A DNA stretch of 64,000 nt from Crossiella cryophila (lineage in GTDB: Bacteria; Actinomycetota; Actinomycetes; Mycobacteriales; Pseudonocardiaceae): assembly GCF_014204915.1 (NCBI RefSeq), contig NZ_JACHMH010000001.1, positions 7,217,501 through 7,281,500 on the forward strand, in the 5' to 3' direction. The translations under genes were made by a program, and so were the position numbers. The notes below the pieces were generated by a model. The model was not told where the DNA came from, ran no database searches, and saw nothing but the letters and a program-made list of their open reading frames with translations. Below, in pieces: positions 1 to 64,000 of this stretch (positions within the stretch are counted from its first letter, which is position 1; each line of letters starts with the position of its first letter).

Positions 1-2487
1 GAGAACACGCTGCCGGTGATCCAGGAGGCCATCAGCGCCGGCCTGCTCAGCGAGGGGGTGATCGACAACGCGCTGGTGAAGGCGTTCACGGTGCGGATGC
101 GCACCGGCGAGTTCGACCCGCCAGAGCGGCAGCCCTACACCCGGATCGGCAAGCAGGTGATCGAAAGCCCGGCGCACCACGACCTCGCCCGGAAACTGGC
201 GGCGAACTCGTTGGTACTGCTGAAGAACGACCCCGTGCCGGGGCTGAACCGGCCGCTGCTGCCTGCCGATCCCTCGGCGCTGAACCGGGTCGTGGTGCTG
301 GGCGACCTGGCGGACAAGGTCACCCTGGGCGGCTACTCCGGCACGCCCAGCCTGCGGGTCAGCGCGGTGGCCGGGCTCACCGAGCAGATCAAGGCCGCCA
401 ACCCCGGCGCGTCGGTGGTCTTCGACGCGGCGGGCACCTCCACCACCGCGACCGGACCCGCCGTGCTCAGCCAGCAGACCCAGGACCAGATCCGGGCGGC
501 CGACCTGGTCGTGCTCTTCGTCGGCACCGACCACCAGACCGCGGGCGAGGGCAAGGACCGGGACAGCCTCGCGTTGCCCGGCAACTACCACTCGCTGATC
601 ACCCAGGCCGCGGCGCTGGGCAACCCGCGGCTCGCGCTGGTGCTCCAGTCCGGTGGCCCGGTGCGGATCGAGGACCTGCGCGACCGGACCCCGGCGGTGG
701 TCTACAGCTCCTTCAACGGGGAGAGCCAGGGCGCGGCGCTGGCCGATGTGTTGCTGGGCAAGCACAATCCCAGCGGACGCCTGAGCTTCACCTGGTACCG
801 GGACGAGGGTCAGCTGCCCGCGATGTCCAACTACGGCCTCACCCCGGCCGAGACCGGTGGGCTGGGCCGCACCTACCAGCACTTCACCGGGACGCCGAGC
901 TACCCGTTCGGTTTTGGCTTGAGCTACAGCGATTTCAGCTACTCGGCGGCCACCATCGACCGGGACGCGGTGACCGCGGACGGCACGGTGAGCGTGTCCT
1001 TCACCGTGACCAACACCGGCCGGGTGCCGGGGGCCACCGTGGCCCAGCTCTACCTGAGCAGCCCGGTGAAGAAACTGGTCGGCTTCCAGAAGACCGCCGT
1101 GCTGCAACCCGGTGCCGCACAACGGATCTCGCTGCCGGTGGCGATCGCGGACCTGGCGTACTGGGATGCCCAGCGGATGCGGTCGGTGGTGCGCGAAGGC
1201 GCCTACGTCTTCCAGCTCGGCAGGCACGCGGGCGATGCCGCCGCCACCGTACGGACCACCGTGCGCGGTGCCATCACACCCAAGGTCCGTCACGTCACCG
1301 TGCAGCCGGAAGCCGTGCTGTACAACGCGGGTGAGACCCTCGACCTCACCGGCAAGAACCGGTGGATCAAGGACAACACCAACCCGGCCAGGGAGAATCG
1401 CAACCTGGCGGTGACCGCGGACAACGTGGTCGAGGCCGTGCACAACGATCAGTCCTTTGTGGACATCAAGACCGCCCAGGTGCGCTATGCCTCCAGCAAC
1501 GAGGCGGTGGCCACGGTCAGCCCGGCCGGGCTGGTGCGCGCGGTCAGCGACGGGGCCGCGACGATCTCGGTCACCGTCAACGGGGTGACCGGCACCGCCC
1601 CGATCCTGGTCCGCAACTCACTGCGCCTCACCGTCCCGCCGATCACCCTGCCCGGCGGGAAAGCCAAGGCGGCCACCAGTTTCGTCAACGGCGGCGACCG
1701 CGCCATCTCGGGCCTCGCGCTCACGGTGAGCACACCCAACGGCTGGACGGCCAGGGCGACCACACCGTCGACCTTCCCCACCGTGCCCGGCGGCCAGACC
1801 GTGCGCACCGAATGGGAACTGACCCCACCGGCGGGCGCGATCCCGGCCAGTCACGACTTCGCCGCCCAGGCGAGTGCGGGCGGCCGGACCTGGTCCGCGA
1901 CCGGGCAGACCTCGATCCCGCACGCCTCACTCGCCGCCGCGCTGAACAACCCTGGCGTCAGCGAGGACGCCAATCCGGCCACCGGAAACCTGGACGGCGG
2001 CGGGCTGAGCTACTCCGCGCAAACCCTGGCCGCGGCCGGGATCCGGCCGGGTGGCCAGGTGGACCGCGGCGGGATCGGCTTCCGCTGGCCCAGCGCCACC
2101 CCCGGCCAGCCGGACAACGCGGTCGCGAGCGGCCAGTCCGTGCTGATCTCCGGGACTGGCAACCGGATCGGCGTGATCGGGTCCAGCACCTACGGCGCGA
2201 CCTCCGGTGCGGGCACCATCGTCTACACCGACGGCACTGTCCAATCGTTCGCGCTGGCCTTCAACGACTGGTGGTCGGCCGAGGGCAGACCCGGCAGCGA
2301 GATCGTGGCCACCTTCCCCTACCTCAACAGCTCGGGCGGCAGCCAGCCCAACCGGGTCAGCCTGTTCTACTCGGTGCTGCCCCTGCAACCGGGCCGAACC
2401 GTGCAGGCGGTCATCCTGCCGAAGGTCAGCGCGACCGCGGTCAGCGGCGTGCCCGCCATGCACGTCTTCGCGATCGGGATCGGGTGA
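1..2487 (+). CDS. Glycoside hydrolase family 3 protein, C-terminal part (5' end outside window)
   Basis: The frame is open from base 1, so the N-terminal (beta/alpha)8 domain with the catalytic nucleophile lies upstream. What remains starts just before the GH3 C-terminal alpha/beta domain (VLLKND, then GDLADKVTLGGYSGTPS), followed by the typical ANPSGRLSFTWY-like stretch (here HNPSGRLSFTWY) and SYPFGFGLSYSDF. Next come an Fn3-like domain (about residues 325-410), a bacterial Ig-like Big_2 segment (about 480-540), a NEW3-type domain rich in Thr/Pro (about 545-640) and a C-terminal beta-rich domain of about 170 residues that probably binds sugar. This architecture suits an exported beta-glucosidase or beta-xylosidase acting on plant or fungal polysaccharide. 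It overlaps the next glycosidase by 4 bp if that gene starts at GTG 2484, so both are probably cotranscribed. Exact substrate cannot be told. Confidence 0.9.
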   Translation, partial: ENTLPVIQEAISAGLLSEGVIDNALVKAFTVRMRTGEFDPPERQPYTRIGKQVIESPAHHDLARKLAANSLVLLKNDPVPGLNRPLLPADPSALNRVVVLGDLADKVTLGGYSGTPSLRVSAVAGLTEQIKAANPGASVVFDAAGTSTTATGPAVLSQQTQDQIRAADLVVLFVGTDHQTAGEGKDRDSLALPGNYHSLITQAAALGNPRLALVLQSGGPVRIEDLRDRTPAVVYSSFNGESQGAALADVLLGKHNPSGRLSFTWYRDEGQLPAMSNYGLTPAETGGLGRTYQHFTGTPSYPFGFGLSYSDFSYSAATIDRDAVTADGTVSVSFTVTNTGRVPGATVAQLYLSSPVKKLVGFQKTAVLQPGAAQRISLPVAIADLAYWDAQRMRSVVREGAYVFQLGRHAGDAAATVRTTVRGAITPKVRHVTVQPEAVLYNAGETLDLTGKNRWIKDNTNPARENRNLAVTADNVVEAVHNDQSFVDIKTAQVRYASSNEAVATVSPAGLVRAVSDGAATISVTVNGVTGTAPILVRNSLRLTVPPITLPGGKAKAATSFVNGGDRAISGLALTVSTPNGWTARATTPSTFPTVPGGQTVRTEWELTPPAGAIPASHDFAAQASAGGRTWSATGQTSIPHASLAAALNNPGVSEDANPATGNLDGGGLSYSAQTLAAAGIRPGGQVDRGGIGFRWPSATPGQPDNAVASGQSVLISGTGNRIGVIGSSTYGATSGAGTIVYTDGTVQSFALAFNDWWSAEGRPGSEIVATFPYLNSSGGSQPNRVSLFYSVLPLQPGRTVQAVILPKVSATAVSGVPAMHVFAIGIG

Positions 2488-2492
2488 TCACC

Positions 2493-3539
2493 ATGCGCGC
2501 ACTGTTCCTGACCCTCGTCCTGCTGCTCACCCTGACCCCGCCCGTCACCGCCGCACCGGCACCAGGGTCGAACGTGCACCTGTTCTACTACCCCTGGTAC
2601 GGCAATCCCGCGGTGTACGGCGAATACCGGCACTGGCAGCAGGGCGGGCACACCCCGCCAACGGACGTCGGCGCCGACTTCTACCCGGCACTCGGCGCCT
2701 ACGACTCCGGCGACTTCACCGGCACGGTCGAATCGCACATGGCCTGGATCCGCGGTTCCGGCGCGGGCGTGCTGGTCTACAGCTGGTGGGGCCGGGAGTC
2801 CTATGAGGACAGACTGGCCGAGGGGGTGCTCGCCGCCGCCGCTCGCAACGGCCTCAAGGTGGCCTGGCACCTGGAGCCCTACGGCGGTCGCACCGCGGCC
2901 TCCACGGTGGCCGACATCGAGTACCTGATCGCCAGGCACGGGGCCAGTCCGGCCTTCTACCGGGCGGCCGAACACGGGAACCGGGCGGCCTTCTACGTCT
3001 TCGAGAGCCTGCGCATCGCGGACTGGTCGGCGCTGGACCTGGTCTCCGACAGGGCGATCGTGCTGGCCCAGACCACCGACGTGTCCAGGGTCGCGCACTT
3101 CGGCGGCATGTACACCTACGACGGGATCGCCGGGCTGACCGCGCCGGGCTGGGCGGGCGCGGGCGCGTACTGCCGGGCCAACGGCCTGGTGTGGGCCCCG
3201 TCGGTGGCCCCGGGTTACCTCGACAAGCGGGCGAATCCCGGCAGTGGCACGCCGATCGTGGACCGCCGGGAGGGCGCCACCTACGACCGGCAGTGGAACA
3301 ACGCGCTCGACCCGGCCATCGGCGGGCGGCCGCACTGGGTGTCGGTCACCTCGTTCAACGAATGGCACGAGGGCTCCCAGATCGAACCCGCGGACGGCAC
3401 CCCGCCACCGGGCCACGGCTACCTGACCTACGACGGGGCCTACGGCAGCCGCGGCCCGGCGGCCAGCACGGCGTATCTGGAACGCACCCGGTACTGGGCC
3501 GCCCGCCTGGCCGCGCGCGACCGGAACGGCGGTGGGTGA
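2493..3539 (+). CDS. Secreted GH99-like glycosidase (endo-alpha-mannosidase fold)
   Basis: A 348-residue protein that opens with a signal peptide (MRALFLTLVLLLTLTPPVTA). The mature start FYYPWYGNP and the late motif TSFNEWHEGSQIEPA are hallmarks of family GH99 and its bacterial relatives, which cleave internal alpha-mannosidic links through a glutamate pair; the Glu in FNEWHEG belongs to the conserved site. Length matches a single catalytic domain. ATG 2493 gives a clean signal peptide; GTG 2484 (MITMRALF) would overlap the preceding stop as GTGA, so translational coupling with the GH3 gene is likely. Together the pair looks like a small extracellular glycan-degradation operon, perhaps for mannan or fungal wall glycan (inference). 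Confidence 0.85.
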   Translation: MRALFLTLVLLLTLTPPVTAAPAPGSNVHLFYYPWYGNPAVYGEYRHWQQGGHTPPTDVGADFYPALGAYDSGDFTGTVESHMAWIRGSGAGVLVYSWWGRESYEDRLAEGVLAAAARNGLKVAWHLEPYGGRTAASTVADIEYLIARHGASPAFYRAAEHGNRAAFYVFESLRIADWSALDLVSDRAIVLAQTTDVSRVAHFGGMYTYDGIAGLTAPGWAGAGAYCRANGLVWAPSVAPGYLDKRANPGSGTPIVDRREGATYDRQWNNALDPAIGGRPHWVSVTSFNEWHEGSQIEPADGTPPPGHGYLTYDGAYGSRGPAASTAYLERTRYWAARLAARDRNGGG

Positions 3540-3542
3540 GGT

Positions 3543-4550
3543 CTACTCGACGGCGCGGGCATAGCGCCTGCCGAGCGCCCGGACGTGCTCGACGAGTCCG
3601 GGCGGCTCGGTGACCTGGAAGTCCAGGCCGAGCATGCCGATGTAGACCGCGATCATCTCCAGGCTGTCCGCACCGGTCACCAGCACCGAGGTGGAATCGT
3701 CCACCGCCTCGACCACGCCGACGGCCGGGTTGATCCGGGCCAGCAGGTCCTGCGCGGGTGCGCGCACGGTGATCCGGGCGTGCACCCGCCAGCCCGCGAC
3801 GGCCACATCCCGCAGCACGAAGCTCAGGTAGTCGCCGCCGGGCAACGGCACCGGCGCGAACCGGCGGCCGGTCGGCATCCGCAACCCGATCCAGTCCACC
3901 CGGTAGGTGTGCCAGGCCCCGGTCTCCGGACCGCGCGCCACCAGGTACCAGTACCGCTCCCAACTGACCAGTCGGTAGGGCTCCACCAGCACCGGCCAGT
4001 CCCCGAAGGGCGCCGAGGCGTCGTTGCGCAGCGGCGCGTCGGTGTCCCTGGCCGGGGCCGTGTAGTCGAAGCGGAGCAACTCGGTGTCCCGGACCGCGGC
4101 CGCGATGGTGGCCAGCACGGCCGCGTCCACCACCGGCTGCACCACGTTGGTGCCGGTGTTGTCCGGCCCCTCCGAGACCGCCGCGCGCAACGCGCTGACC
4201 TGCCGCCGCAACCGGTGCGGCAATACCTGTTCGAGTTTGCCCAGTGCCCGCGCGGCGCTGTCCTCGATGCCGGCGACGCCGCGTCCGGCCCGCAGCCCGA
4301 CCGCGACCGCCACCGCCTCCTCGTCGTCGAGCAGCAACGGCGGCAGCTTGGCCCCGGCGCCCAGCCGGTAGTACCCGGTGGGCCCTCGGGTGGCCTCGAC
4401 CGGGTAGCCCAGCCCGCGCAGCCGCTCGATGTCGTTGCGGATGGTGCGCCCGCTGACCTGCAACCGCTCGGCCAGCTCCGAGCCCGGCCAGTCCGGCCGG
4501 GACTGCATCAGGGCCAGCAGGGCGAGCAGCCGGGAAGAGGTGTCGAGCAT
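3543..4550 (-). CDS. HTH plus WYL-domain transcriptional regulator (YafY/DeoR-like)
   Basis: A 335-residue regulator. Residues about 1-60 form a winged helix (SRLLALLALMQSRPDWPGSELAERLQ followed by SGRTIRNDIERLRGLGYPVEA), the middle holds a WYL domain (RYWYLVARGPETGAWHTYRVDWI), and the end is a WCX-like C-terminal region. WYL proteins sense small ligands or nucleic acid fragments and act as repressors or activators. The gene is divergent from the epoxide hydrolase at 4604 with only 53 bp between them. That gap contains a repeated AT-rich motif, which suggests it controls itself and the hydrolase. Confidence 0.9.
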   Translation of the reverse strand: MLDTSSRLLALLALMQSRPDWPGSELAERLQVSGRTIRNDIERLRGLGYPVEATRGPTGYYRLGAGAKLPPLLLDDEEAVAVAVGLRAGRGVAGIEDSAARALGKLEQVLPHRLRRQVSALRAAVSEGPDNTGTNVVQPVVDAAVLATIAAAVRDTELLRFDYTAPARDTDAPLRNDASAPFGDWPVLVEPYRLVSWERYWYLVARGPETGAWHTYRVDWIGLRMPTGRRFAPVPLPGGDYLSFVLRDVAVAGWRVHARITVRAPAQDLLARINPAVGVVEAVDDSTSVLVTGADSLEMIAVYIGMLGLDFQVTEPPGLVEHVRALGRRYARAVE

Positions 4551-4561
4551 GAAAAAACTAT

Positions 4562-4592
4562 ATAGGAACCGAACGTGCCTAATAGGTACCTA
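4562..4592. promoter_or_regulatory. Candidate operator between WYL regulator and epoxide hydrolase
   Basis: Two near-identical 9-mers, ATAGGAACC (4562-4570) and ATAGGTACC (4582-4590), lie 20 bp apart, about two helical turns, in an AT-rich gap that stands out from the GC-rich surroundings. The second sits in the perfect 10-bp palindrome TAGGTACCTA (4583-4592). TAGAGT (4591-4596) fits a -10 box 7 bp before ATG 4604, so the hydrolase may be transcribed leaderless and the operator would overlap its promoter. Binding by the adjacent regulator is an inference. Confidence 0.5.
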
Positions 4593-4603
4593 GAGTCTGC
4601 GTC

Positions 4604-5731
4604 ATGACGAACTCCACCGAGATCCGCCCCTTCCGCATCGACGTCGCCCAGGCCGACCTGGACGACCTCAACGACCGCCTCGCCCGCACCCGGCTGCCCC
4701 GTCCCGCGCCCACCGACGACTGGGAGTACGGCACCCCGAACAGCTACCTCAGCGAGACCGTGGAGCACTGGCGGACCAAGTTCGACTGGCGCACCCAGGA
4801 GGCCCGGCTCAACGAATTACCCCAGTACCTCACCGAGATCGACGGCCAGAACATCCACTTCGTGCACGTCCCGTCCGCGGAGCCGAACGCCACCCCGCTG
4901 TTGCTGCTGCACACCTACCCCGGCTCCTTCATCGACTTCCTGGACATGATCGGCCCGCTCACCGACCCGGTCGCGCACGGCGGCAATGCCGCGGACGCCT
5001 TCTCCGTGGTGGTGCCCTCGATCCCCGGTTTCGGCTTCAGCACCCCGCTGAACGGCCGCGGCTGGACCATGCGCAAGGTGGCGGAGACCTTCGACCAGCT
5101 GATGCGCCGCCTGGGCTATGACTCCTACGGCGCGCACGGCAGCGACGGCGGCGCGATGATCTCCCGCGAGCTGGGCCTGTTGCAGCCGGAGGGTTTCCTC
5201 GGCCTGCACGTGCTGCAGTTGTTCTCCTTCCCCTCCGGCGACCCGGCGGAGTTCGAGAAGCTGGAGCCCAAGGACTACGCGGCGCTGGAGCACCTCCAGT
5301 GGTTCCAGTCCGTCGGCGGCTACAACCAGATGAACGGGACCCGCCCGCAGACCATCGGCGCCGCCATCGCCGACTCCCCGGTCGGCCAGCTCGCCTACAG
5401 CGAACTGTTCAACAGCTTCGGCAACGGCACCAGCCTGGTCACCACCGAGCAGATCCTGACCCAGGTGTCGCTGTACTGGTTCACCAACACCCAGGCGACC
5501 GCGGGCCGCTACCACTTCGAGGAGGCCAAGGCCGCGGCGGAACCGGTGGTGAACACCTCCCGGACCGGGGTCGCGGTCTTCAAGGACGACTTCACCACGA
5601 TCCGGACCTTCGCCGAACGGGACAACTCGAACATCGTGCACTGGTCGGAGTTCCCGGACGGCGGGCACTTCGCGGCAATGGAACGGCCCGAGGTGCTCGC
5701 GGGCGATCTGCGGGTGTTCTTCCGCGCCTGA
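4604..5731 (+). CDS. Epoxide hydrolase, alpha/beta-hydrolase fold with EHN domain
   Basis: A 375-residue cytoplasmic enzyme. Residues about 1-110 match the epoxide-hydrolase N-terminal (EHN) domain ([20 protein letters not shown]). The oxyanion motif HTYPGSF follows, then the nucleophile elbow GSDGGAM with Asp181, and a C-terminal [13 protein letters not shown] supplying the general-base His. It opens epoxides to diols through an alkyl-enzyme ester on Asp181. No clear Shine-Dalgarno precedes ATG 4604; a TAGAGT box 7 bp upstream suggests a leaderless message. Divergent from a WYL regulator, so probably an inducible detoxification or catabolic enzyme. Confidence 0.9.
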
Positions 5732-5743
5732 TCGCGGATTCAT

Positions 5744-5774
5744 CGGCCACCTGCCCGATTACGGCAGGTGGCCG
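5744..5774 (+). terminator. Hairpin terminator after epoxide hydrolase
   Basis: CGGCCACCTGCC (5744-5755) pairs perfectly with GGCAGGTGGCCG (5763-5774) around a 7-nt loop, 12 bp after the hydrolase stop. There is no U tract, as is common in actinomycetes. Confidence 0.75.
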
Positions 5775-5937
5775 ACCACCGCGAATGTCACCCGGGTGCA
5801 TCCTTCCGCTGGCGGTATGACGGCGGCGGAGTTCACCCGCTAATGGTTGCTGGCCAATGTGACTTCCCATCTGAGGCTGGCGTGAGCACGGACCGGTGAT
5901 GTCCAGCCGGGCCGACCCCGGCCGAGAAGGGCCGACA

Positions 5938-6702
5938 ATGCCGCCGATCCTCACCGAGGCGCTGAACGTGTTGCGGCGCCACAGCATCACCTACGTCGAA
6001 CCGGTCATGGCGATGCCACCCGGACTGCACGAGACCATGGCAGGCACCTACCTGCTGATGCGCGGCATCGACGAGGTGGAAGACCACCCCTCCCTTGCCC
6101 CACAACGGAAAGTGGCCCTGCTGGAGGGCATCAGCAAGGCGATCCAGGGCCGCCTGACCCACTCCGCCCTCCAGCACACCTTCGCCGCCGACGCCGAGGC
6201 ACTGCCCGAGGTGTCCCTGCGACTGGCGGACTGGGCGTCCCTGCTGGCCGACCCGATCGCCGCCCGGATCCTGGAGGCATTCGCCACCATGGCCGAGCGG
6301 ATGGCCGACTGGTGCGGACAGGACTTCCGGATCAGCACCGAACGGGACCTCGACCAGTACACCTACGCGGTGGCCGGATCGCTCGCGCTGATGCTGGGTG
6401 ACGTGTGGGCCTGGTACGACGGCACCCAGGCCAACCGGGCCTGGCTGCTCGGCTACGGCCGCGGCGTCCAGGCCGCCAACATCCTCGCCGACCAGGAGGC
6501 CGACCGCGAGCGCAGCGTCAGCTTCCGGCCCGAGGGCTGGACCCTGGCGCACCTGCACGACTACGCCGAGCGGGAACTGCGGCTGGCCGACCGGTTCTAC
6601 GCCGCACTGCCGGCGAACTCCCCCGCCCGCATCTGGTGCGAGAAGCCCCTGGCCCAGGCTTGGTCGGTGGTTGGGGCGGTCGCGCTGGGAGGTGGACGAT
6701 GA
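5938..6702 (+). CDS. Squalene/phytoene synthase-family protein, first gene of terpene operon
   Basis: A 254-residue protein with both aspartate-rich motifs of head-to-head prenyl transferases: RGIDEVED (Asp45-Asp49) and NILADQEAD (Asn181-Asp189). These bind Mg2+ and the diphosphates in squalene and phytoene synthases. It is shorter than typical family members (about 280-340 residues), so it may be a divergent prenyl-coupling or prenyl-transfer enzyme. ATG 5938 was chosen because GAGAAGG lies 7 bp upstream; an in-frame ATG at 5896 lacks a ribosome site. Its TGA overlaps the next gene's ATG (ATGA). Whether it makes squalene, phytoene or something else cannot be told; no hopanoid cyclase or carotenoid desaturase is nearby. 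Confidence 0.82.
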   Translation: MPPILTEALNVLRRHSITYVEPVMAMPPGLHETMAGTYLLMRGIDEVEDHPSLAPQRKVALLEGISKAIQGRLTHSALQHTFAADAEALPEVSLRLADWASLLADPIAARILEAFATMAERMADWCGQDFRISTERDLDQYTYAVAGSLALMLGDVWAWYDGTQANRAWLLGYGRGVQAANILADQEADRERSVSFRPEGWTLAHLHDYAERELRLADRFYAALPANSPARIWCEKPLAQAWSVVGAVALGGGR

Positions 6703-7826
6703 CCCAGTTGTTGCTGTCCTCCGTGCACGAGGTCCGCCGGGCCGCGCGGCCGATCCTCGACCGCACCAGGCAGGAGCTGGCCCCGGCGCTGAGCGAGGCC
6801 GTGCGGGAACTGGACGGTCGCGAACCCATGCTCGGCCGGATCATCGGCTACCACCTGGGCCTCAACGACGCCGACGGCCACCCCGAGGCGGGGGATGACG
6901 GCGGTATCGCGGGCACCATGTGCCTCACCGCGCTCGCGGCGCGGGCGGTCGGTACCGACTCCGCCCTCAGCACCGCCTGCGCGGTGGCGATGGAGCTGGC
7001 CAAGGACTACACCCAGCTCCAGGACGACATCATCGACGACGACCCGGTCCGCCGGGGCCGGGCCTCGGCCTGGCAGGTCTTCGGCGTCGGCCCCACCATC
7101 CTGGCCGCCGACGCCACCAGGGCACTCGCGATGGACCTGCTCGCCGCGCAGCAGCCGCACGGGACGGCCGCGATGTGGCACCTGCAGGCGGCCCTGGACC
7201 GGTGCACCATCGGCCAGGCCCAGGACTTCGCCACCTCGGCCCGGCCCTGGCGCGGCCCGAAGGCGGTGTCGCTGGAGGAGTACCGGGTCATCGCCGGGAA
7301 CAAGACCAGCGCCATCCTGAGCTGCGTGCTCTCCCTCGGCGCGGTGGCCAACGGCTGCGACGCCGACACGGTCAACCGGCTGCGACAGGCCGGCCGGCAC
7401 CTCGGCATGGCCTGGCAACCCCTCGACGACATCCTCGACCTGTGGTGCGAGCAGACCGAGGGCGACCTCCCCCAGGGCTGCAACGACCTCGCCCAGGGCA
7501 AGAAGACCTTCCCCGTCATCGTGGCCCTGGCGGCCGCCGCGCACGCGGAGCCGCTGGGCGCGCTGCTCGCCGCCCGGCCGCGCACCGCCGATCAGGTCAG
7601 GGCCGCCGCGGACCTGATCGCCGCCGCCGGCGGGCGGGCCGCCGCCGAGGCCGAGGTCCGCGACCACTTCCAGGCGGCGATGACCGTCCTGGCGGGCACC
7701 TCGCTCGAGGAGTCCACCCGTGCCGACCTGATCACGCTGGCCTGCATGATCGGCATCCGCGGCAGCAACCAGACCCTCACCATCGCCTTCCCCACGCCGA
7801 CGCGATCACCGGAGGTGGCGCCGTGA
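6699..7826 (+). CDS. Polyprenyl (geranylgeranyl-type) diphosphate synthase
   Basis: A 375-residue trans-isoprenyl diphosphate synthase. The first aspartate-rich motif is QDDIIDDD (Asp109-Asp114) and the second is LDDILD (Asp243-Asp247). GKKTFPVIVAL follows, where the Lys contacts substrate. It condenses isopentenyl diphosphate onto allylic diphosphates to give the C15-C25 precursor for the neighbouring enzymes. Small residues sit just before the first motif (Lys-Asp-Tyr-Thr-Gln-Leu), so chain length cannot be called with confidence; GGPP is the most usual product in such operons. Start ATG 6699 overlaps the upstream stop and follows GGGAGGTGG. Confidence 0.9.
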   Translation: MTQLLLSSVHEVRRAARPILDRTRQELAPALSEAVRELDGREPMLGRIIGYHLGLNDADGHPEAGDDGGIAGTMCLTALAARAVGTDSALSTACAVAMELAKDYTQLQDDIIDDDPVRRGRASAWQVFGVGPTILAADATRALAMDLLAAQQPHGTAAMWHLQAALDRCTIGQAQDFATSARPWRGPKAVSLEEYRVIAGNKTSAILSCVLSLGAVANGCDADTVNRLRQAGRHLGMAWQPLDDILDLWCEQTEGDLPQGCNDLAQGKKTFPVIVALAAAAHAEPLGALLAARPRTADQVRAAADLIAAAGGRAAAEAEVRDHFQAAMTVLAGTSLEESTRADLITLACMIGIRGSNQTLTIAFPTPTRSPEVAP

Positions 7827-8830
7827 CTCCCCGGCACAGCTTCACCATCCCGAAGTTGATCGCGCCCTACCCGGTGCTCATCCACCCGGGCCGGGCGGCG
7901 GCCCACCGCCTGCTGGTGGAGTGGAAGGCCAGGTACGGACTGACCGCCGAACCCGGTCAGGAGGAGGCGGTCTACGACTTCAGCGGCCTGGTCGCGAGCA
8001 TCTACCCGCTCGGCGACGACGCCGAGCGACTCGCGCACACCGCCCAGTCCACGCACTTCACCGAGGTGCTCGACGACCACTTCATCGAGCGCCCGATCCG
8101 GGACGGGCAGCTGCACATCGCGACCGACCACGCACTGCGGATGGTCGAGATCACCGAGGACCCCTTCGCGGAGATCACCGAGGACATCCCGCTGTACCAC
8201 GCACTGGCCGACCTGTGCCGGCGCATGGTGACCCTGGCCGGCTGGGAACAGCTGGAACGCTGGGCCAGCGGCATGTGGGGATTCTCCTTCGGCGTCCTGG
8301 TCGAGATGGCCTACACCACCACCCGCACCCTGCCCGGCGCCGCCGCCTACGGCCCGCTGCGGGAACGAACAACCGGCTTCTACCCCTGGTTCAACGACCA
8401 GATGATCGGCTTCGTGGCCGGACGGCACATCCCCGCCGAGGTCCTGGCCCAGCCGGCGGTCCGGACCATGCGCAAACTGTCCTCCAAAATCATCGGCTAC
8501 TACAACGACATCAGCGCCTTCAACGCCGAACCCCAGCCCGAACAGGCCATGGCATTACCCGCCGTCCTAGCCAGAGCCCACAACTGCTCCCTGCAGGACG
8601 GCCTGGAGCAGGCGGCGGAACACTGGTACGACCTGGTCGCGGAACTGACCATCGCGACCGACCGCGCCGGGCACAGCGAGAACGAACACATCCGTTTCCT
8701 CGGCCTCGCCAGCCGGCACATGGTGGCCGGGTTCGTGCACTGGGGCGACAACCTCACCCAGCGCTATGCGTCAACTGACTCGAACCGGTGGACCGACACC
8801 CAGCACGACGAAGTCGTTTATCGGCAATGA
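7823..8830 (+). CDS. Class I terpene synthase (terpene synthase family 2 type)
   Basis: A 335-residue bacterial terpene cyclase. The metal motif is DDHFIE (Asp84-Glu89), the diphosphate-sensor stretch is RERTTGFYP (about 180-188), and the C-terminal Arg-Tyr pair is Arg314-Tyr315 after a conserved Trp. The second metal motif reads NDISAFNAE (Asn228-Glu236). The usual pattern is NDxxSxxxE, so the Ser is one position early and Ala occupies the normal Ser/Thr site. The enzyme should ionise an allylic diphosphate and cyclise it. The GTG start overlaps the upstream stop (GTGA) behind GGAGGTGG, so all three terpene genes are coupled. A polyprenyl synthase in the operon favours a C20 or larger substrate over farnesyl diphosphate (inference). 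Confidence 0.9.
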   Translation: MTPRHSFTIPKLIAPYPVLIHPGRAAAHRLLVEWKARYGLTAEPGQEEAVYDFSGLVASIYPLGDDAERLAHTAQSTHFTEVLDDHFIERPIRDGQLHIATDHALRMVEITEDPFAEITEDIPLYHALADLCRRMVTLAGWEQLERWASGMWGFSFGVLVEMAYTTTRTLPGAAAYGPLRERTTGFYPWFNDQMIGFVAGRHIPAEVLAQPAVRTMRKLSSKIIGYYNDISAFNAEPQPEQAMALPAVLARAHNCSLQDGLEQAAEHWYDLVAELTIATDRAGHSENEHIRFLGLASRHMVAGFVHWGDNLTQRYASTDSNRWTDTQHDEVVYRQ

Positions 8831-8854
8831 CTAGGTGATCGCGTTCGCGCACGA

Positions 8855-9088
8855 TCAGGGTGAACTTCCCGGAACACCGGCGACACCCGGCTTCGCCGCA
8901 GGGGCACAGGTGGGCTGATCCACGGACCTGGTGCCCACCCTGGCTACGGCTACCCCCAGGAAACCGCAGGTGAGGACAAGCAGGAAGGCCAGCCCGACCA
9001 ACGCACGCTCGTGGCGGCGGGGAGGCCCGCATACCGAACCCCAGCTATCGCCATCTGGTGCGGCCGACGGAGGCGTGGCAACAGTCAC
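8855..9088 (-). CDS. Small single-pass membrane protein, unknown
   Basis: A 77-residue frame on the opposite strand to the terpene operon. A polar, Pro-rich N-terminus and a basic PPRRHER stretch precede one hydrophobic helix (about residues 29-51, ALVGLAFLLVLTCGFLGVAV), then a short Pro/Ala-rich tail with one Cys. The basic N-side suggests an N-in orientation. GTG start, with GGAG 10 bp upstream. Third-position GC is only moderate, so it could be spurious. No family recognised. It is convergent with the terpene synthase. Confidence 0.4.
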   Translation of the reverse strand: MTVATPPSAAPDGDSWGSVCGPPRRHERALVGLAFLLVLTCGFLGVAVARVGTRSVDQPTCAPAAKPGVAGVPGSSP

Positions 9089-9370
9089 CGCAGCAATTCT
9101 CCATTCTCGACACGGAAATGATTCGCGAAAAACACACTATTCCGCCCACCGCGTCCGGAATAGCCGGAGAATGCCAACAAAGCGGCAACCAAAGTAGACC
9201 GTACGCACAACCCTGGCTTATTGCAATTCTACCCGGCGCACGCTAGCAGGCTTGACCATTCTGCACACTGTCCCCCCAACAGGGGAACCGACTGCCGCAC
9301 AAGAGGTCGTTTGCCCATAAGCTGCGGCCGCACCGATACCGAGTTCCGCGACATCCTCGCCCGCTGCCAG
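9089..9370. other. AT-rich intergenic stretch before the sigma-factor remnant
   Basis: Clearly lower in GC than neighbouring DNA, especially 9100-9250. It holds the likely promoter of the small membrane protein on the minus strand and the 5' side of the sigma-like gene. No palindrome, terminator or RNA gene is convincing. TTG codons at 9221 and 9311 are possible but weak upstream starts for the sigma-like frame; AAGAGG precedes the latter by 4 bp. Confidence 0.4.
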
Positions 9371-9736
9371 ATGAGAAATGACCAGGAGCGGTTCACACAG
9401 CTCTACCAGACGCTGTGCCCCCGGGTCCTGGCCTACGCACTGCACCGCGTCCCACCCGATACCGCGCACGATGCCGCCGCGGAAACCTTTCTCATCGCCT
9501 GGCGCCGACGCGCCGACCTGCCCTACGGCGAACGCGAACGGGACACGCTCATGCACATCGTCTGGGACGGGCTGACCACCCGGCAGGCCGCCCACGTCGT
9601 GGGTTGCTCGGTCACCGCGTTCACCGTGCGCCTGCACCGAGCGCGTCGCCGTTTCGCTGACGCACTCGACCGGGCCGACGGACCCAACCCGCTCCAGGAA
9701 GCCACCGTTCTCACTGAAGGGACCCGTGCCCGATGA
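9371..9736 (+). CDS. ECF sigma-factor-like protein lacking the linker between regions 2 and 4
   Basis: Region 2 is clear (FTQLYQTLCPRVLAYALHRV then AHDAAAETFLIAWRRR), as is the region 4 helix-turn-helix (DGLTTRQAAHVVGC then VRLHRARRRF). Between ADLPYG and ERERDTLMHIVW nearly the whole linker is missing; a usual ECF factor has about 50 residues here, so an in-frame deletion is likely. ATG 9371 places the protein start where ECF proteins normally begin, though without a good ribosome site. Its stop overlaps ATG 9733 (ATGA) of the frameshifted partner gene, so the whole locus looks degenerate. It may no longer work as a sigma factor. Confidence 0.6.
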   Translation: MRNDQERFTQLYQTLCPRVLAYALHRVPPDTAHDAAAETFLIAWRRRADLPYGERERDTLMHIVWDGLTTRQAAHVVGCSVTAFTVRLHRARRRFADALDRADGPNPLQEATVLTEGTRAR

Positions 9737-10444
9737 ACGACCACACCACCCGGGCCATGCGGCGCCTGGCCACACACAAACTCGGCGAGCCGCAGCCCGG
9801 TGGGCCACCTCCTTGGGAGCACAGCGATCCCGGTTTCGAGGTCGACCAGCCGACATCGTCGCGGGGCAGCGCCAGTTGCCGACTGGCTTTGCTGGCCGCG
9901 GGTTTGACCGTGATCGCGGTCGCCGCCTCGACGGTGGTGGCCAACCAGCTGCCGCAGCCCGTGGCGGCGACCCCGCCATCGCTTAAGTTCCAGCCAGCGG
10001 CCCAGCCCGGCGACGCCACCACCCTGCTCCGGTCGTTGTCCGCGCCCAGCCTCGACCACGGGGCACGGGGGAAGTCCGCTATTTCCGCAACCGTCTGTGG
10101 AGCTTCAGAACAGCGGTGGCGACCGACATGACCGTGCTCGACGCGGGGCTGGCGGACCTCGCCGACCAGCCGGGTCTGACCCGGAGGGCGACACCGTGGA
10201 TCGCGCAGGCCGCCGTGTGGTCGCGGTGTCCGCGCGCTGGGCGGACAAACCCGACGCGCGGTTCCCGAGCGAACGCCGGTATCTGTTGTGCAGTCCCGAA
10301 ACCGGTCTGGTGCTCGCCGTGGATGACGTGGCGCTGGCCGTCAACACCGAGAGCACCGGGGTGGCGGTGCCGACACCGTCCACTGTGGGCTACGAGCTGT
10401 GGGACGACACCGCGTACGTGCGGGACTCCCAAAGCCGGCCGTAA
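9733..10444 (+). pseudogene. Frameshifted partner of the ECF sigma gene (CU044_5270-like, membrane-anchored)
   Basis: The first frame (9733 onward) encodes a cytoplasmic segment and one membrane helix (LALLAAGLTVIAVAASTVV), followed by a Pro/Ala linker. Near 10070, at a run of five G, the coding signal moves to another frame (VRYFRNRLWSFRTAV). Near 10175 it moves again, to EGDTVDRAGRRVVAV ... RRYLLCSPETGLVLAV ... STVGYELW, which ends at 10444. These pieces in order match the proteins usually encoded right after such sigma factors in actinomycetes. The combined length of about 237 residues is short for the family (roughly 330-400), so there are probably internal deletions too. Confidence 0.65.
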
Positions 10445-10470
10445 CCCGCCCCCGCCGCGAGGCCGAACAG

Positions 10471-11136
10471 CTACTCGCCGTCCAGGAATCCCGCGTGGTG
10501 CGCCAGGATCGCGGCCTGGGTTCGGTTTTCTACTTTGAGGGTGGTGATCAGGCGGGAGACGTAGGCCTTGACCGTGCCCTCGGCCAGGTACATCCGGTGG
10601 GCGATCTGCGAGTTGGACATGCCGGTGCCGACCAGGCGCAGGAGTTCGTGTTGCTGTGCGGTGAGTTTGTCCAGGCGGCGGCGCTGATCCGGTGGGATCC
10701 GGGAGGGCTGGTCGGCCCGGTCGCGGCAGATGTTGACCAGGTGGGCCGTTGAGGCCGGGGCCAGGACGGTGCTGCCCGCCGCGACCAGGCGGATCGCCGC
10801 GACCAGCTGTTCGGGTGGGGCGTCCTTGAGGAGGTAGCCGACGGCGCCCGCCCGCAGGGCCTCGGTGACGCCCTCCTCGGTGTCGAAGGTGGTCAGCACC
10901 AGGACGATCGGGGGGTTGGGCAGGGCGCGCAGTTGCCTGGTCGCGGTGATGCCGTCCATGCCGGGCATCTGGATGTCCATCAGCACCAGGTCGGGGGTCA
11001 GCGCGCGGGCCTGGGCCAGTGCGGCCACGCCGTCGGCCGCCTCGCCGACGACGGTGATGTCCTCGGTGGCGCCCAGCAGCGCGCACAGGCCGAATCGCAC
11101 CAGCGGTTCGTCGTCGGTCACGAGTACCCGGATCAC
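10471..11136 (-). CDS. NarL/LuxR-type response regulator
   Basis: A 221-residue regulator. The receiver domain has acidic residues VTDDE (Asp8-Asp9), phospho-acceptor Asp54 in LVLMDIQMPGMDG, Thr in VLVLTTFD and the conserved Lys in YLLKD. A C-terminal LuxR helix-turn-helix follows (GMSNSQIAHRMYLAEGTVKAYV). Phosphorylated by the adjacent kinase, it would bind promoters as a dimer. GTG 11136 is preferred over TTG 11142 because GAGGAG then lies 6 bp upstream and the start overlaps the kinase stop as GTGA, a standard coupled pair. Confidence 0.92.
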   Translation of the reverse strand: MIRVLVTDDEPLVRFGLCALLGATEDITVVGEAADGVAALAQARALTPDLVLMDIQMPGMDGITATRQLRALPNPPIVLVLTTFDTEEGVTEALRAGAVGYLLKDAPPEQLVAAIRLVAAGSTVLAPASTAHLVNICRDRADQPSRIPPDQRRRLDKLTAQQHELLRLVGTGMSNSQIAHRMYLAEGTVKAYVSRLITTLKVENRTQAAILAHHAGFLDGE

Positions 11137-12311
11137 TGCCAACTCCTCTGCTGTCCGGCTGGATCGTTGAGTGGGACCGAGGCCAGGACCTGCCAGCCGC
11201 CGTCCTCGGTCGGTTCGGCGTGGAAGCTGCCGCCGAGCAGGCAGACGCGTTCACGCAGGCCGATCATCCCGAAACCGGCGCCCGCCACCTTGATCCGTCG
11301 GCCGGGCACGGGCGAGGGAGCGTTGCGCACCAGGGTTTCCAGCGTTCCGGCGGCGATGGCGACCCGCACCTCGGTCCTGGCCGCCGGGGCGTGCTTGATG
11401 ACGTTGGTGAGCGCTTCCTGGACGGTGCGGTACGCCGTCAGCGCGATCTCTGGCGGGACGGGGTCCGCCGCGTTCGTGGTGAAGGTGATGTCCAGGCCCG
11501 CCGATCGGGCGTTGGCCACCAGCTGTTCCAGGTCGGCGAGGCGGCGGCCCGCGATCACCGAGTCGTCGCCGGTGCGCAGCGCGCCCAGCACCTGGCGCAG
11601 GTCCCGCAGACCGGCCCTGGCGGTGTCGCCGATGACCCTGGCCACCTGCCTGCTCTCCGGCTTCACCCCCGGCACGAACTCCAGTGCGCCCGCGTGCATG
11701 GCGATGGTGGCGATGCGGTGCCCGAGGATGTCGTGCATCTCGCGGGCGAGCCGGATCCGTTCCGCCGCCTTGGTCTGGGCGATCTGGCGCTCGCGCTCGG
11801 CGCGCAGGGTCACGATGCCGCGTTCGTAGGCTCGCGCGCCCAGACCGAAGACGACCGGCATGAGCACGTAGAAGGCCGAGGTGAGCAGGTCAGTGGTCAC
11901 CGAGTGCCCGGTGCTGCCGGGGAGCAGGGCCTTGAGCGGGATGACCACCGCGCTGGTGATCGTGATGATCGCCGACCGGTGTCGCCGCTGGTAGGCGGCG
12001 AGGCCGAAGAGGGCGAAGAAGACCGGCGTGCGGGCGCCGTCGATGATCAGTCCTGCCATGGCCAGCACCGCCACGGCCAGCGGAGCCTGCCGCCGCCACA
12101 GGAAACCCAGCGTCACCAGGAACGCGACCGCCGCCGCGGGTACCGCACCACTGAGCAGTCCGGTTGTCGGCGTGAGGGCGTTGTCCAGCGATCCGAAGCC
12201 CACCAGTCCGGTGATCAGGAGATCGGCGAGCGTCCACCGGGTCCGGCCGACCGGTTTCATGAGCGCGGAGTACCAGCGCTCGAAAGCGTCCGGGGCAGCA
12301 GGGGGCGTCAC
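11133..12311 (-). CDS. Two-component sensor histidine kinase (HisKA_3 type)
   Basis: A 392-residue membrane kinase. Four or five hydrophobic helices (about 27-155) make the sensor region, with no large external domain. The dimerisation box ERIRLAREMHDILGH holds phospho-acceptor His193. The HATPase domain follows, with N box EALTNVIKHAP and G box GFGMIGLRERV. This is the NarX/DesK-like class common in actinomycetes, and it probably senses membrane or envelope state. GTG start behind GAGGATT. It is divergent from the wall-anchored-protein operon at 12561, which is a candidate target (inference). Confidence 0.92.
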   Translation of the reverse strand: MTPPAAPDAFERWYSALMKPVGRTRWTLADLLITGLVGFGSLDNALTPTTGLLSGAVPAAAVAFLVTLGFLWRRQAPLAVAVLAMAGLIIDGARTPVFFALFGLAAYQRRHRSAIITITSAVVIPLKALLPGSTGHSVTTDLLTSAFYVLMPVVFGLGARAYERGIVTLRAERERQIAQTKAAERIRLAREMHDILGHRIATIAMHAGALEFVPGVKPESRQVARVIGDTARAGLRDLRQVLGALRTGDDSVIAGRRLADLEQLVANARSAGLDITFTTNAADPVPPEIALTAYRTVQEALTNVIKHAPAARTEVRVAIAAGTLETLVRNAPSPVPGRRIKVAGAGFGMIGLRERVCLLGGSFHAEPTEDGGWQVLASVPLNDPAGQQRSWQ

Positions 12312-12481
12312 GGGAATCCTCGATCAGGAACTGTCCAATTCACACGAAGTGCGGCCATCGGATCGTACGCTGAGTAATCATGCCTCGTCAAACCATGCCA
12401 GGCGGACACTCAGCGTGACAACGAGGGTCGACAACCCTGTCTACTTTTGGTGATTATCCGACATCTCCGGTTGCCTCGTAG

Positions 12482-12511
12482 TTGACATTGTGAACACGGA
12501 TGGCGAATACG
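12482..12511 (+). promoter_or_regulatory. Candidate promoter of the LANTG protein operon
   Basis: TTGACA (12482-12487) is a perfect -35 hexamer. GAATAC (12505-12510), 17 bp downstream, is an acceptable -10. The region is AT-rich for this genome and lies about 50 bp before the likely start codon. Confidence 0.5.
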
Positions 12512-12560
12512 CTGACCCGGCAAATGCAATCTGATGATCGAACTTGATCGGAAAAACATA

Positions 12561-13247
12561 ATGCCGTCAACAATGCGTCAGCTCCTTGGTGCTGCCATCA
12601 CCACTCTCGCCGCCGCCAGTAGCGTCCTGCTGCTCGATTCCCCCGCGAGCGCTGCGACCGCCAGCAGCTGGGGCCTTCGGTGTGTCCCCGGAGGTATCGA
12701 GGTCCAGCTCGACCTCACCGGCTTCAACGAGGGCAACCGGCTGGAAGTCGCCTACAAGAAGGCCAAGGCGACCGGCTCGGGGCAGGTGGTGCTCCGCGAG
12801 AACTTCAACTACTGGATTTCCCGGAAATTCGAGGTGAAGCCGGGTGCGCTGAACGAAATCTATTCCTTCTCCCTCAGTGTCCAGTCCAAGGGGAGGGACA
12901 CGCCGATGGTCTGGGAGAAGCGCGTCGGCCCCTGCGAGCAGCCGCCGCCCCCGCCGACCACCACTCCGATGACGACGACTCCGGCGACCACGACCACCAC
13001 GATCCCGGCGACCACGGCCCCGGCCAGCTCGACCACAACGGCCAAGGAGACGTCGAAGCCGGCGGCCCCCGCCCCCAAGCCGGAGCCAGGGACCAAGCCC
13101 ACTGACCAGGAGGTGAAGAAGAACGGGCTGGCCAACACCGGTGCGAACCCGATCATGATGCTGGGACTCGCGGGTGGGCTGCTCGCGGGCGGCGGGGGCA
13201 TCCTGTTCACCCTGCGCCAGTCCCGCCGCCGGAGTGGTTCAGCGTGA
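12561..13247 (+). CDS. Secreted LANTG (LAXTG-type) sortase-anchored wall protein
   Basis: About 228 residues: a signal peptide ending in SPASAATA, a compact beta-rich domain of about 100 residues (from SSWGLRCVPGGIEV to KRVGPCEQ) with two Cys that may pair, a wall-spanning Pro/Thr linker (PPPPPTTTP and repeats of TTT/PATT), then LANTG, a hydrophobic helix and RQSRRRSGSA. LAXTG is the signal used by class E sortases in actinobacteria, so the protein should be covalently attached to peptidoglycan. No sortase gene is in the window. ATG 12561 is used; ATG 12534 and 12573 are also possible. Its stop overlaps the next gene (GTGA), so both are coexpressed. The globular domain is not recognised. Confidence 0.75.
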   Translation: MPSTMRQLLGAAITTLAAASSVLLLDSPASAATASSWGLRCVPGGIEVQLDLTGFNEGNRLEVAYKKAKATGSGQVVLRENFNYWISRKFEVKPGALNEIYSFSLSVQSKGRDTPMVWEKRVGPCEQPPPPPTTTPMTTTPATTTTTIPATTAPASSTTTAKETSKPAAPAPKPEPGTKPTDQEVKKNGLANTGANPIMMLGLAGGLLAGGGGILFTLRQSRRRSGSA

Positions 13248-13813
13248 GAAAGCTCATCAGGCGCGCCCTGGCCCTGCCTGCCTGTCCGCTCCTGGCGACC
13301 GGGGCCGTGCTCGTCACCACGCTGGCACTCGTGGATCCCGGATCCACCCCCGCGATGCGTCCCGGCGACTGCGTTGCCGTGATGCGGCCGGCAGGCCTGA
13401 AGTCAGCAGGGCAGGCACAGGATCTGGAAGTTGGCTCCTACACGTGTGTTGACCAGCGCGGTGCGGTCGCCAATCCGGTAGCGCGCTGTCCGTCGTGCGA
13501 GGTTGTGGCCAAGATGTGGGCTGACCGGGACTACGCGGGCGCCAGCGTCGAGATCAAGATCGACGCCGGCAGTGACTGCGACCGGGATGGTTACCGGTGG
13601 GATCACCTGCCGGCGGGCTGGAACGACCGCGTTTCCTCCTACCGCACCTACAAGTCCTGCCGCCATTCCGGGGTGTACGAGAACATCAACACATCCGGCT
13701 ACTGCGAGACCCAGCACGACGACGTGGCCTACGTCGGCGATCTCATGAACGACCTGATGTCCTCGTTCCGGCTCCAGTCGGAGAACCGAAATTGCCGGGC
13801 TGACCTCACCTGA
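13244..13813 (+). CDS. Secreted peptidase inhibitor I36 / beta-gamma-crystallin-like protein
   Basis: A 189-residue exported protein. An N-terminal hydrophobic signal (ALPACPLLATGAVLVTTLALV) is followed by a Cys-rich domain. The stretches KMWADRDYAGASVEI and LPAGWNDRVSSYRTY match the beta/gamma-crystallin fold seen in the SMPI-type I36 protease inhibitors of actinomycetes. Eight or more Cys suggest several disulphides. It is coupled to the wall-anchored protein by a GTGA overlap. Two secreted proteases lie 3 kb downstream, so it may restrain the producer's own proteases or those of competitors (inference). Its 3' end overlaps the convergent LuxR gene by 8 bp. Confidence 0.7.
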   Translation: MRKLIRRALALPACPLLATGAVLVTTLALVDPGSTPAMRPGDCVAVMRPAGLKSAGQAQDLEVGSYTCVDQRGAVANPVARCPSCEVVAKMWADRDYAGASVEIKIDAGSDCDRDGYRWDHLPAGWNDRVSSYRTYKSCRHSGVYENINTSGYCETQHDDVAYVGDLMNDLMSSFRLQSENRNCRADLT

Positions 13814-16520
13814 TGTCGTGGCGGGAGGAGACGTTGAGCTTGCGGCACACCTTGGCCACGTACTCCTCCACCGTCCGCCGCGACAGGAACAGCGTCTCCG
13901 CGATCTCCCGGTTGGTGTGCCCACCCGCGACCAGCCGGGCGATGTCCTGCTCCCGTGGCGAGAGCTGGCTGCCGTAGCCGCGTCTGCCGCGCGGTGACGG
14001 GGTGGCGATGCCGGTGCCGCGCAGGTGGTGGCGGCAGCGGGCGGCGTCGACGGTGGCGCCCAGGGCGTCGTAGGTCTGGGCGAGCGTACCGAGTTCGGTG
14101 GCCCCGGCCTGTTCGGCGAGCTGGGTGGCGCGGTAGGTCAGGCCCAGGCTCTGGTGTTGTTCGATGGCGGAGCGGTAAAGGTGTTGGGACTGCTGGTGAT
14201 TGCCGGTGGCGGCGGCAAGGGTGGCCTGGCAGGCGGTCAGGGTTGCCTGGGCGTAGGGGGCGTCGGTGCCGGACAGGCCGTTGGTCAGTTCGGCGAGGAG
14301 GTCCTGCACCGCGTCGACCTGGCCGGTGGACAGGTGGCAGGCGACGGCTTGCGGCAGCACCTCGCCTGCCCAGGCCCAGGCGCCCTTGGCGCGCAACAAG
14401 GACAGGCCGTGTGCGGCGTGCCCGGCGGCGGCAGTGCGGTCGCCCCGGCTGAGCAGCATGGCGGCCAGGCCGCCCGCGGCGGCGATACGTACCGGCATGG
14501 TGGCGGCGATCGGGTGGGGACCTAACGCCGCGTGGAAACTGTGTTCGGCGCGGGTCCAGTCGCCGCGGGCGGTGCCCAGCCAGGCCTGGGCCAGGTGGAG
14601 TTCGGTGGTGACCGGCGGCAGGTGCGCGTAGGTCTGGACCAGCTCGGTGATGCGTTCGTCGAGTCCGTGCCAGTGGCCGGTCAGCCAGTCCAGGCGGACG
14701 GCGGTGGCCTCGGCGGTGCCGGTCACGTACGGGGCGCCGACCCTGGCGGCCAGGGTCAGGCCGGTGCGCAGGTAGGCGCGGGCTCGGTTGTGGTGGCCTA
14801 TCCAGGAGCAGGCGTCGGCCAGGTTGCAGTGCGCGCGGGCCAGCTGGCGGATTTCCTCCGGGTCGGTGACCTCGGCCGGGGAGGGCAGTCGGTCGGCGTG
14901 GGTCCAGGCGGTGGGGTCGCCGGTGATGAGTCTGCCGCCGAGGGTGGTGGCCAGGACTGCGGTGCGCAGGGTGCGGGTGGGCAGGTGGTCGAGCACGCCG
15001 TCGACCCGGTCCAGTAGTGCCTGGTGTTCGGCGATGGGCGCCGTGCTCAGGTAGGGCACGGCCAGCACCGCCATGCCGCGGGCGATCCGGTCCGGCTGGT
15101 CGCCGAGCTGGTCGATGGCGTGCGCGATCTCCGCCTCGGCGCGGTCCGGTTCGCCGGTGTCGCGGAGCAGCAGCAGGCCGAACCACAGCCGCACCTCGCC
15201 GCGGACCTCGGTACTGAGCCGGGGATCGGCGAGCAGGTCCTCGATGAGGGTGAGCACCGCGGGATCGTGCAGGCCGGTCAGCGCGGTGGTGCACAGCTTG
15301 GTGGCCAGGCGGTTCACCTCGGCAGGCCGCACGTCCTCATCGGTGAGCACGGCGGAGAGCAGGTCGACCGCGGTGGGCAGGTCGCGGTTCAGGATGGCGG
15401 CGTCGGCGGCTGATTCGCTGTGCCGCAGCCATTCCGCGGTCAGGCCGGCCGACCTGGCGTGGGCTGCCAGGCGGGCCAGCGGTTTGTGGTCGAGGCGGGC
15501 GAGCACGCGCAGGGCGCGCTGGTGGAGTTCGGTGCGGCGCGGGCCGGGCAGGGACTCGCGGACGGCGCGGGCGGCCAGTGGGTAGCGGAATCCGTAGCGG
15601 TTGGGCGGGTTCTCGACCAGCACGGCCGCGCGCACCAGGGTGACCAGGTGGTCCGGGTCCGACTCGCCCGCGACCGCGGCCAGGGTGTCGACCGGTTCCG
15701 GGACGTCCAGCACCGCGGCGGCCTCGGCGAGTGCGCGCGCCGCGGCTGGCAGGTTACGCAGCCGCTCCTGGACGGCCTCGGCGACCAGGACGGGCACCCC
15801 GGGCCCGTCCGCGCGCAGCAGTTGTTCCACCACGAACGGGATTCCCGCTGTTTCGCGCAGCACGGCCTCGGCGGTGAACCGCGGGCCGGGCATCGTGTTG
15901 ATCAGCGCGCGCACCTGGTCCACGTCGAACGGGCGCAGGACCAGGTGTGCCCCGGTCACGCCGGGTGGCAGGCGCAGGGCGTGGCCGAGTGGGGACTGGC
16001 CTTCGAGGTCCTCGCGCCGGTAGGTGAGCACCAGGGACAGGCCGGGCGGCGGGTCGGCGAGCAGGAAGCGCAGCACCTGGCGGGTGCGCTCGTCCGCCCA
16101 GTGCAGGTCCTCCAGCACGAGCACCGTGGGGCCCAGCGCGCCGAGCAGCTGCCGGAACGCGCGGAACACCCGGTGCCGTTCGGCTTCCGGATCGCCCAGC
16201 GGCGGCGGGGCCGGGGGCAGCCGGTCGGCCAGCTCGGGCAGGTGGTCGCGCAGCGCGCCGGTCACCGGGCCCGGTTCGCGCAGCCAGTCACCGCAGTGGC
16301 TGAGGCAGTCCAGCAGCACGCCGTAGGGGAACGGGTCGGGCAGTGGCTGGCAGGCCGCGATCAGCACCTGGGTGGGTGCGCAGGTGGCGAGTTCGGCCAC
16401 CAGCCTGGTCTTGCCGATGCCCGCCTCGCCCTCCACGAAGACCACCGCGGGCGGCCGGGCGAGCGCGGCGCGCAGGGCGGCCAGCTCCGTGTCCCGGCCG
16501 ATCAGCGGCGCTCCGGTCAT
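13806..16520 (-). CDS. Large ATP-binding LuxR-family regulator (LAL/MalT-like)
   Basis: About 904 residues. An N-terminal AAA-type ATPase has Walker A GEAGIGKTRL and Walker B VLVLEDLHWAD. A long helical, TPR-like middle follows, and the C-terminal LuxR helix-turn-helix contains SPREQDIARLVAGGHTNREI and ends in SSRHDIR. Such proteins are typically pathway or stress activators. ATG 16520 (MTGAPLIGRDTEL) is chosen because family members start just before the IGRD motif; the frame continues upstream to 16625 but without similarity. It is divergent from the subtilase gene at 16664, and the shared gap contains an inverted repeat. Confidence 0.9.
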   Translation of the reverse strand: MTGAPLIGRDTELAALRAALARPPAVVFVEGEAGIGKTRLVAELATCAPTQVLIAACQPLPDPFPYGVLLDCLSHCGDWLREPGPVTGALRDHLPELADRLPPAPPPLGDPEAERHRVFRAFRQLLGALGPTVLVLEDLHWADERTRQVLRFLLADPPPGLSLVLTYRREDLEGQSPLGHALRLPPGVTGAHLVLRPFDVDQVRALINTMPGPRFTAEAVLRETAGIPFVVEQLLRADGPGVPVLVAEAVQERLRNLPAAARALAEAAAVLDVPEPVDTLAAVAGESDPDHLVTLVRAAVLVENPPNRYGFRYPLAARAVRESLPGPRRTELHQRALRVLARLDHKPLARLAAHARSAGLTAEWLRHSESAADAAILNRDLPTAVDLLSAVLTDEDVRPAEVNRLATKLCTTALTGLHDPAVLTLIEDLLADPRLSTEVRGEVRLWFGLLLLRDTGEPDRAEAEIAHAIDQLGDQPDRIARGMAVLAVPYLSTAPIAEHQALLDRVDGVLDHLPTRTLRTAVLATTLGGRLITGDPTAWTHADRLPSPAEVTDPEEIRQLARAHCNLADACSWIGHHNRARAYLRTGLTLAARVGAPYVTGTAEATAVRLDWLTGHWHGLDERITELVQTYAHLPPVTTELHLAQAWLGTARGDWTRAEHSFHAALGPHPIAATMPVRIAAAGGLAAMLLSRGDRTAAAGHAAHGLSLLRAKGAWAWAGEVLPQAVACHLSTGQVDAVQDLLAELTNGLSGTDAPYAQATLTACQATLAAATGNHQQSQHLYRSAIEQHQSLGLTYRATQLAEQAGATELGTLAQTYDALGATVDAARCRHHLRGTGIATPSPRGRRGYGSQLSPREQDIARLVAGGHTNREIAETLFLSRRTVEEYVAKVCRKLNVSSRHDIR

Positions 16521-16568
16521 GGCTCGGAGCGTAGGTGCGCGGCGGTGACCGGCAGAAGGGCCGCGGCC

Positions 16569-16593
16569 AAGTCCAGTACCCCTACGGGGACTT
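16569..16593. promoter_or_regulatory. Inverted repeat between LuxR regulator and subtilase
   Basis: AAGTCC (16569-16574) and GGACTT (16588-16593) are an inverted pair. Between them CCCC-TAC-GGGG (16579-16589) is a second, tighter inverted repeat overlapping the right arm. It lies about 50 bp before the regulator start and 70 bp before the protease start, so it may be the regulator's own binding site (inference). Confidence 0.45.
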
Positions 16594-16663
16594 ACCACGG
16601 TTGTTCCCCCTCCCCCGACGCCCAATGGTGATGGCCGAGCGCTATGCGAGAAGGAGGAAACCG

Positions 16664-18190
16664 ATGCGCAGACTACGAAGTACCGCGAGCCTGCTGGCGG
16701 TGGCCGCGGTCGCGATGGCCACCGTCACGGGGGTGGCCACCGCCCAGCCGGAAGGCACGGTCGTGCAGGCCAGGGAGCACCACGCCGGGAGTTACCTCGT
16801 GGTGCTCAAGGACGGTGCCCGCGCCGCCGCGGCCACGCTCACCCAGCGCTACGGGGGTGTGCTGGCCGAGACCTATTCGGTGACGCTGAACGGGTTCGCC
16901 GTCCGCGAGCTGTCCGAGCAGCAGGCCAGGCGACTGGCCGCCGACCCCTCGGTCAAGGCGGTGCACGAGGACGGCACCACCAGGGCGGTGGCCGGGGAGC
17001 AGCCGAACCCGCCGTCCTGGGGCCTGGACCAGATCGACCAGCGGACCACCAGCCTGGACAAGAAGTACGCCTACCCCAACACCGCGGACGCCGTCACCGC
17101 CTACGTGATCGACTCCGGCATCGGCATCAAGCACCCCGAGTTCGAGGGCCGGGCCAGCCACGGCTACGACTTCATCGACAACGACAACGACGCCAGCGAC
17201 TGCTTCTGGCACGGCTCCCACGTGGCAGGCACCATCGCGGGCAAGACCGTCGGGGTGGCCAAGAAGGCCAAGGTGGTCGCGGTCCGCTCACTCAACTGCG
17301 GTGGTTCCGGGCCGGACTCGGCCACGGTCAGCGCGCTGGAGTGGGTGGGCAAGAACGGCGTCAAGCCCGGCGTGGTCAACCTCAGCCTGGTCATGGACAC
17401 CGTGGGCGTCGGCGACGAACAGGTCAAGGCGTTGGTGGCCAAGGGATTCGTGGTCGCGGTCGCGGCGGGCAACAACGGCCAGGACGCGTGCACGGCCAGC
17501 CCCGGGCGCACCCCGGAGGCGCTCACCGTGGGCTGGATCAACCAGGGTGGCGGTCGCAGCGGGAACTACGGCCGCTGCGTTGACCTGTTCGCCCCCGGCG
17601 GCAACATCTACTCCACCGACCACACCGGCAGCTTCCGCACCGGCAGTGGCACCTCGATGGCCTCCCCGCACGGTGCGGGCGGTGCCGCGCTGTACCTGGG
17701 CGCGAACCCGGGCGCGTCCCCGCAGCAGGTGCGGGACGCACTGGTGGACAACGCCACCCCGGACCTGGTGACCAATCCGGGCGCGGGTTCGCCGAACAAG
17801 TTGCTGTACACCGGATTCATCGGCGGGGGTCCGCCGCCGCGCTGCGGTGTCAAGACCAACGACGAGGATGTGTCCATTCCGGACGCCGGGTCCGCGGTCG
17901 GCAACACCGTCGTGCAGGATTCCTGCCCTGGCAAGGCTTCCGCGACCCTGCCGGTCCGGGTGGACATCGAGCACGGCTACACCGGCGACCTGGCCATCGA
18001 CCTGATCGGCCCGAGTGGCGCGGCCTATCCGCTGCACCAGGCGGGCGGCGTCGGCGAAACCGGTGGCGTGCACCGGAGTTTCACCGTGGACGCCGCCCGC
18101 GAGGACGCCAACGGCACCTGGCGGCTGGCGGTGCGCGATGTGTACCGCTTCGACACCGGCACCCTGACCGGCTGGTCGATCACCTTCTGA
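16664..18190 (+). CDS. Secreted subtilisin-like serine protease (S8) with C-terminal P domain
   Basis: A 508-residue extracellular protease. Signal peptide (about 1-27), I9 inhibitor propeptide (about 40-110: SYLVVLKDGA to VKAVHEDG), then the catalytic domain with Asp150 (YVIDSGIG), His183 (HGSHVAGT), the oxyanion Asn in AAGNNG and Ser331 (GTSMASPH). After a Gly/Pro linker a P/Homo B-type domain (about 395-508, ending GTWRLAVRDVYRFDTGTLTGWSI) probably aids folding or substrate choice. ATG 16664 lies 6 bp after a perfect AAGGAGG. It is followed after 43 bp by a second protease, probably in one transcript, and is divergent from the LuxR regulator. Confidence 0.95.
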   Translation: MRRLRSTASLLAVAAVAMATVTGVATAQPEGTVVQAREHHAGSYLVVLKDGARAAAATLTQRYGGVLAETYSVTLNGFAVRELSEQQARRLAADPSVKAVHEDGTTRAVAGEQPNPPSWGLDQIDQRTTSLDKKYAYPNTADAVTAYVIDSGIGIKHPEFEGRASHGYDFIDNDNDASDCFWHGSHVAGTIAGKTVGVAKKAKVVAVRSLNCGGSGPDSATVSALEWVGKNGVKPGVVNLSLVMDTVGVGDEQVKALVAKGFVVAVAAGNNGQDACTASPGRTPEALTVGWINQGGGRSGNYGRCVDLFAPGGNIYSTDHTGSFRTGSGTSMASPHGAGGAALYLGANPGASPQQVRDALVDNATPDLVTNPGAGSPNKLLYTGFIGGGPPPRCGVKTNDEDVSIPDAGSAVGNTVVQDSCPGKASATLPVRVDIEHGYTGDLAIDLIGPSGAAYPLHQAGGVGETGGVHRSFTVDAAREDANGTWRLAVRDVYRFDTGTLTGWSITF

Positions 18191-18233
18191 GCCACCACCC
18201 TGCTTTTCCTTCCCCTGCACTGCGAGGAGCACG

Positions 18234-19694
18234 ATGCGAACACCACGTCTGGTCATCACGATCTGCCTGGCCCTGGCCGCGCTGACGCTGCCGATGGCCT
18301 CCGCCGCGGCCGCGCCGACCGACCGGATCAGCGACGCCGTCACCCCGACCGACCAGCTCAAGACCGGGGACGTGGGCGCCCAGGTGGTCAACGGGCAGCG
18401 CACCACGGTCAAGGAGAACCCGTTCGTCATCGCGGGCCTGCGGGCCGGCGGCGGCGGTCCGCAGGGCCAGTCCTGCACCGCCGCGGTGGTGGGCAAGCGC
18501 AAGATCCTCACCGCCGCGCACTGCATGATCGACGTCGGCGGCGCCAAGAGCTACGTCTACGGCGACGACGACCTCACCTCGCCCGGCGGCGAGACCTTCC
18601 GCACCAAGGTCGCCTCGCACAAGGTGCACCCGCGCTACACCGGCCCGAACTCCTGGCAGACCGGCTACGACGTCGCGGTGATCACCACCGAGGACGACCT
18701 GCCCGTGCCGGAGAGCCAGTGGGCCAAGGTGGCCGGTTCCGGCGACAGCGCGCTGACCGCGCCCGGCAAGTCCGGCACCGTCGTCGGCTACGGCAAGACC
18801 GCGGCCAGCGGTGGTTCGGGTGTGCTCTACAAGACCACGCTGCCGGTCAACGACGCCAAGAACTGCCAGGTCTTCAACATCAAGGTCAACCCGGATGTGA
18901 TGGTGTGCATCGGCTTCGACGACGGCCGCACCGCCACCTGCTCCGGCGACAGCGGTGGTCCGTACACAGTGGACGGAGTGGTGGTCGGGGTCGTCTCCTG
19001 GGGCGCCAGTGGCTGCGACCGGTACAGCATCATGGCCCGGCTGACCAACGAGATGGGTGACTGGGCCCGCAAGGAGATCGGCGGCGGCCAGCCCGGCGAG
19101 GGCAAGTTCACCGTGGGCCTGTCCCCCGCCGCCGGCAAGGTCGAGCCCGGCAAGCACATCTCGACCAGCGTCACCAGCAAGGCCGGCGAGCCGGGTCCGG
19201 AGAAGCTGGAACTCAGCGCCGCCGGCCTGCCCAGTGGCGCCACCGCCACCTTCCAGCCGACCTCGGTCACCACCGGCGAGGTGGCCAAGCTGACCTTCGA
19301 GACCGCGACCAGCACCCCGAAGGGCACCTACCAGATCACCGTCACCGCCAAGGGCACCTCCGGCTCGAAGACCGCCGGGTACACCCTGACCGTCGGCGAG
19401 GGCGGCTCCACCGAGGGCCCGAAGCCCGCCGCCACCCCGGCGGCCGGCACCGTCTCGCCGGGCGGGTTCATCAACAGCACCATCACCGTCAGCGGCGGCA
19501 CCGGCCCGATCAGCCTCAGCGCCACCGGCCTGCCGTCCGCACCGATGTTCCTGCCCTCGACCGTCAACCCCGGCGGCAGCTCGCGGATGAGCATCGCCGC
19601 CCCGTTCCAGCGCGGCACCTACAAGATCACCGTCACCGCCACCGACAGCACCGGCAAGACCGGCAGCACCGAGTACACCCTCACCGTCGGGTAA
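18234..19694 (+). CDS. Secreted trypsin-fold serine protease with two Ig-like C-terminal domains
   Basis: A 486-residue exported protein. Signal peptide to about 27, S1 domain with His96 (TAAHC), Asp146 (YDVAVI) and Ser240 (GDSGGP). Counting back from Ser240, the residue at the chymotrypsin-189 position is Ala (ATCSGDSGGP), not Asp, so cleavage after Arg/Lys is unlikely and an elastase- or chymotrypsin-like preference is more probable. Two tandem beta-sandwich repeats follow (about 288-385 and 395-486), each ending in a GTYxITVTA ... YTLTVG pattern, likely for attachment to substrate or wall. GAGGAG lies 4 bp before ATG. Confidence 0.92.
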   Translation: MRTPRLVITICLALAALTLPMASAAAAPTDRISDAVTPTDQLKTGDVGAQVVNGQRTTVKENPFVIAGLRAGGGGPQGQSCTAAVVGKRKILTAAHCMIDVGGAKSYVYGDDDLTSPGGETFRTKVASHKVHPRYTGPNSWQTGYDVAVITTEDDLPVPESQWAKVAGSGDSALTAPGKSGTVVGYGKTAASGGSGVLYKTTLPVNDAKNCQVFNIKVNPDVMVCIGFDDGRTATCSGDSGGPYTVDGVVVGVVSWGASGCDRYSIMARLTNEMGDWARKEIGGGQPGEGKFTVGLSPAAGKVEPGKHISTSVTSKAGEPGPEKLELSAAGLPSGATATFQPTSVTTGEVAKLTFETATSTPKGTYQITVTAKGTSGSKTAGYTLTVGEGGSTEGPKPAATPAAGTVSPGGFINSTITVSGGTGPISLSATGLPSAPMFLPSTVNPGGSSRMSIAAPFQRGTYKITVTATDSTGKTGSTEYTLTVG

Positions 19695-19707
19695 CCATCC
19701 CGGTCGG

Positions 19708-19735
19708 GCCCGTGACGGCCACCGTCGTCACGGGC
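19708..19735 (+). terminator. Hairpin terminator after the protease pair
   Basis: GCCCGTGACG (19708-19717) pairs perfectly with CGTCACGGGC (19726-19735) around an 8-nt loop, 13 bp after the stop codon. No U tract. Confidence 0.75.
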
Positions 19736-19805
19736 TCGACAGGCGGGATCACGGTGCGCGACTATGCTGCCTCGCAGGTCGTTGGTCGAGTCGAGGGGGA
19801 AATCA

Positions 19806-20780
19806 GTGCGCACCAAGCGTCTGTCCACAGTGGCCGGTGTCGGGCTCCTTGCCATTGCCTTGTCCGCGGTGGTCCTGCCGGGCACCGCGAGCGCGGCGGA
19901 CCCGGTGCTGATCACCAACTCCGGCGGCTACTCGACCCAGCCGTCGGGCACCGACCCCAAGGACAAGGTCAATCGACCACTCGGCGCCCAGGTCACCATC
20001 CCGGCCGGGCAGACCCGCTACCTCAACAGCAAGCTGACCGTGGACAACGTGCGGGAGATCAGCGAGGTCTCGCACCTGGTCCTGTGCAGGCGACCGGGCC
20101 AGCCTGCCGAGGTCGCCCGGCTGATCAGCGGGCAGAACGTGCTGACCGGCGGCGCGACCAGCCTGCTCACCCGCGGCTTCGTGACCGCGCCTGCCGACAG
20201 CCTGCTGCACTGCGAGGTCTACGGGCAGTTCGTCAACCACACCGCGAACCAGCCCGGCCGCCTGGAGGTGATGCCCTCCTCCTACATCCAGGACATGCAC
20301 GGCCCCACCGCCGCGGTGCGGCAGACCTTCAACGCCAAGGTCCTGGTGAACACCAAGGCGCGGGTGAACTCGGTGTCGTTCACCGCCCCCGCCGGCGCCA
20401 CCGCCGTCCAGGCGATCAGCGACCTGAACGTGACGGTCTGCTACGGCGAGGACGAGGAAGGCGAACGGAAACTCTGCAAGCGCTCGCTCAAGGCCCGGAT
20501 GGACGGCCGGAGTTCACTGGTGGGCACGCAACTGGTGATGGAACAGCTCGCCGCGGACGGTTCGGTCTGCAAGACCACCACCAACGGCGACCTCGCCGGC
20601 GTCAACGTCACCACCACCATCCACCACTTCAAGATCAACAAGTACCTGATCAACGTGCCCATCGTGGCGAACTGCTCGCGCGACTTCGTCTTCTACACCA
20701 GGGTCACCGCGAACTCGGGCAGCAACTCCTTCGTGGTCGAGGGCAACAACCAGAGCGTGGGCGCGGTCTTCGTGCCCTGA
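19806..20780 (+). CDS. Secreted protein of unknown function
   Basis: A 324-residue exported protein. Signal peptide (RTKRLSTVAGVGLLAIALSA ... GTASAA) followed by a beta-rich domain with regularly spaced Cys (VLCRR, LLHCEVYG, VTVCYG, KLCKR, SVCKTT, VANCSRD), consistent with disulphide-bonded sandwiches. GTG 19806 is chosen because AGGGGG lies 6 bp upstream and a clean signal peptide follows; a TATGCT box (19763-19768) could be its -10. It lies directly downstream of the protease pair but after a terminator. Its stop codon abuts the NRPS stop on the other strand with no gap. No family recognised. Confidence 0.75.
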   Translation: MRTKRLSTVAGVGLLAIALSAVVLPGTASAADPVLITNSGGYSTQPSGTDPKDKVNRPLGAQVTIPAGQTRYLNSKLTVDNVREISEVSHLVLCRRPGQPAEVARLISGQNVLTGGATSLLTRGFVTAPADSLLHCEVYGQFVNHTANQPGRLEVMPSSYIQDMHGPTAAVRQTFNAKVLVNTKARVNSVSFTAPAGATAVQAISDLNVTVCYGEDEEGERKLCKRSLKARMDGRSSLVGTQLVMEQLAADGSVCKTTTNGDLAGVNVTTTIHHFKINKYLINVPIVANCSRDFVFYTRVTANSGSNSFVVEGNNQSVGAVFVP

Positions 20781-26435
<5,655 letters not shown>

Positions 26436-26753
26436 GGCGAAACTCCCTCGACATGGCGTAATTGCGGCGGCAGAGCGTGGAGAGGAAGTCCGGACCTTTT
26501 CTCCCTGCGGTTACCGAGGCTATTCACCGCACCGAAATCCCAGAACCCACGAATTCCCTATGCGCCCCATCGCAGATCCAAATAGTTGCCCTGACCTGCG
26601 AAGTTCCCGCGAACTCGTCGGCGTGTTGGCCGTTGTCGTACACGGTGTTGGCCGAACTGGGACACCCATTCCGGCCAAGACACCGTCCATAACGGCCAAC
26701 ACACCGTACGACAACGGCCAACACGGTGGTGGGTGCGCGGCTAGGGTTGGCGG
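26436..26753. other. NRPS-LysR divergent intergenic region
   Basis: No gene. From 26436 to 26600 the sequence is less GC-rich and probably carries the NRPS promoter. AGTTC-CCGC-GAACT (26602-26615) is a small inverted repeat that could be an operator for the LysR regulator. From 26623 to 26724 lies a composite palindromic repeat, described separately, only 30 bp before the LysR start. Confidence 0.5.
26623..26724. repeat. Composite palindromic repeat, copy A
   Basis: Bounded by a perfect 19-bp inverted repeat: GTGTTGGCCGTTGTCGTAC (26623-26641) and its exact complement (26706-26724). Inside are further TTGGCC modules: GTGTTGGCCGAACTGG (26645-26660) facing CGGCCAAGACACCGT (26672-26686) and ACGGCCAACACACCGT (26692-26707). 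The same arms recur at 33471 and 59863. Strand-symmetric, non-coding and confined to intergenic DNA. Confidence 0.85.
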
Positions 26754-27686
26754 GTGTCTGATGACTGGGGCAGGGCTGATCTGAACCTGCTGCTCCCGCT
26801 GAACGCACTGCTCATCGAGCGCAATGTGACCAGGGCCGCGGAACGCATCAGCGTGGCCCAGCCGTCGATGAGCGCGATGCTGGCGAAACTGCGCAGGCAT
26901 TTCGACGATCCGCTGCTCATCCGCGAGGGCAGGGGCATGGCGCTGACCCCGCTCGCGGAGTCGCTGGCCGGGCCGGTGCAGGCCGCGCTGGTGGCCGCGC
27001 GGGCGGTGCTCACCGCGGGCAGCCGCTTCGACCCGGCCACCGAGTCGCGCACCTTCAGCGTGCTGGCCAGCGACTACGCCGCCACCACGCTGCTGCGCCC
27101 CGCCCTGCGCGGATTGCTCACCGAGGCGCCGGGGGTGCGGCTGACCGTCGAGCCGCTGCGCGCCGACCTGGTGGAGGTGGTGCGCAGCGGCCGGTGCGAT
27201 CTGCTGCTGTGGCCACTGCAACTGCCCGAGCAGGAGCTGCTCCAGTTCCCGCACACCCCGCTGTTCGAGGACGAGTTCATCGCCGTGGTGGACCGGGACA
27301 ACCCGCTGACCGGACCGCTGACCAGGGCGGATCTGGCCAGGCTGCCCGCGGTGGAGGTCAACGGCGTCGGCGATCGGTGGGCCGTGCCCAGGGGCAAGCT
27401 GGCCGAGCAGGGGCTGCGCCAGCCCGCCGCGGTCACCGTGGAGTCCTTCACCCTTGGCCTGCAGATGGTGGCGGGCACGCACCTGATCACGCTGACCCAG
27501 CGACTGCTGTTCGAGGCGCTCGGGCCGGGCCTCGGACTGCGCGAGGTGCCGATGGCCGAGCCGGGACCGAAGCTGACCATCGCCGGGTTCTGGCACCCCA
27601 GGCAGGTGCTGGACCCGGCCAATCAGTGGCTGCGCGCGCACCTGGCCAGGGTGGCCGCCGGGCTGGGCGGCGTCAGGCCGTCTTGA
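26754..27686 (+). CDS. LysR-family transcriptional regulator (NodD/NahR-like)
   Basis: A 310-residue regulator. The N-terminal winged helix has ERNVTRAAERISVAQPSMSA and a recognition helix near residues 25-50; two Rossmann-like effector subdomains follow (LLLWPLQLPEQELLQ ... DEFIAVVDRDNPL). The ADLNLLLPLNALLIERNVTRAAE start resembles the NodD/NahR/LinR branch that responds to aromatic compounds. GTG start with a weak ribosome site. It is divergent from the NRPS gene and convergent, with a 14-bp overlap, with an SDR gene. Candidate targets are the NRPS or itself. Confidence 0.92.
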   Translation: MSDDWGRADLNLLLPLNALLIERNVTRAAERISVAQPSMSAMLAKLRRHFDDPLLIREGRGMALTPLAESLAGPVQAALVAARAVLTAGSRFDPATESRTFSVLASDYAATTLLRPALRGLLTEAPGVRLTVEPLRADLVEVVRSGRCDLLLWPLQLPEQELLQFPHTPLFEDEFIAVVDRDNPLTGPLTRADLARLPAVEVNGVGDRWAVPRGKLAEQGLRQPAAVTVESFTLGLQMVAGTHLITLTQRLLFEALGPGLGLREVPMAEPGPKLTIAGFWHPRQVLDPANQWLRAHLARVAAGLGGVRPS

Positions 27687-28461
27687 TCGCGCCGCCGTCG
27701 ATGAGGTGGTCGGTGCCGGTGATGCTGCCCGCCAGCGGTGAGGCCAGGTAGCCGACCAGGGCGGCGACCTCCTCGGGCTCCACGAATCGGCCCGTGGTGA
27801 GCCCCAGTCCGGCGGGCAGCTGGGCCAGGAACTGCGCGTGCGGCACGCCAAGCGAGCGGGCCAGGTCCGCGCCGTAGCCGTCCGGGGCCTCCCACATCGA
27901 GGTGCGCACCGGGCCGGGGGAAATGGTGTTCACCCGCACGCCCAACGGGGTGACCTCCTCGGCCAGTGCCTTGCCGAACGCGGTCAGGGCGGCCTTGGCG
28001 GTGGTGTAGGGCATCGGCCCGGCGTGCGGCATCCGGGCGCCGTTGGAGGAGATGTTGACGATCACGCCCTTGCGCCGCAGCAGGCTGGGCAGGGCGGCGC
28101 GGGTGGTGCGGACCGCGCTGAAGAAGTTCAGCTCGAACAAACGCTGCCACAGCTCGTCGTCGAAGGTGGCGAAGCCGCCGGTCTGACCGCCGTCGCTGTC
28201 CCCGCCGCCGACGTTGTTGACCACCAGGTCGATCTCGCCCAGCTCGGCCAGCGCGCCCTCGACCAGCCGGGCCGGTCCGTCGGCGGCGGACAGGTCGACC
28301 GGGATCGCGACCGCCCCGGAGGCGGCCAGTTCCGGGGAGACGGTGCGCGAGCCCGCCACCACCCGCATGCCCTCGCCGATCAGCGTGGTGACGATGGCCA
28401 GCCCGATGCCCCGGCTGGCGCCGGTGACCAGGGCGGTCTTGCCGCTCAGTTGCATGTCCAT
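27673..28461 (-). CDS. SDR-family oxidoreductase
   Basis: A 262-residue classical short-chain dehydrogenase. It has the TGASRGIG nucleotide-binding motif, NNVGG, catalytic Ser in NISSNGAR, the YTTAK catalytic Tyr-Lys and ISPGPVRT after the site. The Arg in GSRTV suggests NADP(H) preference. Substrate unknown. AAGGAG lies 8 bp before ATG 28461. It is divergent from a TetR gene across a long perfect palindrome, so it is most likely the regulated target of that TetR protein, possibly a response to a toxic carbonyl compound. Confidence 0.92.
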   Translation of the reverse strand: MDMQLSGKTALVTGASRGIGLAIVTTLIGEGMRVVAGSRTVSPELAASGAVAIPVDLSAADGPARLVEGALAELGEIDLVVNNVGGGDSDGGQTGGFATFDDELWQRLFELNFFSAVRTTRAALPSLLRRKGVIVNISSNGARMPHAGPMPYTTAKAALTAFGKALAEEVTPLGVRVNTISPGPVRTSMWEAPDGYGADLARSLGVPHAQFLAQLPAGLGLTTGRFVEPEEVAALVGYLASPLAGSITGTDHLIDGGAIKTA

Positions 28462-28502
28462 CTAGCCAGCTCCTTCTAGTCGCATCCGTATAGACCCTGC
28501 TA

Positions 28503-28540
28503 GCGCTCTAGTTGCGACACTAATGTTGCAACTAGAGCGC
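28503..28540. promoter_or_regulatory. 38-bp palindromic operator between SDR and TetR genes
   Basis: GCGCTCTAGTTGC (28503-28515) and GCAACTAGAGCGC (28528-28540) are perfect 13-bp inverted repeats separated by 12 AT-rich bases. The site lies 42 bp from the SDR start and 44 bp from the TetR start, the usual place for a repressor controlling both promoters. Confidence 0.75.
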
Positions 28541-28583
28541 GTCAAGGAGTCGCCCTGTACTGTTTCCCCGACAAGGAGGCTCG

Positions 28584-29195
28584 GTGACAGAGCAGGCTGG
28601 CTTGACTGGGCAGGAGTCGGCACGTCCGGCCGGGCGGGCGCGACGGGCGGATGCCGAACGCACCGTGCAGGCGATCCTGGAGGCGGCCGAGCGCGTGCTC
28701 AGCGCCGACCCCTCGGCCTCCATGGAGCAGATCGCCACCGCCGCCGGCGTGGCCAGGACCACCGTGCACCGCCGGTTCGCCACTCGCGACGTGCTGATCG
28801 ACGAGCTGACCGCCTGGGCCGCCCAGCGCTTCGGCGAGGCGGTGCGCCGTGGCCGCCCGGAGACCGCGCCGCCACTGGTCGCGCTCTACCAGGTGACCGC
28901 GAACGTGCTGGAGGTCAAGATCGGCTGGGGGTTCGCGATGAGCCGGACCTCAGCGGCCGATTCCCAGGTCGCGGGCGTGCACACGGGCGTGCGTGAACAG
29001 TGCGACCGGCTCTTCCTGCGGGCCAGGGACGCCGGGTTGTTCCGGCCCGACGTCGATCTGGACTGGGCCCGCCGGGTCTACTACGCGCTCATCCACGAGG
29101 CGGCCCAGCAGCCCGAACCGACCGACACCGACACGCTGGCCACGCTGGTGGTCAACACCCTGCTCCGCGGGATCGGCGCGAGCGGCGGGCTCTGA
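28584..29195 (+). CDS. TetR-family transcriptional regulator
   Basis: A 203-residue repressor. An extended basic N-terminus (RPAGRARRADAERT) precedes the helix-turn-helix (SMEQIATAAGVARTTVHRRFATRDVL); the rest is an all-helical ligand-binding and dimerisation domain. GTG start 4 bp after AAGGAGG. Divergent from the SDR gene with a 38-bp palindrome between them. Convergent with ilvA, with 10 bp between stops. The unknown inducer is probably the SDR substrate. Confidence 0.92.
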   Translation: MTEQAGLTGQESARPAGRARRADAERTVQAILEAAERVLSADPSASMEQIATAAGVARTTVHRRFATRDVLIDELTAWAAQRFGEAVRRGRPETAPPLVALYQVTANVLEVKIGWGFAMSRTSAADSQVAGVHTGVREQCDRLFLRARDAGLFRPDVDLDWARRVYYALIHEAAQQPEPTDTDTLATLVVNTLLRGIGASGGL

Positions 29196-29205
29196 ACCGC
29201 CGCGC

Positions 29206-30441
29206 TCAGACCAGGAACCGGTAGGCGGTGGTGCCCGGCGCCACGTGCTGGATGTGCAGCGGGGACTCCTTCATCCGCGCCCACAGCCGGTCGTAGTCCT
29301 CGGCCCGGCTGATCTCGATGCCGACCAGCGCGGCCCCGGTCTCCCGGTTGTCCCGCTTCTGGTACTCGAAGAGCACCACGTCGTCGTCCGGGCCGAGCAC
29401 GTCGTCCAGGAACCGGCGCAGCGCACCGGGTTCCTGGGGGAACTCGACCAGGAAGTAGTGCTTGAGGCCGCGGTGCACCAGTGAGCGCTCGACCACCTCG
29501 GCGTAGCGGCTCACGTCGTTGTTGCCGCCGGAGAGCAGGCACACCACGGTCTCGTCGGGTTCCACGGTGATCTCGCTGACCAGCGCGGCCGAGGCCAGCG
29601 CACCGGCGGGTTCGGCGATGATGCCGTCCACCTGGTAGAGGTCGAGCATCTCGGTGCACACCGCGCCCTCGGCCACGGTGAGCAGCTCGGCGCCGCTGTC
29701 CCGGACCATCGGGAAGGTCAGCTCGCCTGCCCGGCGCACGGCCGCGCCGTCGACGAAGGAGTCCACCTCGGGCAGGGTCACCGGTCCGCCACCGGCCAGC
29801 GCCGCGATCATGCTGGCCGCGCCCGCCGGTTCGACCCCGATCACCCTGGTGGCCGGGAAATGGTCCCGCAGCCAGGTGCCGACCCCGGCGAGCAGGCCGC
29901 CACCGCCGACCGGCACGATCACCACGTCCGGCGCGCCGCCGAGCTGACGCAGGATCTCCAGCCCGACGGTGCCCTGGCCGGCGATGGTGCGCGGATCGTC
30001 GAAGGCGGGCACCAGCACGGCGCCGGTGGCCGCGGCGTGTTCCTGGGCGAGTGCGGCCGCGTCGTCGTAGGTGTCCCCGTCCACCACCAGGCGGACCTTG
30101 CCCTGGCCGAGTGCCTCGATGCGGTCGCGCTTCTGCCGGGGCGTGGTCCGCGGCACGTGCACCCGGCCCTCGATGCCGAGGCGGCGGCAGGCGTAGGCCA
30201 CGCCCTGGCCGTGGTTGCCTGCCGAGGCGCAGACCGCCCCGGCCCCGGTGAACTCGGTCTGGGAGAGCAGGTTGAACGCCCCGCGCAGCTTGTAGGAGCG
30301 CCCGACCTGGAGGTCCTCGCGCTTGAACCACACCCGCGCGCCGGTGCGCTCGGACAGCCGCTGGTTGACCTCCAGCGGTGTGGTGCGGGCGACCCCGTCC
30401 AGCCGTGCGGCGGCCGAGGAAACCTCTTCAGCGAAGGACAT
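29206..30441 (-). CDS. ilvA: Threonine ammonia-lyase (biosynthetic, single ACT-like domain)
   Basis: A 411-residue PLP enzyme turning L-threonine into 2-oxobutanoate and ammonia, the first step towards isoleucine. The PLP lysine is in SYKLRGAFN, the phosphate-binding loop is PVGGGGLLAG, and a C-terminal regulatory domain (from KHYFLVEFPQEPGALRRFL to the end) resembles the ACT-like module that gives isoleucine feedback. The form with one regulatory domain is the shorter type common in actinobacteria. ATG 30441 is used; ATG 30450 (MGSMSF) is equally possible, with no strong ribosome site for either. No other ilv genes nearby. It could supply 2-oxobutanoate to metabolism in general. Confidence 0.9.
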   Translation of the reverse strand: MSFAEEVSSAAARLDGVARTTPLEVNQRLSERTGARVWFKREDLQVGRSYKLRGAFNLLSQTEFTGAGAVCASAGNHGQGVAYACRRLGIEGRVHVPRTTPRQKRDRIEALGQGKVRLVVDGDTYDDAAALAQEHAAATGAVLVPAFDDPRTIAGQGTVGLEILRQLGGAPDVVIVPVGGGGLLAGVGTWLRDHFPATRVIGVEPAGAASMIAALAGGGPVTLPEVDSFVDGAAVRRAGELTFPMVRDSGAELLTVAEGAVCTEMLDLYQVDGIIAEPAGALASAALVSEITVEPDETVVCLLSGGNNDVSRYAEVVERSLVHRGLKHYFLVEFPQEPGALRRFLDDVLGPDDDVVLFEYQKRDNRETGAALVGIEISRAEDYDRLWARMKESPLHIQHVAPGTTAYRFLV

Positions 30442-30527
30442 GGATCCCATTCTCGTGCAGGTCTGGCTGGGGTTTTGCCTGGTGTGGCGCGGGGCACCGT
30501 CCATTGTGCACCCGAGGGTGCGCCCGC

Positions 30528-31271
30528 TCACATGGTGATGATGGTGAAGACCGCGCCGTGCGGGTCGGTGAGCACCGCGGAGCGTCCGAGCACGGTGTCG
30601 GTGGGCCGTCCGGTGACCCGGCCGCCGAGCTGACCGGCCCGTTCGGCGGACTCGTCGCAGTCCCGGACGGCGAAGTAGGCCATCCAGTACGGCGTGGTGA
30701 TCTCGGGGTGGCCGGGGCGCATGCCCGCGACCGTGCGGCCCTCGATCCGCCACTGGGAGTACTCGACGTCACCCAGCCGCCGGTCCCTGGCCTCCCAGCC
30801 GAACACCTCGCCGTAGAAGGCCTTGGAGCCGTCGGAGTCGCCGGTGCTCAGCTCGTTCCAGCAGAGCGTGCCGGACTCGTTGAACAGCTCGCAGCCGGGC
30901 ATCTCCCCCGGCTCCCACACGCCGACCTCGGCCCCGGCCCGGTCGGTGAACACGCCGATCCGGCCGGTGTCGGCGACCTTCTTGGCCGGGAAGAGGACCT
31001 GGCCGCCCGCTGGTTCGACCCTGGCGGTGGTGGCCTCGGCGTCGTCGACGAGCACGAAGGTGCGCCAGGCAGTGCGCTGGCCGGGCGCCAGCAGCGGTCC
31101 GGCGCCCGCGACGGCCTTGCCGCCCTTGGTGAACACGGTGTAGCCGCCGGCCTCCGCTGGGGCCACGCGCGCCGACCAGTCGAACAGGCCCATGTAGAAG
31201 GACCGGGTCTGCGCGAGGTCCGGGGACCGCACGTCTATCCAGCCCGGGGTGCCCGGTGCCACTGCGCCCAT
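30528..31271 (-). CDS. Two-domain VOC (glyoxalase/bleomycin-resistance-like) protein
   Basis: A 247-residue protein made of two tandem vicinal-oxygen-chelate modules. The first begins [20 protein letters not shown], the second [23 protein letters not shown], and it ends [10 protein letters not shown]. Proteins of this pattern (27-kDa antigen/hydroxylase type) bind small ligands or metals; no single function can be given. GGAG precedes ATG 31271 by 5 bp. Transcribed towards ilvA with an 86-bp gap, and divergent from the P450 gene with 262 bp in which no clear site is seen. Confidence 0.85.
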
Positions 31272-31533
31272 GTGTGCTCCTGGTGCTCGTGCGTGCTCGT
31301 TCTCGGCACATCTTCTCAGCACGCACCGAGGTCAGTTCGTGACGGGGCGTGAGAACTGGTTGCGGGTGGGGCCCGCGGTGGACGGTACGCGGCCGTCCCG
31401 GGCGGTCGAGCAGCCGGTCCGGCACCCGCCGGATGGCGGTGATCAACTGCGCGACCTTGTGGTTTCGCCCGGGTTCGCTGACCCTGGATCACTCGCTCGG
31501 GTGAGGGAACGCGACCACTGGGGAGGAACGCGC

Positions 31534-32709
31534 ATGTCCGCACTCCAACTTCCGCTCAACCGTCCCAATCCACTGGCACTCGCGCCGCTGTACCAGGTGC
31601 TGCGCCGGGAGACGCCGGTGGTGCCGGTGATTACCCCGGCCGGCGACCCGGCCTGGCTGGTGCTCGGCTACGAGGAGGTGAAGCAGGTCTTCGCCGATCC
31701 CCGGTTCGGCCGGTCCCATCCCGAGCCGGAACGCGCGGGCAGGTTGGCGGAGTCGGCGATGGGCGGTGGCGCCGCCGGTGATCACGAGACGGAGCAGGCC
31801 GAGCACGCCCGCATGCGCAGGGCGCTTGGCCCGGCGTTCTCGGTGCCGCGGATGCGTCGGCTGACGGACCGGATCCAGGAGCTGACCGATCGCTGCCTGG
31901 ACGATCTCGCGGCCGCGGACCAGCCTGCCGACCTGCACCGGCTGGTCTCGTTCCCGTTGCCCGCACTGGCCATCAGCGAACTGCTCGGCGTGCCTGAGGC
32001 CGACAGCGCGCATTTCAGCCGCCTGTCCAGGGACCTCGGGCTCTTCGACGATCCGGCGGCCAGTCAGGCCGCGCTGGCCGAGTTCGCCGCCTACACCCTC
32101 GGCCTGGCCGCGGCCAAACGCGCGCAGCCGGGTCCGGACGTGCTCTCCGACCTGGTCGCCGACCCCACCATCACCGATGAGGTGGTGGCCCAGCTGGCCA
32201 TCGCGCTGCTCTTCGCCGGGCACGAGACGACAGCGACCCGGATCGACTTCGGCGTGCTGTGGCTGCTGTCCGATCCGGCCCGGCGGGCGGCGTTCACCGC
32301 GGACCCCGACGGCCAGGTTCAGTCCACAGTGGAGGAAGTACTGCGCCTGTCCGCACCGCACGGCCTTGGCCTGCTCCGCTACGCGCACGAGGACGTGGCG
32401 ATCGGCGGGGTGACCATCGGGCGCGGGGACATGGTGCTGGTGTCCAACGACGCCGCCAACCGGGACACCGCGGTGTTCCCCGACGCCGAGGAGTTCCAGC
32501 CCGGCCGGAAACCCAATCCCCACCTGGCTTTCGGCCACGGCAGGCACGTCTGCATCGGCGCCAACCTGGCCCGCGCCCAGCTCCGGATCCTGTTCCCGGC
32601 CCTGTTCCGCCGCTTCCCGAACCTGTCCCTGGTCGCCGGGGTGGAGGACCTCCCGCTGGTGACCAACGACCTCACCGGCGGGGTGGCCGAGGTGCTCGTG
32701 CGCTGGTGA
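31534..32709 (+). CDS. Cytochrome P450
   Basis: A 391-residue soluble bacterial P450. The I-helix oxygen-binding motif is AGHETTATR, the K-helix ExxR is EVLR, and the heme loop is [10 protein letters not shown] with Cys340 as the thiolate ligand. In most class I P450s the I-helix has an acid-alcohol pair; here it is Glu-Thr, which is standard. It needs ferredoxin and reductase partners that are not in the window. GGGAGGAA lies 6 bp before ATG 31534. A methyltransferase follows after 46 bp with its own likely promoter, so the two may form a small oxidise-then-methylate tailoring unit (inference). Confidence 0.93.
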
Positions 32710-32742
32710 CCGAACTCGGTCGCACCTGTCGCGGACTCGCTC

Positions 32743-32755
32743 TAGGCTGGCCGGA
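32743..32755 (+). promoter_or_regulatory. Leaderless -10 element before the methyltransferase
   Basis: TAGGCT (32743-32748) matches TANNNT and ends 7 bp before ATG 32756, the spacing expected when transcription begins at the start codon. No ribosome site precedes the ATG. Confidence 0.45.
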
Positions 32756-33466
32756 ATGGACGTGTCGACCATTGCCGTGCCCCACACCCTCGCCCACCTC
32801 AAGCCACTGCTGCCCCCGCCTCCGGCCCGCATCCTGGAGGCGGGGTGCGGCAGTGGCGCGCTGGCCGCCGCGCTGATCGGACTCGGCTACCGGGTCACCG
32901 GCGTGGATCGCAGTCCCGACGTGGTCGCCGCCGCTCGCGAGCGCGGGGTGGAGGTGATCGAGGCCGATGTCAACGAGGTCTCCGGCGAGTACGACGTGGT
33001 GCTGTTCACCCGGTCGCTGCACCACGCGGAGGACCTGGACGGCACCCTGGCGCACGCGGCCACCCTGCTCGCGCCGGGCGGGCTGATCGTGCTGGAGGAA
33101 TTCGCCTGGGAACGGGTGGACCAGCCCGCCGCGCACTTCTACTACGACAACCGAGCCCTGCTCGTCGCCACCGGCGTACTCAAAGCCGAGGTGCCCGAAG
33201 GGGACCCGCTCAAGGCCTGGGTCGCCGGCCACGACTTCCTGCACCGGGGCTCCGACATGCTGGACGCCCTCAGCCGAGTCGGCACCAATCTGTCCACAGT
33301 AGACACCCCGATGCTGTGGCGCCTGGTATACGGCCGTTCCGGGATCTGGACCGACCCCGCCACCCACGCCACGAGCGCGCTCAACGCGATCCACCAGTCC
33401 GAACAACGACGGCTGGACGCAGGCATGATCCCGTCCATCGGCCTGCTGGCCACCGTCCAGCGCTAA
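32756..33466 (+). CDS. Class I SAM-dependent methyltransferase
   Basis: A 236-residue methyltransferase with motif I LEAGCGSGAL, motif II VTGVDRSPDVV and the post-II stretch YDVVLFTRSLHHAEDL typical of the Methyltransf_11/UbiE-like group. LLAPGGLIVLEEF follows. Substrate unknown; small-molecule O- or C-methylation is likely. Probably leaderless (TAGGCT 7 bp upstream). It ends 4 bp before a composite palindromic repeat, which may double as its transcription end. Confidence 0.88.
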   Translation: MDVSTIAVPHTLAHLKPLLPPPPARILEAGCGSGALAAALIGLGYRVTGVDRSPDVVAAARERGVEVIEADVNEVSGEYDVVLFTRSLHHAEDLDGTLAHAATLLAPGGLIVLEEFAWERVDQPAAHFYYDNRALLVATGVLKAEVPEGDPLKAWVAGHDFLHRGSDMLDALSRVGTNLSTVDTPMLWRLVYGRSGIWTDPATHATSALNAIHQSEQRRLDAGMIPSIGLLATVQR

Positions 33467-33470
33467 CGCC

Positions 33471-33612
33471 GTGTTGGCCGTTCTCGTACGGTGTGTTGGC
33501 CGAACTGGACGGTGTGTTGGCCGTTCTCGTACGGTGCTTTGGCCGTTCCGGACGGTGTTGGCGTTCCGGGTGTACCAGTTCGGCCAAGACTGTGTACGAC
33601 AACGGCCAACAC
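33471..33612. repeat. Composite palindromic repeat, copy B (expanded)
   Basis: Left arm GTGTTGGCCGTTCTCGTAC (33471-33489); right arm GTACGACAACGGCCAACAC (33594-33612), matching except for one central base. The left half is duplicated in tandem: the arm recurs at 33513 with a 42-bp period, separated by the inner module GTGTTGGCCGAACTGGACGG. Degenerate modules follow (TTTGGCCGTTCCGGACGG, TGTTGGCGTTCCGG), then ACCAGTTCGGCCAAGACTGT. It fills the gap between two convergent genes. Confidence 0.85.
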
Positions 33613-33625
33613 GCCGTCTTTCGGA

Positions 33626-34156
33626 CTACCCGCGGAGCTGGCCGCGGACCGCGCCTGCCGGGTATTCCGTGTTGTGCACGTTGACGTAGAACTGGCCTGG
33701 CGTGCGCTTCAGCTCACGCGCCAGTGCCGGGTCCACGTCGGTGCAGGTGCGACTGCGACCCTCGACCGGGGTCTTCAGGTGCAGGGCGACCGGACCGGCG
33801 GTGCCGGACTTGCCGCGGTGGATGTGTGCGGCGGTCGGCGCGCCGATCCGGCTCACCGACAGGGAAACGCAGACCTCGCGGTGGCCGATGCGCACCTGGG
33901 CGGTGCCGCGGCCGTCGGGGTCGCCGGGGCCGGGGACCTCGGCCGCGCCGGTCAGCCAGGCCGACCGGTAGCTGCCGCCGCCGAGCAGGTTGCCCAGGTC
34001 CAGATCGATACCGATGCCAATGCCGATTCCGATGCCGACATCCGGTCCGCGGTCACGGTCCTGGGCGGTGGCGGCGGCCGCGCCGGGGGCGGCGGCGAGC
34101 AGCGCCAGGCAGGCGGTTGCTGCCGGGATTGCGAGGGTGCGGATGGACATACGCAT
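33626..34156 (-). CDS. Secreted CHRD-domain protein with Gly-Ile repeat
   Basis: A 176-residue exported protein: signal peptide (RMSIRTLAIPAATACLALLA ... GAAAA), a low-complexity run VGIGIGIGIGIDLDL encoded by repeating hexamers near 34010-34045, then a CHRD domain (AAHIHRGKSGTAGPVALHL and YVNVHNTEYPAGAVRGQL), a chordin-derived beta-sandwich often found with superoxide dismutase-like histidines in bacteria. ATG 34156 with GGAGG about 9 bp upstream gives the best signal peptide; the frame extends to 34186. Function unknown. First of three secreted-protein genes on this strand. Confidence 0.82.
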   Translation of the reverse strand: MRMSIRTLAIPAATACLALLAAAPGAAAATAQDRDRGPDVGIGIGIGIGIDLDLGNLLGGGSYRSAWLTGAAEVPGPGDPDGRGTAQVRIGHREVCVSLSVSRIGAPTAAHIHRGKSGTAGPVALHLKTPVEGRSRTCTDVDPALARELKRTPGQFYVNVHNTEYPAGAVRGQLRG

Positions 34157-34215
34157 GCGGAACGACCTCCGTGATTGTGTTGCCATTGCGTCGATCTGGC
34201 CTACGCGTCCGATGA

Positions 34216-35076
34216 TCAGGGCGCGAAGGTCAGACCGGTCACACTGCTCAACAGGGGGGAGATGACGCCGGCCCGGCCGGTGGCCAGGTTGATCCGGACG
34301 AGCAGGGTCAGGCCGTGCACGCGCACCACGGCGGCGGCACGGTAGTCCTGGGGCCGGAACGGCCCGGCGCTCGCCTTACCCGAGATGTCGAAACCGTTGA
34401 CCGCGCTGATGTTCAGGCCCAGCCTGCCGATCGCGGTGAGCTGACCGGTGTTGGGCGAGACCACCGGGGTCTCCCCCGGCAGGCTGCCCTGCTTGACCAG
34501 GGTGTCCCGCGCGGAGTCCAGGCCGTACAACGCGGTGCTGGTGGCACCGGCCACGCTGTTGGTGTAACCGGCGGCGGCCACCTTGGGGGCGGGGCCGCCT
34601 GCCGGGTAGCTCAACGGGGTGTCGGTGCCCGCGATGGCGCCGGTGTCCGGGTGCAGGCGCAGGTTCTCCCCCGCGTCGGTGACCACCCGGATACGGTCCA
34701 CGGCTGGGTTGAAGTCGAAGCCGACCGCCTTGCCGCGCAAGGAGATCGGGGCGCCGGTGGCGGTCGCGGCGCCGGTGGCCGGGTTGATCCGGTAGAGCCT
34801 GCCCGCCTCGGACAGGGTGTAGAGCGCGCCAGTGGCGGGACGGGTGTCCAGTCCCACCAGGCGTTCGCCGCGGGCCAGGCCGGTGATCCGCTTGCGCTGC
34901 TTGGCCAGCAGCGGCAGGTCGGGGTCGTGCCGGGTGAGCACGCCGTCGTTGGTGAGCAGTAACAGATCCCCGGACCGGGCGGCGGCCGGGGCGGCCGCCG
35001 CCGTGCCGGTGGTGCCGGCCAGGACCGTGGCCAGCACGGTCGCGCCGGTCACCAACAGGCCGGTGGTCTTTCGCAT
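34216..35076 (-). CDS. Secreted DUF4394 protein
   Basis: A 286-residue exported protein. Signal peptide RKTTGLLVTGATVLATVLAG ... AAAAPAAA, then repeats typical of DUF4394: LVGLDTRPATGALYTL, GRLYRINPATGAATA, VGFDFNPAVDRIRVVTD and NLRLHPDTGAI, which suggest a beta-propeller-like fold. GGAG lies 5 bp before ATG 35076. Biochemical role unknown. In actinomycetes this family is often found beside fasciclin and CHRD proteins, as here. Confidence 0.88.
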   Translation of the reverse strand: MRKTTGLLVTGATVLATVLAGTTGTAAAAPAAARSGDLLLLTNDGVLTRHDPDLPLLAKQRKRITGLARGERLVGLDTRPATGALYTLSEAGRLYRINPATGAATATGAPISLRGKAVGFDFNPAVDRIRVVTDAGENLRLHPDTGAIAGTDTPLSYPAGGPAPKVAAAGYTNSVAGATSTALYGLDSARDTLVKQGSLPGETPVVSPNTGQLTAIGRLGLNISAVNGFDISGKASAGPFRPQDYRAAAVVRVHGLTLLVRINLATGRAGVISPLLSSVTGLTFAP

Positions 35077-35116
35077 TCCCACTCCAGTGGTTGAGGGTTG
35101 GCGCGGATCCGTTGCC

Positions 35117-35773
35117 TTACTTGGGCATCAGCACCGAGTCGATCAGGTAAACGGTGGCGTTGGCGGTGTGCACGCCACCGCAGATCACGTTGGCGTCATT
35201 GACCTTCAGCGCGTTGCCGGAGCCGGTGACCTTGACCATGCCGGTCTGCACGGTCTTCTGGTCGCCCGCGATCTTGTCCGGCGCGATCTGACCCGGCACC
35301 ACGTGGTAGGTCAGGATCTTGGTCAGCAGCGCGTCATCGGTCTTGAGCTTCTCGATGGTGGCCGCGTCGATCTTGGCGAAGGCGGAGTCGACCGGCGCGA
35401 ACACGGTGAACTCACTGCCGTTGAGCGTGGAAACCAGGTTGACCTTCGGGTTCAGCTTGCCGGAGACCGCCGCGACCAGTGTCTTGAGCAGCGGGTTGTT
35501 GCTCGCGGCCACGGCCACCGGGTCAGCAGCCATACCGGCAACCGAACCCGGGCCCTGCGGAACCTGCTGGGCATAGCCCGAACAGCCGGAGCCGACCAGG
35601 TCACGGGCCGGATCGGCCATCGCGGCCGAGGTGGGGGCGGCGCTGGAGGCGGGGGCGGCCGAGGTGGTGCCGGAGTTGCCGCCGGCCATGTCACCGGAGC
35701 CACAGGCCGAGGCGACCAGGGCGAGGGCGGCGACGCCGAAGGTCATCGTGCCGCGACGAATGCTGCGCATCAT
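35117..35773 (-). CDS. Fasciclin (FAS1) domain lipoprotein
   Basis: A 218-residue surface lipoprotein. The signal ends with lipobox LVASAC, giving a lipidated Cys. A Ser/Ala-rich tether leads to a FAS1 domain (about 85-218), with conserved [14 protein letters not shown] and [12 protein letters not shown]. The closest well-known comparison is the MPT70/MPT83 pair of mycobacteria, which flank dipZ; here too it is divergent from dipZ, 207 bp away. GGAG lies 7 bp before ATG 35773. Probably an adhesin or envelope protein. The gap to dipZ holds no obvious palindrome. Confidence 0.9.
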
Positions 35774-35980
35774 GACTGTGCTCCATCTCGTGTGCTGAGG
35801 CGTCTGTCCGAAGTGGACTGTTCAACGCCGGACATGAGGTTGTTCGGCGCTGGTTCACCGCCGGATCGACCCTCAGGCCAGTCGAGACCTTTTCGTTACA
35901 TTCGACGTCGCGGCCGAACCGAACCGCCTCGGGGCGCGAACACCTCGCATGCCCCACTCGGACAACCTGATGAGGACCCC

Positions 35981-37738
35981 GTGCTCACACTCGCGTTGAT
36001 CGGGCTCATCGGCGGGCTGGTCACCGGCATCTCGCCGTGCATCCTGCCGGTGCTGCCGGTCATCTTCCTCTCCGGCGGCGCGCAGAGCGCCCGCACCACA
36101 CCGAACTCCGGGGACGCCGCGGGCGGCGGTGTGGCCACCGCGGCGCCTCCGGCACCACCGGTCTCCAAGGCAAGGCCCTACCTGGTCATCGCCGGGCTGG
36201 TGGTCAGCTTCTCCCTGGTCACCCTGTTCGGCTCACTGCTGCTCTCCATCCTCGGCCTGCCCCAGGACGTGTTGCGCTGGGGCGGCATCGTGGTGCTGGC
36301 GCTGATCGGCATCGGCCTGATCGTGCCCGCCTTCGAGCACCTGCTGGAAAAGCCGTTCAGCTGGATCCCGCAGCGCCGCCCGGACGCCGCCCGCGGTGGC
36401 TTCCCGCTCGGCCTGGCCCTGGGCGCGATCTACGTGCCGTGCGCCGGACCGGTGCTCGCCGCCATCTCGGTGGCAGGCTCCACCGGCAAGATCGGCCTGG
36501 AGACCGTGGTGCTGACGGTGACCTTCGCGGTCGGCGCGGCCACTCCCCTGCTGATCTTCGCACTGGCCGGGCGCCGGGTCGCCGAGCGGGTCAAGGCCTT
36601 CCGCAGGCGCCAGCGCGGTATCCGGATCACCGCGGGCATCGTGATGCTCGCGCTGTCCCTCGGCCTGGTCTTCAACCTGCCGCAGCTGCTGCAACGGGTC
36701 ATCCCGGACTACACCAGCGCCTTGCAGGACAAGGTGAACAACTCCGATCAGGTGAAGAAGGCGCTCAACCTCGGCGGTCTGGTCAACGAGCAGAACAAGG
36801 ACCTGGACAAGTGCACCGAGGGCGCCAAGGAGCTGGAAAGCTGTGGCACCGCACCGGATATCACCGGCATCCAGCAGTGGCTCAACACCCCCGGCGGCGC
36901 GGGGGTGGACCTGAAGCAGTTGCGCGGCAAGGTTGTGCTGCTGGACTTCTGGGCCTACTCCTGCATCAACTGCCAGCGCTCGCTGCCGCACGTGACCGCA
37001 TGGGACAAGGCCTATCGCCAGTCCGGCCTGCAGGTCATCGGCATCCACTCCCCCGAGTACGCCTTCGAGAAGGAACCCGGCAACGTGGCCTCGGCGGCCA
37101 AGGGCTTCGGCATCGAGTACCCGGTGGCCCTGGACAACTCGCTGGGCACCTGGACCAACTACCGCAACCGGTTCTGGCCCGCGCACTACCTCATCGACGC
37201 CCAGGGCACGGTGCGGCACATCAAGTTCGGCGAGGGCGACTACCAGAGCACCGAGCGGATGATCCGCCAGCTGCTCACCGACGCGAGTCCCGGCGTGAAC
37301 CTGCCGGGGGCCACCGAACTCTCCGACGTCACCCCGGACACCGGCAAGATCACCCCGGAGACCTACCTCGGCTCGACCAAGCGAGTGAACTTCGCCGGCA
37401 CGGAAACCTATACCAGCGGCGAGAAATCCTTCGCCTTCCCCGGCGAGCAGCCCAAGGACAGCTTCGCGCTGGAAGGTGACTGGACCCTCACCAGTCAGCA
37501 CATCACCCCGGTCAAGGAGCAGGGCCGGATCCGGCTGGACTACCGGGCCAAGGAGGTCCGGATGGTGCTCTCCGGAAGCGGCACGGTCAGCTACGAGAGC
37601 AACGGCGTCACCAAGACCATCCGGGTCGAGGGCACCCCGAACTCCTACCAGCTGCTGTCCACAAAGGACATCACCGAGGGCCGGGTCACGGTGACCGTCG
37701 GCGCCGGTGTGCAGGCCTACTCCTTCACCTTCGGCTGA
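35981..37738 (+). CDS. dipZ: DipZ-like membrane thiol-disulphide protein (CcdA-thioredoxin fusion)
   Basis: 585 residues. The N-terminal membrane part is CcdA-like, with the reactive pair Cys20 (ISPCILPVLP) and Cys154 (YVPCAGPVL). An exported thioredoxin-like domain carries CINC (Cys328/Cys331, AYSCINCQRSLP), and a C-terminal beta-rich domain of about 160 residues resembles a carbohydrate-binding module. It should carry electrons from cytoplasmic thioredoxin across the membrane to reduce extracytoplasmic disulphides. GTG 35981 with GAGG 5 bp upstream; the frame extends far upstream but without membrane similarity. A thioredoxin gene follows by 15 bp, a fitting electron donor. Confidence 0.93.
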   Translation: MLTLALIGLIGGLVTGISPCILPVLPVIFLSGGAQSARTTPNSGDAAGGGVATAAPPAPPVSKARPYLVIAGLVVSFSLVTLFGSLLLSILGLPQDVLRWGGIVVLALIGIGLIVPAFEHLLEKPFSWIPQRRPDAARGGFPLGLALGAIYVPCAGPVLAAISVAGSTGKIGLETVVLTVTFAVGAATPLLIFALAGRRVAERVKAFRRRQRGIRITAGIVMLALSLGLVFNLPQLLQRVIPDYTSALQDKVNNSDQVKKALNLGGLVNEQNKDLDKCTEGAKELESCGTAPDITGIQQWLNTPGGAGVDLKQLRGKVVLLDFWAYSCINCQRSLPHVTAWDKAYRQSGLQVIGIHSPEYAFEKEPGNVASAAKGFGIEYPVALDNSLGTWTNYRNRFWPAHYLIDAQGTVRHIKFGEGDYQSTERMIRQLLTDASPGVNLPGATELSDVTPDTGKITPETYLGSTKRVNFAGTETYTSGEKSFAFPGEQPKDSFALEGDWTLTSQHITPVKEQGRIRLDYRAKEVRMVLSGSGTVSYESNGVTKTIRVEGTPNSYQLLSTKDITEGRVTVTVGAGVQAYSFTFG

Positions 37739-37753
37739 GCGGGACGGAAAACC

Positions 37754-38074
37754 ATGGACATCGCAGACGTGACAACGGAAACCTTCGACCAGGACGTGCT
37801 CGGCAGCCAGCGCCCGGTACTGGTCGACTTCTGGGCCCCCTGGTGCGGGCCGTGCAAGGCACTGGCCCCGGTGCTGACCCAGATCGCGGCCGAACACGCC
37901 GAGCGCCTGGCGGTGGTGAAGCTGGACATCGACGAGCACCCGGAGATCGCCGGGCGGTACCAGGTCATGTCCATCCCGACCCTGATGGTCTTCGTGGGCG
38001 GCGAACCGGTGGGCACGCTGTCCGGCGCCAAACCGAAGCCCGCGGTGCAGAAGTTCCTGAGCGCCTGGCTCTGA
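37754..38074 (+). CDS. Thioredoxin
   Basis: A 106-residue cytoplasmic thioredoxin with active site FWAPWCGPCKAL (two Cys separated by Gly-Pro) and the cis-Pro in SIPTLMVF. Length is standard. It lies 15 bp after dipZ in the same direction, so it probably feeds electrons into DipZ, receiving them from thioredoxin reductase encoded elsewhere. GGGACGG upstream is a weak ribosome site. Confidence 0.95.
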   Translation: MDIADVTTETFDQDVLGSQRPVLVDFWAPWCGPCKALAPVLTQIAAEHAERLAVVKLDIDEHPEIAGRYQVMSIPTLMVFVGGEPVGTLSGAKPKPAVQKFLSAWL

Positions 38075-38260
38075 ACCCTCGGCGGGGCGGCGCGGCGGTC
38101 ACAACCAGCCGCGCCTGCTCCCCCGCGCGGATGCAGACCTCGACGTTCTCGGCGAGGTAACCGGGGCTTTCCAGCGAGGCCCTGGAGTACACCGAACGGT
38201 GCTGGCTGCCCCTGGCGAGCTGGGCCAGCTCCTCGGCCGCGTTGGCGCCGGCGGTGAAGA
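38075..38260 (-). pseudogene. Gene fragment, minus strand, unknown family
   Basis: Read on the minus strand this segment has almost exclusively G/C third bases and gives AGANAAEELAQLARGSQ ... RASLESPGYLAENVEV ... CIRAGEQARLVVTAAPP. It has no credible start, and it runs without its own stop into the antisense of the thioredoxin gene. This looks like the inner part of a former gene cut at both ends. Family not recognised. Confidence 0.35.
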
Positions 38261-38280
38261 AGCAGGGCGGGGAGTCGAAC

Positions 38281-38442
38281 CGCCGGACCGAGCAGCGGGC
38301 GCTGTCGTGCGCGTGCCGGATCCGCGGCCCGACCGACGAATCCAACGACGGCGTCAAGGAACCCCTGCTCGACCTCGGCGACGCCACCAAGTGGCCACCA
38401 GCCCCGCCCGAGCCGGGCAAACCCACCGGCGTGGCGCCCTGA
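38281..38442 (+). pseudogene. 3' fragment of a gene ending in ...KPTGVAP, unknown family
   Basis: On the plus strand the codons from about 38281 to the TGA at 38440-38442 again show a near-perfect G/C third-position bias (LSCACRIRGPTDESNDG, KEPLLDLGDATKWPPAP). A strong terminator follows 16 bp later. A short complete gene starting at TTG 38242 (66 residues) is possible but has no ribosome site. It more likely is the tail of a deleted gene joined head-on to the minus-strand fragment. Confidence 0.35.
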
Positions 38443-38458
38443 CCGGGGGCCCACCACA

Positions 38459-38504
38459 GGAGCGGCCCGGGATCGTTGTGCAGCAAGCGATCCCGGGCCG
38501 CTCC
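38459..38504. terminator. Strong bidirectional hairpin terminator
   Basis: GGAGCGGCCCGGGATCG (38459-38475) pairs perfectly with CGATCCCGGGCCGCTCC (38488-38504), a 17-bp stem around a 12-nt loop. It sits after the plus-strand gene fragment and before the VOC gene. Confidence 0.85.
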
Positions 38505-38578
38505 GGCGGATCCGTGCCGCTTGGGCCGCACGAGTGGATCTCGCGGTGGCGCTGTTGCCGGAGGGGGTGCCGTCCAGA

Positions 38579-38986
38579 ATGCTGACACCCGTGGACTCCA
38601 CCGCGCGGGCGTATCCCTACCTCGGTTATCGCGACGCCTCAGCGGCGCTGAGCTGGCTGGAGCAGGTGGGGTTCACCACGCTGGGCAGACGGGACGGCAC
38701 CGACGGCGCGGTGCTGCACGCGGAGGTCCGCTACGGCGAGGTCGTGCTCATCCTCTTCAGCGCCGACCCCGGCGCCCCGGCGCGGGAACCGGTCGGCGCC
38801 GGGGACGGGCTCTACCTCTGCCTGCCCACCCCCGCCGCCGTCGACGAGTGGTTCACCAGGGCGATCAGCTCAGGGGGCAGGGCCGTGCTGGTCCCGCACG
38901 ACATCGAACGGGGCGGTCGCCGGGCGCGGGTGTTCGATCCCGAGGGCAAGGAGTGGAGCGTGGGCACCTACCGTCCGGGTGGCTGA
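38579..38986 (+). CDS. VOC-family protein (bleomycin-resistance/glyoxalase-like)
   Basis: A 135-residue single VOC module: YPYLGYRDASAALSWLEQVG at the start, LYLCLPTPAAVDEWF in the middle and RARVFDPEGKEWSVGTY at the end, the usual arrangement for PhnB-like or antibiotic-binding proteins. ATG 38579 follows GGAGGGGG by 11 bp; GTG 38534 is an alternative. The 3' end overlaps the converging truncated XRE gene by 122 bp, which is unusual for two working genes. Ligand unknown. Confidence 0.82.
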   Translation: MLTPVDSTARAYPYLGYRDASAALSWLEQVGFTTLGRRDGTDGAVLHAEVRYGEVVLILFSADPGAPAREPVGAGDGLYLCLPTPAAVDEWFTRAISSGGRAVLVPHDIERGGRRARVFDPEGKEWSVGTYRPGG

Positions 38987-39338
38987 GTTCGCCCGCCGGG
39001 CGGATGCCGGGGAAGCGGAGGACGCGGGTGACCGACGAGGGCGCCTTGGTCCCTCGCGCCAACCGGATCAGGTGGCCGCGGTCGGCCTCGCTCAGCCCAA
39101 GGACGCTCGCCACCACGTCCAGGACTATCGGCGAGACGATGACCGCCCTGCCCTCCTCCAGCCAGGAGTACCACGCCGCGCTGACTCCGGCAGCCCACGC
39201 GACCTCCTCGCTCCGCAACCCCGGCGCATGACTCCAGCTCCCCGGGCAACCGCCCGCGCACTCCGGCTGGGCGCGTAGCCGGGCGGAGCGGAGGAAGTCG
39301 CCCAACTCCTCGCGGTTGGCCTCGGGTACCAGCGTCAT
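38865..39338 (-). pseudogene. Truncated XRE/MmyB-type regulator
   Basis: Residues about 1-95 match the DNA-binding half of MmyB-like regulators: NREELGDFLRSARLRAQPE, PGLRSEEVAWAAGVSAAWYS and SPIVLDVVASVLGLSEADRG. These proteins normally continue to about 270-290 residues with a ligand-binding PAS-like domain. Here the similarity stops near VTRVLRFPGIRP and the remaining residues are the antisense of the VOC gene. It is therefore a 3'-truncated copy; the DNA-binding part might still be made. Confidence 0.65.
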
Positions 39339-39429
39339 GACCCAATTCTGCGCATTCTGATCTTCATCGGGTTAGCAGCACAGCGGCACAGGTTTGCACT
39401 GTGCTGACCTGATCGCCAGCCGCGCCGGG

Positions 39430-40161
39430 TCAGGTCTCCCTCGCGGGCCGGGCGCGGATGCCCTCGGGCACCGGGTCCAGCCCGGCCCGCACCCGCTTGC
39501 GCACGTCCTGGGCGGTGGACAACGCCACCCCGGCCTCCGCCGCGATCTCGCGCAGCACGGCGCCCGGCCGGGCGAGGAACAGCTCGCCGGCACGCTGCCG
39601 GGCCTCGGCGCTGTTGACCGGCCTGGCGCGGCCGTCCCGGCCGATCCGCTGACCGGGACCGCCGGCGGGGCCCAGCCTGCGGCGCGCGGTGGCCACCGTG
39701 GTCGGTGACCTACCGGCGACCTCGGCGATCAGCCGGTCCGACCAGTCCGGGTAGCTGCGCAACGTCCAGTCCACGGTGCCGGATCGGTCCGATGTGGACA
39801 GTGGGAGTCCACTCAGGACGGTGACGCGCGCGGCCAGCACCACGGCCTCCCGGTCGCTGCCGTGGAACAGGCAGGCCTCGATCTCGGTGCGGCCCAGCTC
39901 GGCCGCGGCCCGCAACCGGCGCAGGCCGTCGATGACCCGCGCGGTGCTGCTGTGCACCAGGATGGGCGGCAGTCGTGCCTCATCGCCGGTCAGCGGTGGT
40001 GGCTGCCCGCTCGTCCCGGTGCGCTGGGGCAGCAGGGGTTCGGTGGCCAGCGCCGACACCGGCAGCAGCCACACCGAGAGGTCCAGCAGGCCCAGTTCCG
40101 GCCAGGAGGCCAGGCGGTTCTCCCTGGTGTGGCCCGGATCCCGGCCGGGCAGGCTGGTCAT
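39430..40161 (-). CDS. ParB-like/StrR-type regulator
   Basis: A 243-residue protein. The ParB/sulfiredoxin-like N-terminus has PPILVHSSTARVIDGLRRLR and EIEACLFHGSDREAVVLAARVTV, then a helix-turn-helix DRLIAEVAGRSPTTVATARRR. This is the layout of StrR, NovG and Bbr, activators of antibiotic gene clusters. A second helix-turn-helix-like stretch is near the end (LREIAAEAGVALSTAQDVRKR). ATG 40161 overlaps the stop of the upstream gene (ATGA). No aminoglycoside, glycopeptide or aminocoumarin genes lie nearby, so the target is unclear; the NRPS and terpene loci in the window are possible candidates. Confidence 0.85.
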   Translation of the reverse strand: MTSLPGRDPGHTRENRLASWPELGLLDLSVWLLPVSALATEPLLPQRTGTSGQPPPLTGDEARLPPILVHSSTARVIDGLRRLRAAAELGRTEIEACLFHGSDREAVVLAARVTVLSGLPLSTSDRSGTVDWTLRSYPDWSDRLIAEVAGRSPTTVATARRRLGPAGGPGQRIGRDGRARPVNSAEARQRAGELFLARPGAVLREIAAEAGVALSTAQDVRKRVRAGLDPVPEGIRARPARET

Positions 40162-40553
40162 CGGCGGCCGAGCCGGATGGTCACCGGGCGGCAGCGCAGC
40201 TGGGCAGGGGCGCGGTAGGCGGGCGAGGCCGGGAACGGGCAGGCGGGTGCCCGTGCGTCCGACGGTGGTGGCAGCGCGAGGGTCGCGGACAGGGTGGCGC
40301 CGGGGTCGGATCGGTACTGCCACAGCACGATGCCGGGTTCGAAGGGGTCCCAGCCGGTTTCCCGGCGGGCGCGGTGGGCGCTGGCCCCGCCCGGTCCGTC
40401 GGCCCAGATGGTCACCACGTCGGCGTGCTCGGGCCAGCGGCGGACCGCGCCGAGCAGTCGCGGCCGGTGTTTCCCACCGAAGTAGTGGAAGTCCCAGCCG
40501 TCCCTGACCAGTCGCTCAAGCAGGTCGAGGACCCTGGTGCTGATCTCCGCCAT
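40158..40553 (-). CDS. Unknown protein coupled to the StrR-like regulator
   Basis: 131 residues, cytoplasmic. The N-terminus VLDLLERLVRDGWDFHYFGG is followed by a Trp-rich segment WPEHADVVTIWADGPGG and RETGWDPFEPGIVLWQYRSD; the tail is Pro/Ala-rich. No family recognised. Its TGA overlaps the ATG of the StrR-like gene, so the two are cotranslated and may work together. Upstream (40554-40688) the DNA is AT-richer and probably contains the promoter. Confidence 0.7.
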   Translation of the reverse strand: MAEISTRVLDLLERLVRDGWDFHYFGGKHRPRLLGAVRRWPEHADVVTIWADGPGGASAHRARRETGWDPFEPGIVLWQYRSDPGATLSATLALPPPSDARAPACPFPASPAYRAPAQLRCRPVTIRLGRR

Positions 40554-40688
40554 GGGATCCGCCTTCAGTGCGCTCGGAGCGGGAATTCAATTCGGCGAAA
40601 GCGGCGCACCGAACTTCCCGGAAAGGATCCCGACCTAAGAGCACCGGCGTCAACAGCCTTGTCACGGTACATTTACTACCAGGCTGAT

Positions 40689-41276
40689 TCAGGCGAGCAG
40701 GCCGCGCAGCAGGCTGTCCAGCACCGCGATCAGCTTGGCCCGCAACACTTCCTCGTTCGGCGCGTGATTGGCGCCGTAGAGCACCGCTGCGGTGAGCAGT
40801 TCGACCATCAACTGGATATCGACATCAGCCCGAAGCTCACCGCGGCCGACCCCATTCCGGAGGATCTCCCGCACCACATCCTCCATAGGTTGGACACAGG
40901 TCTGCTGAATGCGCTCGTGCAACTCGGGGTATTCGGCCAGTTCGGTCTCGCAACGCAGGATGACCCGGCAGCGCGGCCCGGTGAACAGCTCGGCCAGCAC
41001 CTCGGCCAGCGCGGTGAGATCGCCGCGCACCGATCCGGTGCGGGGGTGGGTGACGTGCGCGGTGAGGGTGCTCAGCCCGGCCAGGATCAGTTCCTCGTTG
41101 TTCGGCCACCGGCTGTAGATGCTGCGCTTGGCCACGCCGGAGCGGGCGGCGACCCGGTTGCTGGCGAAGCCCGCCACGCCGCGCTCGGCCAGCTCGGCGA
41201 CGACGGCGTCCAGGATGCGCTGGTCGACCCGCTCGTCGCGGGGGCGGCCACGGGGCGCCGGTGCTCGATCGGACAT
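40689..41276 (-). CDS. TetR-family transcriptional regulator
   Basis: A 195-residue repressor: basic PRGRPRDERVDQRI, then the helix-turn-helix (GFASNRVAARSGVAKRSIYSRWPNNEEL), then a helical ligand-binding domain. The RGRPR start and the Trp-Pro after the recognition helix are characteristic of the AcrR-like branch. ATG 41276 is taken; GTG 41285 also fits. Divergent from an aldehyde dehydrogenase; two copies of a 24-bp repeat lie in the shared gap. Confidence 0.9.
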   Translation of the reverse strand: MSDRAPAPRGRPRDERVDQRILDAVVAELAERGVAGFASNRVAARSGVAKRSIYSRWPNNEELILAGLSTLTAHVTHPRTGSVRGDLTALAEVLAELFTGPRCRVILRCETELAEYPELHERIQQTCVQPMEDVVREILRNGVGRGELRADVDIQLMVELLTAAVLYGANHAPNEEVLRAKLIAVLDSLLRGLLA

Positions 41277-41289
41277 GCCCCGCACTATA

Positions 41290-41354
41290 CGTCACCACTG
41301 CGGTTGCATAAATCGCCCGCGGCCGGATAGCGTCACCGCATCGGTTCACTAAAT
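41290..41354. promoter_or_regulatory. Direct-repeat operator between TetR and aldehyde dehydrogenase
   Basis: CGTCACCACTGCGGTTGCAT (from 41290) and CGTCACCGCATCGGTTCACT (from 41331), each followed by AAAT, are imperfect direct repeats 41 bp apart, about four helical turns. The second contains the palindrome ACCG-CAT-CGGT. They occupy the whole 106-bp gap between divergent starts, so two TetR dimers may bind (inference). Confidence 0.6.
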
Positions 41355-41382
41355 TGGGTGGACCCCAGACGGAAGCGATCCG

Positions 41383-42810
41383 ATGAGCACCTCAGTCACC
41401 GACCAGACCGCGATCAGCACCGCGTTAGGCAGGGTCCGGGCCACCTTCGCGGCCGGGACCACCAGGCCGCGGTCCTGGCGCGCCGCCCAGCTGACCGCGA
41501 TGCGCACCATGTTGCTGACCCACAGCACCGAGTTCGAGCAGGCCCTGCACAGCGACCTGCGCAAGAGCCCGGTGGAGGCGCAGCTGGCCGAGATCGGTTC
41601 CAGCATCGCCGAGATCGACCACACCCTGCGCCGGTTGCGGGGCTGGATGCGCCCGAGCCGGGTGCGCACGCCGATGTCGCTGTTCCCCGCCACCGCGCGG
41701 ATCGTGCCGGAGCCGCTCGGCGTGGTGCTGATCATCGCGCCGTGGAACTACCCGCTCCAGCTCAGCATCAGCCCGATGATCGGCGCGCTGGCCGCAGGCA
41801 ACACCGTGGTGCTCAAGCCCAGCGAACTCGCGCCTGCCACCAGTGCCCTGCTCGCCCGGCTGCTGCCCGCCTACCTCGACGCGCAGGCCGTCACCGTGGT
41901 CGAGGGCGGTGTCGAGGAGACCACTTACCTGCTCACCCAGCCCTTCGACCACATCCTCTACACCGGCAACGGGACGGTGGGCCGGATCGTGGCCACCGCC
42001 GCGGCCGAACACCTCACCCCGATCACCCTGGAACTGGGCGGCAAGTCACCGGTGTTCGTCGATGAGACCACCGACCTGGCGGTGGCCGCCCGCCGCATCG
42101 CCTGGGCCAAGTTCCTCAACGCCGGACAGACCTGCGTCGCCCCGGACTACGTGCTGGTGACCGAGGCGGCCAGGCAGCCACTGCTGGCTGAGCTGACCGC
42201 CGCGATCACCGAGATGTTCGGCGCGGATCCCCAGCGCGGCAACAGTTATGGCCGCATCGTGAACCAGCGGCACTTCCGCAGGCTGCGCGCGCTGCTCGCC
42301 GAGGGCGACCTCGTGACCGGGGGCGGGTCCGACGAGGCCGACCTGTACATCGAGCCGACCGTGCTCACCGGGGTCACCGGCGAGTCCGCGGTGATGGCCG
42401 AGGAGATCTTCGGCCCCATCCTGCCGGTGCTGACCGTCGCCGGGGTGGGCGAGGCGATCTCGTTCATCACCGCGCGGGACAAACCGCTGGCGCTCTACGC
42501 CTTCACCGGCTCCGCGGCCGCCCGCGACCGGCTGCTCCAGGAGACCTCCTCCGGCGCGCTGAACTTCGGCATCCCGATGGCGCACACCAGCGTCAGCGGC
42601 CTGCCCTTCGGCGGGGTCGGCGCCAGCGGGATGGGCGCCTACCACGGCAAGTTCTCCTTCGACACCTTCACCCACCGCAAGCCCGTGCTGAGCAAGCCCT
42701 CTTTCCCGGACACCATGCGCCTGCTCTACCCGCCCTACACCGACCGGACGCTGAAGCTGGTGAAGCGGTTCATCGTGCGCTCCGAACCACTGCTGTCCCG
42801 GCGACGCTGA
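41383..42810 (+). CDS. Aldehyde dehydrogenase (ALDH3-like)
   Basis: A 475-residue NAD(P)-dependent enzyme. The cofactor-binding region has APWNYPLQLSISPMIGALAA, general-base Glu in LELGGKSP and catalytic Cys in NAGQTCVAPDY; EEIFGPILPV and SGLPFGGVGASGMG follow. The shorter N-terminus and hydrophobic C-terminal tail (LKLVKRFI) are those of the ALDH3 class, which oxidises fatty and aromatic aldehydes and is often membrane-associated. Under control of the divergent TetR gene by position. A weak hairpin (42827-42847) follows the stop. Confidence 0.93.
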   Translation: MSTSVTDQTAISTALGRVRATFAAGTTRPRSWRAAQLTAMRTMLLTHSTEFEQALHSDLRKSPVEAQLAEIGSSIAEIDHTLRRLRGWMRPSRVRTPMSLFPATARIVPEPLGVVLIIAPWNYPLQLSISPMIGALAAGNTVVLKPSELAPATSALLARLLPAYLDAQAVTVVEGGVEETTYLLTQPFDHILYTGNGTVGRIVATAAAEHLTPITLELGGKSPVFVDETTDLAVAARRIAWAKFLNAGQTCVAPDYVLVTEAARQPLLAELTAAITEMFGADPQRGNSYGRIVNQRHFRRLRALLAEGDLVTGGGSDEADLYIEPTVLTGVTGESAVMAEEIFGPILPVLTVAGVGEAISFITARDKPLALYAFTGSAAARDRLLQETSSGALNFGIPMAHTSVSGLPFGGVGASGMGAYHGKFSFDTFTHRKPVLSKPSFPDTMRLLYPPYTDRTLKLVKRFIVRSEPLLSRRR

Positions 42811-42811
42811 A

Positions 42812-42990
42812 CCGGAACGGCCAGCGGATCTCGAAGGGGCCGAGATCGATGGCGCCGCCCGCGATCCGGGGACGACAGTCCACATCGGACACCGAGGTGT
42901 TGCCGGGGATGCCCTTGTCGAGTTGGCCGCGGCGGAACGCCTCGTCCCTGCCGTTCAGCCCTGGAGTTGAAGGTCTGGAAGCAGTCCGGG
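42812..42990 (-). pseudogene. Remnant of a parallel beta-helix/polysaccharide-lyase-like gene
   Basis: On the minus strand the DNA has a coding-like third-position bias and reads GPDCFQTFNS, then, in another frame, NGRDEAFRRGQLDKGIPG, NTSVSDVDCRPRIAGGAIDLGPFE. The last part resembles the closing segment of secreted beta-helix (choice-of-anchor Q-like) proteins, where a DxDGxPR...DLGAYE pattern is common. It has no start and includes at least one frameshift. The rest of the gap (42990-43141) has no recognisable feature. Confidence 0.35.
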
Positions 42991-43141
42991 CCGGTCCTAT
43001 GTGGACTGTGCAGTCACGCGTCTGCGGGCTGCCCGCCCCCGTGCTGCCGTGCTCCCGGCCCTGCCGATCTCCGTGAGATACGGATCTGTCCGTTGGAGCA
43101 CCCGAACGTAACCACGCCAGCCGGGACCCGTCCCGCGCGGC

Positions 43142-44212
43142 TCAGGACACCGGCGGGTAGTCGGTGTACCCGTTGCTGTGGCCCGCGTAGTAGGTCTCCC
43201 GGTCCGCCTCGGCCAGTGGGTGGTCGTGCGCGAAGCGGGCCACCAGGTCCGGGTTGGCGATGAACGGGGCGCCGAAGGCCACCGCGTCGGCCAGGCCGTC
43301 GCCGATCAGTTCGTTCGCGCTGTCCTTGGTGAAGCCGAGGTTGGCGACCAGGTTTCCTTGGTACAGCTCGCGATAGTGGGTGTAGAAGCCCCGGCGCTCG
43401 GCTGCCTCGGCCGGGCCGACCAGGTGCAGGTAGGCCAGTCCGGTGAGGTTGCCGATGAGGTGGTCGTACCCGGCCAGGGTTTCCTCGTCGGCGATGAAGG
43501 TGTTGCCGTCGGCGAAGTGTGGGGACAGCTTGACCGAAATCCTTGCGGTGTCCCAGTTCTCGGTGATCGCGTGCAGGATGTCGAGCAGGATGCGGGCCCG
43601 GTTCTCCTTGCTGCCGCCGTAGCTGTCGGTGCGCTGGTTGAAGTGCGGGTTGAGGAACTGGGCCAGCAGGTGGCCGGTCTGGGCGTGGATCTCCACGCCG
43701 TCGAAGCCCGCGCGTTTGGCGTTGGCCGCGGCGGTGCGGTAGTCGGCGATGGTCTGTTTGATCTCGGCGGTGGTCAGTGCACGCGGGGTGACGGTGTCCT
43801 GCATGCCTTGTGAGGTAAAGGATTGCGCGCGCGGGTTGACCGCGGAGGGTCCGGCTGGCAGGCGGCCGTTGTGGTGGTCGGGGTGGGAGAGCGCGCCGAC
43901 GTGGCCGAGCTGGGACGTGATCCGCCCGCCCGCCTCGTGCACGGCCGCGGTGACCTGGGCCCAGCCCTGGGTCTGGGTGTCGGTGTAGATGCCGGGCACG
44001 TTGAGGTAACCGATGGCGTCCCGGTTGACCCAGGTGCCCTCGCTGATGATCAGTCCGGCGGTGGCGCGCTGGGCGTAGTAGGTGGCCTGTAGCTCACCGG
44101 GGGCCAGTTCGGGGTTGTGGGTGCGGGCCCTGGTCATCGGGGCCATCAGCACGCGGTTGGGCAGGTCCAGGCCGCCGAGGCGGACGGGCTGGAACAGAGG
44201 CTGGTCAGTCAC
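43142..44212 (-). CDS. Old yellow enzyme-family ene-reductase (NemA-like)
   Basis: A 356-residue FMN-dependent (beta/alpha)8 enzyme reducing activated C=C bonds, nitrate esters or maleimides with NAD(P)H. Typical segments are LPNRVLMAPMTRAR, GHVGALSHPDHH, AGFDGVEIHAQTGHLLAQFL and RTDSYGGSKENRARILLDI. The His/Asn pair that binds substrate is usually HxxN; here it is His-Ala-Gln in VEIHAQTGHL, a known variant region. Last gene of a three-gene minus-strand operon with a reductase and an MDR protein, under a divergent TetR regulator: a layout like E. coli nemRA. Confidence 0.92.
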   Translation of the reverse strand: MTDQPLFQPVRLGGLDLPNRVLMAPMTRARTHNPELAPGELQATYYAQRATAGLIISEGTWVNRDAIGYLNVPGIYTDTQTQGWAQVTAAVHEAGGRITSQLGHVGALSHPDHHNGRLPAGPSAVNPRAQSFTSQGMQDTVTPRALTTAEIKQTIADYRTAAANAKRAGFDGVEIHAQTGHLLAQFLNPHFNQRTDSYGGSKENRARILLDILHAITENWDTARISVKLSPHFADGNTFIADEETLAGYDHLIGNLTGLAYLHLVGPAEAAERRGFYTHYRELYQGNLVANLGFTKDSANELIGDGLADAVAFGAPFIANPDLVARFAHDHPLAEADRETYYAGHSNGYTDYPPVS

Positions 44213-44228
44213 TGTCGGATTCCTTTGG

Positions 44229-44831
44229 TCAGTCCTGCTTGAGGGCGTGCAGGCCGGAGAGCGGGCCGCCGAGCTGCATCAGCCGGCCGCCGGTGCGCAG
44301 ATCGCCCAGGTCCACCGGGGCGAAGCCGAATTCCTCGGTCAGCGCGTGCACGGTGGCCTTGGCCTCGGCGTCGTCCCCGGCCAGGAACAGGAGTTGCCGA
44401 CCGGCCGGATGGCGTGGGTCGGGTGCGATGCGACTCGCGTGCAAGGTGTTGAACGCCTTGACGATCCGGGCTCCGGGCAACAACGAGGCGATGTGCTCGC
44501 TGCCGGTGATCTCGCCCAGGTCGTCGATGGTCCAGTCCGGCGGCGGGGTGGCGAACTGGTTGGTCGCGTCGATCACGATCCGCCCGCCCCAGTCCGGCAG
44601 CCCGGCCACCGCGGCCGGCACCTGCGGCCAGCCCACCGCGAGCAGCACGAGTTCCGCGCTCGCGGCCTCGGCCACGGTGCCCGCACTGGCCAGCGGGCCC
44701 AGCTCGGCGACCAGGTCGGTCAGCGAGTCCGGGCCGCGGCTGTTGCTCAGCACGACCTGGTGGCCGTACCGGATCGCGTGCCGGGCGACGGCCTGGGCGA
44801 TGTGGCCCGCGCCGAGGATGCCGATCTTCAT
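44229..44831 (-). CDS. NADP-binding reductase (F420:NADP oxidoreductase-like)
   Basis: A 200-residue Rossmann protein starting MKIGILGAGHIAQAVARHA, with SNSRGPDSL after strand beta2 (Ser-Arg fits NADP binding) and VIDATNQFA, IVKAFNT and FLAGDDAEAKATV downstream. This is the layout of the NPD_BIND/F420 reductase group. Members reduce F420 or act on unknown substrates. The start overlaps the MDR gene stop (ATGA) and the ene-reductase follows in 16 bp, so the three form one operon. It could recycle cofactor for its partners. Confidence 0.85.
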   Translation of the reverse strand: MKIGILGAGHIAQAVARHAIRYGHQVVLSNSRGPDSLTDLVAELGPLASAGTVAEAASAELVLLAVGWPQVPAAVAGLPDWGGRIVIDATNQFATPPPDWTIDDLGEITGSEHIASLLPGARIVKAFNTLHASRIAPDPRHPAGRQLLFLAGDDAEAKATVHALTEEFGFAPVDLGDLRTGGRLMQLGGPLSGLHALKQD

Positions 44832-45817
44832 GACTGGTCCTCTCCCAAGGTGAACAGCACCGTTCCCGTCTTGCCGGGACGGCGGACGTGCTCCACGGCC
44901 GCGGTGAACGCGGCCAGGTCGTACTCGGCGGCGACTGCGAACAGCTCGGGCCGGGTGCGGGCGAGTTCGGTGGCGAAGGCGCGGTCCTCGGCCCGGATCG
45001 CCTGGTCCTGGGCCTGCCAGCGCAACACCGACACCCCGCGGTGGGTCAGTTCCCGGCGGACGATCGCCCGCGGTGACGGCCCCGCGCGGTCGCCGTCCAG
45101 GGCGCCGTAGCTGATCAACCGGCCGCCGTCGGCCAGCAGGGCGACCAGGTCCGGGGTCAGCGCGCCGCCAACCGCGTCCAGGACCACCGGCACGCCACGC
45201 CCGCCCGCCGCGGCCCGCACCTGGTCCGGCCAGTCCGGGTCCGAGGTGGAGATGGCCGGGAACTCGGGGAAGCGGTCGCGCAACTCGGCGGCACCGGCCT
45301 CCCGGCGCACCAGGTTGATCAGCGGGAAGCCGTGCCGCTGGGCCGCGGCGGCGACCAGGCCGCCCATCGAAGACCCGGCCGCGGTCTGCAGCACCGGTCC
45401 GGTGATCTCCCCGGCGGCCCGCAGCAGCATCCGCAGCGTGAGCGGGTTGACCAGCATCAACGCGGCGGTGCTGTCCTTGACGCCCGCAGGCACCGGCACC
45501 ACGACCTCGGCCGGTGCGAGCAGGTACTCCCGCCACGCGCCCGGGGCCGGGAAGAACGCCACCCGCTCCCCCACGCTCAGCCCGGTGACGCCGGAGCCCA
45601 GCGCGGCGACGGTGCCCATCCCCTCCGCGCCCGGGGTGCGCGGCGCGGGCAACGGCTCGCCAGGGCCCTGGACGCCGAGCAGGTCACCGGGGTGCACCGG
45701 GCTGGTCAGCACCCGGATCAGCACCTGGCCAGGGCCGGGTGGGCCCGGTGGGTCGGTGTGGTCGAGGCGGAGCACCCGGGCGGGGTCCCCGTGCTGGTCG
45801 AACACCACGGTCCGCAT
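44828..45817 (-). CDS. MDR-family quinone oxidoreductase-like protein
   Basis: A 329-residue medium-chain reductase without zinc ligands. It has VHPGDLLGVQG, TPGAEGMGTVAALGSG, a Rossmann segment around LQTAAGSSMGGLVAAAAQRH and VVLDAVGGALTP. This type reduces quinones or enones with NADPH. First gene of the operon; divergent from a TetR gene with a palindrome-rich gap. The ATG lies 34 bp from the nearest palindrome arm. Confidence 0.88.
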   Translation of the reverse strand: MRTVVFDQHGDPARVLRLDHTDPPGPPGPGQVLIRVLTSPVHPGDLLGVQGPGEPLPAPRTPGAEGMGTVAALGSGVTGLSVGERVAFFPAPGAWREYLLAPAEVVVPVPAGVKDSTAALMLVNPLTLRMLLRAAGEITGPVLQTAAGSSMGGLVAAAAQRHGFPLINLVRREAGAAELRDRFPEFPAISTSDPDWPDQVRAAAGGRGVPVVLDAVGGALTPDLVALLADGGRLISYGALDGDRAGPSPRAIVRRELTHRGVSVLRWQAQDQAIRAEDRAFATELARTRPELFAVAAEYDLAAFTAAVEHVRRPGKTGTVLFTLGEDQS

Positions 45818-45850
45818 GTCCGCTCCCGTCAGCAGGTATCTTTAAGGTCG

Positions 45851-45882
45851 GTCATCAGTAAAACTATGATGACGGGCATCAT
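45851..45882. promoter_or_regulatory. Nested inverted repeats between MDR operon and TetR
   Basis: GTCATCA (45851-45857) and TGATGAC (45867-45873) are inverted with a 9-bp spacer. Overlapping this, ATGATG-ACGGG-CATCAT (45866-45882) is a perfect 17-bp inverted repeat. Together there are three GATGA/TCATC half-sites at regular spacing, placed between two divergent starts, so a TetR operator is likely. Confidence 0.65.
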
Positions 45883-45910
45883 CAAACGCTGTCAAGGCGA
45901 GGGCAGGGCT

Positions 45911-46543
45911 ATGCCGCGGATCACCAAGGAAGACAAGGCGCGCAACCGCGACAACATCGTGGCCGCGGCCGGCCGGATGTTCCGGTCACAGGGCATCGAC
46001 AGCGTCGGCATCGCCGACCTGATGAAGGCCGCCGGGCTGACCCACGGCGGCTTCTACAACCACTTCCCGTCCAAGGACGCCCTGGCCGTGGAGGTCTGCA
46101 ACTCCGCGTTCGCCGCCTCGCACGCGGCCATGAACCAGCTCATCGAGCAGGGCACGGACGAGTCCGGCACCCCGATGACCAAGATCGTCCAGGAGTACCT
46201 CTCCACCGGGCACCGGGACTCCCCCGAGGCAGGCTGCCCGTCCGCGGCACTGGTCGGCGACGCCTGGCGGCAGGGCGAGGAGATCCAGTCCGCCTACGCC
46301 GCGGGCGTGCAGGGCTACCTGTGCGGGTTCGCCGCGGAGATCCGGCTGGAGGCGGCCGCCCGCGGCGAGGAACTACCCGAGACCGAGGTCCGGGATCAGG
46401 CGGTGCGCCTGCTCAGTGAGATGGTCGGCGCGATGGTGCTGGCCAGGGCGGTGCACCAGGCCAACCCCACGCTGTCCGATGAGATCCTGGAATCCAGTCG
46501 CCGCAACCTGTTCAGCGATCCAGCAGCTGAGCGCACCGGATGA
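45911..46543 (+). CDS. TetR-family regulator (NemR/AcrR-like)
   Basis: A 210-residue repressor with helix-turn-helix GIADLMKAAGLTHGGFYNHFPSKDALAVEV and a C-terminal domain of the kind seen in electrophile sensors. A Cys is present in EVCNS and another in EAGCPS, both candidates for reaction with quinones or electrophiles, as known for NemR (inference). ATG 45911 is used; ATG 45866 would put the operator inside the gene. Its 3' end overlaps the OtsB-GH15 gene by 32 bp tail to tail. Confidence 0.9.
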   Translation: MPRITKEDKARNRDNIVAAAGRMFRSQGIDSVGIADLMKAAGLTHGGFYNHFPSKDALAVEVCNSAFAASHAAMNQLIEQGTDESGTPMTKIVQEYLSTGHRDSPEAGCPSAALVGDAWRQGEEIQSAYAAGVQGYLCGFAAEIRLEAAARGEELPETEVRDQAVRLLSEMVGAMVLARAVHQANPTLSDEILESSRRNLFSDPAAERTG

Positions 46544-49109
46544 GTCCGAGGTGGGAGTAGGCCTGCGGGTGGTTGCCCAGTGAGCGTTCGGCCACCGGGT
46601 CGTACTCCTCGGGCAGCAGGCCGGTGGGTCCGGCGCAGTCGACCATCTGCTGGAACAGTTCCTCGGCCTCGGTGCGGCGGCCGGTGAGCAGATACGCCTC
46701 GATCATCCAGGCCGCGCACAGGTGCCAGCCGCCCTCGGTGCCGGGCAGGCCGTCGTCGCGGTGGTAGCGGTAGACGGTGACGCCGGAACGGAGTTCGGCC
46801 TCGGTGGCGGTGACGGTGGCCTGGAAGCGTTCGTCGGCGGGGTCGATCAGGCCGGAGAGTCCGATGTGGAGGGTCGCGGCATCCAGGTCGGTGCCGTCGT
46901 AGGCGGTGGTGAAGGACTGGACCTCCTCGTTCCAGCCGTGCTTGAGCACATCGGTGGAAATGACCTCCCGCAACGGGATCCAGGAGGCGTCGACGGTGCG
47001 GTCGTAGGTCTGGCCGAGGGTGATGGCGCGGTCCAGGGTGACCCAGCACATGACCTTGGAGTAGACGCGGTGCCGGGGTGCGGCGCGTTCCTCCCAGATG
47101 CCGTGGTCGGGTTCGTGCCAGCGGCGGGTGACGGCCTCGGCCATGGCCTCGACCATGCGCCAGTCGTCGTCGGTGAGCTTGCCGCGGGCGTCGCTGAGTT
47201 TCTTGACCAGGTCGACCACCGGGCCGAAGACGTCGAGCTGGACCTGTTGGTTGGCCAGGTTTCCGACGCGTACGGGGCGTGAACCCGCGTAGCCGGGCAG
47301 GGTGTCCAGGACGGCTTCGGGGCCGAGGGTGTTGCCGTGCAGGGTGTAGAGCGGGTGCAGGCGTTCCGGACCGGCCAGGGTGGCCAGGACCCGGTGCACC
47401 CAGTTGAGGTAGGACTCGGCTTCGGTGAGGGATCCCAGTGATACCAAGGCTTGTGCGGACAGGGCGGCGTCGCGGACCCAGCAGTAGCGGTAGTCCCAGT
47501 TGCGGACACCGCCGATCTCCTCGGGCAGCGAGGACGTTGCGGCGGCGAGGAATGCGCCGGTCTCACCGTGTTGCAGGCCGCGCAGGGTGAGGGCGGAGCG
47601 GGCGACCAGGTCACGCTGGGTGCCGGGCAGGGTGAGTCCGGCCAGCCACTCGGTCCAGTAGGCGTCCGCGCGGGCGCGGCGGTCGGCTTCCGGGGCGGCG
47701 GCGGAGAGATCGTCGGTGCCGCAACGCAGTTCGAGCACCACCGGGGCGTCCGGGGTCACGGTCACGATGGCTTCGGCGGTGCCGTCGGCGGTGATCTCCC
47801 ACTGCACGCCAGGCGAACGCAGCACGATGGGGTCGGTGGTGCCCAGGACGCGCAGGCCGTCGGGTCCGGCGATCAGGGTGACCGGGACCTGGCCGAACTC
47901 CGGGCGGGGCGCGAAGGTGACCAGGGCGGTGGTGTTGCCGGAGATCACCCGGACCAGGTCTGTGCGCTGCGGCGGGGCGTAGTGGTCGAGGTAGTCGGTG
48001 ACCAGCAGCTTGGACCAGCGGGTTTCCACGGTCATCGTGCCCGGGACATAACGCTGGCCCAGGGGCAGGCCGTTGCGCTCCGGCTTGATCGAGAAGTGGC
48101 CCGCGGAAGGGCCGCCGAGCAGGTCGGCGACGACCGCGGCGGAGTCGGGTTCGGGGTGGCAGAGCCAGGTGAGGCGGGCGTCCGGGGTCAGCAAACCTAC
48201 CGACCGTTCGTTAGCCAGCATGGTCAGCCGCTCGATCGGCACCGCCTGCTCGCCGTAGAGCCAGTTCCGCCGCTCCTCCAACAGGAAGGCCAGGGTGAGC
48301 GCGACCTCGGGGGTGTCCGGCAGGCGGTACTCGGCGGCGGTGCGGCCGTCGCCGACCTTGATGCCCAGGTCCGGTCCGGCCAGGCGCTGGAAGGCCTTCT
48401 CGTCGGTGACGTCGTCGCCGATGAACAGCGCGGCCGAGGCGGCGACCTGGTGCCGCAGCACGTCCAGGGCGTGGCCCTTGTCGGTCTGGATCACCGCCAG
48501 CTCGATCACCGCCTTGCCCTCGGTGACCTGGATGCCCGTCCAGGTGCACGGGCCCTGGCGGATCGCGGCGAACGCGCGGTCGGCGACCTCGGGTTCGGCG
48601 CGGCGGGAGTGCACCGCGACCGAGGCGGGCTTGAACTCCAGGTGCACGCCGGGCGCGTCGGTGACGATCTCCTCGATGGCCCGGCGGACCCTGGTGAGCC
48701 GGTCCTTGGCGGCGGCGTCGAGTTCGTGCACGAAGCCGACGTCGAACTCCGAACCGTGCGAGCCCACCAGGTGGACCTCGGCAGGCAGTCTGGACAGGGT
48801 GGCAAGGTCGCGCAGCGCGCGTCCGGAGATGACCGCGATCGTGGTGGCGGGCAGGGTGGCCAGCGAGCGCAGCGCGTTCATCGACTCCGGCAGCGGCCGG
48901 GCCTGCTCGGGATCGGCCACGATCGAGGCCAGGGTGCCGTCGTAGTCACAGGCGACGAGCAGGCGCGGGGTGCGCGCGAGCTGGATCAGGGCGCGGCGGA
49001 GTTCCGGCGGCAGCGCGGCGGCGCTGGCGCGTTCGGGCACCACGGTGAGCCGGGTGGGTGGTTCCGGTGCGGACGTGCGCACCACCTCGGCGTCGCCAAC
49101 CTGACCCAC
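46512..49109 (-). CDS. Fusion of trehalose-6-phosphate phosphatase and GH15 glycosidase
   Basis: 865 residues. N-terminal HAD phosphatase of the OtsB type (about 30-265): nucleophile Asp in ACDYDGTLASI, AVISGRALRDL, SHGSEFDVG, and metal-binding GDDVTDEKAF. Then GH15 (about 290-865): a beta-sandwich followed by an (alpha/alpha)6 barrel with RNWDYRYCWVRDA and HNWNEEVQSF-like GWNEEVQSFT. GH15 members include glucoamylase and the mycobacterial trehalase. One polypeptide could therefore dephosphorylate trehalose-6-phosphate and split trehalose to two glucose, or use another alpha-glucoside. AAGGAG lies 7 bp before GTG 49109. Confidence 0.9.
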   Translation of the reverse strand: MGQVGDAEVVRTSAPEPPTRLTVVPERASAAALPPELRRALIQLARTPRLLVACDYDGTLASIVADPEQARPLPESMNALRSLATLPATTIAVISGRALRDLATLSRLPAEVHLVGSHGSEFDVGFVHELDAAAKDRLTRVRRAIEEIVTDAPGVHLEFKPASVAVHSRRAEPEVADRAFAAIRQGPCTWTGIQVTEGKAVIELAVIQTDKGHALDVLRHQVAASAALFIGDDVTDEKAFQRLAGPDLGIKVGDGRTAAEYRLPDTPEVALTLAFLLEERRNWLYGEQAVPIERLTMLANERSVGLLTPDARLTWLCHPEPDSAAVVADLLGGPSAGHFSIKPERNGLPLGQRYVPGTMTVETRWSKLLVTDYLDHYAPPQRTDLVRVISGNTTALVTFAPRPEFGQVPVTLIAGPDGLRVLGTTDPIVLRSPGVQWEITADGTAEAIVTVTPDAPVVLELRCGTDDLSAAAPEADRRARADAYWTEWLAGLTLPGTQRDLVARSALTLRGLQHGETGAFLAAATSSLPEEIGGVRNWDYRYCWVRDAALSAQALVSLGSLTEAESYLNWVHRVLATLAGPERLHPLYTLHGNTLGPEAVLDTLPGYAGSRPVRVGNLANQQVQLDVFGPVVDLVKKLSDARGKLTDDDWRMVEAMAEAVTRRWHEPDHGIWEERAAPRHRVYSKVMCWVTLDRAITLGQTYDRTVDASWIPLREVISTDVLKHGWNEEVQSFTTAYDGTDLDAATLHIGLSGLIDPADERFQATVTATEAELRSGVTVYRYHRDDGLPGTEGGWHLCAAWMIEAYLLTGRRTEAEELFQQMVDCAGPTGLLPEEYDPVAERSLGNHPQAYSHLGLIRCAQLLDR

Positions 49110-49252
49110 GGGAACTCCTTCGGCATTGCCACGACCCCGTTGCCGCAGGCGGCGACCTTAACCCTCCATTCAGGTGAATTCCCCGAGCTTTTCGAATGCC
49201 TTGATGCCCTGGCACGCACTACTTCGGTTGCGAGTTCCGCTTTCGTTCTCCT

Positions 49253-49269
49253 GGGGGTGGATCACCCCC
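49253..49269 (-). terminator. Small hairpin at the MFS 3' end
   Basis: GGGGGTG (49253-49259) and CACCCCC (49263-49269) pair around a 3-nt loop, overlapping the MFS stop codon. Short and without U tract, so a weak candidate. Confidence 0.35.
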
Positions 49270-50782
49270 TCCCGCGACTGAGCCCGAGTGCGATTCCGGC
49301 GGCGATCAGGAACACCACGGTCTCGTAGCCGAGTGCGTACCCGAACCCACTCGCCGGATCAGCACCGACCGCGAACACCAGTCCCGCCAACGTGATGCCC
49401 AGGGTGCCGCCCAGTTGCTGGGCCGTGGGCAGCAATCCGGAGGCGGAGCCAATGGCGTCGGGATGGGTGCGGGCGAGGACGACGGCGAAGACGGCCGCGG
49501 TGAACACGCCGAAGCCCAGTCCCGCCGGGATCAGCAGCAGGGACAGGGTCCACGGCTCGGCCGGGGTGCCGACGATCGCGGCCAGGGCGGCGGTGGTGAC
49601 GGCGATCCCGGCGGCGGCGATGGCGAGTGGCAGGCCGCCGTGACGGCGGGTGAGGGTCGGGGCGAGGCGGCTGCCGAGGGCGGCGGCGAGGGGGTAGGTG
49701 GCGGTGAGCAGGGCGGCGGTGAGGGGGGTGTGGCCGGGGCCGGTTTGCAGGTAGCGGAGCAGGAGGTAGGTGAGGGAGGGGACGCCTGCGTTGAAGACCA
49801 GGACGAGGAGGAGGCCGGTTCGGGCGGGGCGGTCGCGGAGGACGGTGGGGTGCAGGAGGGGGTTGGGGCGGCGTTGGGTGCGGGCGAAGAGGGTGAGGAG
49901 GGTGAGGGCGGTGGCGAGGGTGAGCCAGGTCCAGGGGGGCCAGCCGGTGTCGCGGCCCAGGGAGAGGGGGAGGATGAGGAGGGCCAGGCCGGAGGCGGCG
50001 AGGGTTGCGCCGAGCAGGTCGATCCGGGGAGCGGGCGGGCGGGGGTTGTCGGGCGGGGCCAGGCAAGCCACGGCCGAGGGGGCACCGGGCTGGGTCGGGT
50101 GTGTGCTGGGCGAAGGCTGGCCAGGCTGGGCCGGGCGGACGGCGGGCGAAGGCAGACCCGACTGAGCCAGCTGCGTGCGGAGCGCGGGCTGATCGGGCCG
50201 GGCAGGGTGCGTGGCGGGGGTGGCGGGCAGCGCCGTCGCGGGCAGTTTTCCGCTGAACGCCAAGGCAAGCAGCGCCACCGGCACGTTCGCCAGGAACAAC
50301 AGCCGCCAGCCCAGCCCCGTCGGATCCACCGTCAACAGCACCCCGCCCAGCAACGGCCCGCTCAGCGCGGCCACCGCCATCGTCGCCCCCAGTGAACTCA
50401 GCGCCCGCGCCCGCCGCTCAACCGGCAGCGCCGTCTGGATCAGCGAGAACACCTGCGGCGCCACCAATCCACTGCCCACCCCCTCGACCAGCCGCGCCAG
50501 CACCAGGAAACCCGCCGTCGGCGCGAGCGCGCTGCTCACCGTGCCGATGGTGAACACCGCCAGTCCGATCCGGAACAGCCGCCGGTACCCGTACCGGTCC
50601 CCCAGCCGCGCCGCGATGAGCAGCAGGCTGGCGTAGGTCAGGGTGTAGCCGGTCAGGACGAGTTGGGTGGTGCCCTGGCCGGCGTGCAGGTCAGCGGTGA
50701 TCGACGGCAGCGCCACCTGGACCAGGGTGACGTCCAGGAGTTGCAGGAAGGTCGTGCTCAGGAGGATGGGCAGGATGGTCAT
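49262..50782 (-). CDS. MFS drug exporter (DHA2/EmrB-QacA type) with Pro-rich loop
   Basis: A 506-residue transporter with about 12-14 helices. Signature segments are LLDVTLVQVALPSITADLHA, ARLGDRYGYRRLFRIGLAVF (motif A) and ARLVEGVGSGLVAPQ (motif C-like). Between the helix ending LALAFSGKLP and the next one lies a low-complexity insert of about 70 residues rich in Pro, Gln, Ala and Thr (PSPSTHPTQPGAP and similar), longer than in relatives. A proton-driven efflux of a toxic compound is likely. The ATG overlaps the hydrolase stop (ATGA), so the exporter is cotranslated with that enzyme. Confidence 0.92.
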   Translation of the reverse strand: MTILPILLSTTFLQLLDVTLVQVALPSITADLHAGQGTTQLVLTGYTLTYASLLLIAARLGDRYGYRRLFRIGLAVFTIGTVSSALAPTAGFLVLARLVEGVGSGLVAPQVFSLIQTALPVERRARALSSLGATMAVAALSGPLLGGVLLTVDPTGLGWRLLFLANVPVALLALAFSGKLPATALPATPATHPARPDQPALRTQLAQSGLPSPAVRPAQPGQPSPSTHPTQPGAPSAVACLAPPDNPRPPAPRIDLLGATLAASGLALLILPLSLGRDTGWPPWTWLTLATALTLLTLFARTQRRPNPLLHPTVLRDRPARTGLLLVLVFNAGVPSLTYLLLRYLQTGPGHTPLTAALLTATYPLAAALGSRLAPTLTRRHGGLPLAIAAAGIAVTTAALAAIVGTPAEPWTLSLLLIPAGLGFGVFTAAVFAVVLARTHPDAIGSASGLLPTAQQLGGTLGITLAGLVFAVGADPASGFGYALGYETVVFLIAAGIALGLSRGRG

Positions 50783-51618
50783 TGGACTGTGGTGGTGAGC
50801 AGGGTCTGGGCCAGGGCGGCGGGGCGGGCGGCGAATGGGGAGTGGCTGCCGGGGAGGGTGTGCACGGTGAAGGGGTTGGCCGGCATGGCCTGGTCGGCTT
50901 CGGTGATCATGAGGTCCTGCACGGCCGGGGTGAGGGCCTGGTCCTCGGACAGGCGGATGAAGTGGCGCGGGATGCGGCCCCATGCCTCGCGGGACAGGGT
51001 GATCGGTTCGACGGCCACGGCCAGGGGCAGGTCGGGACTCAGGGACAGGTGCCAGCGGGCGAAGTACTCGGCTGGCACGTCCTGGTAGTAGGCGATGCGG
51101 AGGCGTTCGATGTAGTCCGGGTCGGGGCTGAGCGGGTTGATGCGGAAGGCGCCGAGTTCGGCTGGGTCGCCGATGGTCAGGCCGCCGCCCTTGTTGCTGG
51201 CTTGTTCCGGCGTACTCAGGTAGTCGTGGAAGGTGGGGCGGGCCGCCGGGACGAAGGCGGAGAGGTAGACCTGGCGGTCGATCAGGTGCGGGGCCAGTTC
51301 GGCGGCCAGGGAGGCGGGGCCGCCGCCCGCGCTGTGCGAGACCAGGACGACCTGGTTGTACCGGCGAAGTCCTTGCAGGGCTTGGACGATGGCGTCCGCG
51401 TTGTCCCGCATGGTGACGGTGGCCAGTGCGGACTTCTCGGTGTCCAGGCCGGGCTGGCCGGGGGTCAGGTAGCCGGTGGGGTGAGGGGCGGCGAAGCCGT
51501 GGCCGGGGAGGTCGAGGGCGAGGCTGGTGGCGCCGCGGGCGGCGAGTTCGCGCTGGGTCTCGGCGAAGTGCGCGGAGGAGTGCCAGGCGCCGTGGACCAG
51601 GAGGAAGATCGTGTTCAC
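50779..51618 (-). CDS. Alpha/beta hydrolase
   Basis: A 279-residue serine hydrolase. IFLLVHGAWHSS gives the oxyanion HG; the nucleophile elbow is LVSHSAGGG with the central Ser; DQALTPAVQ supplies an acid and LPGSHSPF the His. Similar to the esterase/PIR7-like group acting on plant or polyketide esters. GTG 51618 is chosen because the HGAW motif should lie about 10 residues from the start; the frame extends to 51717. Divergent from a LysR gene with direct repeats between, and coupled to an exporter, which suggests an inactivate-and-export unit. Confidence 0.88.
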   Translation of the reverse strand: MNTIFLLVHGAWHSSAHFAETQRELAARGATSLALDLPGHGFAAPHPTGYLTPGQPGLDTEKSALATVTMRDNADAIVQALQGLRRYNQVVLVSHSAGGGPASLAAELAPHLIDRQVYLSAFVPAARPTFHDYLSTPEQASNKGGGLTIGDPAELGAFRINPLSPDPDYIERLRIAYYQDVPAEYFARWHLSLSPDLPLAVAVEPITLSREAWGRIPRHFIRLSEDQALTPAVQDLMITEADQAMPANPFTVHTLPGSHSPFAARPAALAQTLLTTTVQ

Positions 51619-51658
51619 GTGGTCGAGAGTGCGCCCGCGGGCGGGCGTTATCCATCGG

Positions 51659-51691
51659 GATATCTGACAAGTGGGCTTGCGATATCTGACA
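51659..51691. promoter_or_regulatory. Direct-repeat operator GATATCTGACA x2
   Basis: GATATCTGACA occurs at 51659-51669 and again at 51681-51691, 22 bp apart (two helical turns), in the 89-bp gap between the hydrolase and the LysR gene. GATATC is itself palindromic. A TAGCCT box (51696-51701) 6 bp before GTG 51708 could be the LysR gene's leaderless -10, so the second repeat would overlap its -35 zone. Confidence 0.65.
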
Positions 51692-51707
51692 GGTATAGCC
51701 TGGGGGT

Positions 51708-52616
51708 GTGGAAGCACGGCATCTTCGGTACGCGGTGGCGTTGGCCGAGCATCAGCACTTCGGGCGGGCGGCGGCCGCGCTGGGCATCGCGCAGCCGCCG
51801 CTGTCCAAGCAGATCGGCGACCTGGAGCGGGAGCTGGGCGCGCGGTTGTTCAACCGGACGCCGCACGGGGTGTTCCCGACCGCCGCCGGGGACGCCTTCC
51901 TGTCGCGGGCCCGGCGGGCGCTGACCGAGATGTCGGCCGCCGTGGTGGACGCGGGGCGGGCGGCCCGGGGTGAGACCGGGCGGTTGCGGCTGGGGTTCAT
52001 CGGGTCGGCGGTGCTGGAACTGCTGCCCTCGGTGCTGAGCCGGTTCGGGCGGGAGCATCCGGATGTGCGGATGGCGCTGCACGAGATGTCCTCGGCCAGG
52101 GGGGCGGCGGCACTGCTGGCCGGGGATCTGGACATCGCGATCACCCGGGGCGCGCCGCGTGGGGCGGGCGCGGAGAACCTGGTGTCGGTCAGCGTTGGAC
52201 AGGATCGCCTGATCGCGGTGGTCGGGATGGGGAATCCCCATGCGGGACAAGGACAAATTCATGTCGACCAGTTGCGGGCGCAGACCCTGATCGTGGCCCC
52301 GCCGGAGGAGGAACCGGCCACCCTGGCCACCATCTGCGAGCTACTGGGTGAACGCGTCCTGCCGTTGGGCGGCACCGTCGAGGCCCGGGATGTGCACACC
52401 ATCGTCGGGCTGGCCGCCTGCGGCATCGGCGTGGGACTGGGGCCGTCCTGCATGCGGCGGGCGGCCCGGCCGGACGTGCGATTCCTCGACGTGGCACCGC
52501 ACACCGACCTGCCGCCGCTGGTGATGTCCTACCGCGCGGGCGATCCCGGGCCGGTGCTGGGCGCCTACCTGGACGTCACCCGGGAGCTGTGCCCGAACGT
52601 GCGCGGGCTGCGCTGA
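51708..52616 (+). CDS. LysR-family transcriptional regulator
   Basis: A 302-residue regulator: winged helix HFGRAAAALGIAQPPLSKQIGDLE with recognition helix, then two effector subdomains (LGFIGSAVLELLPSVL, GDLDIAITRG, VGLAACGIGVGLGP). It resembles the BenM/CatM-like branch. Divergent from the hydrolase-exporter pair, its probable target, with two GATATCTGACA repeats in between. Its stop is 1 bp from the next gene's stop on the opposite strand. Confidence 0.93.
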   Translation: MEARHLRYAVALAEHQHFGRAAAALGIAQPPLSKQIGDLERELGARLFNRTPHGVFPTAAGDAFLSRARRALTEMSAAVVDAGRAARGETGRLRLGFIGSAVLELLPSVLSRFGREHPDVRMALHEMSSARGAAALLAGDLDIAITRGAPRGAGAENLVSVSVGQDRLIAVVGMGNPHAGQGQIHVDQLRAQTLIVAPPEEEPATLATICELLGERVLPLGGTVEARDVHTIVGLAACGIGVGLGPSCMRRAARPDVRFLDVAPHTDLPPLVMSYRAGDPGPVLGAYLDVTRELCPNVRGLR

Positions 52617-52617
52617 G

Positions 52618-53046
52618 TCAGCCCAGGGCCTTGATCATCGTTTCCCAGGAACGCAGGAACTCCGGGTACTCGGCGGCGAAATCGGCCAGCGCGCGCTCAC
52701 CAGCCGGGCTGAGCGGGGTGAGCTGATAGGTGACGGTGACCGTGCAGCCGGTGCCACTGGGTTCGATCTCCACGGTGACCGTGCCCGCCCGCGAACCCGG
52801 GGTCACCCTGGCGTAGGAGATCCGCCGGTCCGGTTCGCGGTCCAGCACGATCCAGGTGGTGCACTCACCATCCACTGTGGTCTCGAAGACGGTGCCGGGC
52901 TCCGAATCGTCCACTGTGGACACCGGGAACCTCGGCTGCCAGCCGGGCACCCAGCGCTCCTCGCCGCGGGCGGTGAACAGCGGGAAGGCCGCCGCGGGGG
53001 CCATGGCGAGCGGGAAGCGTCCGGTCAGGTGCCGCGTGGCCGTCAT
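52618..53046 (-). CDS. SRPBCC (START-like) protein
   Basis: A 142-residue protein with the START/Bet v1-like cavity fold: RHLTGRFPLAMAPAAAFPLF at the start, GTVFETTVDGECTTWIVLDR and TVTVTYQLTPLSPAGERALADF later. These bind lipids or aromatic ligands or act as polyketide cyclases; no catalytic residues can be named. It lies 14 bp downstream of a LysR gene on the same strand and may share its transcript. Confidence 0.85.
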   Translation of the reverse strand: MTATRHLTGRFPLAMAPAAAFPLFTARGEERWVPGWQPRFPVSTVDDSEPGTVFETTVDGECTTWIVLDREPDRRISYARVTPGSRAGTVTVEIEPSGTGCTVTVTYQLTPLSPAGERALADFAAEYPEFLRSWETMIKALG

Positions 53047-53060
53047 GGGGGCCACCGTAC

Positions 53061-53876
53061 TCAGGAGGCGCTGGCCGGTTTGCGTTGGGCCAGCACGGTG
53101 CGCGCGGTGCGCAGGAAGGCCGCGACCGCCGGTTGCGGGGCGCTCTCCGGCCAGGCCAGCACCAGCCGGGTCGCGGGCAGATCGGCCACCGGGACCGTCA
53201 CCACGGCCTGGCCGACCCGGTCGGCGGTGCTCGCGCCCGCCACCACGATCAGCCTGCCGAAGGCCACCCGGTCCACGATCTCGTCCAGGGCCAGCGGCGG
53301 GCACTCCGGGGTGTAGCCGTCCAGGGCCCGCAGGTCGGCCTGGGTGACCGCGACCCGGCCGGCGAGCGCGTGGCCGGGCGGCAGCAGCGCGACCGGGGTC
53401 TCCTCCAGCAGTTCCAGGGTGCGCAGGCCGGACAGGTCGTCCGTGCTCGCGCACAGCACCGCCAGATCGGCCTCCCCCGCTCGCAGGGCGGCGGCGCGGT
53501 CGAGCACGAACACGATCTCCACCCCGGCCGGCCCGTACGCGCTGACCAGGTCGGCCAGCAGCCCGGCGCCCGCACCCGGCCGGACCGCGAGCACCAGCCG
53601 CGGCGGCGCCCCGGCCCGCTGGGTGCGACTGGCCGCGGTGTCCAGGGCGGCCAGCGCGCGGCGGCCCTCGGTGCGCAGCACCTGCCCGGCCGCGGTCAGT
53701 TCGACCCGGCGGCTGGTGCGCTCGAACAACCGCACGCCCAGGCGGCGTTCCAGGCGGCTGATCGCCCTGGACAGCGGCGGCTGGGCCATCCCGAGCCGGT
53801 CGGCGGCCCGGCCGAAATGCAGTTCCTCGGCGACCGCGAGGAAATACTCCAGCTCCCGCGTCTCCAGTCGATCCAT
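53061..53876 (-). CDS. LysR-family transcriptional regulator
   Basis: A 271-residue regulator, a little short for the family. Helix-turn-helix HFGRAADRLGMAQPPLSRAISRLE, effector domain with LVLAVRPGAGAGLLADLV and DLAVLCASTDDLSG. Divergent from the SnoaL/MDR operon; GTACCG-GT-CGGTAC lies in the 69-bp gap. Followed by the SRPBCC gene. Confidence 0.92.
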   Translation of the reverse strand: MDRLETRELEYFLAVAEELHFGRAADRLGMAQPPLSRAISRLERRLGVRLFERTSRRVELTAAGQVLRTEGRRALAALDTAASRTQRAGAPPRLVLAVRPGAGAGLLADLVSAYGPAGVEIVFVLDRAAALRAGEADLAVLCASTDDLSGLRTLELLEETPVALLPPGHALAGRVAVTQADLRALDGYTPECPPLALDEIVDRVAFGRLIVVAGASTADRVGQAVVTVPVADLPATRLVLAWPESAPQPAVAAFLRTARTVLAQRKPASAS

Positions 53877-53885
53877 ACCCGCAGG

Positions 53886-53899
53886 GTACCGGTCGGTAC
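53886..53899. promoter_or_regulatory. Inverted repeat between LysR and SnoaL genes
   Basis: GTACCG (53886-53891) and CGGTAC (53894-53899) are perfect 6-bp inverted repeats with a 2-bp spacer, 10 bp from the LysR start and 47 bp from the SnoaL start. A candidate site for the LysR protein. Confidence 0.5.
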
Positions 53900-53945
53900 T
53901 CAGGTGATCATCGCTCTACCTGCTTTGACCTGGTCGGATGGGGTC

Positions 53946-54380
53946 ATGAGCGAAGAACGCAAGGTGGCCGAGGTACTGGCCCGCTATGTCCGCGCCACCG
54001 ACGACCGCAACGGTCCGGCCCAGGGCGCGCTGTTCACCGAGGACGCCGTCGTGGAGGTCATGGTCCGCAGTGGCAAGGGCTACGAGAAGGTCGGCGAGCC
54101 GCTGATCGGCAGCGCCGGGGTGGCCTGGGCGGTGGAGAACCTGATGGCCCCGCACCCGCCCGGCGGATCCAGCCACCACATGACCGCCGACCACATCATC
54201 GAGGTCAACGGCGACATCGCGCACCTGAGCGCGCAGGTGATCCACTTCTCGGTGCGGGAGGAGATCCGCCCGGTCGAATCCGCCTACTACGACACCGATC
54301 TGCGCAAGATCGACGGCGAGTGGAAGATCACCCACCACTGCGTGCTGCTGGACCGCCCGATGGTCGGACCGGACGCGTGA
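53946..54380 (+). CDS. SnoaL/NTF2-like protein
   Basis: A 144-residue cone-fold protein: EVLARYVRATDDRNGPAQGALFTEDAVVEV, SSHHMTADHIIEVNGD and the closing DLRKIDGEWKITHHCVLL are typical. The fold serves polyketide cyclases, isomerases and dehydratases, or simple ligand binding. It shares an overlap with the MDR gene (TGATG), so both are cotranslated. Confidence 0.88.
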   Translation: MSEERKVAEVLARYVRATDDRNGPAQGALFTEDAVVEVMVRSGKGYEKVGEPLIGSAGVAWAVENLMAPHPPGGSSHHMTADHIIEVNGDIAHLSAQVIHFSVREEIRPVESAYYDTDLRKIDGEWKITHHCVLLDRPMVGPDA

Positions 54381-55300
54381 TGCGCGCGATGGTCTACCGC
54401 CGCTTCGGCGGCCCCGAGGTCCTCGAACCCGCTGACCTGCCCGAACCCAAGACGCACCTGGACTCGGTGCTGGTGCGGGTGCGCGCCGCCGCGCTCAACC
54501 CGGCGGACCTGTCCAACCAGTCCGGCCTGTTCGAGCACACCCTGGAAACCCACTTCCCGGTGGTGCCCGGCTGGGACATCGCCGGGGTGGTCGAACGGGC
54601 CGGGCTCGGCGCACCCGAGTTCAAGCCGGGTGACGAGGTGATCGGCTACATCCGCGGCGAGCTGATGCGCGCGCACGGCGGCCTGGCCGAACTGGTGGCC
54701 ACCGACGTCCGCACCCTGCTGCCCAAACCGGCCGGGTGGTCCTGGGCGGAGGCGGCCGGGCTGCCGCTGGCCGGGCTGACCGCGTATCAGGCCATCGTCC
54801 GGGTGCTGGACGTGCGGCCAGGCGAGACCCTGCTGGTGCACGCGGCCTCGGGCGCGGTCGGCTCGCTGGCCGCGCAGCTGGCGAAGTTCCGCGGGGCGCG
54901 GGTGATCGGCACCGCCTCGCCGCGCAACCACGACTACCTGCACGAACTGGGCGTCGAGCCGGTCGGCTACGGGCCGGGCCTGGCCGATCGGGTGCTGGAA
55001 CTGGCCGCCCTCGGCGTGGACGCGGTGCTGGACGCGGCCGGGCGCGGCACGCTGCCCGCGACCGCGGCGGTCGGGAGGCCAGGGGCGCGGCTGGCCTCGG
55101 CGGCGGAGTTCGGGCTGCCGGGCGTGGCGAATGTGTTCGTCCGGCTGGACCCAGCGGACTTCCGGGCGGTGGCCACGCTGGCCGAGCAGGGCGTGCTGCG
55201 CGTGCGGGTCGGCGCGACCTTCCCCCTGGACCAGGCGGCGCAGGCGCAGCGGGTGCTGGCCGCGGGCACCAGCCAGGGCAAGGTCGTGGTGGAGATCTGA
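54380..55300 (+). CDS. MDR-family NADPH:quinone reductase-like protein
   Basis: A 306-residue medium-chain reductase without a zinc site. Segments are MVYRRFGGPEVLEPADLPEP, AAALNPADLSNQSGLF, VVPGWDIAGVVERAG, LLVHAASGAVGSLAAQLAKF (nucleotide binding) and VDAVLDAAGRGTLP. It should reduce an enone or quinone using NADPH. Coupled to the SnoaL gene by a one-base overlap and regulated from the divergent LysR side by position. Confidence 0.9.
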   Translation: MRAMVYRRFGGPEVLEPADLPEPKTHLDSVLVRVRAAALNPADLSNQSGLFEHTLETHFPVVPGWDIAGVVERAGLGAPEFKPGDEVIGYIRGELMRAHGGLAELVATDVRTLLPKPAGWSWAEAAGLPLAGLTAYQAIVRVLDVRPGETLLVHAASGAVGSLAAQLAKFRGARVIGTASPRNHDYLHELGVEPVGYGPGLADRVLELAALGVDAVLDAAGRGTLPATAAVGRPGARLASAAEFGLPGVANVFVRLDPADFRAVATLAEQGVLRVRVGATFPLDQAAQAQRVLAAGTSQGKVVVEI

Positions 55301-55315
55301 GTACCGCACCTCTCA

Positions 55316-55345
55316 TGTTAGCTGCTAACATGTTAGTGGCTAACA
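55316..55345. promoter_or_regulatory. Tandem palindromic TetR operators before FAD monooxygenase
   Basis: TGTTAGC-T-GCTAACA (55316-55330) is a perfect 15-bp palindrome. Immediately after it, TGTTAG-TGG-CTAACA (55331-55345) is a second one. They lie head to tail with a 15-bp period, AT-rich in GC-rich DNA, ending 13 bp before the monooxygenase GTG. The TetR gene at the end of the same operon is the obvious binder. Confidence 0.8.
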
Positions 55346-55358
55346 TGGGGAGGTCGCG

Positions 55359-56864
55359 GTGCCGTACACGTCAGCGCTGGTGGTGGGGGCTGGACCGACG
55401 GGATTGACGCTGGCCTGCGCGTTGCGCGCGGCCGGGGTGGGGGTCCGGGTGCTGGATGCGGCACCCGGTCCGGCCACCACCACCGGCGCGCTGGGCCTGC
55501 CGCCACGTGCGGTGGAGGCCCTGGACCGGCTGGGTGCGCTGCCCGCGCCCGCGGTGCCGGTGGCCGGGGTGAGCGTGGCCGGGCGGGAACTGCGGTTCGG
55601 GCCGGACGGGGTGCTGGCGTCCCAGGCGCAGATCGAGACCGCGTTGCGGGAGCGCCTGGACCGGCTGGGGGTGGCGGTCGAGTGGGGGCTGGCGGTCAGC
55701 GGGATCCGGACCGAGGGCGAGGTGGTCGAGGTGCGGGCAGGCGCGGAGCTGATCAGGGCGGGCTGGGTGATCGGCTGCGACGGCGCGCACAGCGCGGTCC
55801 GGGCCGCGGTGGGCATCGACTTTCCAGGACAGCCGTTGCACGAGCGGCTCCAGGTCGCCGATGTGCGGGCGGAGCTGAAGCGGCCTCGGGACACGGTGGC
55901 GGTGTGGTTCCGTGCGGACGGGTTCCTGGCGGCCTTCCCGCTGCCGGGCCCGGATCGGTGGCGGTTGATGGGGCCGGACGGGGCTGATCTGCCCGGCTGG
56001 CTGCGGGAGGAGACCGGGGCCGAGGTCGGCGAGGTCACCTGGGCGTCGGCGTTCCCGGTGCAGCGGCGGCTGGCCACGGCCTACCGGCGGGGGCGGGTGC
56101 TGCTGGCCGGGGATGCCGCGCACGTGCACGCGCCGCTGGGTGCGCAGGGGCTGGCCACCGGGATCGGGGACGCGGAGAACCTGGGCTGGAAGCTGGGTGC
56201 GGTGATCCTCGGCCGGGCCGGGGCGGAGCTGCTGGACAGTTACGAGGCGGAGCGGCGGCCGGTGGCGGCCCAGGTGCTGCGGGTGACCAGCGAGGCGACC
56301 AACGTGCTGTTCAGCCAGGGCTGGGCGGCCCGGCTGGCCCGCGGGCTGGTGCTGCGCTCGCGCTGGATGCGGCGGCGGATCGCGGCGCGGGCCTCGCAGC
56401 TACGGGTGAGTTACCGGCGCGGACCGCTGGGGGCGGCGGCGGGCCAGGGTGAGCAGGTGGCCGAGGCCGCAGAGCAGGGGGTGCGGCTGGCCCAGGTGGC
56501 GATGGGGCCGGGGTCCTGGCTGGGCGGGGTCGGCACCGCGCCGGTGACCGGGCTGGGCCGGGTCAGGGCCGGGGACCGGGTGCCGGATTTCCCGTGTCAC
56601 CGCGCCAGTGGCGTGCCCACCCGGCTGCACGCCGAACTCGGCGGGCACTGGGCACTTCTCTCCCCCTTCGCCGACCAGAGCCACCTGGTCCGGCCGTGGC
56701 TGGGGGAAAGCGTGGTCGACCTGCGCTGGCCGCACAACGAACTCGCGCTGATCCGCCCGGACGGTCACCTGGCCTGGCGCGGCCACCACAGCACCGACCT
56801 CCAGCGCTGGCTCACCGGGGCCCTCGGGCCGGTCTCCCCCGCGACGCCGATACTCACCCGGTGA
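55359..56864 (+). CDS. FAD-dependent aromatic monooxygenase (RdmE/PgaE-like)
   Basis: A 501-residue class A flavin hydroxylase. FAD-binding VVGAGPTGLTLACALRAAG at the N-terminus, the DG motif VIGCDGAHSAVRAAVG and the GD motif VLLAGDAAHVHAPLGAQGLA in the middle, then a thioredoxin-like C-terminal domain. It uses NAD(P)H and O2 to hydroxylate phenolic rings, as in polyketide tailoring or resistance to tetracycline- or rifamycin-like compounds. GTG 55359 lies 5 bp after GGGGAGG. The stop overlaps the TetR gene start (GTGA), making a self-contained, self-regulated unit. Confidence 0.93.
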   Translation: MPYTSALVVGAGPTGLTLACALRAAGVGVRVLDAAPGPATTTGALGLPPRAVEALDRLGALPAPAVPVAGVSVAGRELRFGPDGVLASQAQIETALRERLDRLGVAVEWGLAVSGIRTEGEVVEVRAGAELIRAGWVIGCDGAHSAVRAAVGIDFPGQPLHERLQVADVRAELKRPRDTVAVWFRADGFLAAFPLPGPDRWRLMGPDGADLPGWLREETGAEVGEVTWASAFPVQRRLATAYRRGRVLLAGDAAHVHAPLGAQGLATGIGDAENLGWKLGAVILGRAGAELLDSYEAERRPVAAQVLRVTSEATNVLFSQGWAARLARGLVLRSRWMRRRIAARASQLRVSYRRGPLGAAAGQGEQVAEAAEQGVRLAQVAMGPGSWLGGVGTAPVTGLGRVRAGDRVPDFPCHRASGVPTRLHAELGGHWALLSPFADQSHLVRPWLGESVVDLRWPHNELALIRPDGHLAWRGHHSTDLQRWLTGALGPVSPATPILTR

Positions 56865-57460
56865 GCGAGACGGACTGGCGGGCCAGGAAGAAGGCGAGCA
56901 CCCGCCGCGCGATCAAGGACCACGCCCTGCGGCTGATCCTGGCCAACGGGTTCGAGGCGACCACGGTGGAGGAGATCGCGGCGGCCGCCGGGGTCTCGCA
57001 CATGACCTTCTTCCGGCACTTCCCGCGCAAGGAGAACGTGGTCGAGATAGACGACTACGACGCGCTGATGGGTGAGCAGCTGGCCGCCCGGCCGGTGGAC
57101 GAGCCACCTCTGACCGCGGTGCACCGGGCCGTGCGCGGCGCGGTGGTGCGGATCCCGCCCGCGGATCAGGCCACCATCCTGGTCCGGGCCACGCTGGTGC
57201 TGCGCACCCCGGCCCTGCGCGACCGCAACCACCTCAACCTGCAGACGGGCAAGGAGAACTTCGCCGCCTGGCTGGCCAGTCGCGCCGGTCAGGCCGAACC
57301 GGACCTGGCCACCAAGGTGCTGGCCGGGGCCGCGGTGGCCGCGCTGTCCAGTGCGATCACCGCCTGGGTGGAGCAGGAGGGCGCCGTCGGCCTGGAACTG
57401 TTGCTGGACGAGGCTTTCGGCGCCCTCGGCGTGCCACCGGTCACGGCAGCAGCAGGGTGA
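56861..57460 (+). CDS. TetR-family regulator of the monooxygenase
   Basis: A 199-residue repressor: basic RARKKASTRRAIKDHALRLI, helix-turn-helix TVEEIAAAAGVSHMTFFRHFPRKENV, then a helical effector domain. The GTG start overlaps the monooxygenase stop, so both are made together, and two operator-like palindromes sit at the operon front. This is negative autoregulation. Its end overlaps the penicillin-acylase-like gene by 20 bp tail to tail. Confidence 0.93.
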   Translation: MSETDWRARKKASTRRAIKDHALRLILANGFEATTVEEIAAAAGVSHMTFFRHFPRKENVVEIDDYDALMGEQLAARPVDEPPLTAVHRAVRGAVVRIPPADQATILVRATLVLRTPALRDRNHLNLQTGKENFAAWLASRAGQAEPDLATKVLAGAAVAALSSAITAWVEQEGAVGLELLLDEAFGALGVPPVTAAAG

Positions 57461-59786
57461 TCCGGTCCGCGTTGCGTTCCACCGCGGCGCGGCTGTAGAG
57501 CAGCGGGAAGTACCGGCCCTCGCGCCATTTCCCGGCCAGGTCGCGGTAGTGCGGATCGGCCTGCCTGCCGGACTGGCCGGGGGTGTTGATCGCGCGGGCG
57601 GCGTCCCAGTTGCCGACGTCGAGCACCATCCGGAAGGAGGCCCCGCCGGTCTGCCGGAAGTCGGTGCGCCGGTAGCCGGAGGCGTTCACCGTGTCCTTGG
57701 AGCCGCCGCGAGGGAACGGGCCGACGTCGAAACGGGCCCGCTCCTCCGGGGACAGCGTGGGGCTGAGCGGGTGCTGGAACAGGGTGTGCTGCAACTTGCC
57801 CCACTGCCAGGCTCCGGGATCGTTGCCCAGCAAGGTTTCCGCCTCCCGCCAGGCCGCGGCCAGGGTCTCGTTGACGAGCTGGTTCCGCTTGGCCACCGGG
57901 TCCGCGCCGAACCACTTCTCCGGGTGGGACAGGGCGTCCAGCACGGTGCGGCTGTCCGGGACCGCGATCAGTGGTGCGGCGGCCGGGGACAGGGCGCGGA
58001 CCAGGCCGGGGTTGAGGTGCCGGGCCAGCCACAGCTCGAACAGCGCGGCCTGCGCCGATTCCTTGCTCTCCACCGCGTTCCAGCCACGCAACAGCGTCAA
58101 TGCCTTGGCGGCCAACGGGTCCGCGCCGGGCACGGTGGCCAGTACCGCGGTGAGCTGGCGGGCCGGGATGGAGAGCTGGTCGTTCTGCAGGCGCATCGCG
58201 TCGGCCACGCTGAACCGCCGGTCCGCGGCCAGCACCTCGGTGATCCGCTGGTGCCGGTAGGGCGCGGACCACTCGAAGCCGATCGGGTGCGGGAAGCCGG
58301 GCGGCAGGTTGAACTGGTTGGCGGTGGCCACGAAGCCCTGCGGCGGGTTGTAGGCGTGCGGCAGGTCGTCACCGGTGTGGAAACCGGTCCACTCGAACCG
58401 GCCGTCACCGGGGGCGGGCAGCAGGCCGTCGTAGCCGGAGCGTTTGGGCGCCAGGCCGCCGGGCACCCAGCCGATGTTGCCGCTGGTGTCGGCGTAGACC
58501 TGGTTCTCCGTTGGCGCGCCCCAGTTCCGCATGGCCGCCTTGAACCCGGCGAAGTCCCGCTCGTACATGTAGCGCACGCTGCCGAAGTAGGGCGCCATGC
58601 CCGGTTCCAGCCAGCCGCTGCGCACCGCGAAGGCCCGCCCGGCCGCGGTGGTCAGCACCGGGCCGTGCCGGGTGAACGGCAGCTCGACCTCCACGGGTTC
58701 CTTGCCCGCCACCGGGATCCGCTCGCGCAGTACCCGGATCGGCTCCCAGCCGTCCTGGTACCGGTAGCGCGTGGGGTCGGCCGGGTCGAGCTGGTAGACG
58801 TAGAGGTCTTCCTGGTCCATCCGGAAAATGGTGAGCCCGAAGGCGATCCGGCCGTTGTGGCCGATGGAGATGCCGGGCAGCGCGGGCTCGTTCGCGCCGA
58901 TCACGTCCAGGCCGGGTGCGGACAGGTGGCTCAGGTAGCGCAGGGACGGCGCGGAGTAGGCGCGGTGCGGGTCGTTGGCCAGCTGGGCGCGGCCGGTGCC
59001 GGTGCGGCTGGGTGCCACGGCCCAGTTGTTGCTGCCCTCGCTGAACTCCTCCTTCGCGGTGGCCACCACCTGGCCGCCGGTGAAGGCGACCTGCTGGGTG
59101 GCCAGCTCGAAGGTGCGCAGCACGTTGGCCGGGAGCACGCACGGGTCCAGCCCGCCGGGCGGCTGGATCGGCCGGTCCGGTTGCAGTGGCTGACGCAGTT
59201 TGTCCGTTTCCAGCCCGGCCGCGCAGGCCACCCTGGACCTGGTGACCTCGTCGGTGAGGTTGCCGGTCAGGCCGTGGCTGCGGATGCGCACCACGTCCTC
59301 CGGCGCCCAGCGCGCCGGCCGGTAGCCGAGGCGACGGAACTCCTCGGGCAGTGCGGCGGGGTTGCGTTCCAGGTGCGCAACGTAGGCGTTGATGCCCTGG
59401 GTGAACCGGGTGGCGATGCCGCGGGCGCGCTCGCCGTAGGCGGCCCACTCGCGGTCCATGTCACCGCGGTAGAGGAACATCCGGGCAGCCCGGTCCTGCT
59501 CCACGTAGTTCGGGCCGAGCACCTCGGCGAGCTGCCCGAGTCCGCGCCGCCGCCACAGGTCGATCTGGAACAGCCGGTCCCGCGCGGCGATGAAGCCCTG
59601 GGCCAGGAAAGCGTCATCCTGGCTGGTGGCGTAGACGTGCGGCACGCCCCAGGTGTCGGTGACCACCCGCACCGGGCCGCGGACGCCCGGGATGTGGTGC
59701 ACGGCGGTCGGGGGCGCGGCCACGGCCGGGGTCAGTCCGGCACCCGCGGTCACCAGCACGAGCCCTACCAGCAAGAATCGTCTCAC
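57441..59786 (-). CDS. Secreted penicillin-acylase-family amidohydrolase
   Basis: 781 residues, Ntn-hydrolase fold. Signal peptide VRRFLLVGLVLVTAGAGLTP ... VAA, then the alpha part (GVPHVYATSQDDAFLAQGF, RLFQIDLWRR). The maturation site is EEFSEGSNNWAVAPS, where cleavage before Ser frees the catalytic N-terminal Ser of the beta subunit. NDPH, ISIGHNGRIAFGLT and VYADTSGNIGWVPGG are conserved. Family members cleave beta-lactam side chains, acyl-homoserine lactones or lipopeptide acyl groups; the substrate cannot be told. GTG 59786 follows GAGGGG by 9 bp; the frame extends upstream into the repeat at 59863 but that part is not protein-like. Confidence 0.93.
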   Translation of the reverse strand: MRRFLLVGLVLVTAGAGLTPAVAAPPTAVHHIPGVRGPVRVVTDTWGVPHVYATSQDDAFLAQGFIAARDRLFQIDLWRRRGLGQLAEVLGPNYVEQDRAARMFLYRGDMDREWAAYGERARGIATRFTQGINAYVAHLERNPAALPEEFRRLGYRPARWAPEDVVRIRSHGLTGNLTDEVTRSRVACAAGLETDKLRQPLQPDRPIQPPGGLDPCVLPANVLRTFELATQQVAFTGGQVVATAKEEFSEGSNNWAVAPSRTGTGRAQLANDPHRAYSAPSLRYLSHLSAPGLDVIGANEPALPGISIGHNGRIAFGLTIFRMDQEDLYVYQLDPADPTRYRYQDGWEPIRVLRERIPVAGKEPVEVELPFTRHGPVLTTAAGRAFAVRSGWLEPGMAPYFGSVRYMYERDFAGFKAAMRNWGAPTENQVYADTSGNIGWVPGGLAPKRSGYDGLLPAPGDGRFEWTGFHTGDDLPHAYNPPQGFVATANQFNLPPGFPHPIGFEWSAPYRHQRITEVLAADRRFSVADAMRLQNDQLSIPARQLTAVLATVPGADPLAAKALTLLRGWNAVESKESAQAALFELWLARHLNPGLVRALSPAAAPLIAVPDSRTVLDALSHPEKWFGADPVAKRNQLVNETLAAAWREAETLLGNDPGAWQWGKLQHTLFQHPLSPTLSPEERARFDVGPFPRGGSKDTVNASGYRRTDFRQTGGASFRMVLDVGNWDAARAINTPGQSGRQADPHYRDLAGKWREGRYFPLLYSRAAVERNADRITLLLP

Positions 59787-59862
59787 GACCAGTCCCCTCG
59801 CCGACGCCTGTCCGACCACCCTGCCGCAGGTCGACCAGGAAGGCGAGTAAGGATCTGCCGGT

Positions 59863-59962
59863 GTGTTGGCCGTTGTCGTACACAGTCTTGGCCGAACTGG
59901 TACGCCGATCGGCCAACACACCGTCCAGTTCGGCCAACACACCGTACGAGAACGGCCAACAC
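59863..59962. repeat. Composite palindromic repeat, copy C
   Basis: Left arm GTGTTGGCCGTTGTCGTAC (59863-59881), identical to copy A; right arm GTACGAGAACGGCCAACAC (59944-59962), the complement of the copy B arm, so the two arms differ by one base. Inside are CTTGGCCGAACTGGTACG (59887-59904), GATCGGCCAACACACCGT (59907-59924) and CAGTTCGGCCAACACACCGT (59926-59945). It lies between two minus-strand genes. Confidence 0.85.
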
Positions 59963-59973
59963 GGTGTGGGGGC

Positions 59974-60561
59974 TTAGAGGGCGGGGCCGTCGTAGAGCAG
60001 GCGGCCGGTGGTGTCGTAGACGCGGGCGGTGTAGTCGCGTAGCTGGTCGGTGGCCTCGCGGCTGCTGGCCCAGACCGCGTCCAGTTCCTGGTCGATGGTC
60101 ACCGGGCCGGCGGCCCGCAGTTCGGCCAGGCCGCGTTCGCTGGGCAGGTCCAGGGCGACCGAGACCGCGTAACTGCCTGCCGCGATCTGGGCCGGGAGCA
60201 CCGTGCCGTCGGGGGTGATGAGTTCCAGCCTGGCCGCGTCCGGGGCGAGGATGCCCGCGAAGCCGGGGTGGGTCCACTCGACGGTGTAAGGGCGGTGGGT
60301 GAAGTCTGGGTTCCAGCCGGTGCTGAACAGGTTGTGCTGTGGGGTTTCCCGGTCCCGGCGGAACACGGCCATCCCGGTCCAGCCGGACTCGTGGCCGGCC
60401 AGCAGCACCCCGTCGGTGCCCCTGGACCCGCATCGCGCGCCGGGTCGCCAGCCCTCGTGGGTGACCTCGGCCACCGGCCTGCCCTCGGCTTCGGCGGCCA
60501 GGTAGACCTGGGTGAATGCCTTCAGTTCCCGCGCTCGCTGTTGGTCCTCGTGTTCCGGCAT
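59974..60561 (-). CDS. Protein of unknown function
   Basis: 195 residues, probably cytoplasmic: no signal peptide or membrane helix. A charged N-terminus (PEHEDQQRARELKAFTQVY), then LLAGHESGWTGMAVFRRDR, GWNPDFTHRPYTVEWTHPGF, ITPDGTVLPAQIAAGSYAVS and an acidic, Arg-rich end. Some resemblance in style to immunity-type or DUF proteins, but no family is recognised. It lies upstream of the acylase gene with the palindromic repeat between them and has its own upstream terminator-bounded gap. Confidence 0.7.
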   Translation of the reverse strand: MPEHEDQQRARELKAFTQVYLAAEAEGRPVAEVTHEGWRPGARCGSRGTDGVLLAGHESGWTGMAVFRRDRETPQHNLFSTGWNPDFTHRPYTVEWTHPGFAGILAPDAARLELITPDGTVLPAQIAAGSYAVSVALDLPSERGLAELRAAGPVTIDQELDAVWASSREATDQLRDYTARVYDTTGRLLYDGPAL

Positions 60562-60627
60562 CGACTTCGCGCCTCGGCTTTCGTCTGTCTACAGTGGACA
60601 TCTCTGGCCGCCAGGCTGGCACGCGCG

Positions 60628-60682
60628 TCGGCCGTCGGCCTCCGGGTTTTCCCTGAAAACCACCCGGAGTGCCGACGGCCGA
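60628..60682 (-). terminator. Long hairpin terminator between serine hydrolase and unknown gene
   Basis: TCGGCCGTCGGC (60628-60639) pairs with GCCGACGGCCGA (60671-60682). Inside, TCCGGGT (60641-60647) pairs with ACCCGGA (60662-60668) and TTTT with AAAA at the tip, giving a nearly continuous stem of more than 20 bp. It lies just after the serine hydrolase stop at 60699 on the minus strand. Confidence 0.85.
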
Positions 60683-60698
60683 TGCCTGTCGTTCAGGT

Positions 60699-61829
60699 TC
60701 AGCGCTTGCCGCAGGCGGCCGCGTCCACCAGGTCGAGCACCTGCTGGTGGGCGGCGGCCGGGTTGTCGCCGAAGGTGCCCGGCAGCGCGGTCACCGCGAC
60801 CGCGACCTTGCGGCCGTCCTCGGTGACCCCGCCCCTGGTCTCGTAGCCGGGGATGTCACCGCCGTGACCCCACAACACCTTGCCGCAGCTCAGTTCCACC
60901 CGCATCAGGCCGAGGCCGTAGCTGGCTCCCGGCAGCAGGTTCTTGGCCGGGACGGTGCGCTTCATCTCGGCCAGTTCGGCCGGGCGCAGCAGCTTGCCGT
61001 CGAGCAGCGCGGTGTAGAAGCGGTTCAGGTCGGCCGGGGAGGCGACCAGCTCCCCCGCGGCCCAGCCCCAGCCGGTGTCCTGGCGGGTGGCGTCGACGAC
61101 CGGGGAGTTGGGGTCGGCGCTGTTGGCCTTGTTGTACCCCTTGGCGTGTTTGCCGCGGATGTCCCGTTCGCCGACGTTCGGCCAGTAGGCGTCGCGCAGT
61201 CCGGCTGGCTTGATCACCCGCTCGGTGACCACCTCGCCGACCGGCCGGCCGGTGACCTTCTGGATGAGCAGCCCGGCCACGGTGTAACCGGTGTTGCTGT
61301 AGGAGAAGTCCGTGCCGGGGGCGAAGTCGGCCGGGTGGGCCAGCGCGGCGTCCAGGGTCTCCCGCGGGCTGACGTAGCGGTCCCGGATGGCCTCGAAGCC
61401 CTCGATGCCGAGGAACCGGGTGTAGTTGGGCAGGCCACTGGTGTGCTGCAGGATCTGCCGCACGGTGATCTTGTTGCCGTCGATCCCCTGGCCACGCACC
61501 AGACCCGGCAGGTACTTCTCGATCGGCGCGTCCAGTTCGATCTTGCCCTCACCGACCAGCTGCAGCACCGCGACGGCGACGAATGCCTTGGTGTTGCTGC
61601 CGATCCGCACCCGGTCGTCCTTGTCCGCCTTGCCCGCGACCAGGTTGCGTCCGTCCACATTGGCCAGTGCGGCCGGGAACCTCGCCTCGCGCACCAGGTT
61701 GTCCAGGCGCTGCTGGGTGGAGTTGCCGCGCTGGGCCTCGGTGGCCAGTGCGGTGGCGCCGGTGCAGGCCAGGGCAAGGCCGAGGGAGATGGTGACCGCG
61801 GCGGTGCGGTGCAGGGTCTTGCGCTTCAT
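60699..61829 (-). CDS. Secreted serine hydrolase (beta-lactamase/DD-peptidase fold), copy 1
   Basis: A 376-residue exported protein. Signal peptide KRKTLHRTAAVTISLGLALA ... ALA, then class C-type motifs: SNTK (catalytic Ser and Lys) in RIGSNTKAFVAV, the YSN motif in FSYSNTGYTVAG, and HGG in WGHGGDIPGYE. This is the R61 DD-carboxypeptidase/esterase group, acting on peptidoglycan stem peptides or small esters. Very similar to the adjacent copy 2 along its whole length, so a recent tandem duplication. It is read after copy 2 across 29 bp, probably as one transcript, and ends at a long terminator. Confidence 0.93.
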   Translation of the reverse strand: MKRKTLHRTAAVTISLGLALACTGATALATEAQRGNSTQQRLDNLVREARFPAALANVDGRNLVAGKADKDDRVRIGSNTKAFVAVAVLQLVGEGKIELDAPIEKYLPGLVRGQGIDGNKITVRQILQHTSGLPNYTRFLGIEGFEAIRDRYVSPRETLDAALAHPADFAPGTDFSYSNTGYTVAGLLIQKVTGRPVGEVVTERVIKPAGLRDAYWPNVGERDIRGKHAKGYNKANSADPNSPVVDATRQDTGWGWAAGELVASPADLNRFYTALLDGKLLRPAELAEMKRTVPAKNLLPGASYGLGLMRVELSCGKVLWGHGGDIPGYETRGGVTEDGRKVAVAVTALPGTFGDNPAAAHQQVLDLVDAAACGKR

Positions 61830-61858
61830 GGTGTTGTCCTTTTGGTCGGGTAGAAGGG

Positions 61859-62992
61859 TCAGCGCTGGTCGCAGATCGCGGCGTCCACGAACTGCTGGAG
61901 GTGCTGGGCACCGACCGCGTGGTCGGTGAAGGTGCCGGTCTGCGCGGTCACCGCGAGCCCGATCCGGCGACCGTCCTCGGTCACGCCGCCGCGGGTCTCG
62001 TAGCCGGGAATCGATCCGCCGTGCCACCACAGGACCTTGCCGCAGCTCAGTTCGGTGCGGAACACGCCGAGGCCGTACTCGGCCTTGCCAGGCACGCCGG
62101 TGGCCACCACGGTGCGCTTCAGCTCGGCCAGTTCGGCCGGGCGCAACAGCTTGCCGCCGAACAACTCGGCGAAGAACCGGCTCAGGTCGCTGGGGGTGCC
62201 GACCAGCTCACCGGCGGCCCAGCCCCAGCCGGTGTCCTGCCGGGTGGCGTCCACGATCGGGCCGCCGGGCTTGGTGCCGTCGGCCTCGGCGTAGCCCTTG
62301 GCGTGCCTGCCGCGGATGTCCCGCTCACCCACGTTGGGCCAGTAGGTGTCGCGTAGCCCGGCGGGCTTGATCACCCGCTCGGTGACCACCTCGGCCACCG
62401 GTCGGCCGGTGACCTTCTCGATGAGCAGCCCAGCCAGGGTGTAGCCGGTGTTGTTGTAGTACCACTTCTTTCCCGGCTCGAACATGGCCGGCTGGGCCAG
62501 CGCGGCGTCCAGGGCGTCCCGCGGGCTGAGGTAGCGGTCCCGCGCCTCCTGGAACTTCTCCATGCCGATGTGGTTGGTGTAGTTGGGCAGGCCGCTGGTG
62601 TGCTGGAGCAGCTCGCGCACGGTGATCTTGTTGCCGTCGATACCCTTGCCGCGCACCAGATTCGGCAGGTACTTCTCGATCGGCTTGTCCAGCTCGATCC
62701 TGCCCTCGCCGACCAGCTGCAGCACCGCGACGGCCACGAACAGCTTGGTGTTGCTGCCGATCCGCACCCGATCGTTCCGCTTGGCCTGACCCGAGACCAG
62801 GTTGCGATCGTCCACAGTGGCCAGTGCGGCCGGGAACCTGTCCTCGCGCACCAGGCTGTCCAGGCGCTGCTGCACCTTGCTGCCGTGCTGGCTCTCCGCG
62901 GCCACCGCGCCGGCGCCGGTGCAGGCCAGCGCCACGGTGACGGCGGCCGCGGCCACCGCGGCGGTCGAGCGGGCCAGACTGCTGCGCTTCAT
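61859..62992 (-). CDS. Secreted serine hydrolase (beta-lactamase/DD-peptidase fold), copy 2
   Basis: A 377-residue paralogue of the next gene. Signal peptide KRSSLARSTAAVAAAAVTVA, SNTK in RIGSNTKLFVAV, YNN in WYYNNTGYTLAG (copy 1 has YSN) and HGG in WWHGGSIPGYE. The differences are spread along the protein, and the second motif residue may change substrate preference. First gene of the pair, divergent from the pentapeptide-repeat protein. A GC-rich hairpin at 63091 lies in the promoter gap. Confidence 0.93.
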   Translation of the reverse strand: MKRSSLARSTAAVAAAAVTVALACTGAGAVAAESQHGSKVQQRLDSLVREDRFPAALATVDDRNLVSGQAKRNDRVRIGSNTKLFVAVAVLQLVGEGRIELDKPIEKYLPNLVRGKGIDGNKITVRELLQHTSGLPNYTNHIGMEKFQEARDRYLSPRDALDAALAQPAMFEPGKKWYYNNTGYTLAGLLIEKVTGRPVAEVVTERVIKPAGLRDTYWPNVGERDIRGRHAKGYAEADGTKPGGPIVDATRQDTGWGWAAGELVGTPSDLSRFFAELFGGKLLRPAELAELKRTVVATGVPGKAEYGLGVFRTELSCGKVLWWHGGSIPGYETRGGVTEDGRRIGLAVTAQTGTFTDHAVGAQHLQQFVDAAICDQR

Positions 62993-63090
62993 GGTGGGTG
63001 TCCTGTTCTGCCGGGGCGGCGGGCTCTCCGCTGCTGGTGATCAGCTTCCCGTTTCCCGGCCGGTCACACATGCCCACCTACTACCGTCCT

Positions 63091-63114
63091 GGGGGTGGGG
63101 CTGGCCCTACCCCC
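63091..63114. promoter_or_regulatory. GC-rich imperfect palindrome in divergent promoter gap
   Basis: GGGGGTgGGGC (63091-63101) and GCCCtACCCCC (63104-63114) are inverted with one mismatch pair and a 2-bp centre, in the 222-bp gap between the serine hydrolase pair and the pentapeptide-repeat gene. A possible operator. The rest of the gap shows nothing further apart from the next entry. Confidence 0.4.
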
Positions 63115-63202
63115 GGTGCGCCCCGGCCACTCTCCCGGCGCAATGAGCGACACAGAAGCATGAGAGTTCCACTTCCGCGCGGCTGCCAGGTCCTTGGACA
63201 CC

Positions 63203-63214
63203 TAGCCTTGAATT
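63203..63214 (+). promoter_or_regulatory. Leaderless -10 element before pentapeptide-repeat gene
   Basis: TAGCCT (63203-63208) matches TANNNT and ends 6 bp before ATG 63215, with no ribosome site in between. Confidence 0.45.
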
Positions 63215-64000
63215 ATGAAGGCATCCGCAAAAACTCTTTGCCTGCTGCTGCCCGCACTCCTGGCCACCTTTGCCGGGATTTCCCCTGCCGCCGCCGGCGA
63301 CACCAAGGCCAGGAAGGACATTCCATCCATCCGGCCGTTCGATATGGAGGTCAACTACAACTGCGAACTTCAAGGCGGTTGCCGGCGGGTCCAATACAAC
63401 GGAACAGTCAGTGCTGACGGCGGACAATGGGTTGCCGCGGGCGTAGCCGGGGGAGGTTGCACCGGCGGGGATATCGAGGTTTACCAGAACGGCAGAAACA
63501 AGGACGGTACCCGGTGGCACGGTAAACCTGTTCAACGCGCTGACATCGCCTGTCGGCACGGCAGCGAAAAAGTGCGCTTCTTCGGCTACGACCATTGGGA
63601 CCCCGAGGACAGATCGGTGACCCTGGAACTACAGGTGTGCGTCAAGATCGTGCTCGGCGGCCGGTACTGCAGCGATGTCAAGAGCACGACCGTGGCACTT
63701 CCGGAGCCGCCCCCGCCGCCCACCCCGTGCCCCGCGGACTCGACGGTGTGCGATGACGAGCAGGCCGGGATGCTCACCAGAAGCGCGGCCGAATGGAATG
63801 ACTGGCGGCAGGCGAACCCGGACGCGGAGATCAAGCTCAGGAACGTCCGCTTCCTCGGTGGCAAGCTCCTGGATCTCACCGGGGCCGACCTGCGGGACGT
63901 CGATCTCACCGGCGCCGATTTCGTGGGCTGGGCCAGGAAGGTCAACCTGACCGGCGCCGACTTCCGCGGCGCCGATCTCACCGGCGCCCAGCTCAATGAC
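63215..64000 (+). CDS. Secreted pentapeptide-repeat protein, truncated by window end
   Basis: The frame is open from ATG 63215 to the last base (262 codons so far). Signal peptide KASAKTLCLLLPALLATFAG ... AAAG; then a Cys-containing domain of about 130 residues (NYNCELQGGCRRVQY, GGGCTGGDIEVYQNGR, ADIACRHGSEKVRFFGY, LQVCVKIVLGGRYC) with several possible disulphides; a Pro-rich hinge (PEPPPPPTPCP); then pentapeptide repeats of the A(D/N)LxG type: LTGADLRDVDLTGADF and LTGADFRGADLTGAQ. These repeats fold as a right-handed quadrilateral helix. Third-position GC in the signal region is lower than in neighbouring genes. Function unknown; the C-terminus is not visible. Confidence 0.8.
   Translation, partial: MKASAKTLCLLLPALLATFAGISPAAAGDTKARKDIPSIRPFDMEVNYNCELQGGCRRVQYNGTVSADGGQWVAAGVAGGGCTGGDIEVYQNGRNKDGTRWHGKPVQRADIACRHGSEKVRFFGYDHWDPEDRSVTLELQVCVKIVLGGRYCSDVKSTTVALPEPPPPPTPCPADSTVCDDEQAGMLTRSAAEWNDWRQANPDAEIKLRNVRFLGGKLLDLTGADLRDVDLTGADFVGWARKVNLTGADFRGADLTGAQLND

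Follow-up and report, generated by a model that had tools for sequence, protein, structure and literature searches.

The window, a stretch of 64,000 nucleotides (positions 7217501-7281500) of the Crossiella cryophila chromosome (G000, one contig of 10,058,141 bases), carries three copies of an intergenic repeat, all of them present where a preceding sequence-only reading had located them. Copy A lies between the divergent starts of an NRPS gene (20781-26435, minus strand) and a gene for a LysR-type regulator (26754-27686, plus strand), 29 bp before the start of the latter. Copy B separates the convergent stop codons of a methyltransferase gene (32756-33466, plus strand) and a CHRD-domain gene (33626-34156, minus strand), and copy C is found between a gene with no Pfam match (59974-60561, minus strand) and a penicillin-amidase gene (57441-59759, minus strand), upstream of the latter. 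The window copies are, in this regard, a mixed sample, with A in a divergent setting, B in a convergent one and C at a 3' end in tandem. Given these flanking genes as called, the assignment of all three copies to the space between genes is correct. The 19-bp arm reported to be shared and inverted at both ends is equally real, with seven exact matches in the window (starts at 26623, 26706 (-), 33471, 33514, 33594 (-), 59863 and 59944 (-)) against 0.02 expected from shuffles. The features are as follows:

26623-26724, no strand: copy A, inward array of the ~100-bp type between divergent gene starts; exact arms, 0 mismatches
26623-26641, plus: outer left arm of A, 22-bp unit; exact match
26645-26663, plus: inner unit of A (TTGGCCGAACTGG variant), spaced 22 bp from the outer one; differs from the arm consensus at 4 positions
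26706-26724, minus: outer right arm of A; exact match
33471-33612, no strand: copy B, array between convergent stop codons; begins 4 bp past one stop and ends 13 bp from the other
33471-33489, plus: outer left arm of B; exact match
33514-33532, plus: second arm of B, at a period of 43 bp (22+21); exact match
33572-33590, minus: inner inverted unit of B; 4 mismatches
33594-33612, minus: outer right arm of B; exact match
59863-59962, no strand: copy C, inward array, ends 11 bp past the stop of the gene at 59974-60561 (minus); exact arms
59863-59881, plus: outer left arm of C; exact match
59885-59903, plus: inner unit of C; 4 mismatches
59944-59962, minus: outer right arm of C; exact match

Five Crossiella genomes were compared (G000 and four others, G001 to G004). 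Every copy consists of units of 22 bp, or sometimes 21 bp, of the form GTGTTGGCCG-NNNNN-GTAC-NNN, arrayed in one direction and then inverted. GTGTTGGCCG and GTAC are conserved within the unit and the five bases between them are variable, the middle of the unit differing also from species to species. Counted unit steps measure 22 bp 110 times and 21 bp 20 times in G000, 238 and 106 times in G001, and 55 and 8 times in G002. GTAC occupies unit positions 13-16, with C as its fourth base at a frequency of 0.77 and G at 0.18 in G000; in the G001 unit, GAGTTGGCCCAASTGGTACGCC, a C follows GGCC at 22%, compared with 1-2% in G000 and G002. When mismatches were allowed in a 1.6 Mb sample of G000, the 19-mer was found 43, 47, 22, 28 and 32 times with 0, 1, 2, 3 and 4 mismatches, respectively, versus 0, 0, 0, 1 and 13 times in the sequence reversed. 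A stretch of about 12 bases, poor in G and rich in C, flanks the outermost unit, often right behind a stop codon.

Array length and orientation differ from copy to copy: both inward (>><<) and outward (<<<>>>) orders occur, as do single-direction arrays such as >>>>. The modular build proposed earlier, with variable number and order of units, is thereby borne out. The inner modules (TTGGCCGAACTGG) that had been considered separate do exist, but they are variants of the same 22-bp unit as the arm. Likewise, the repeat within copy B, described as a 42-bp tandem duplication, is present with a period of 43 bp (33471 to 33514), that is, one 22-bp and one 21-bp unit step, and is nothing special. A single unit appears weakly palindromic (147 units, median MFE -4.7 versus -3.1 when shuffled; 13 of the 147 pass a strict GCCGT/ACGGC stem test), and units in opposite orientation give larger hairpins, both in inward and in outward arrays, the window copies folding on both strands.

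A family of three copies proved far too small an estimate. The exact arm occurs 302 times in G000 (153 on the plus and 149 on the minus strand), where a backwards control pattern is absent, so that neither a chance triplet nor chance similarity in general can account for it. A coding origin is ruled out as well, with only 1 of 41 array clusters overlapping a called ORF in the 1.6 Mb G000 sample, and so is a known Rfam RNA, given that no match at gathering score was obtained for the window or for loci L192, L197, L248 and L249. Exact arms number 156 in G001, 102 in G002, 3 in G003 and 0 in G004, and tandem unit pairs, in a looser scan with two mismatches allowed, number 700, 263, 296, 285 and 3 from G000 to G004. 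With 285 pairs but 3 exact arms, G003 therefore holds the family in a variant form of its own, GTACCTCGTG, whereas in G004 it is nearly absent.

No spread outside Crossiella was found, either among 55 genomes from the order's other genera, none of which has the exact arm, or in the scan of 385 genomes elsewhere in the family, which gave 0-2 unit pairs per genome; the ten genomes with one or two pairs are much like the six in which the control pattern gave 1-3 matches each. Among the matches listed, 118 of 120 arm-bearing stretches belong to Crossiella sp. S99.2, and the remaining two, from a proteobacterial MAG and a Weissella assembly, each carry just one 19-mer and no array. The genome sets of the order and the family are the basis for the absence outside the genus. 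The repeats are a large, genus-specific, non-coding family. Their distribution along the G000 chromosome is uneven, the exact arm being absent from 338 kb to 1.77 Mb, a gap whose probability under uniform spread is about 1e-10 even for 150 independent elements. A literature search on Crossiella repeats and actinomycete REPs, with most subscription journals outside its scope, gave, among the papers listed, no title or abstract opening describing the family. The family is real, sizeable and, as far as such searches reach, unnamed.

The arrays settle at gene ends, mostly at convergent junctions. With gene orientation taken from a custom caller that may misplace start codons and a few small genes, arrays occupy 15 of 216 convergent gene pairs, 7 of 860 tandem pairs and 1 of 218 divergent pairs (convergent 15/216 versus the rest 8/1078, odds ratio 10, p 2e-7). 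When the window is added to the 1.6 Mb G000 sample, an inward-pointing stop codon lies within 45 bp of 34 of 72 array ends, and within 20 bp of 26, the remaining 38 ends having none within 45 bp. The corresponding figures are 133 and 99 of 268 ends in G001, and 61 and 49 of 80 ends in G002, in both cases for loci fetched because they hold arms. The gene-end association suggested earlier is supported within the genus, as is the likeness to REP/BIME or MITE elements.

Whole modules are copied to separate loci. In G001, 15 copies of a 121-bp type are spread over separate loci, of which 12 are convergent, with identities of 91-100%. Over 102 bp, copy A shares 95.1% identity with a G002 copy whose locus is convergent and does not match that of copy A (L309). 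At the locus of copy A itself, G001 carries a shorter variant array; at that of copy B, it lacks an array and has some 2.5 kb of other DNA that includes a glycosyltransferase-like gene; and at that of copy C, an unrelated hairpin and no array. A wider comparison of these two species, based mostly on G001 loci chosen for holding an arm, matched 12 G000 elements. Three of them align straight through the array at 94-96% over 2-3 kb, eight carry an array in each species, with unequal unit numbers and sequences between flanks mostly 90-96% identical, and one, copy C, has no array in G001.

The sister species G002 and G004 are about 96% identical. Thirty-six G002 array loci were paired with G004 (L366, with no match, and L033 and L039, unpaired, were left out), two of which lack one flank in G004; at all 34 comparable sites, no array is found anywhere in the G004 locus. 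At 17 of these sites the G004 junction measures at most 20 bp, with stop codons often overlapping or nearly touching, and at the other 17 it is taken up by 33-624 bp of other sequence, with plain hairpins among them (L373, L382 and L385). At some junctions, one species has an array and another an ordinary hairpin. Another repeat family was also observed in G004 at two sites (L377 and L383).

The idea that these differences arise because convergent spacers are unstable in general is not supported, albeit in a small sample: 11 comparable array-free convergent spacers of at least 25 bp could be aligned with identities of 0.67-1.0 (median 0.93, none below 0.6), one of them, of 418 bp, being perhaps uncalled coding sequence, and a twelfth long spacer being excluded as an array. 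Twelve shorter array-free spacers have a median identity of 0.79, with one below 0.6.

As for the direction of change, G000, G001 or G003 served as the reference at ten loci. At L367, a spacer of 26-31 bp is common to G000, G001 and G004 and the array is found in G002 alone, and therefore it is G002 that changed; L363 and L316 point in the same direction. No array was seen in the relatives inspected at L357, L313 and L364, the far flank not being found for L357 and L313. At L372, L370, L362 and L307, arrays are at or near the site in G000 and/or G001 too, and therefore loss in G004 or repeated gain would both fit. The evidence on loss in G004 versus gain in G002 is consequently mixed, and for most sites we infer the direction only tentatively.

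The three window copies fold strongly on both strands, with z between -5.8 and -8.8. Copy A (26611-26736) reaches -74.1 kcal/mol on the plus and -70.8 on the minus strand (z -7.3 and -5.8), copy B (33460-33622) -91.1 and -85.1 (z -7.4 and -8.8), and copy C (59851-59974) -69.8 and -68.5 (z -6.5 and -6.1). In the nine of 15 element-bearing convergent spacers that were folded, those of 400 bp or more being omitted, the median z is -9.1 and eight fall below -3, compared with 44 of 73 ordinary convergent spacers. As expected of an intrinsic terminator, a stable hairpin stands soon past the stop codon; the U-tract that should follow it is lacking, with T-runs of at least four found anywhere on the plus strand in three of the nine element-bearing spacers, versus eight of 73 without an element. 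In this regard, the U-poor terminators of Streptomyces (PMC12207403, PMC8355165) make a transcript-end role plausible.

Taken together, strong folding on two strands and the presence of arrays or ordinary hairpins at the same junctions favour a bidirectional transcript-end role. We consider it reasonably probable, short of firm, that the family is a REP/BIME-like, non-autonomous dispersed repeat that would act as a bidirectional end-of-transcript hairpin, possibly by termination. In this reading, 22-bp units are strung in helical phase, at two turns of DNA, into short arrays, and two arrays that face each other form a long, imperfect hairpin that can be read from either side. Whole modules, about 100-121 bp in length, are copied to new sites by a putative machinery and are retained chiefly right behind stop codons, most of all where genes converge. 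At such places, the hairpin would most likely serve as a bidirectional transcript end, as a terminator and/or a 3' RNA stabiliser, and would insulate the two converging genes, in the role of the ordinary short hairpin found at some of these junctions in relatives.

Several observations speak against a terminator. Copy A sits between two divergent gene starts, hardly a place for a terminator; seven tandem pairs and one divergent pair also carry arrays; and G004 lives with almost none. The 38 of 72 array ends that have no inward-pointing stop nearby, the scarcity of T-runs and, in G000 and G001, the failure of the two arms of an element to match each other better than arms of different elements count against it too. 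Furthermore, convergent spacers need no promoters, and therefore mere tolerance could yield the observed placement. Tolerance is part of the first alternative, a plain MITE whose outer arms are terminal inverted repeats moved by a transposase in trans and whose hairpin has no function for the host. We regard such an element as unlikely, if still credible. The near-identical full-length modules at separate loci are what it would leave behind, as are the array-bearing and compact array-free alleles of the sister species and the short direct repeats found at the insert ends in 4 of the 17 compact sites (TAGC, GCTAG, ACGCTTAG and GACC, of 4, 5, 8 and 4 bp). These direct repeats, however, range from 4 to 8 bp and overlap or adjoin stop codons, which selection would maintain in any case, and one of them differs at a single base in G004 itself. 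The check for empty sites and target duplications proposed earlier has thus yielded array-free sites, but no target-site duplication of constant length at the 17 compact G002/G004 sites. The variable length and orientation of the arrays also sit poorly with a MITE. At several G002 sites, moreover, the hairpin of G004 is absent, being neither split nor left beside the element. A further reading, doubtful but conceivable, is that a putative protein reading the 22-bp units swaps the whole convergent spacer, from stop to stop, for a phased array hairpin, so that existing terminators would be exchanged, the array not being inserted next to them, in a process that could be switched off or reversed, as in G004.

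The suggestion that the copies are hosts of a transposase encoded elsewhere found no support in the searches made. In a profile search, the Y1_Tnp domain of RAYT-type enzymes (PF01797) gave no match in G002, which has 102 arms, nor in G003 and G004; G000 has one match with an internal stop, and G001 three, one of them in an open frame of 301 aa. Mu-transpos_C (PF09299), the domain of TnsB/MuA/TniA-type transposases, gave no match in G000, G002, G003 and G004, and one in G001. Neighbouring arrays less than 6 kb apart (30 pairs from the G000 sample, the window and 118 G001 loci) were inspected as well: six pairs enclose called genes, none of which is transposase-like by its first 60 residues, and the other 24 enclose none, which also counts against a MITE.

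Each 22-bp unit could instead be the site of a sequence-specific protein, be it a nucleoid protein, a roadblock terminator or a transposase, with symmetry and hairpin as by-products, a reading to which we give little credence. It agrees with the conservation of units phased at 22/21 bp and with the existence of single-direction arrays. In addition, the arms of one element match each other no better than those of different elements in G000 and G001 (p 0.75-1.0), and therefore pairing is not visibly selected there. Against it stand the strong folding on both strands, the arms of G002, where those of one element do match better (27 of 33, versus 17 expected), and the variation between species in the middle of the unit. 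Tn7- and Mu-type transposon ends are arrays of about 22-bp transposase sites in inverted arrangement. The Crossiella arrays resemble them in unit size and inversion; as the sole explanation they are rejected, PF09299 being absent from four of the five genomes.

RAYT enzymes are thought to move GTAG-type REPs. REP elements mobilised by RAYT in the strict sense, in spite of sharing their placement with the published REPs (PMC3733652) and forming dimers of opposite-orientation units, are highly improbable here, since G002, G003 and G004 have no Y1_Tnp match, that of G000 is interrupted, and of the three in G001 one lies in an open frame. In addition, the unit has mostly GTAC, and not GTAG, at its conserved end, and taken singly seems but weakly palindromic. 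On the PF01797 results, RAYT mobilisation as the sole explanation is rejected.

The transcript-end hairpin that we favour can also be set against known repeats. Mycobacterial MIRUs are tandem-unit intergenic repeats abutting stop codons; their repeats are direct and lie where the stop and start of co-directional genes overlap. The Crossiella arrays are like them in being tandem-unit intergenic repeats that abut stops in an actinobacterium, and differ in being inverted and mostly between convergent stops. With MITEs they share terminal inverted arms (in inward-type copies), a length of about 100-150 bp and near-identical copies at separate loci, but unlike MITEs they have no constant target duplication, no partner transposase in the searches made and a variable number and order of units. 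As in the U-poor terminators (PMC12207403) and hairpin clusters (PMC8355165) of Streptomyces, long GC-rich hairpins follow soon after stops with few U; unlike ordinary terminators, taken as unique sequences, one dispersed Crossiella repeat supplies many.

The closest parallel is with REP/BIME elements. According to PMC3733652, published REPs lie mostly between convergent and co-directional genes, and the ends of GTAG-REPs often provide the TAG stop; in two diagrammed species, most REPs between convergent genes are no more than 20 bp away from either 3' end. High copy number, intergenic position, units of about 20 bp in direct and inverted order and proximity to 3' ends are common to both (PMC3733652). 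In contrast to these GTAG- and CGTC-tagged families, the Crossiella unit is a 22-bp in-phase tandem repeat, seemingly weakly self-palindromic and with mostly GTAC in place of a GTAG tag, and the family includes a carrier of 102 arms with no RAYT match, forms composites of about 900 bp and belongs to an actinobacterial genus. The Crossiella family works like REP/BIME but is not filed as a GTAG-REP.

Our findings would add a large REP/BIME-like family, from an actinobacterial genus and without RAYT, to the known intergenic repeats. Its interest resides in a mobiliser that is missing from the searches made and in a pair of sister species with and without arrays. G002 and G004 constitute a natural experiment at many identical gene junctions, and therefore the role of intergenic palindromes for convergent genes becomes directly testable. 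The findings also suggest that transcript-end hairpins can be supplied wholesale by one dispersed repeat.

The family of 22-bp-unit arrays is almost wholly missing from one Crossiella genome, G004, which diverges by about 4% from its sister species G002. Allowing 1-2 mismatches, tandem unit pairs number 3 in the whole genome of G004 vs 296 in that of G002. Within the C. cryophila chromosome, where arms are otherwise frequent, no exact arm is found across 1.43 Mb (G000:C1:338361-1772538); judging from strand bias, this stretch perhaps adjoins the replication origin.

Some C. cryophila arrays bound a core of ~640 bp, forming long composites:

L192:11985-12848, array-flanked core
L197:4764-5667, array-flanked core
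L248:7-897, array-flanked core
L249:15848-16729, array-flanked core

The core holds about three long hairpins and no called gene, and the copies compared are 85-87% identical. A core probe matched 11 loci in the 1.6-Mb C. cryophila sample, and none in the window or in the G002 and G004 samples.

At the convergent junction holding copy B in C. cryophila, Crossiella sp. S99.2 carries about 2.5 kb that, judged by eye, includes a glycosyltransferase-like gene and apparent insertion-sequence debris:

L277:14489-17011, orthologous to the site of copy B

A second dispersed repeat, TTGGCGCGCTCCGCGCGCGGGATTTTTCGC..., consists of a hairpin followed by a T-run. It stands instead of the array at convergent junctions that carry the 22-bp array in other species:

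L410, C. cryophila, second repeat
L416, G003 (another Crossiella genome), second repeat
L377 and L383, G004, second repeat

This repeat is present at 3 loci of the C. cryophila sample and accounts for 17 of 40 among the G004 matches listed.
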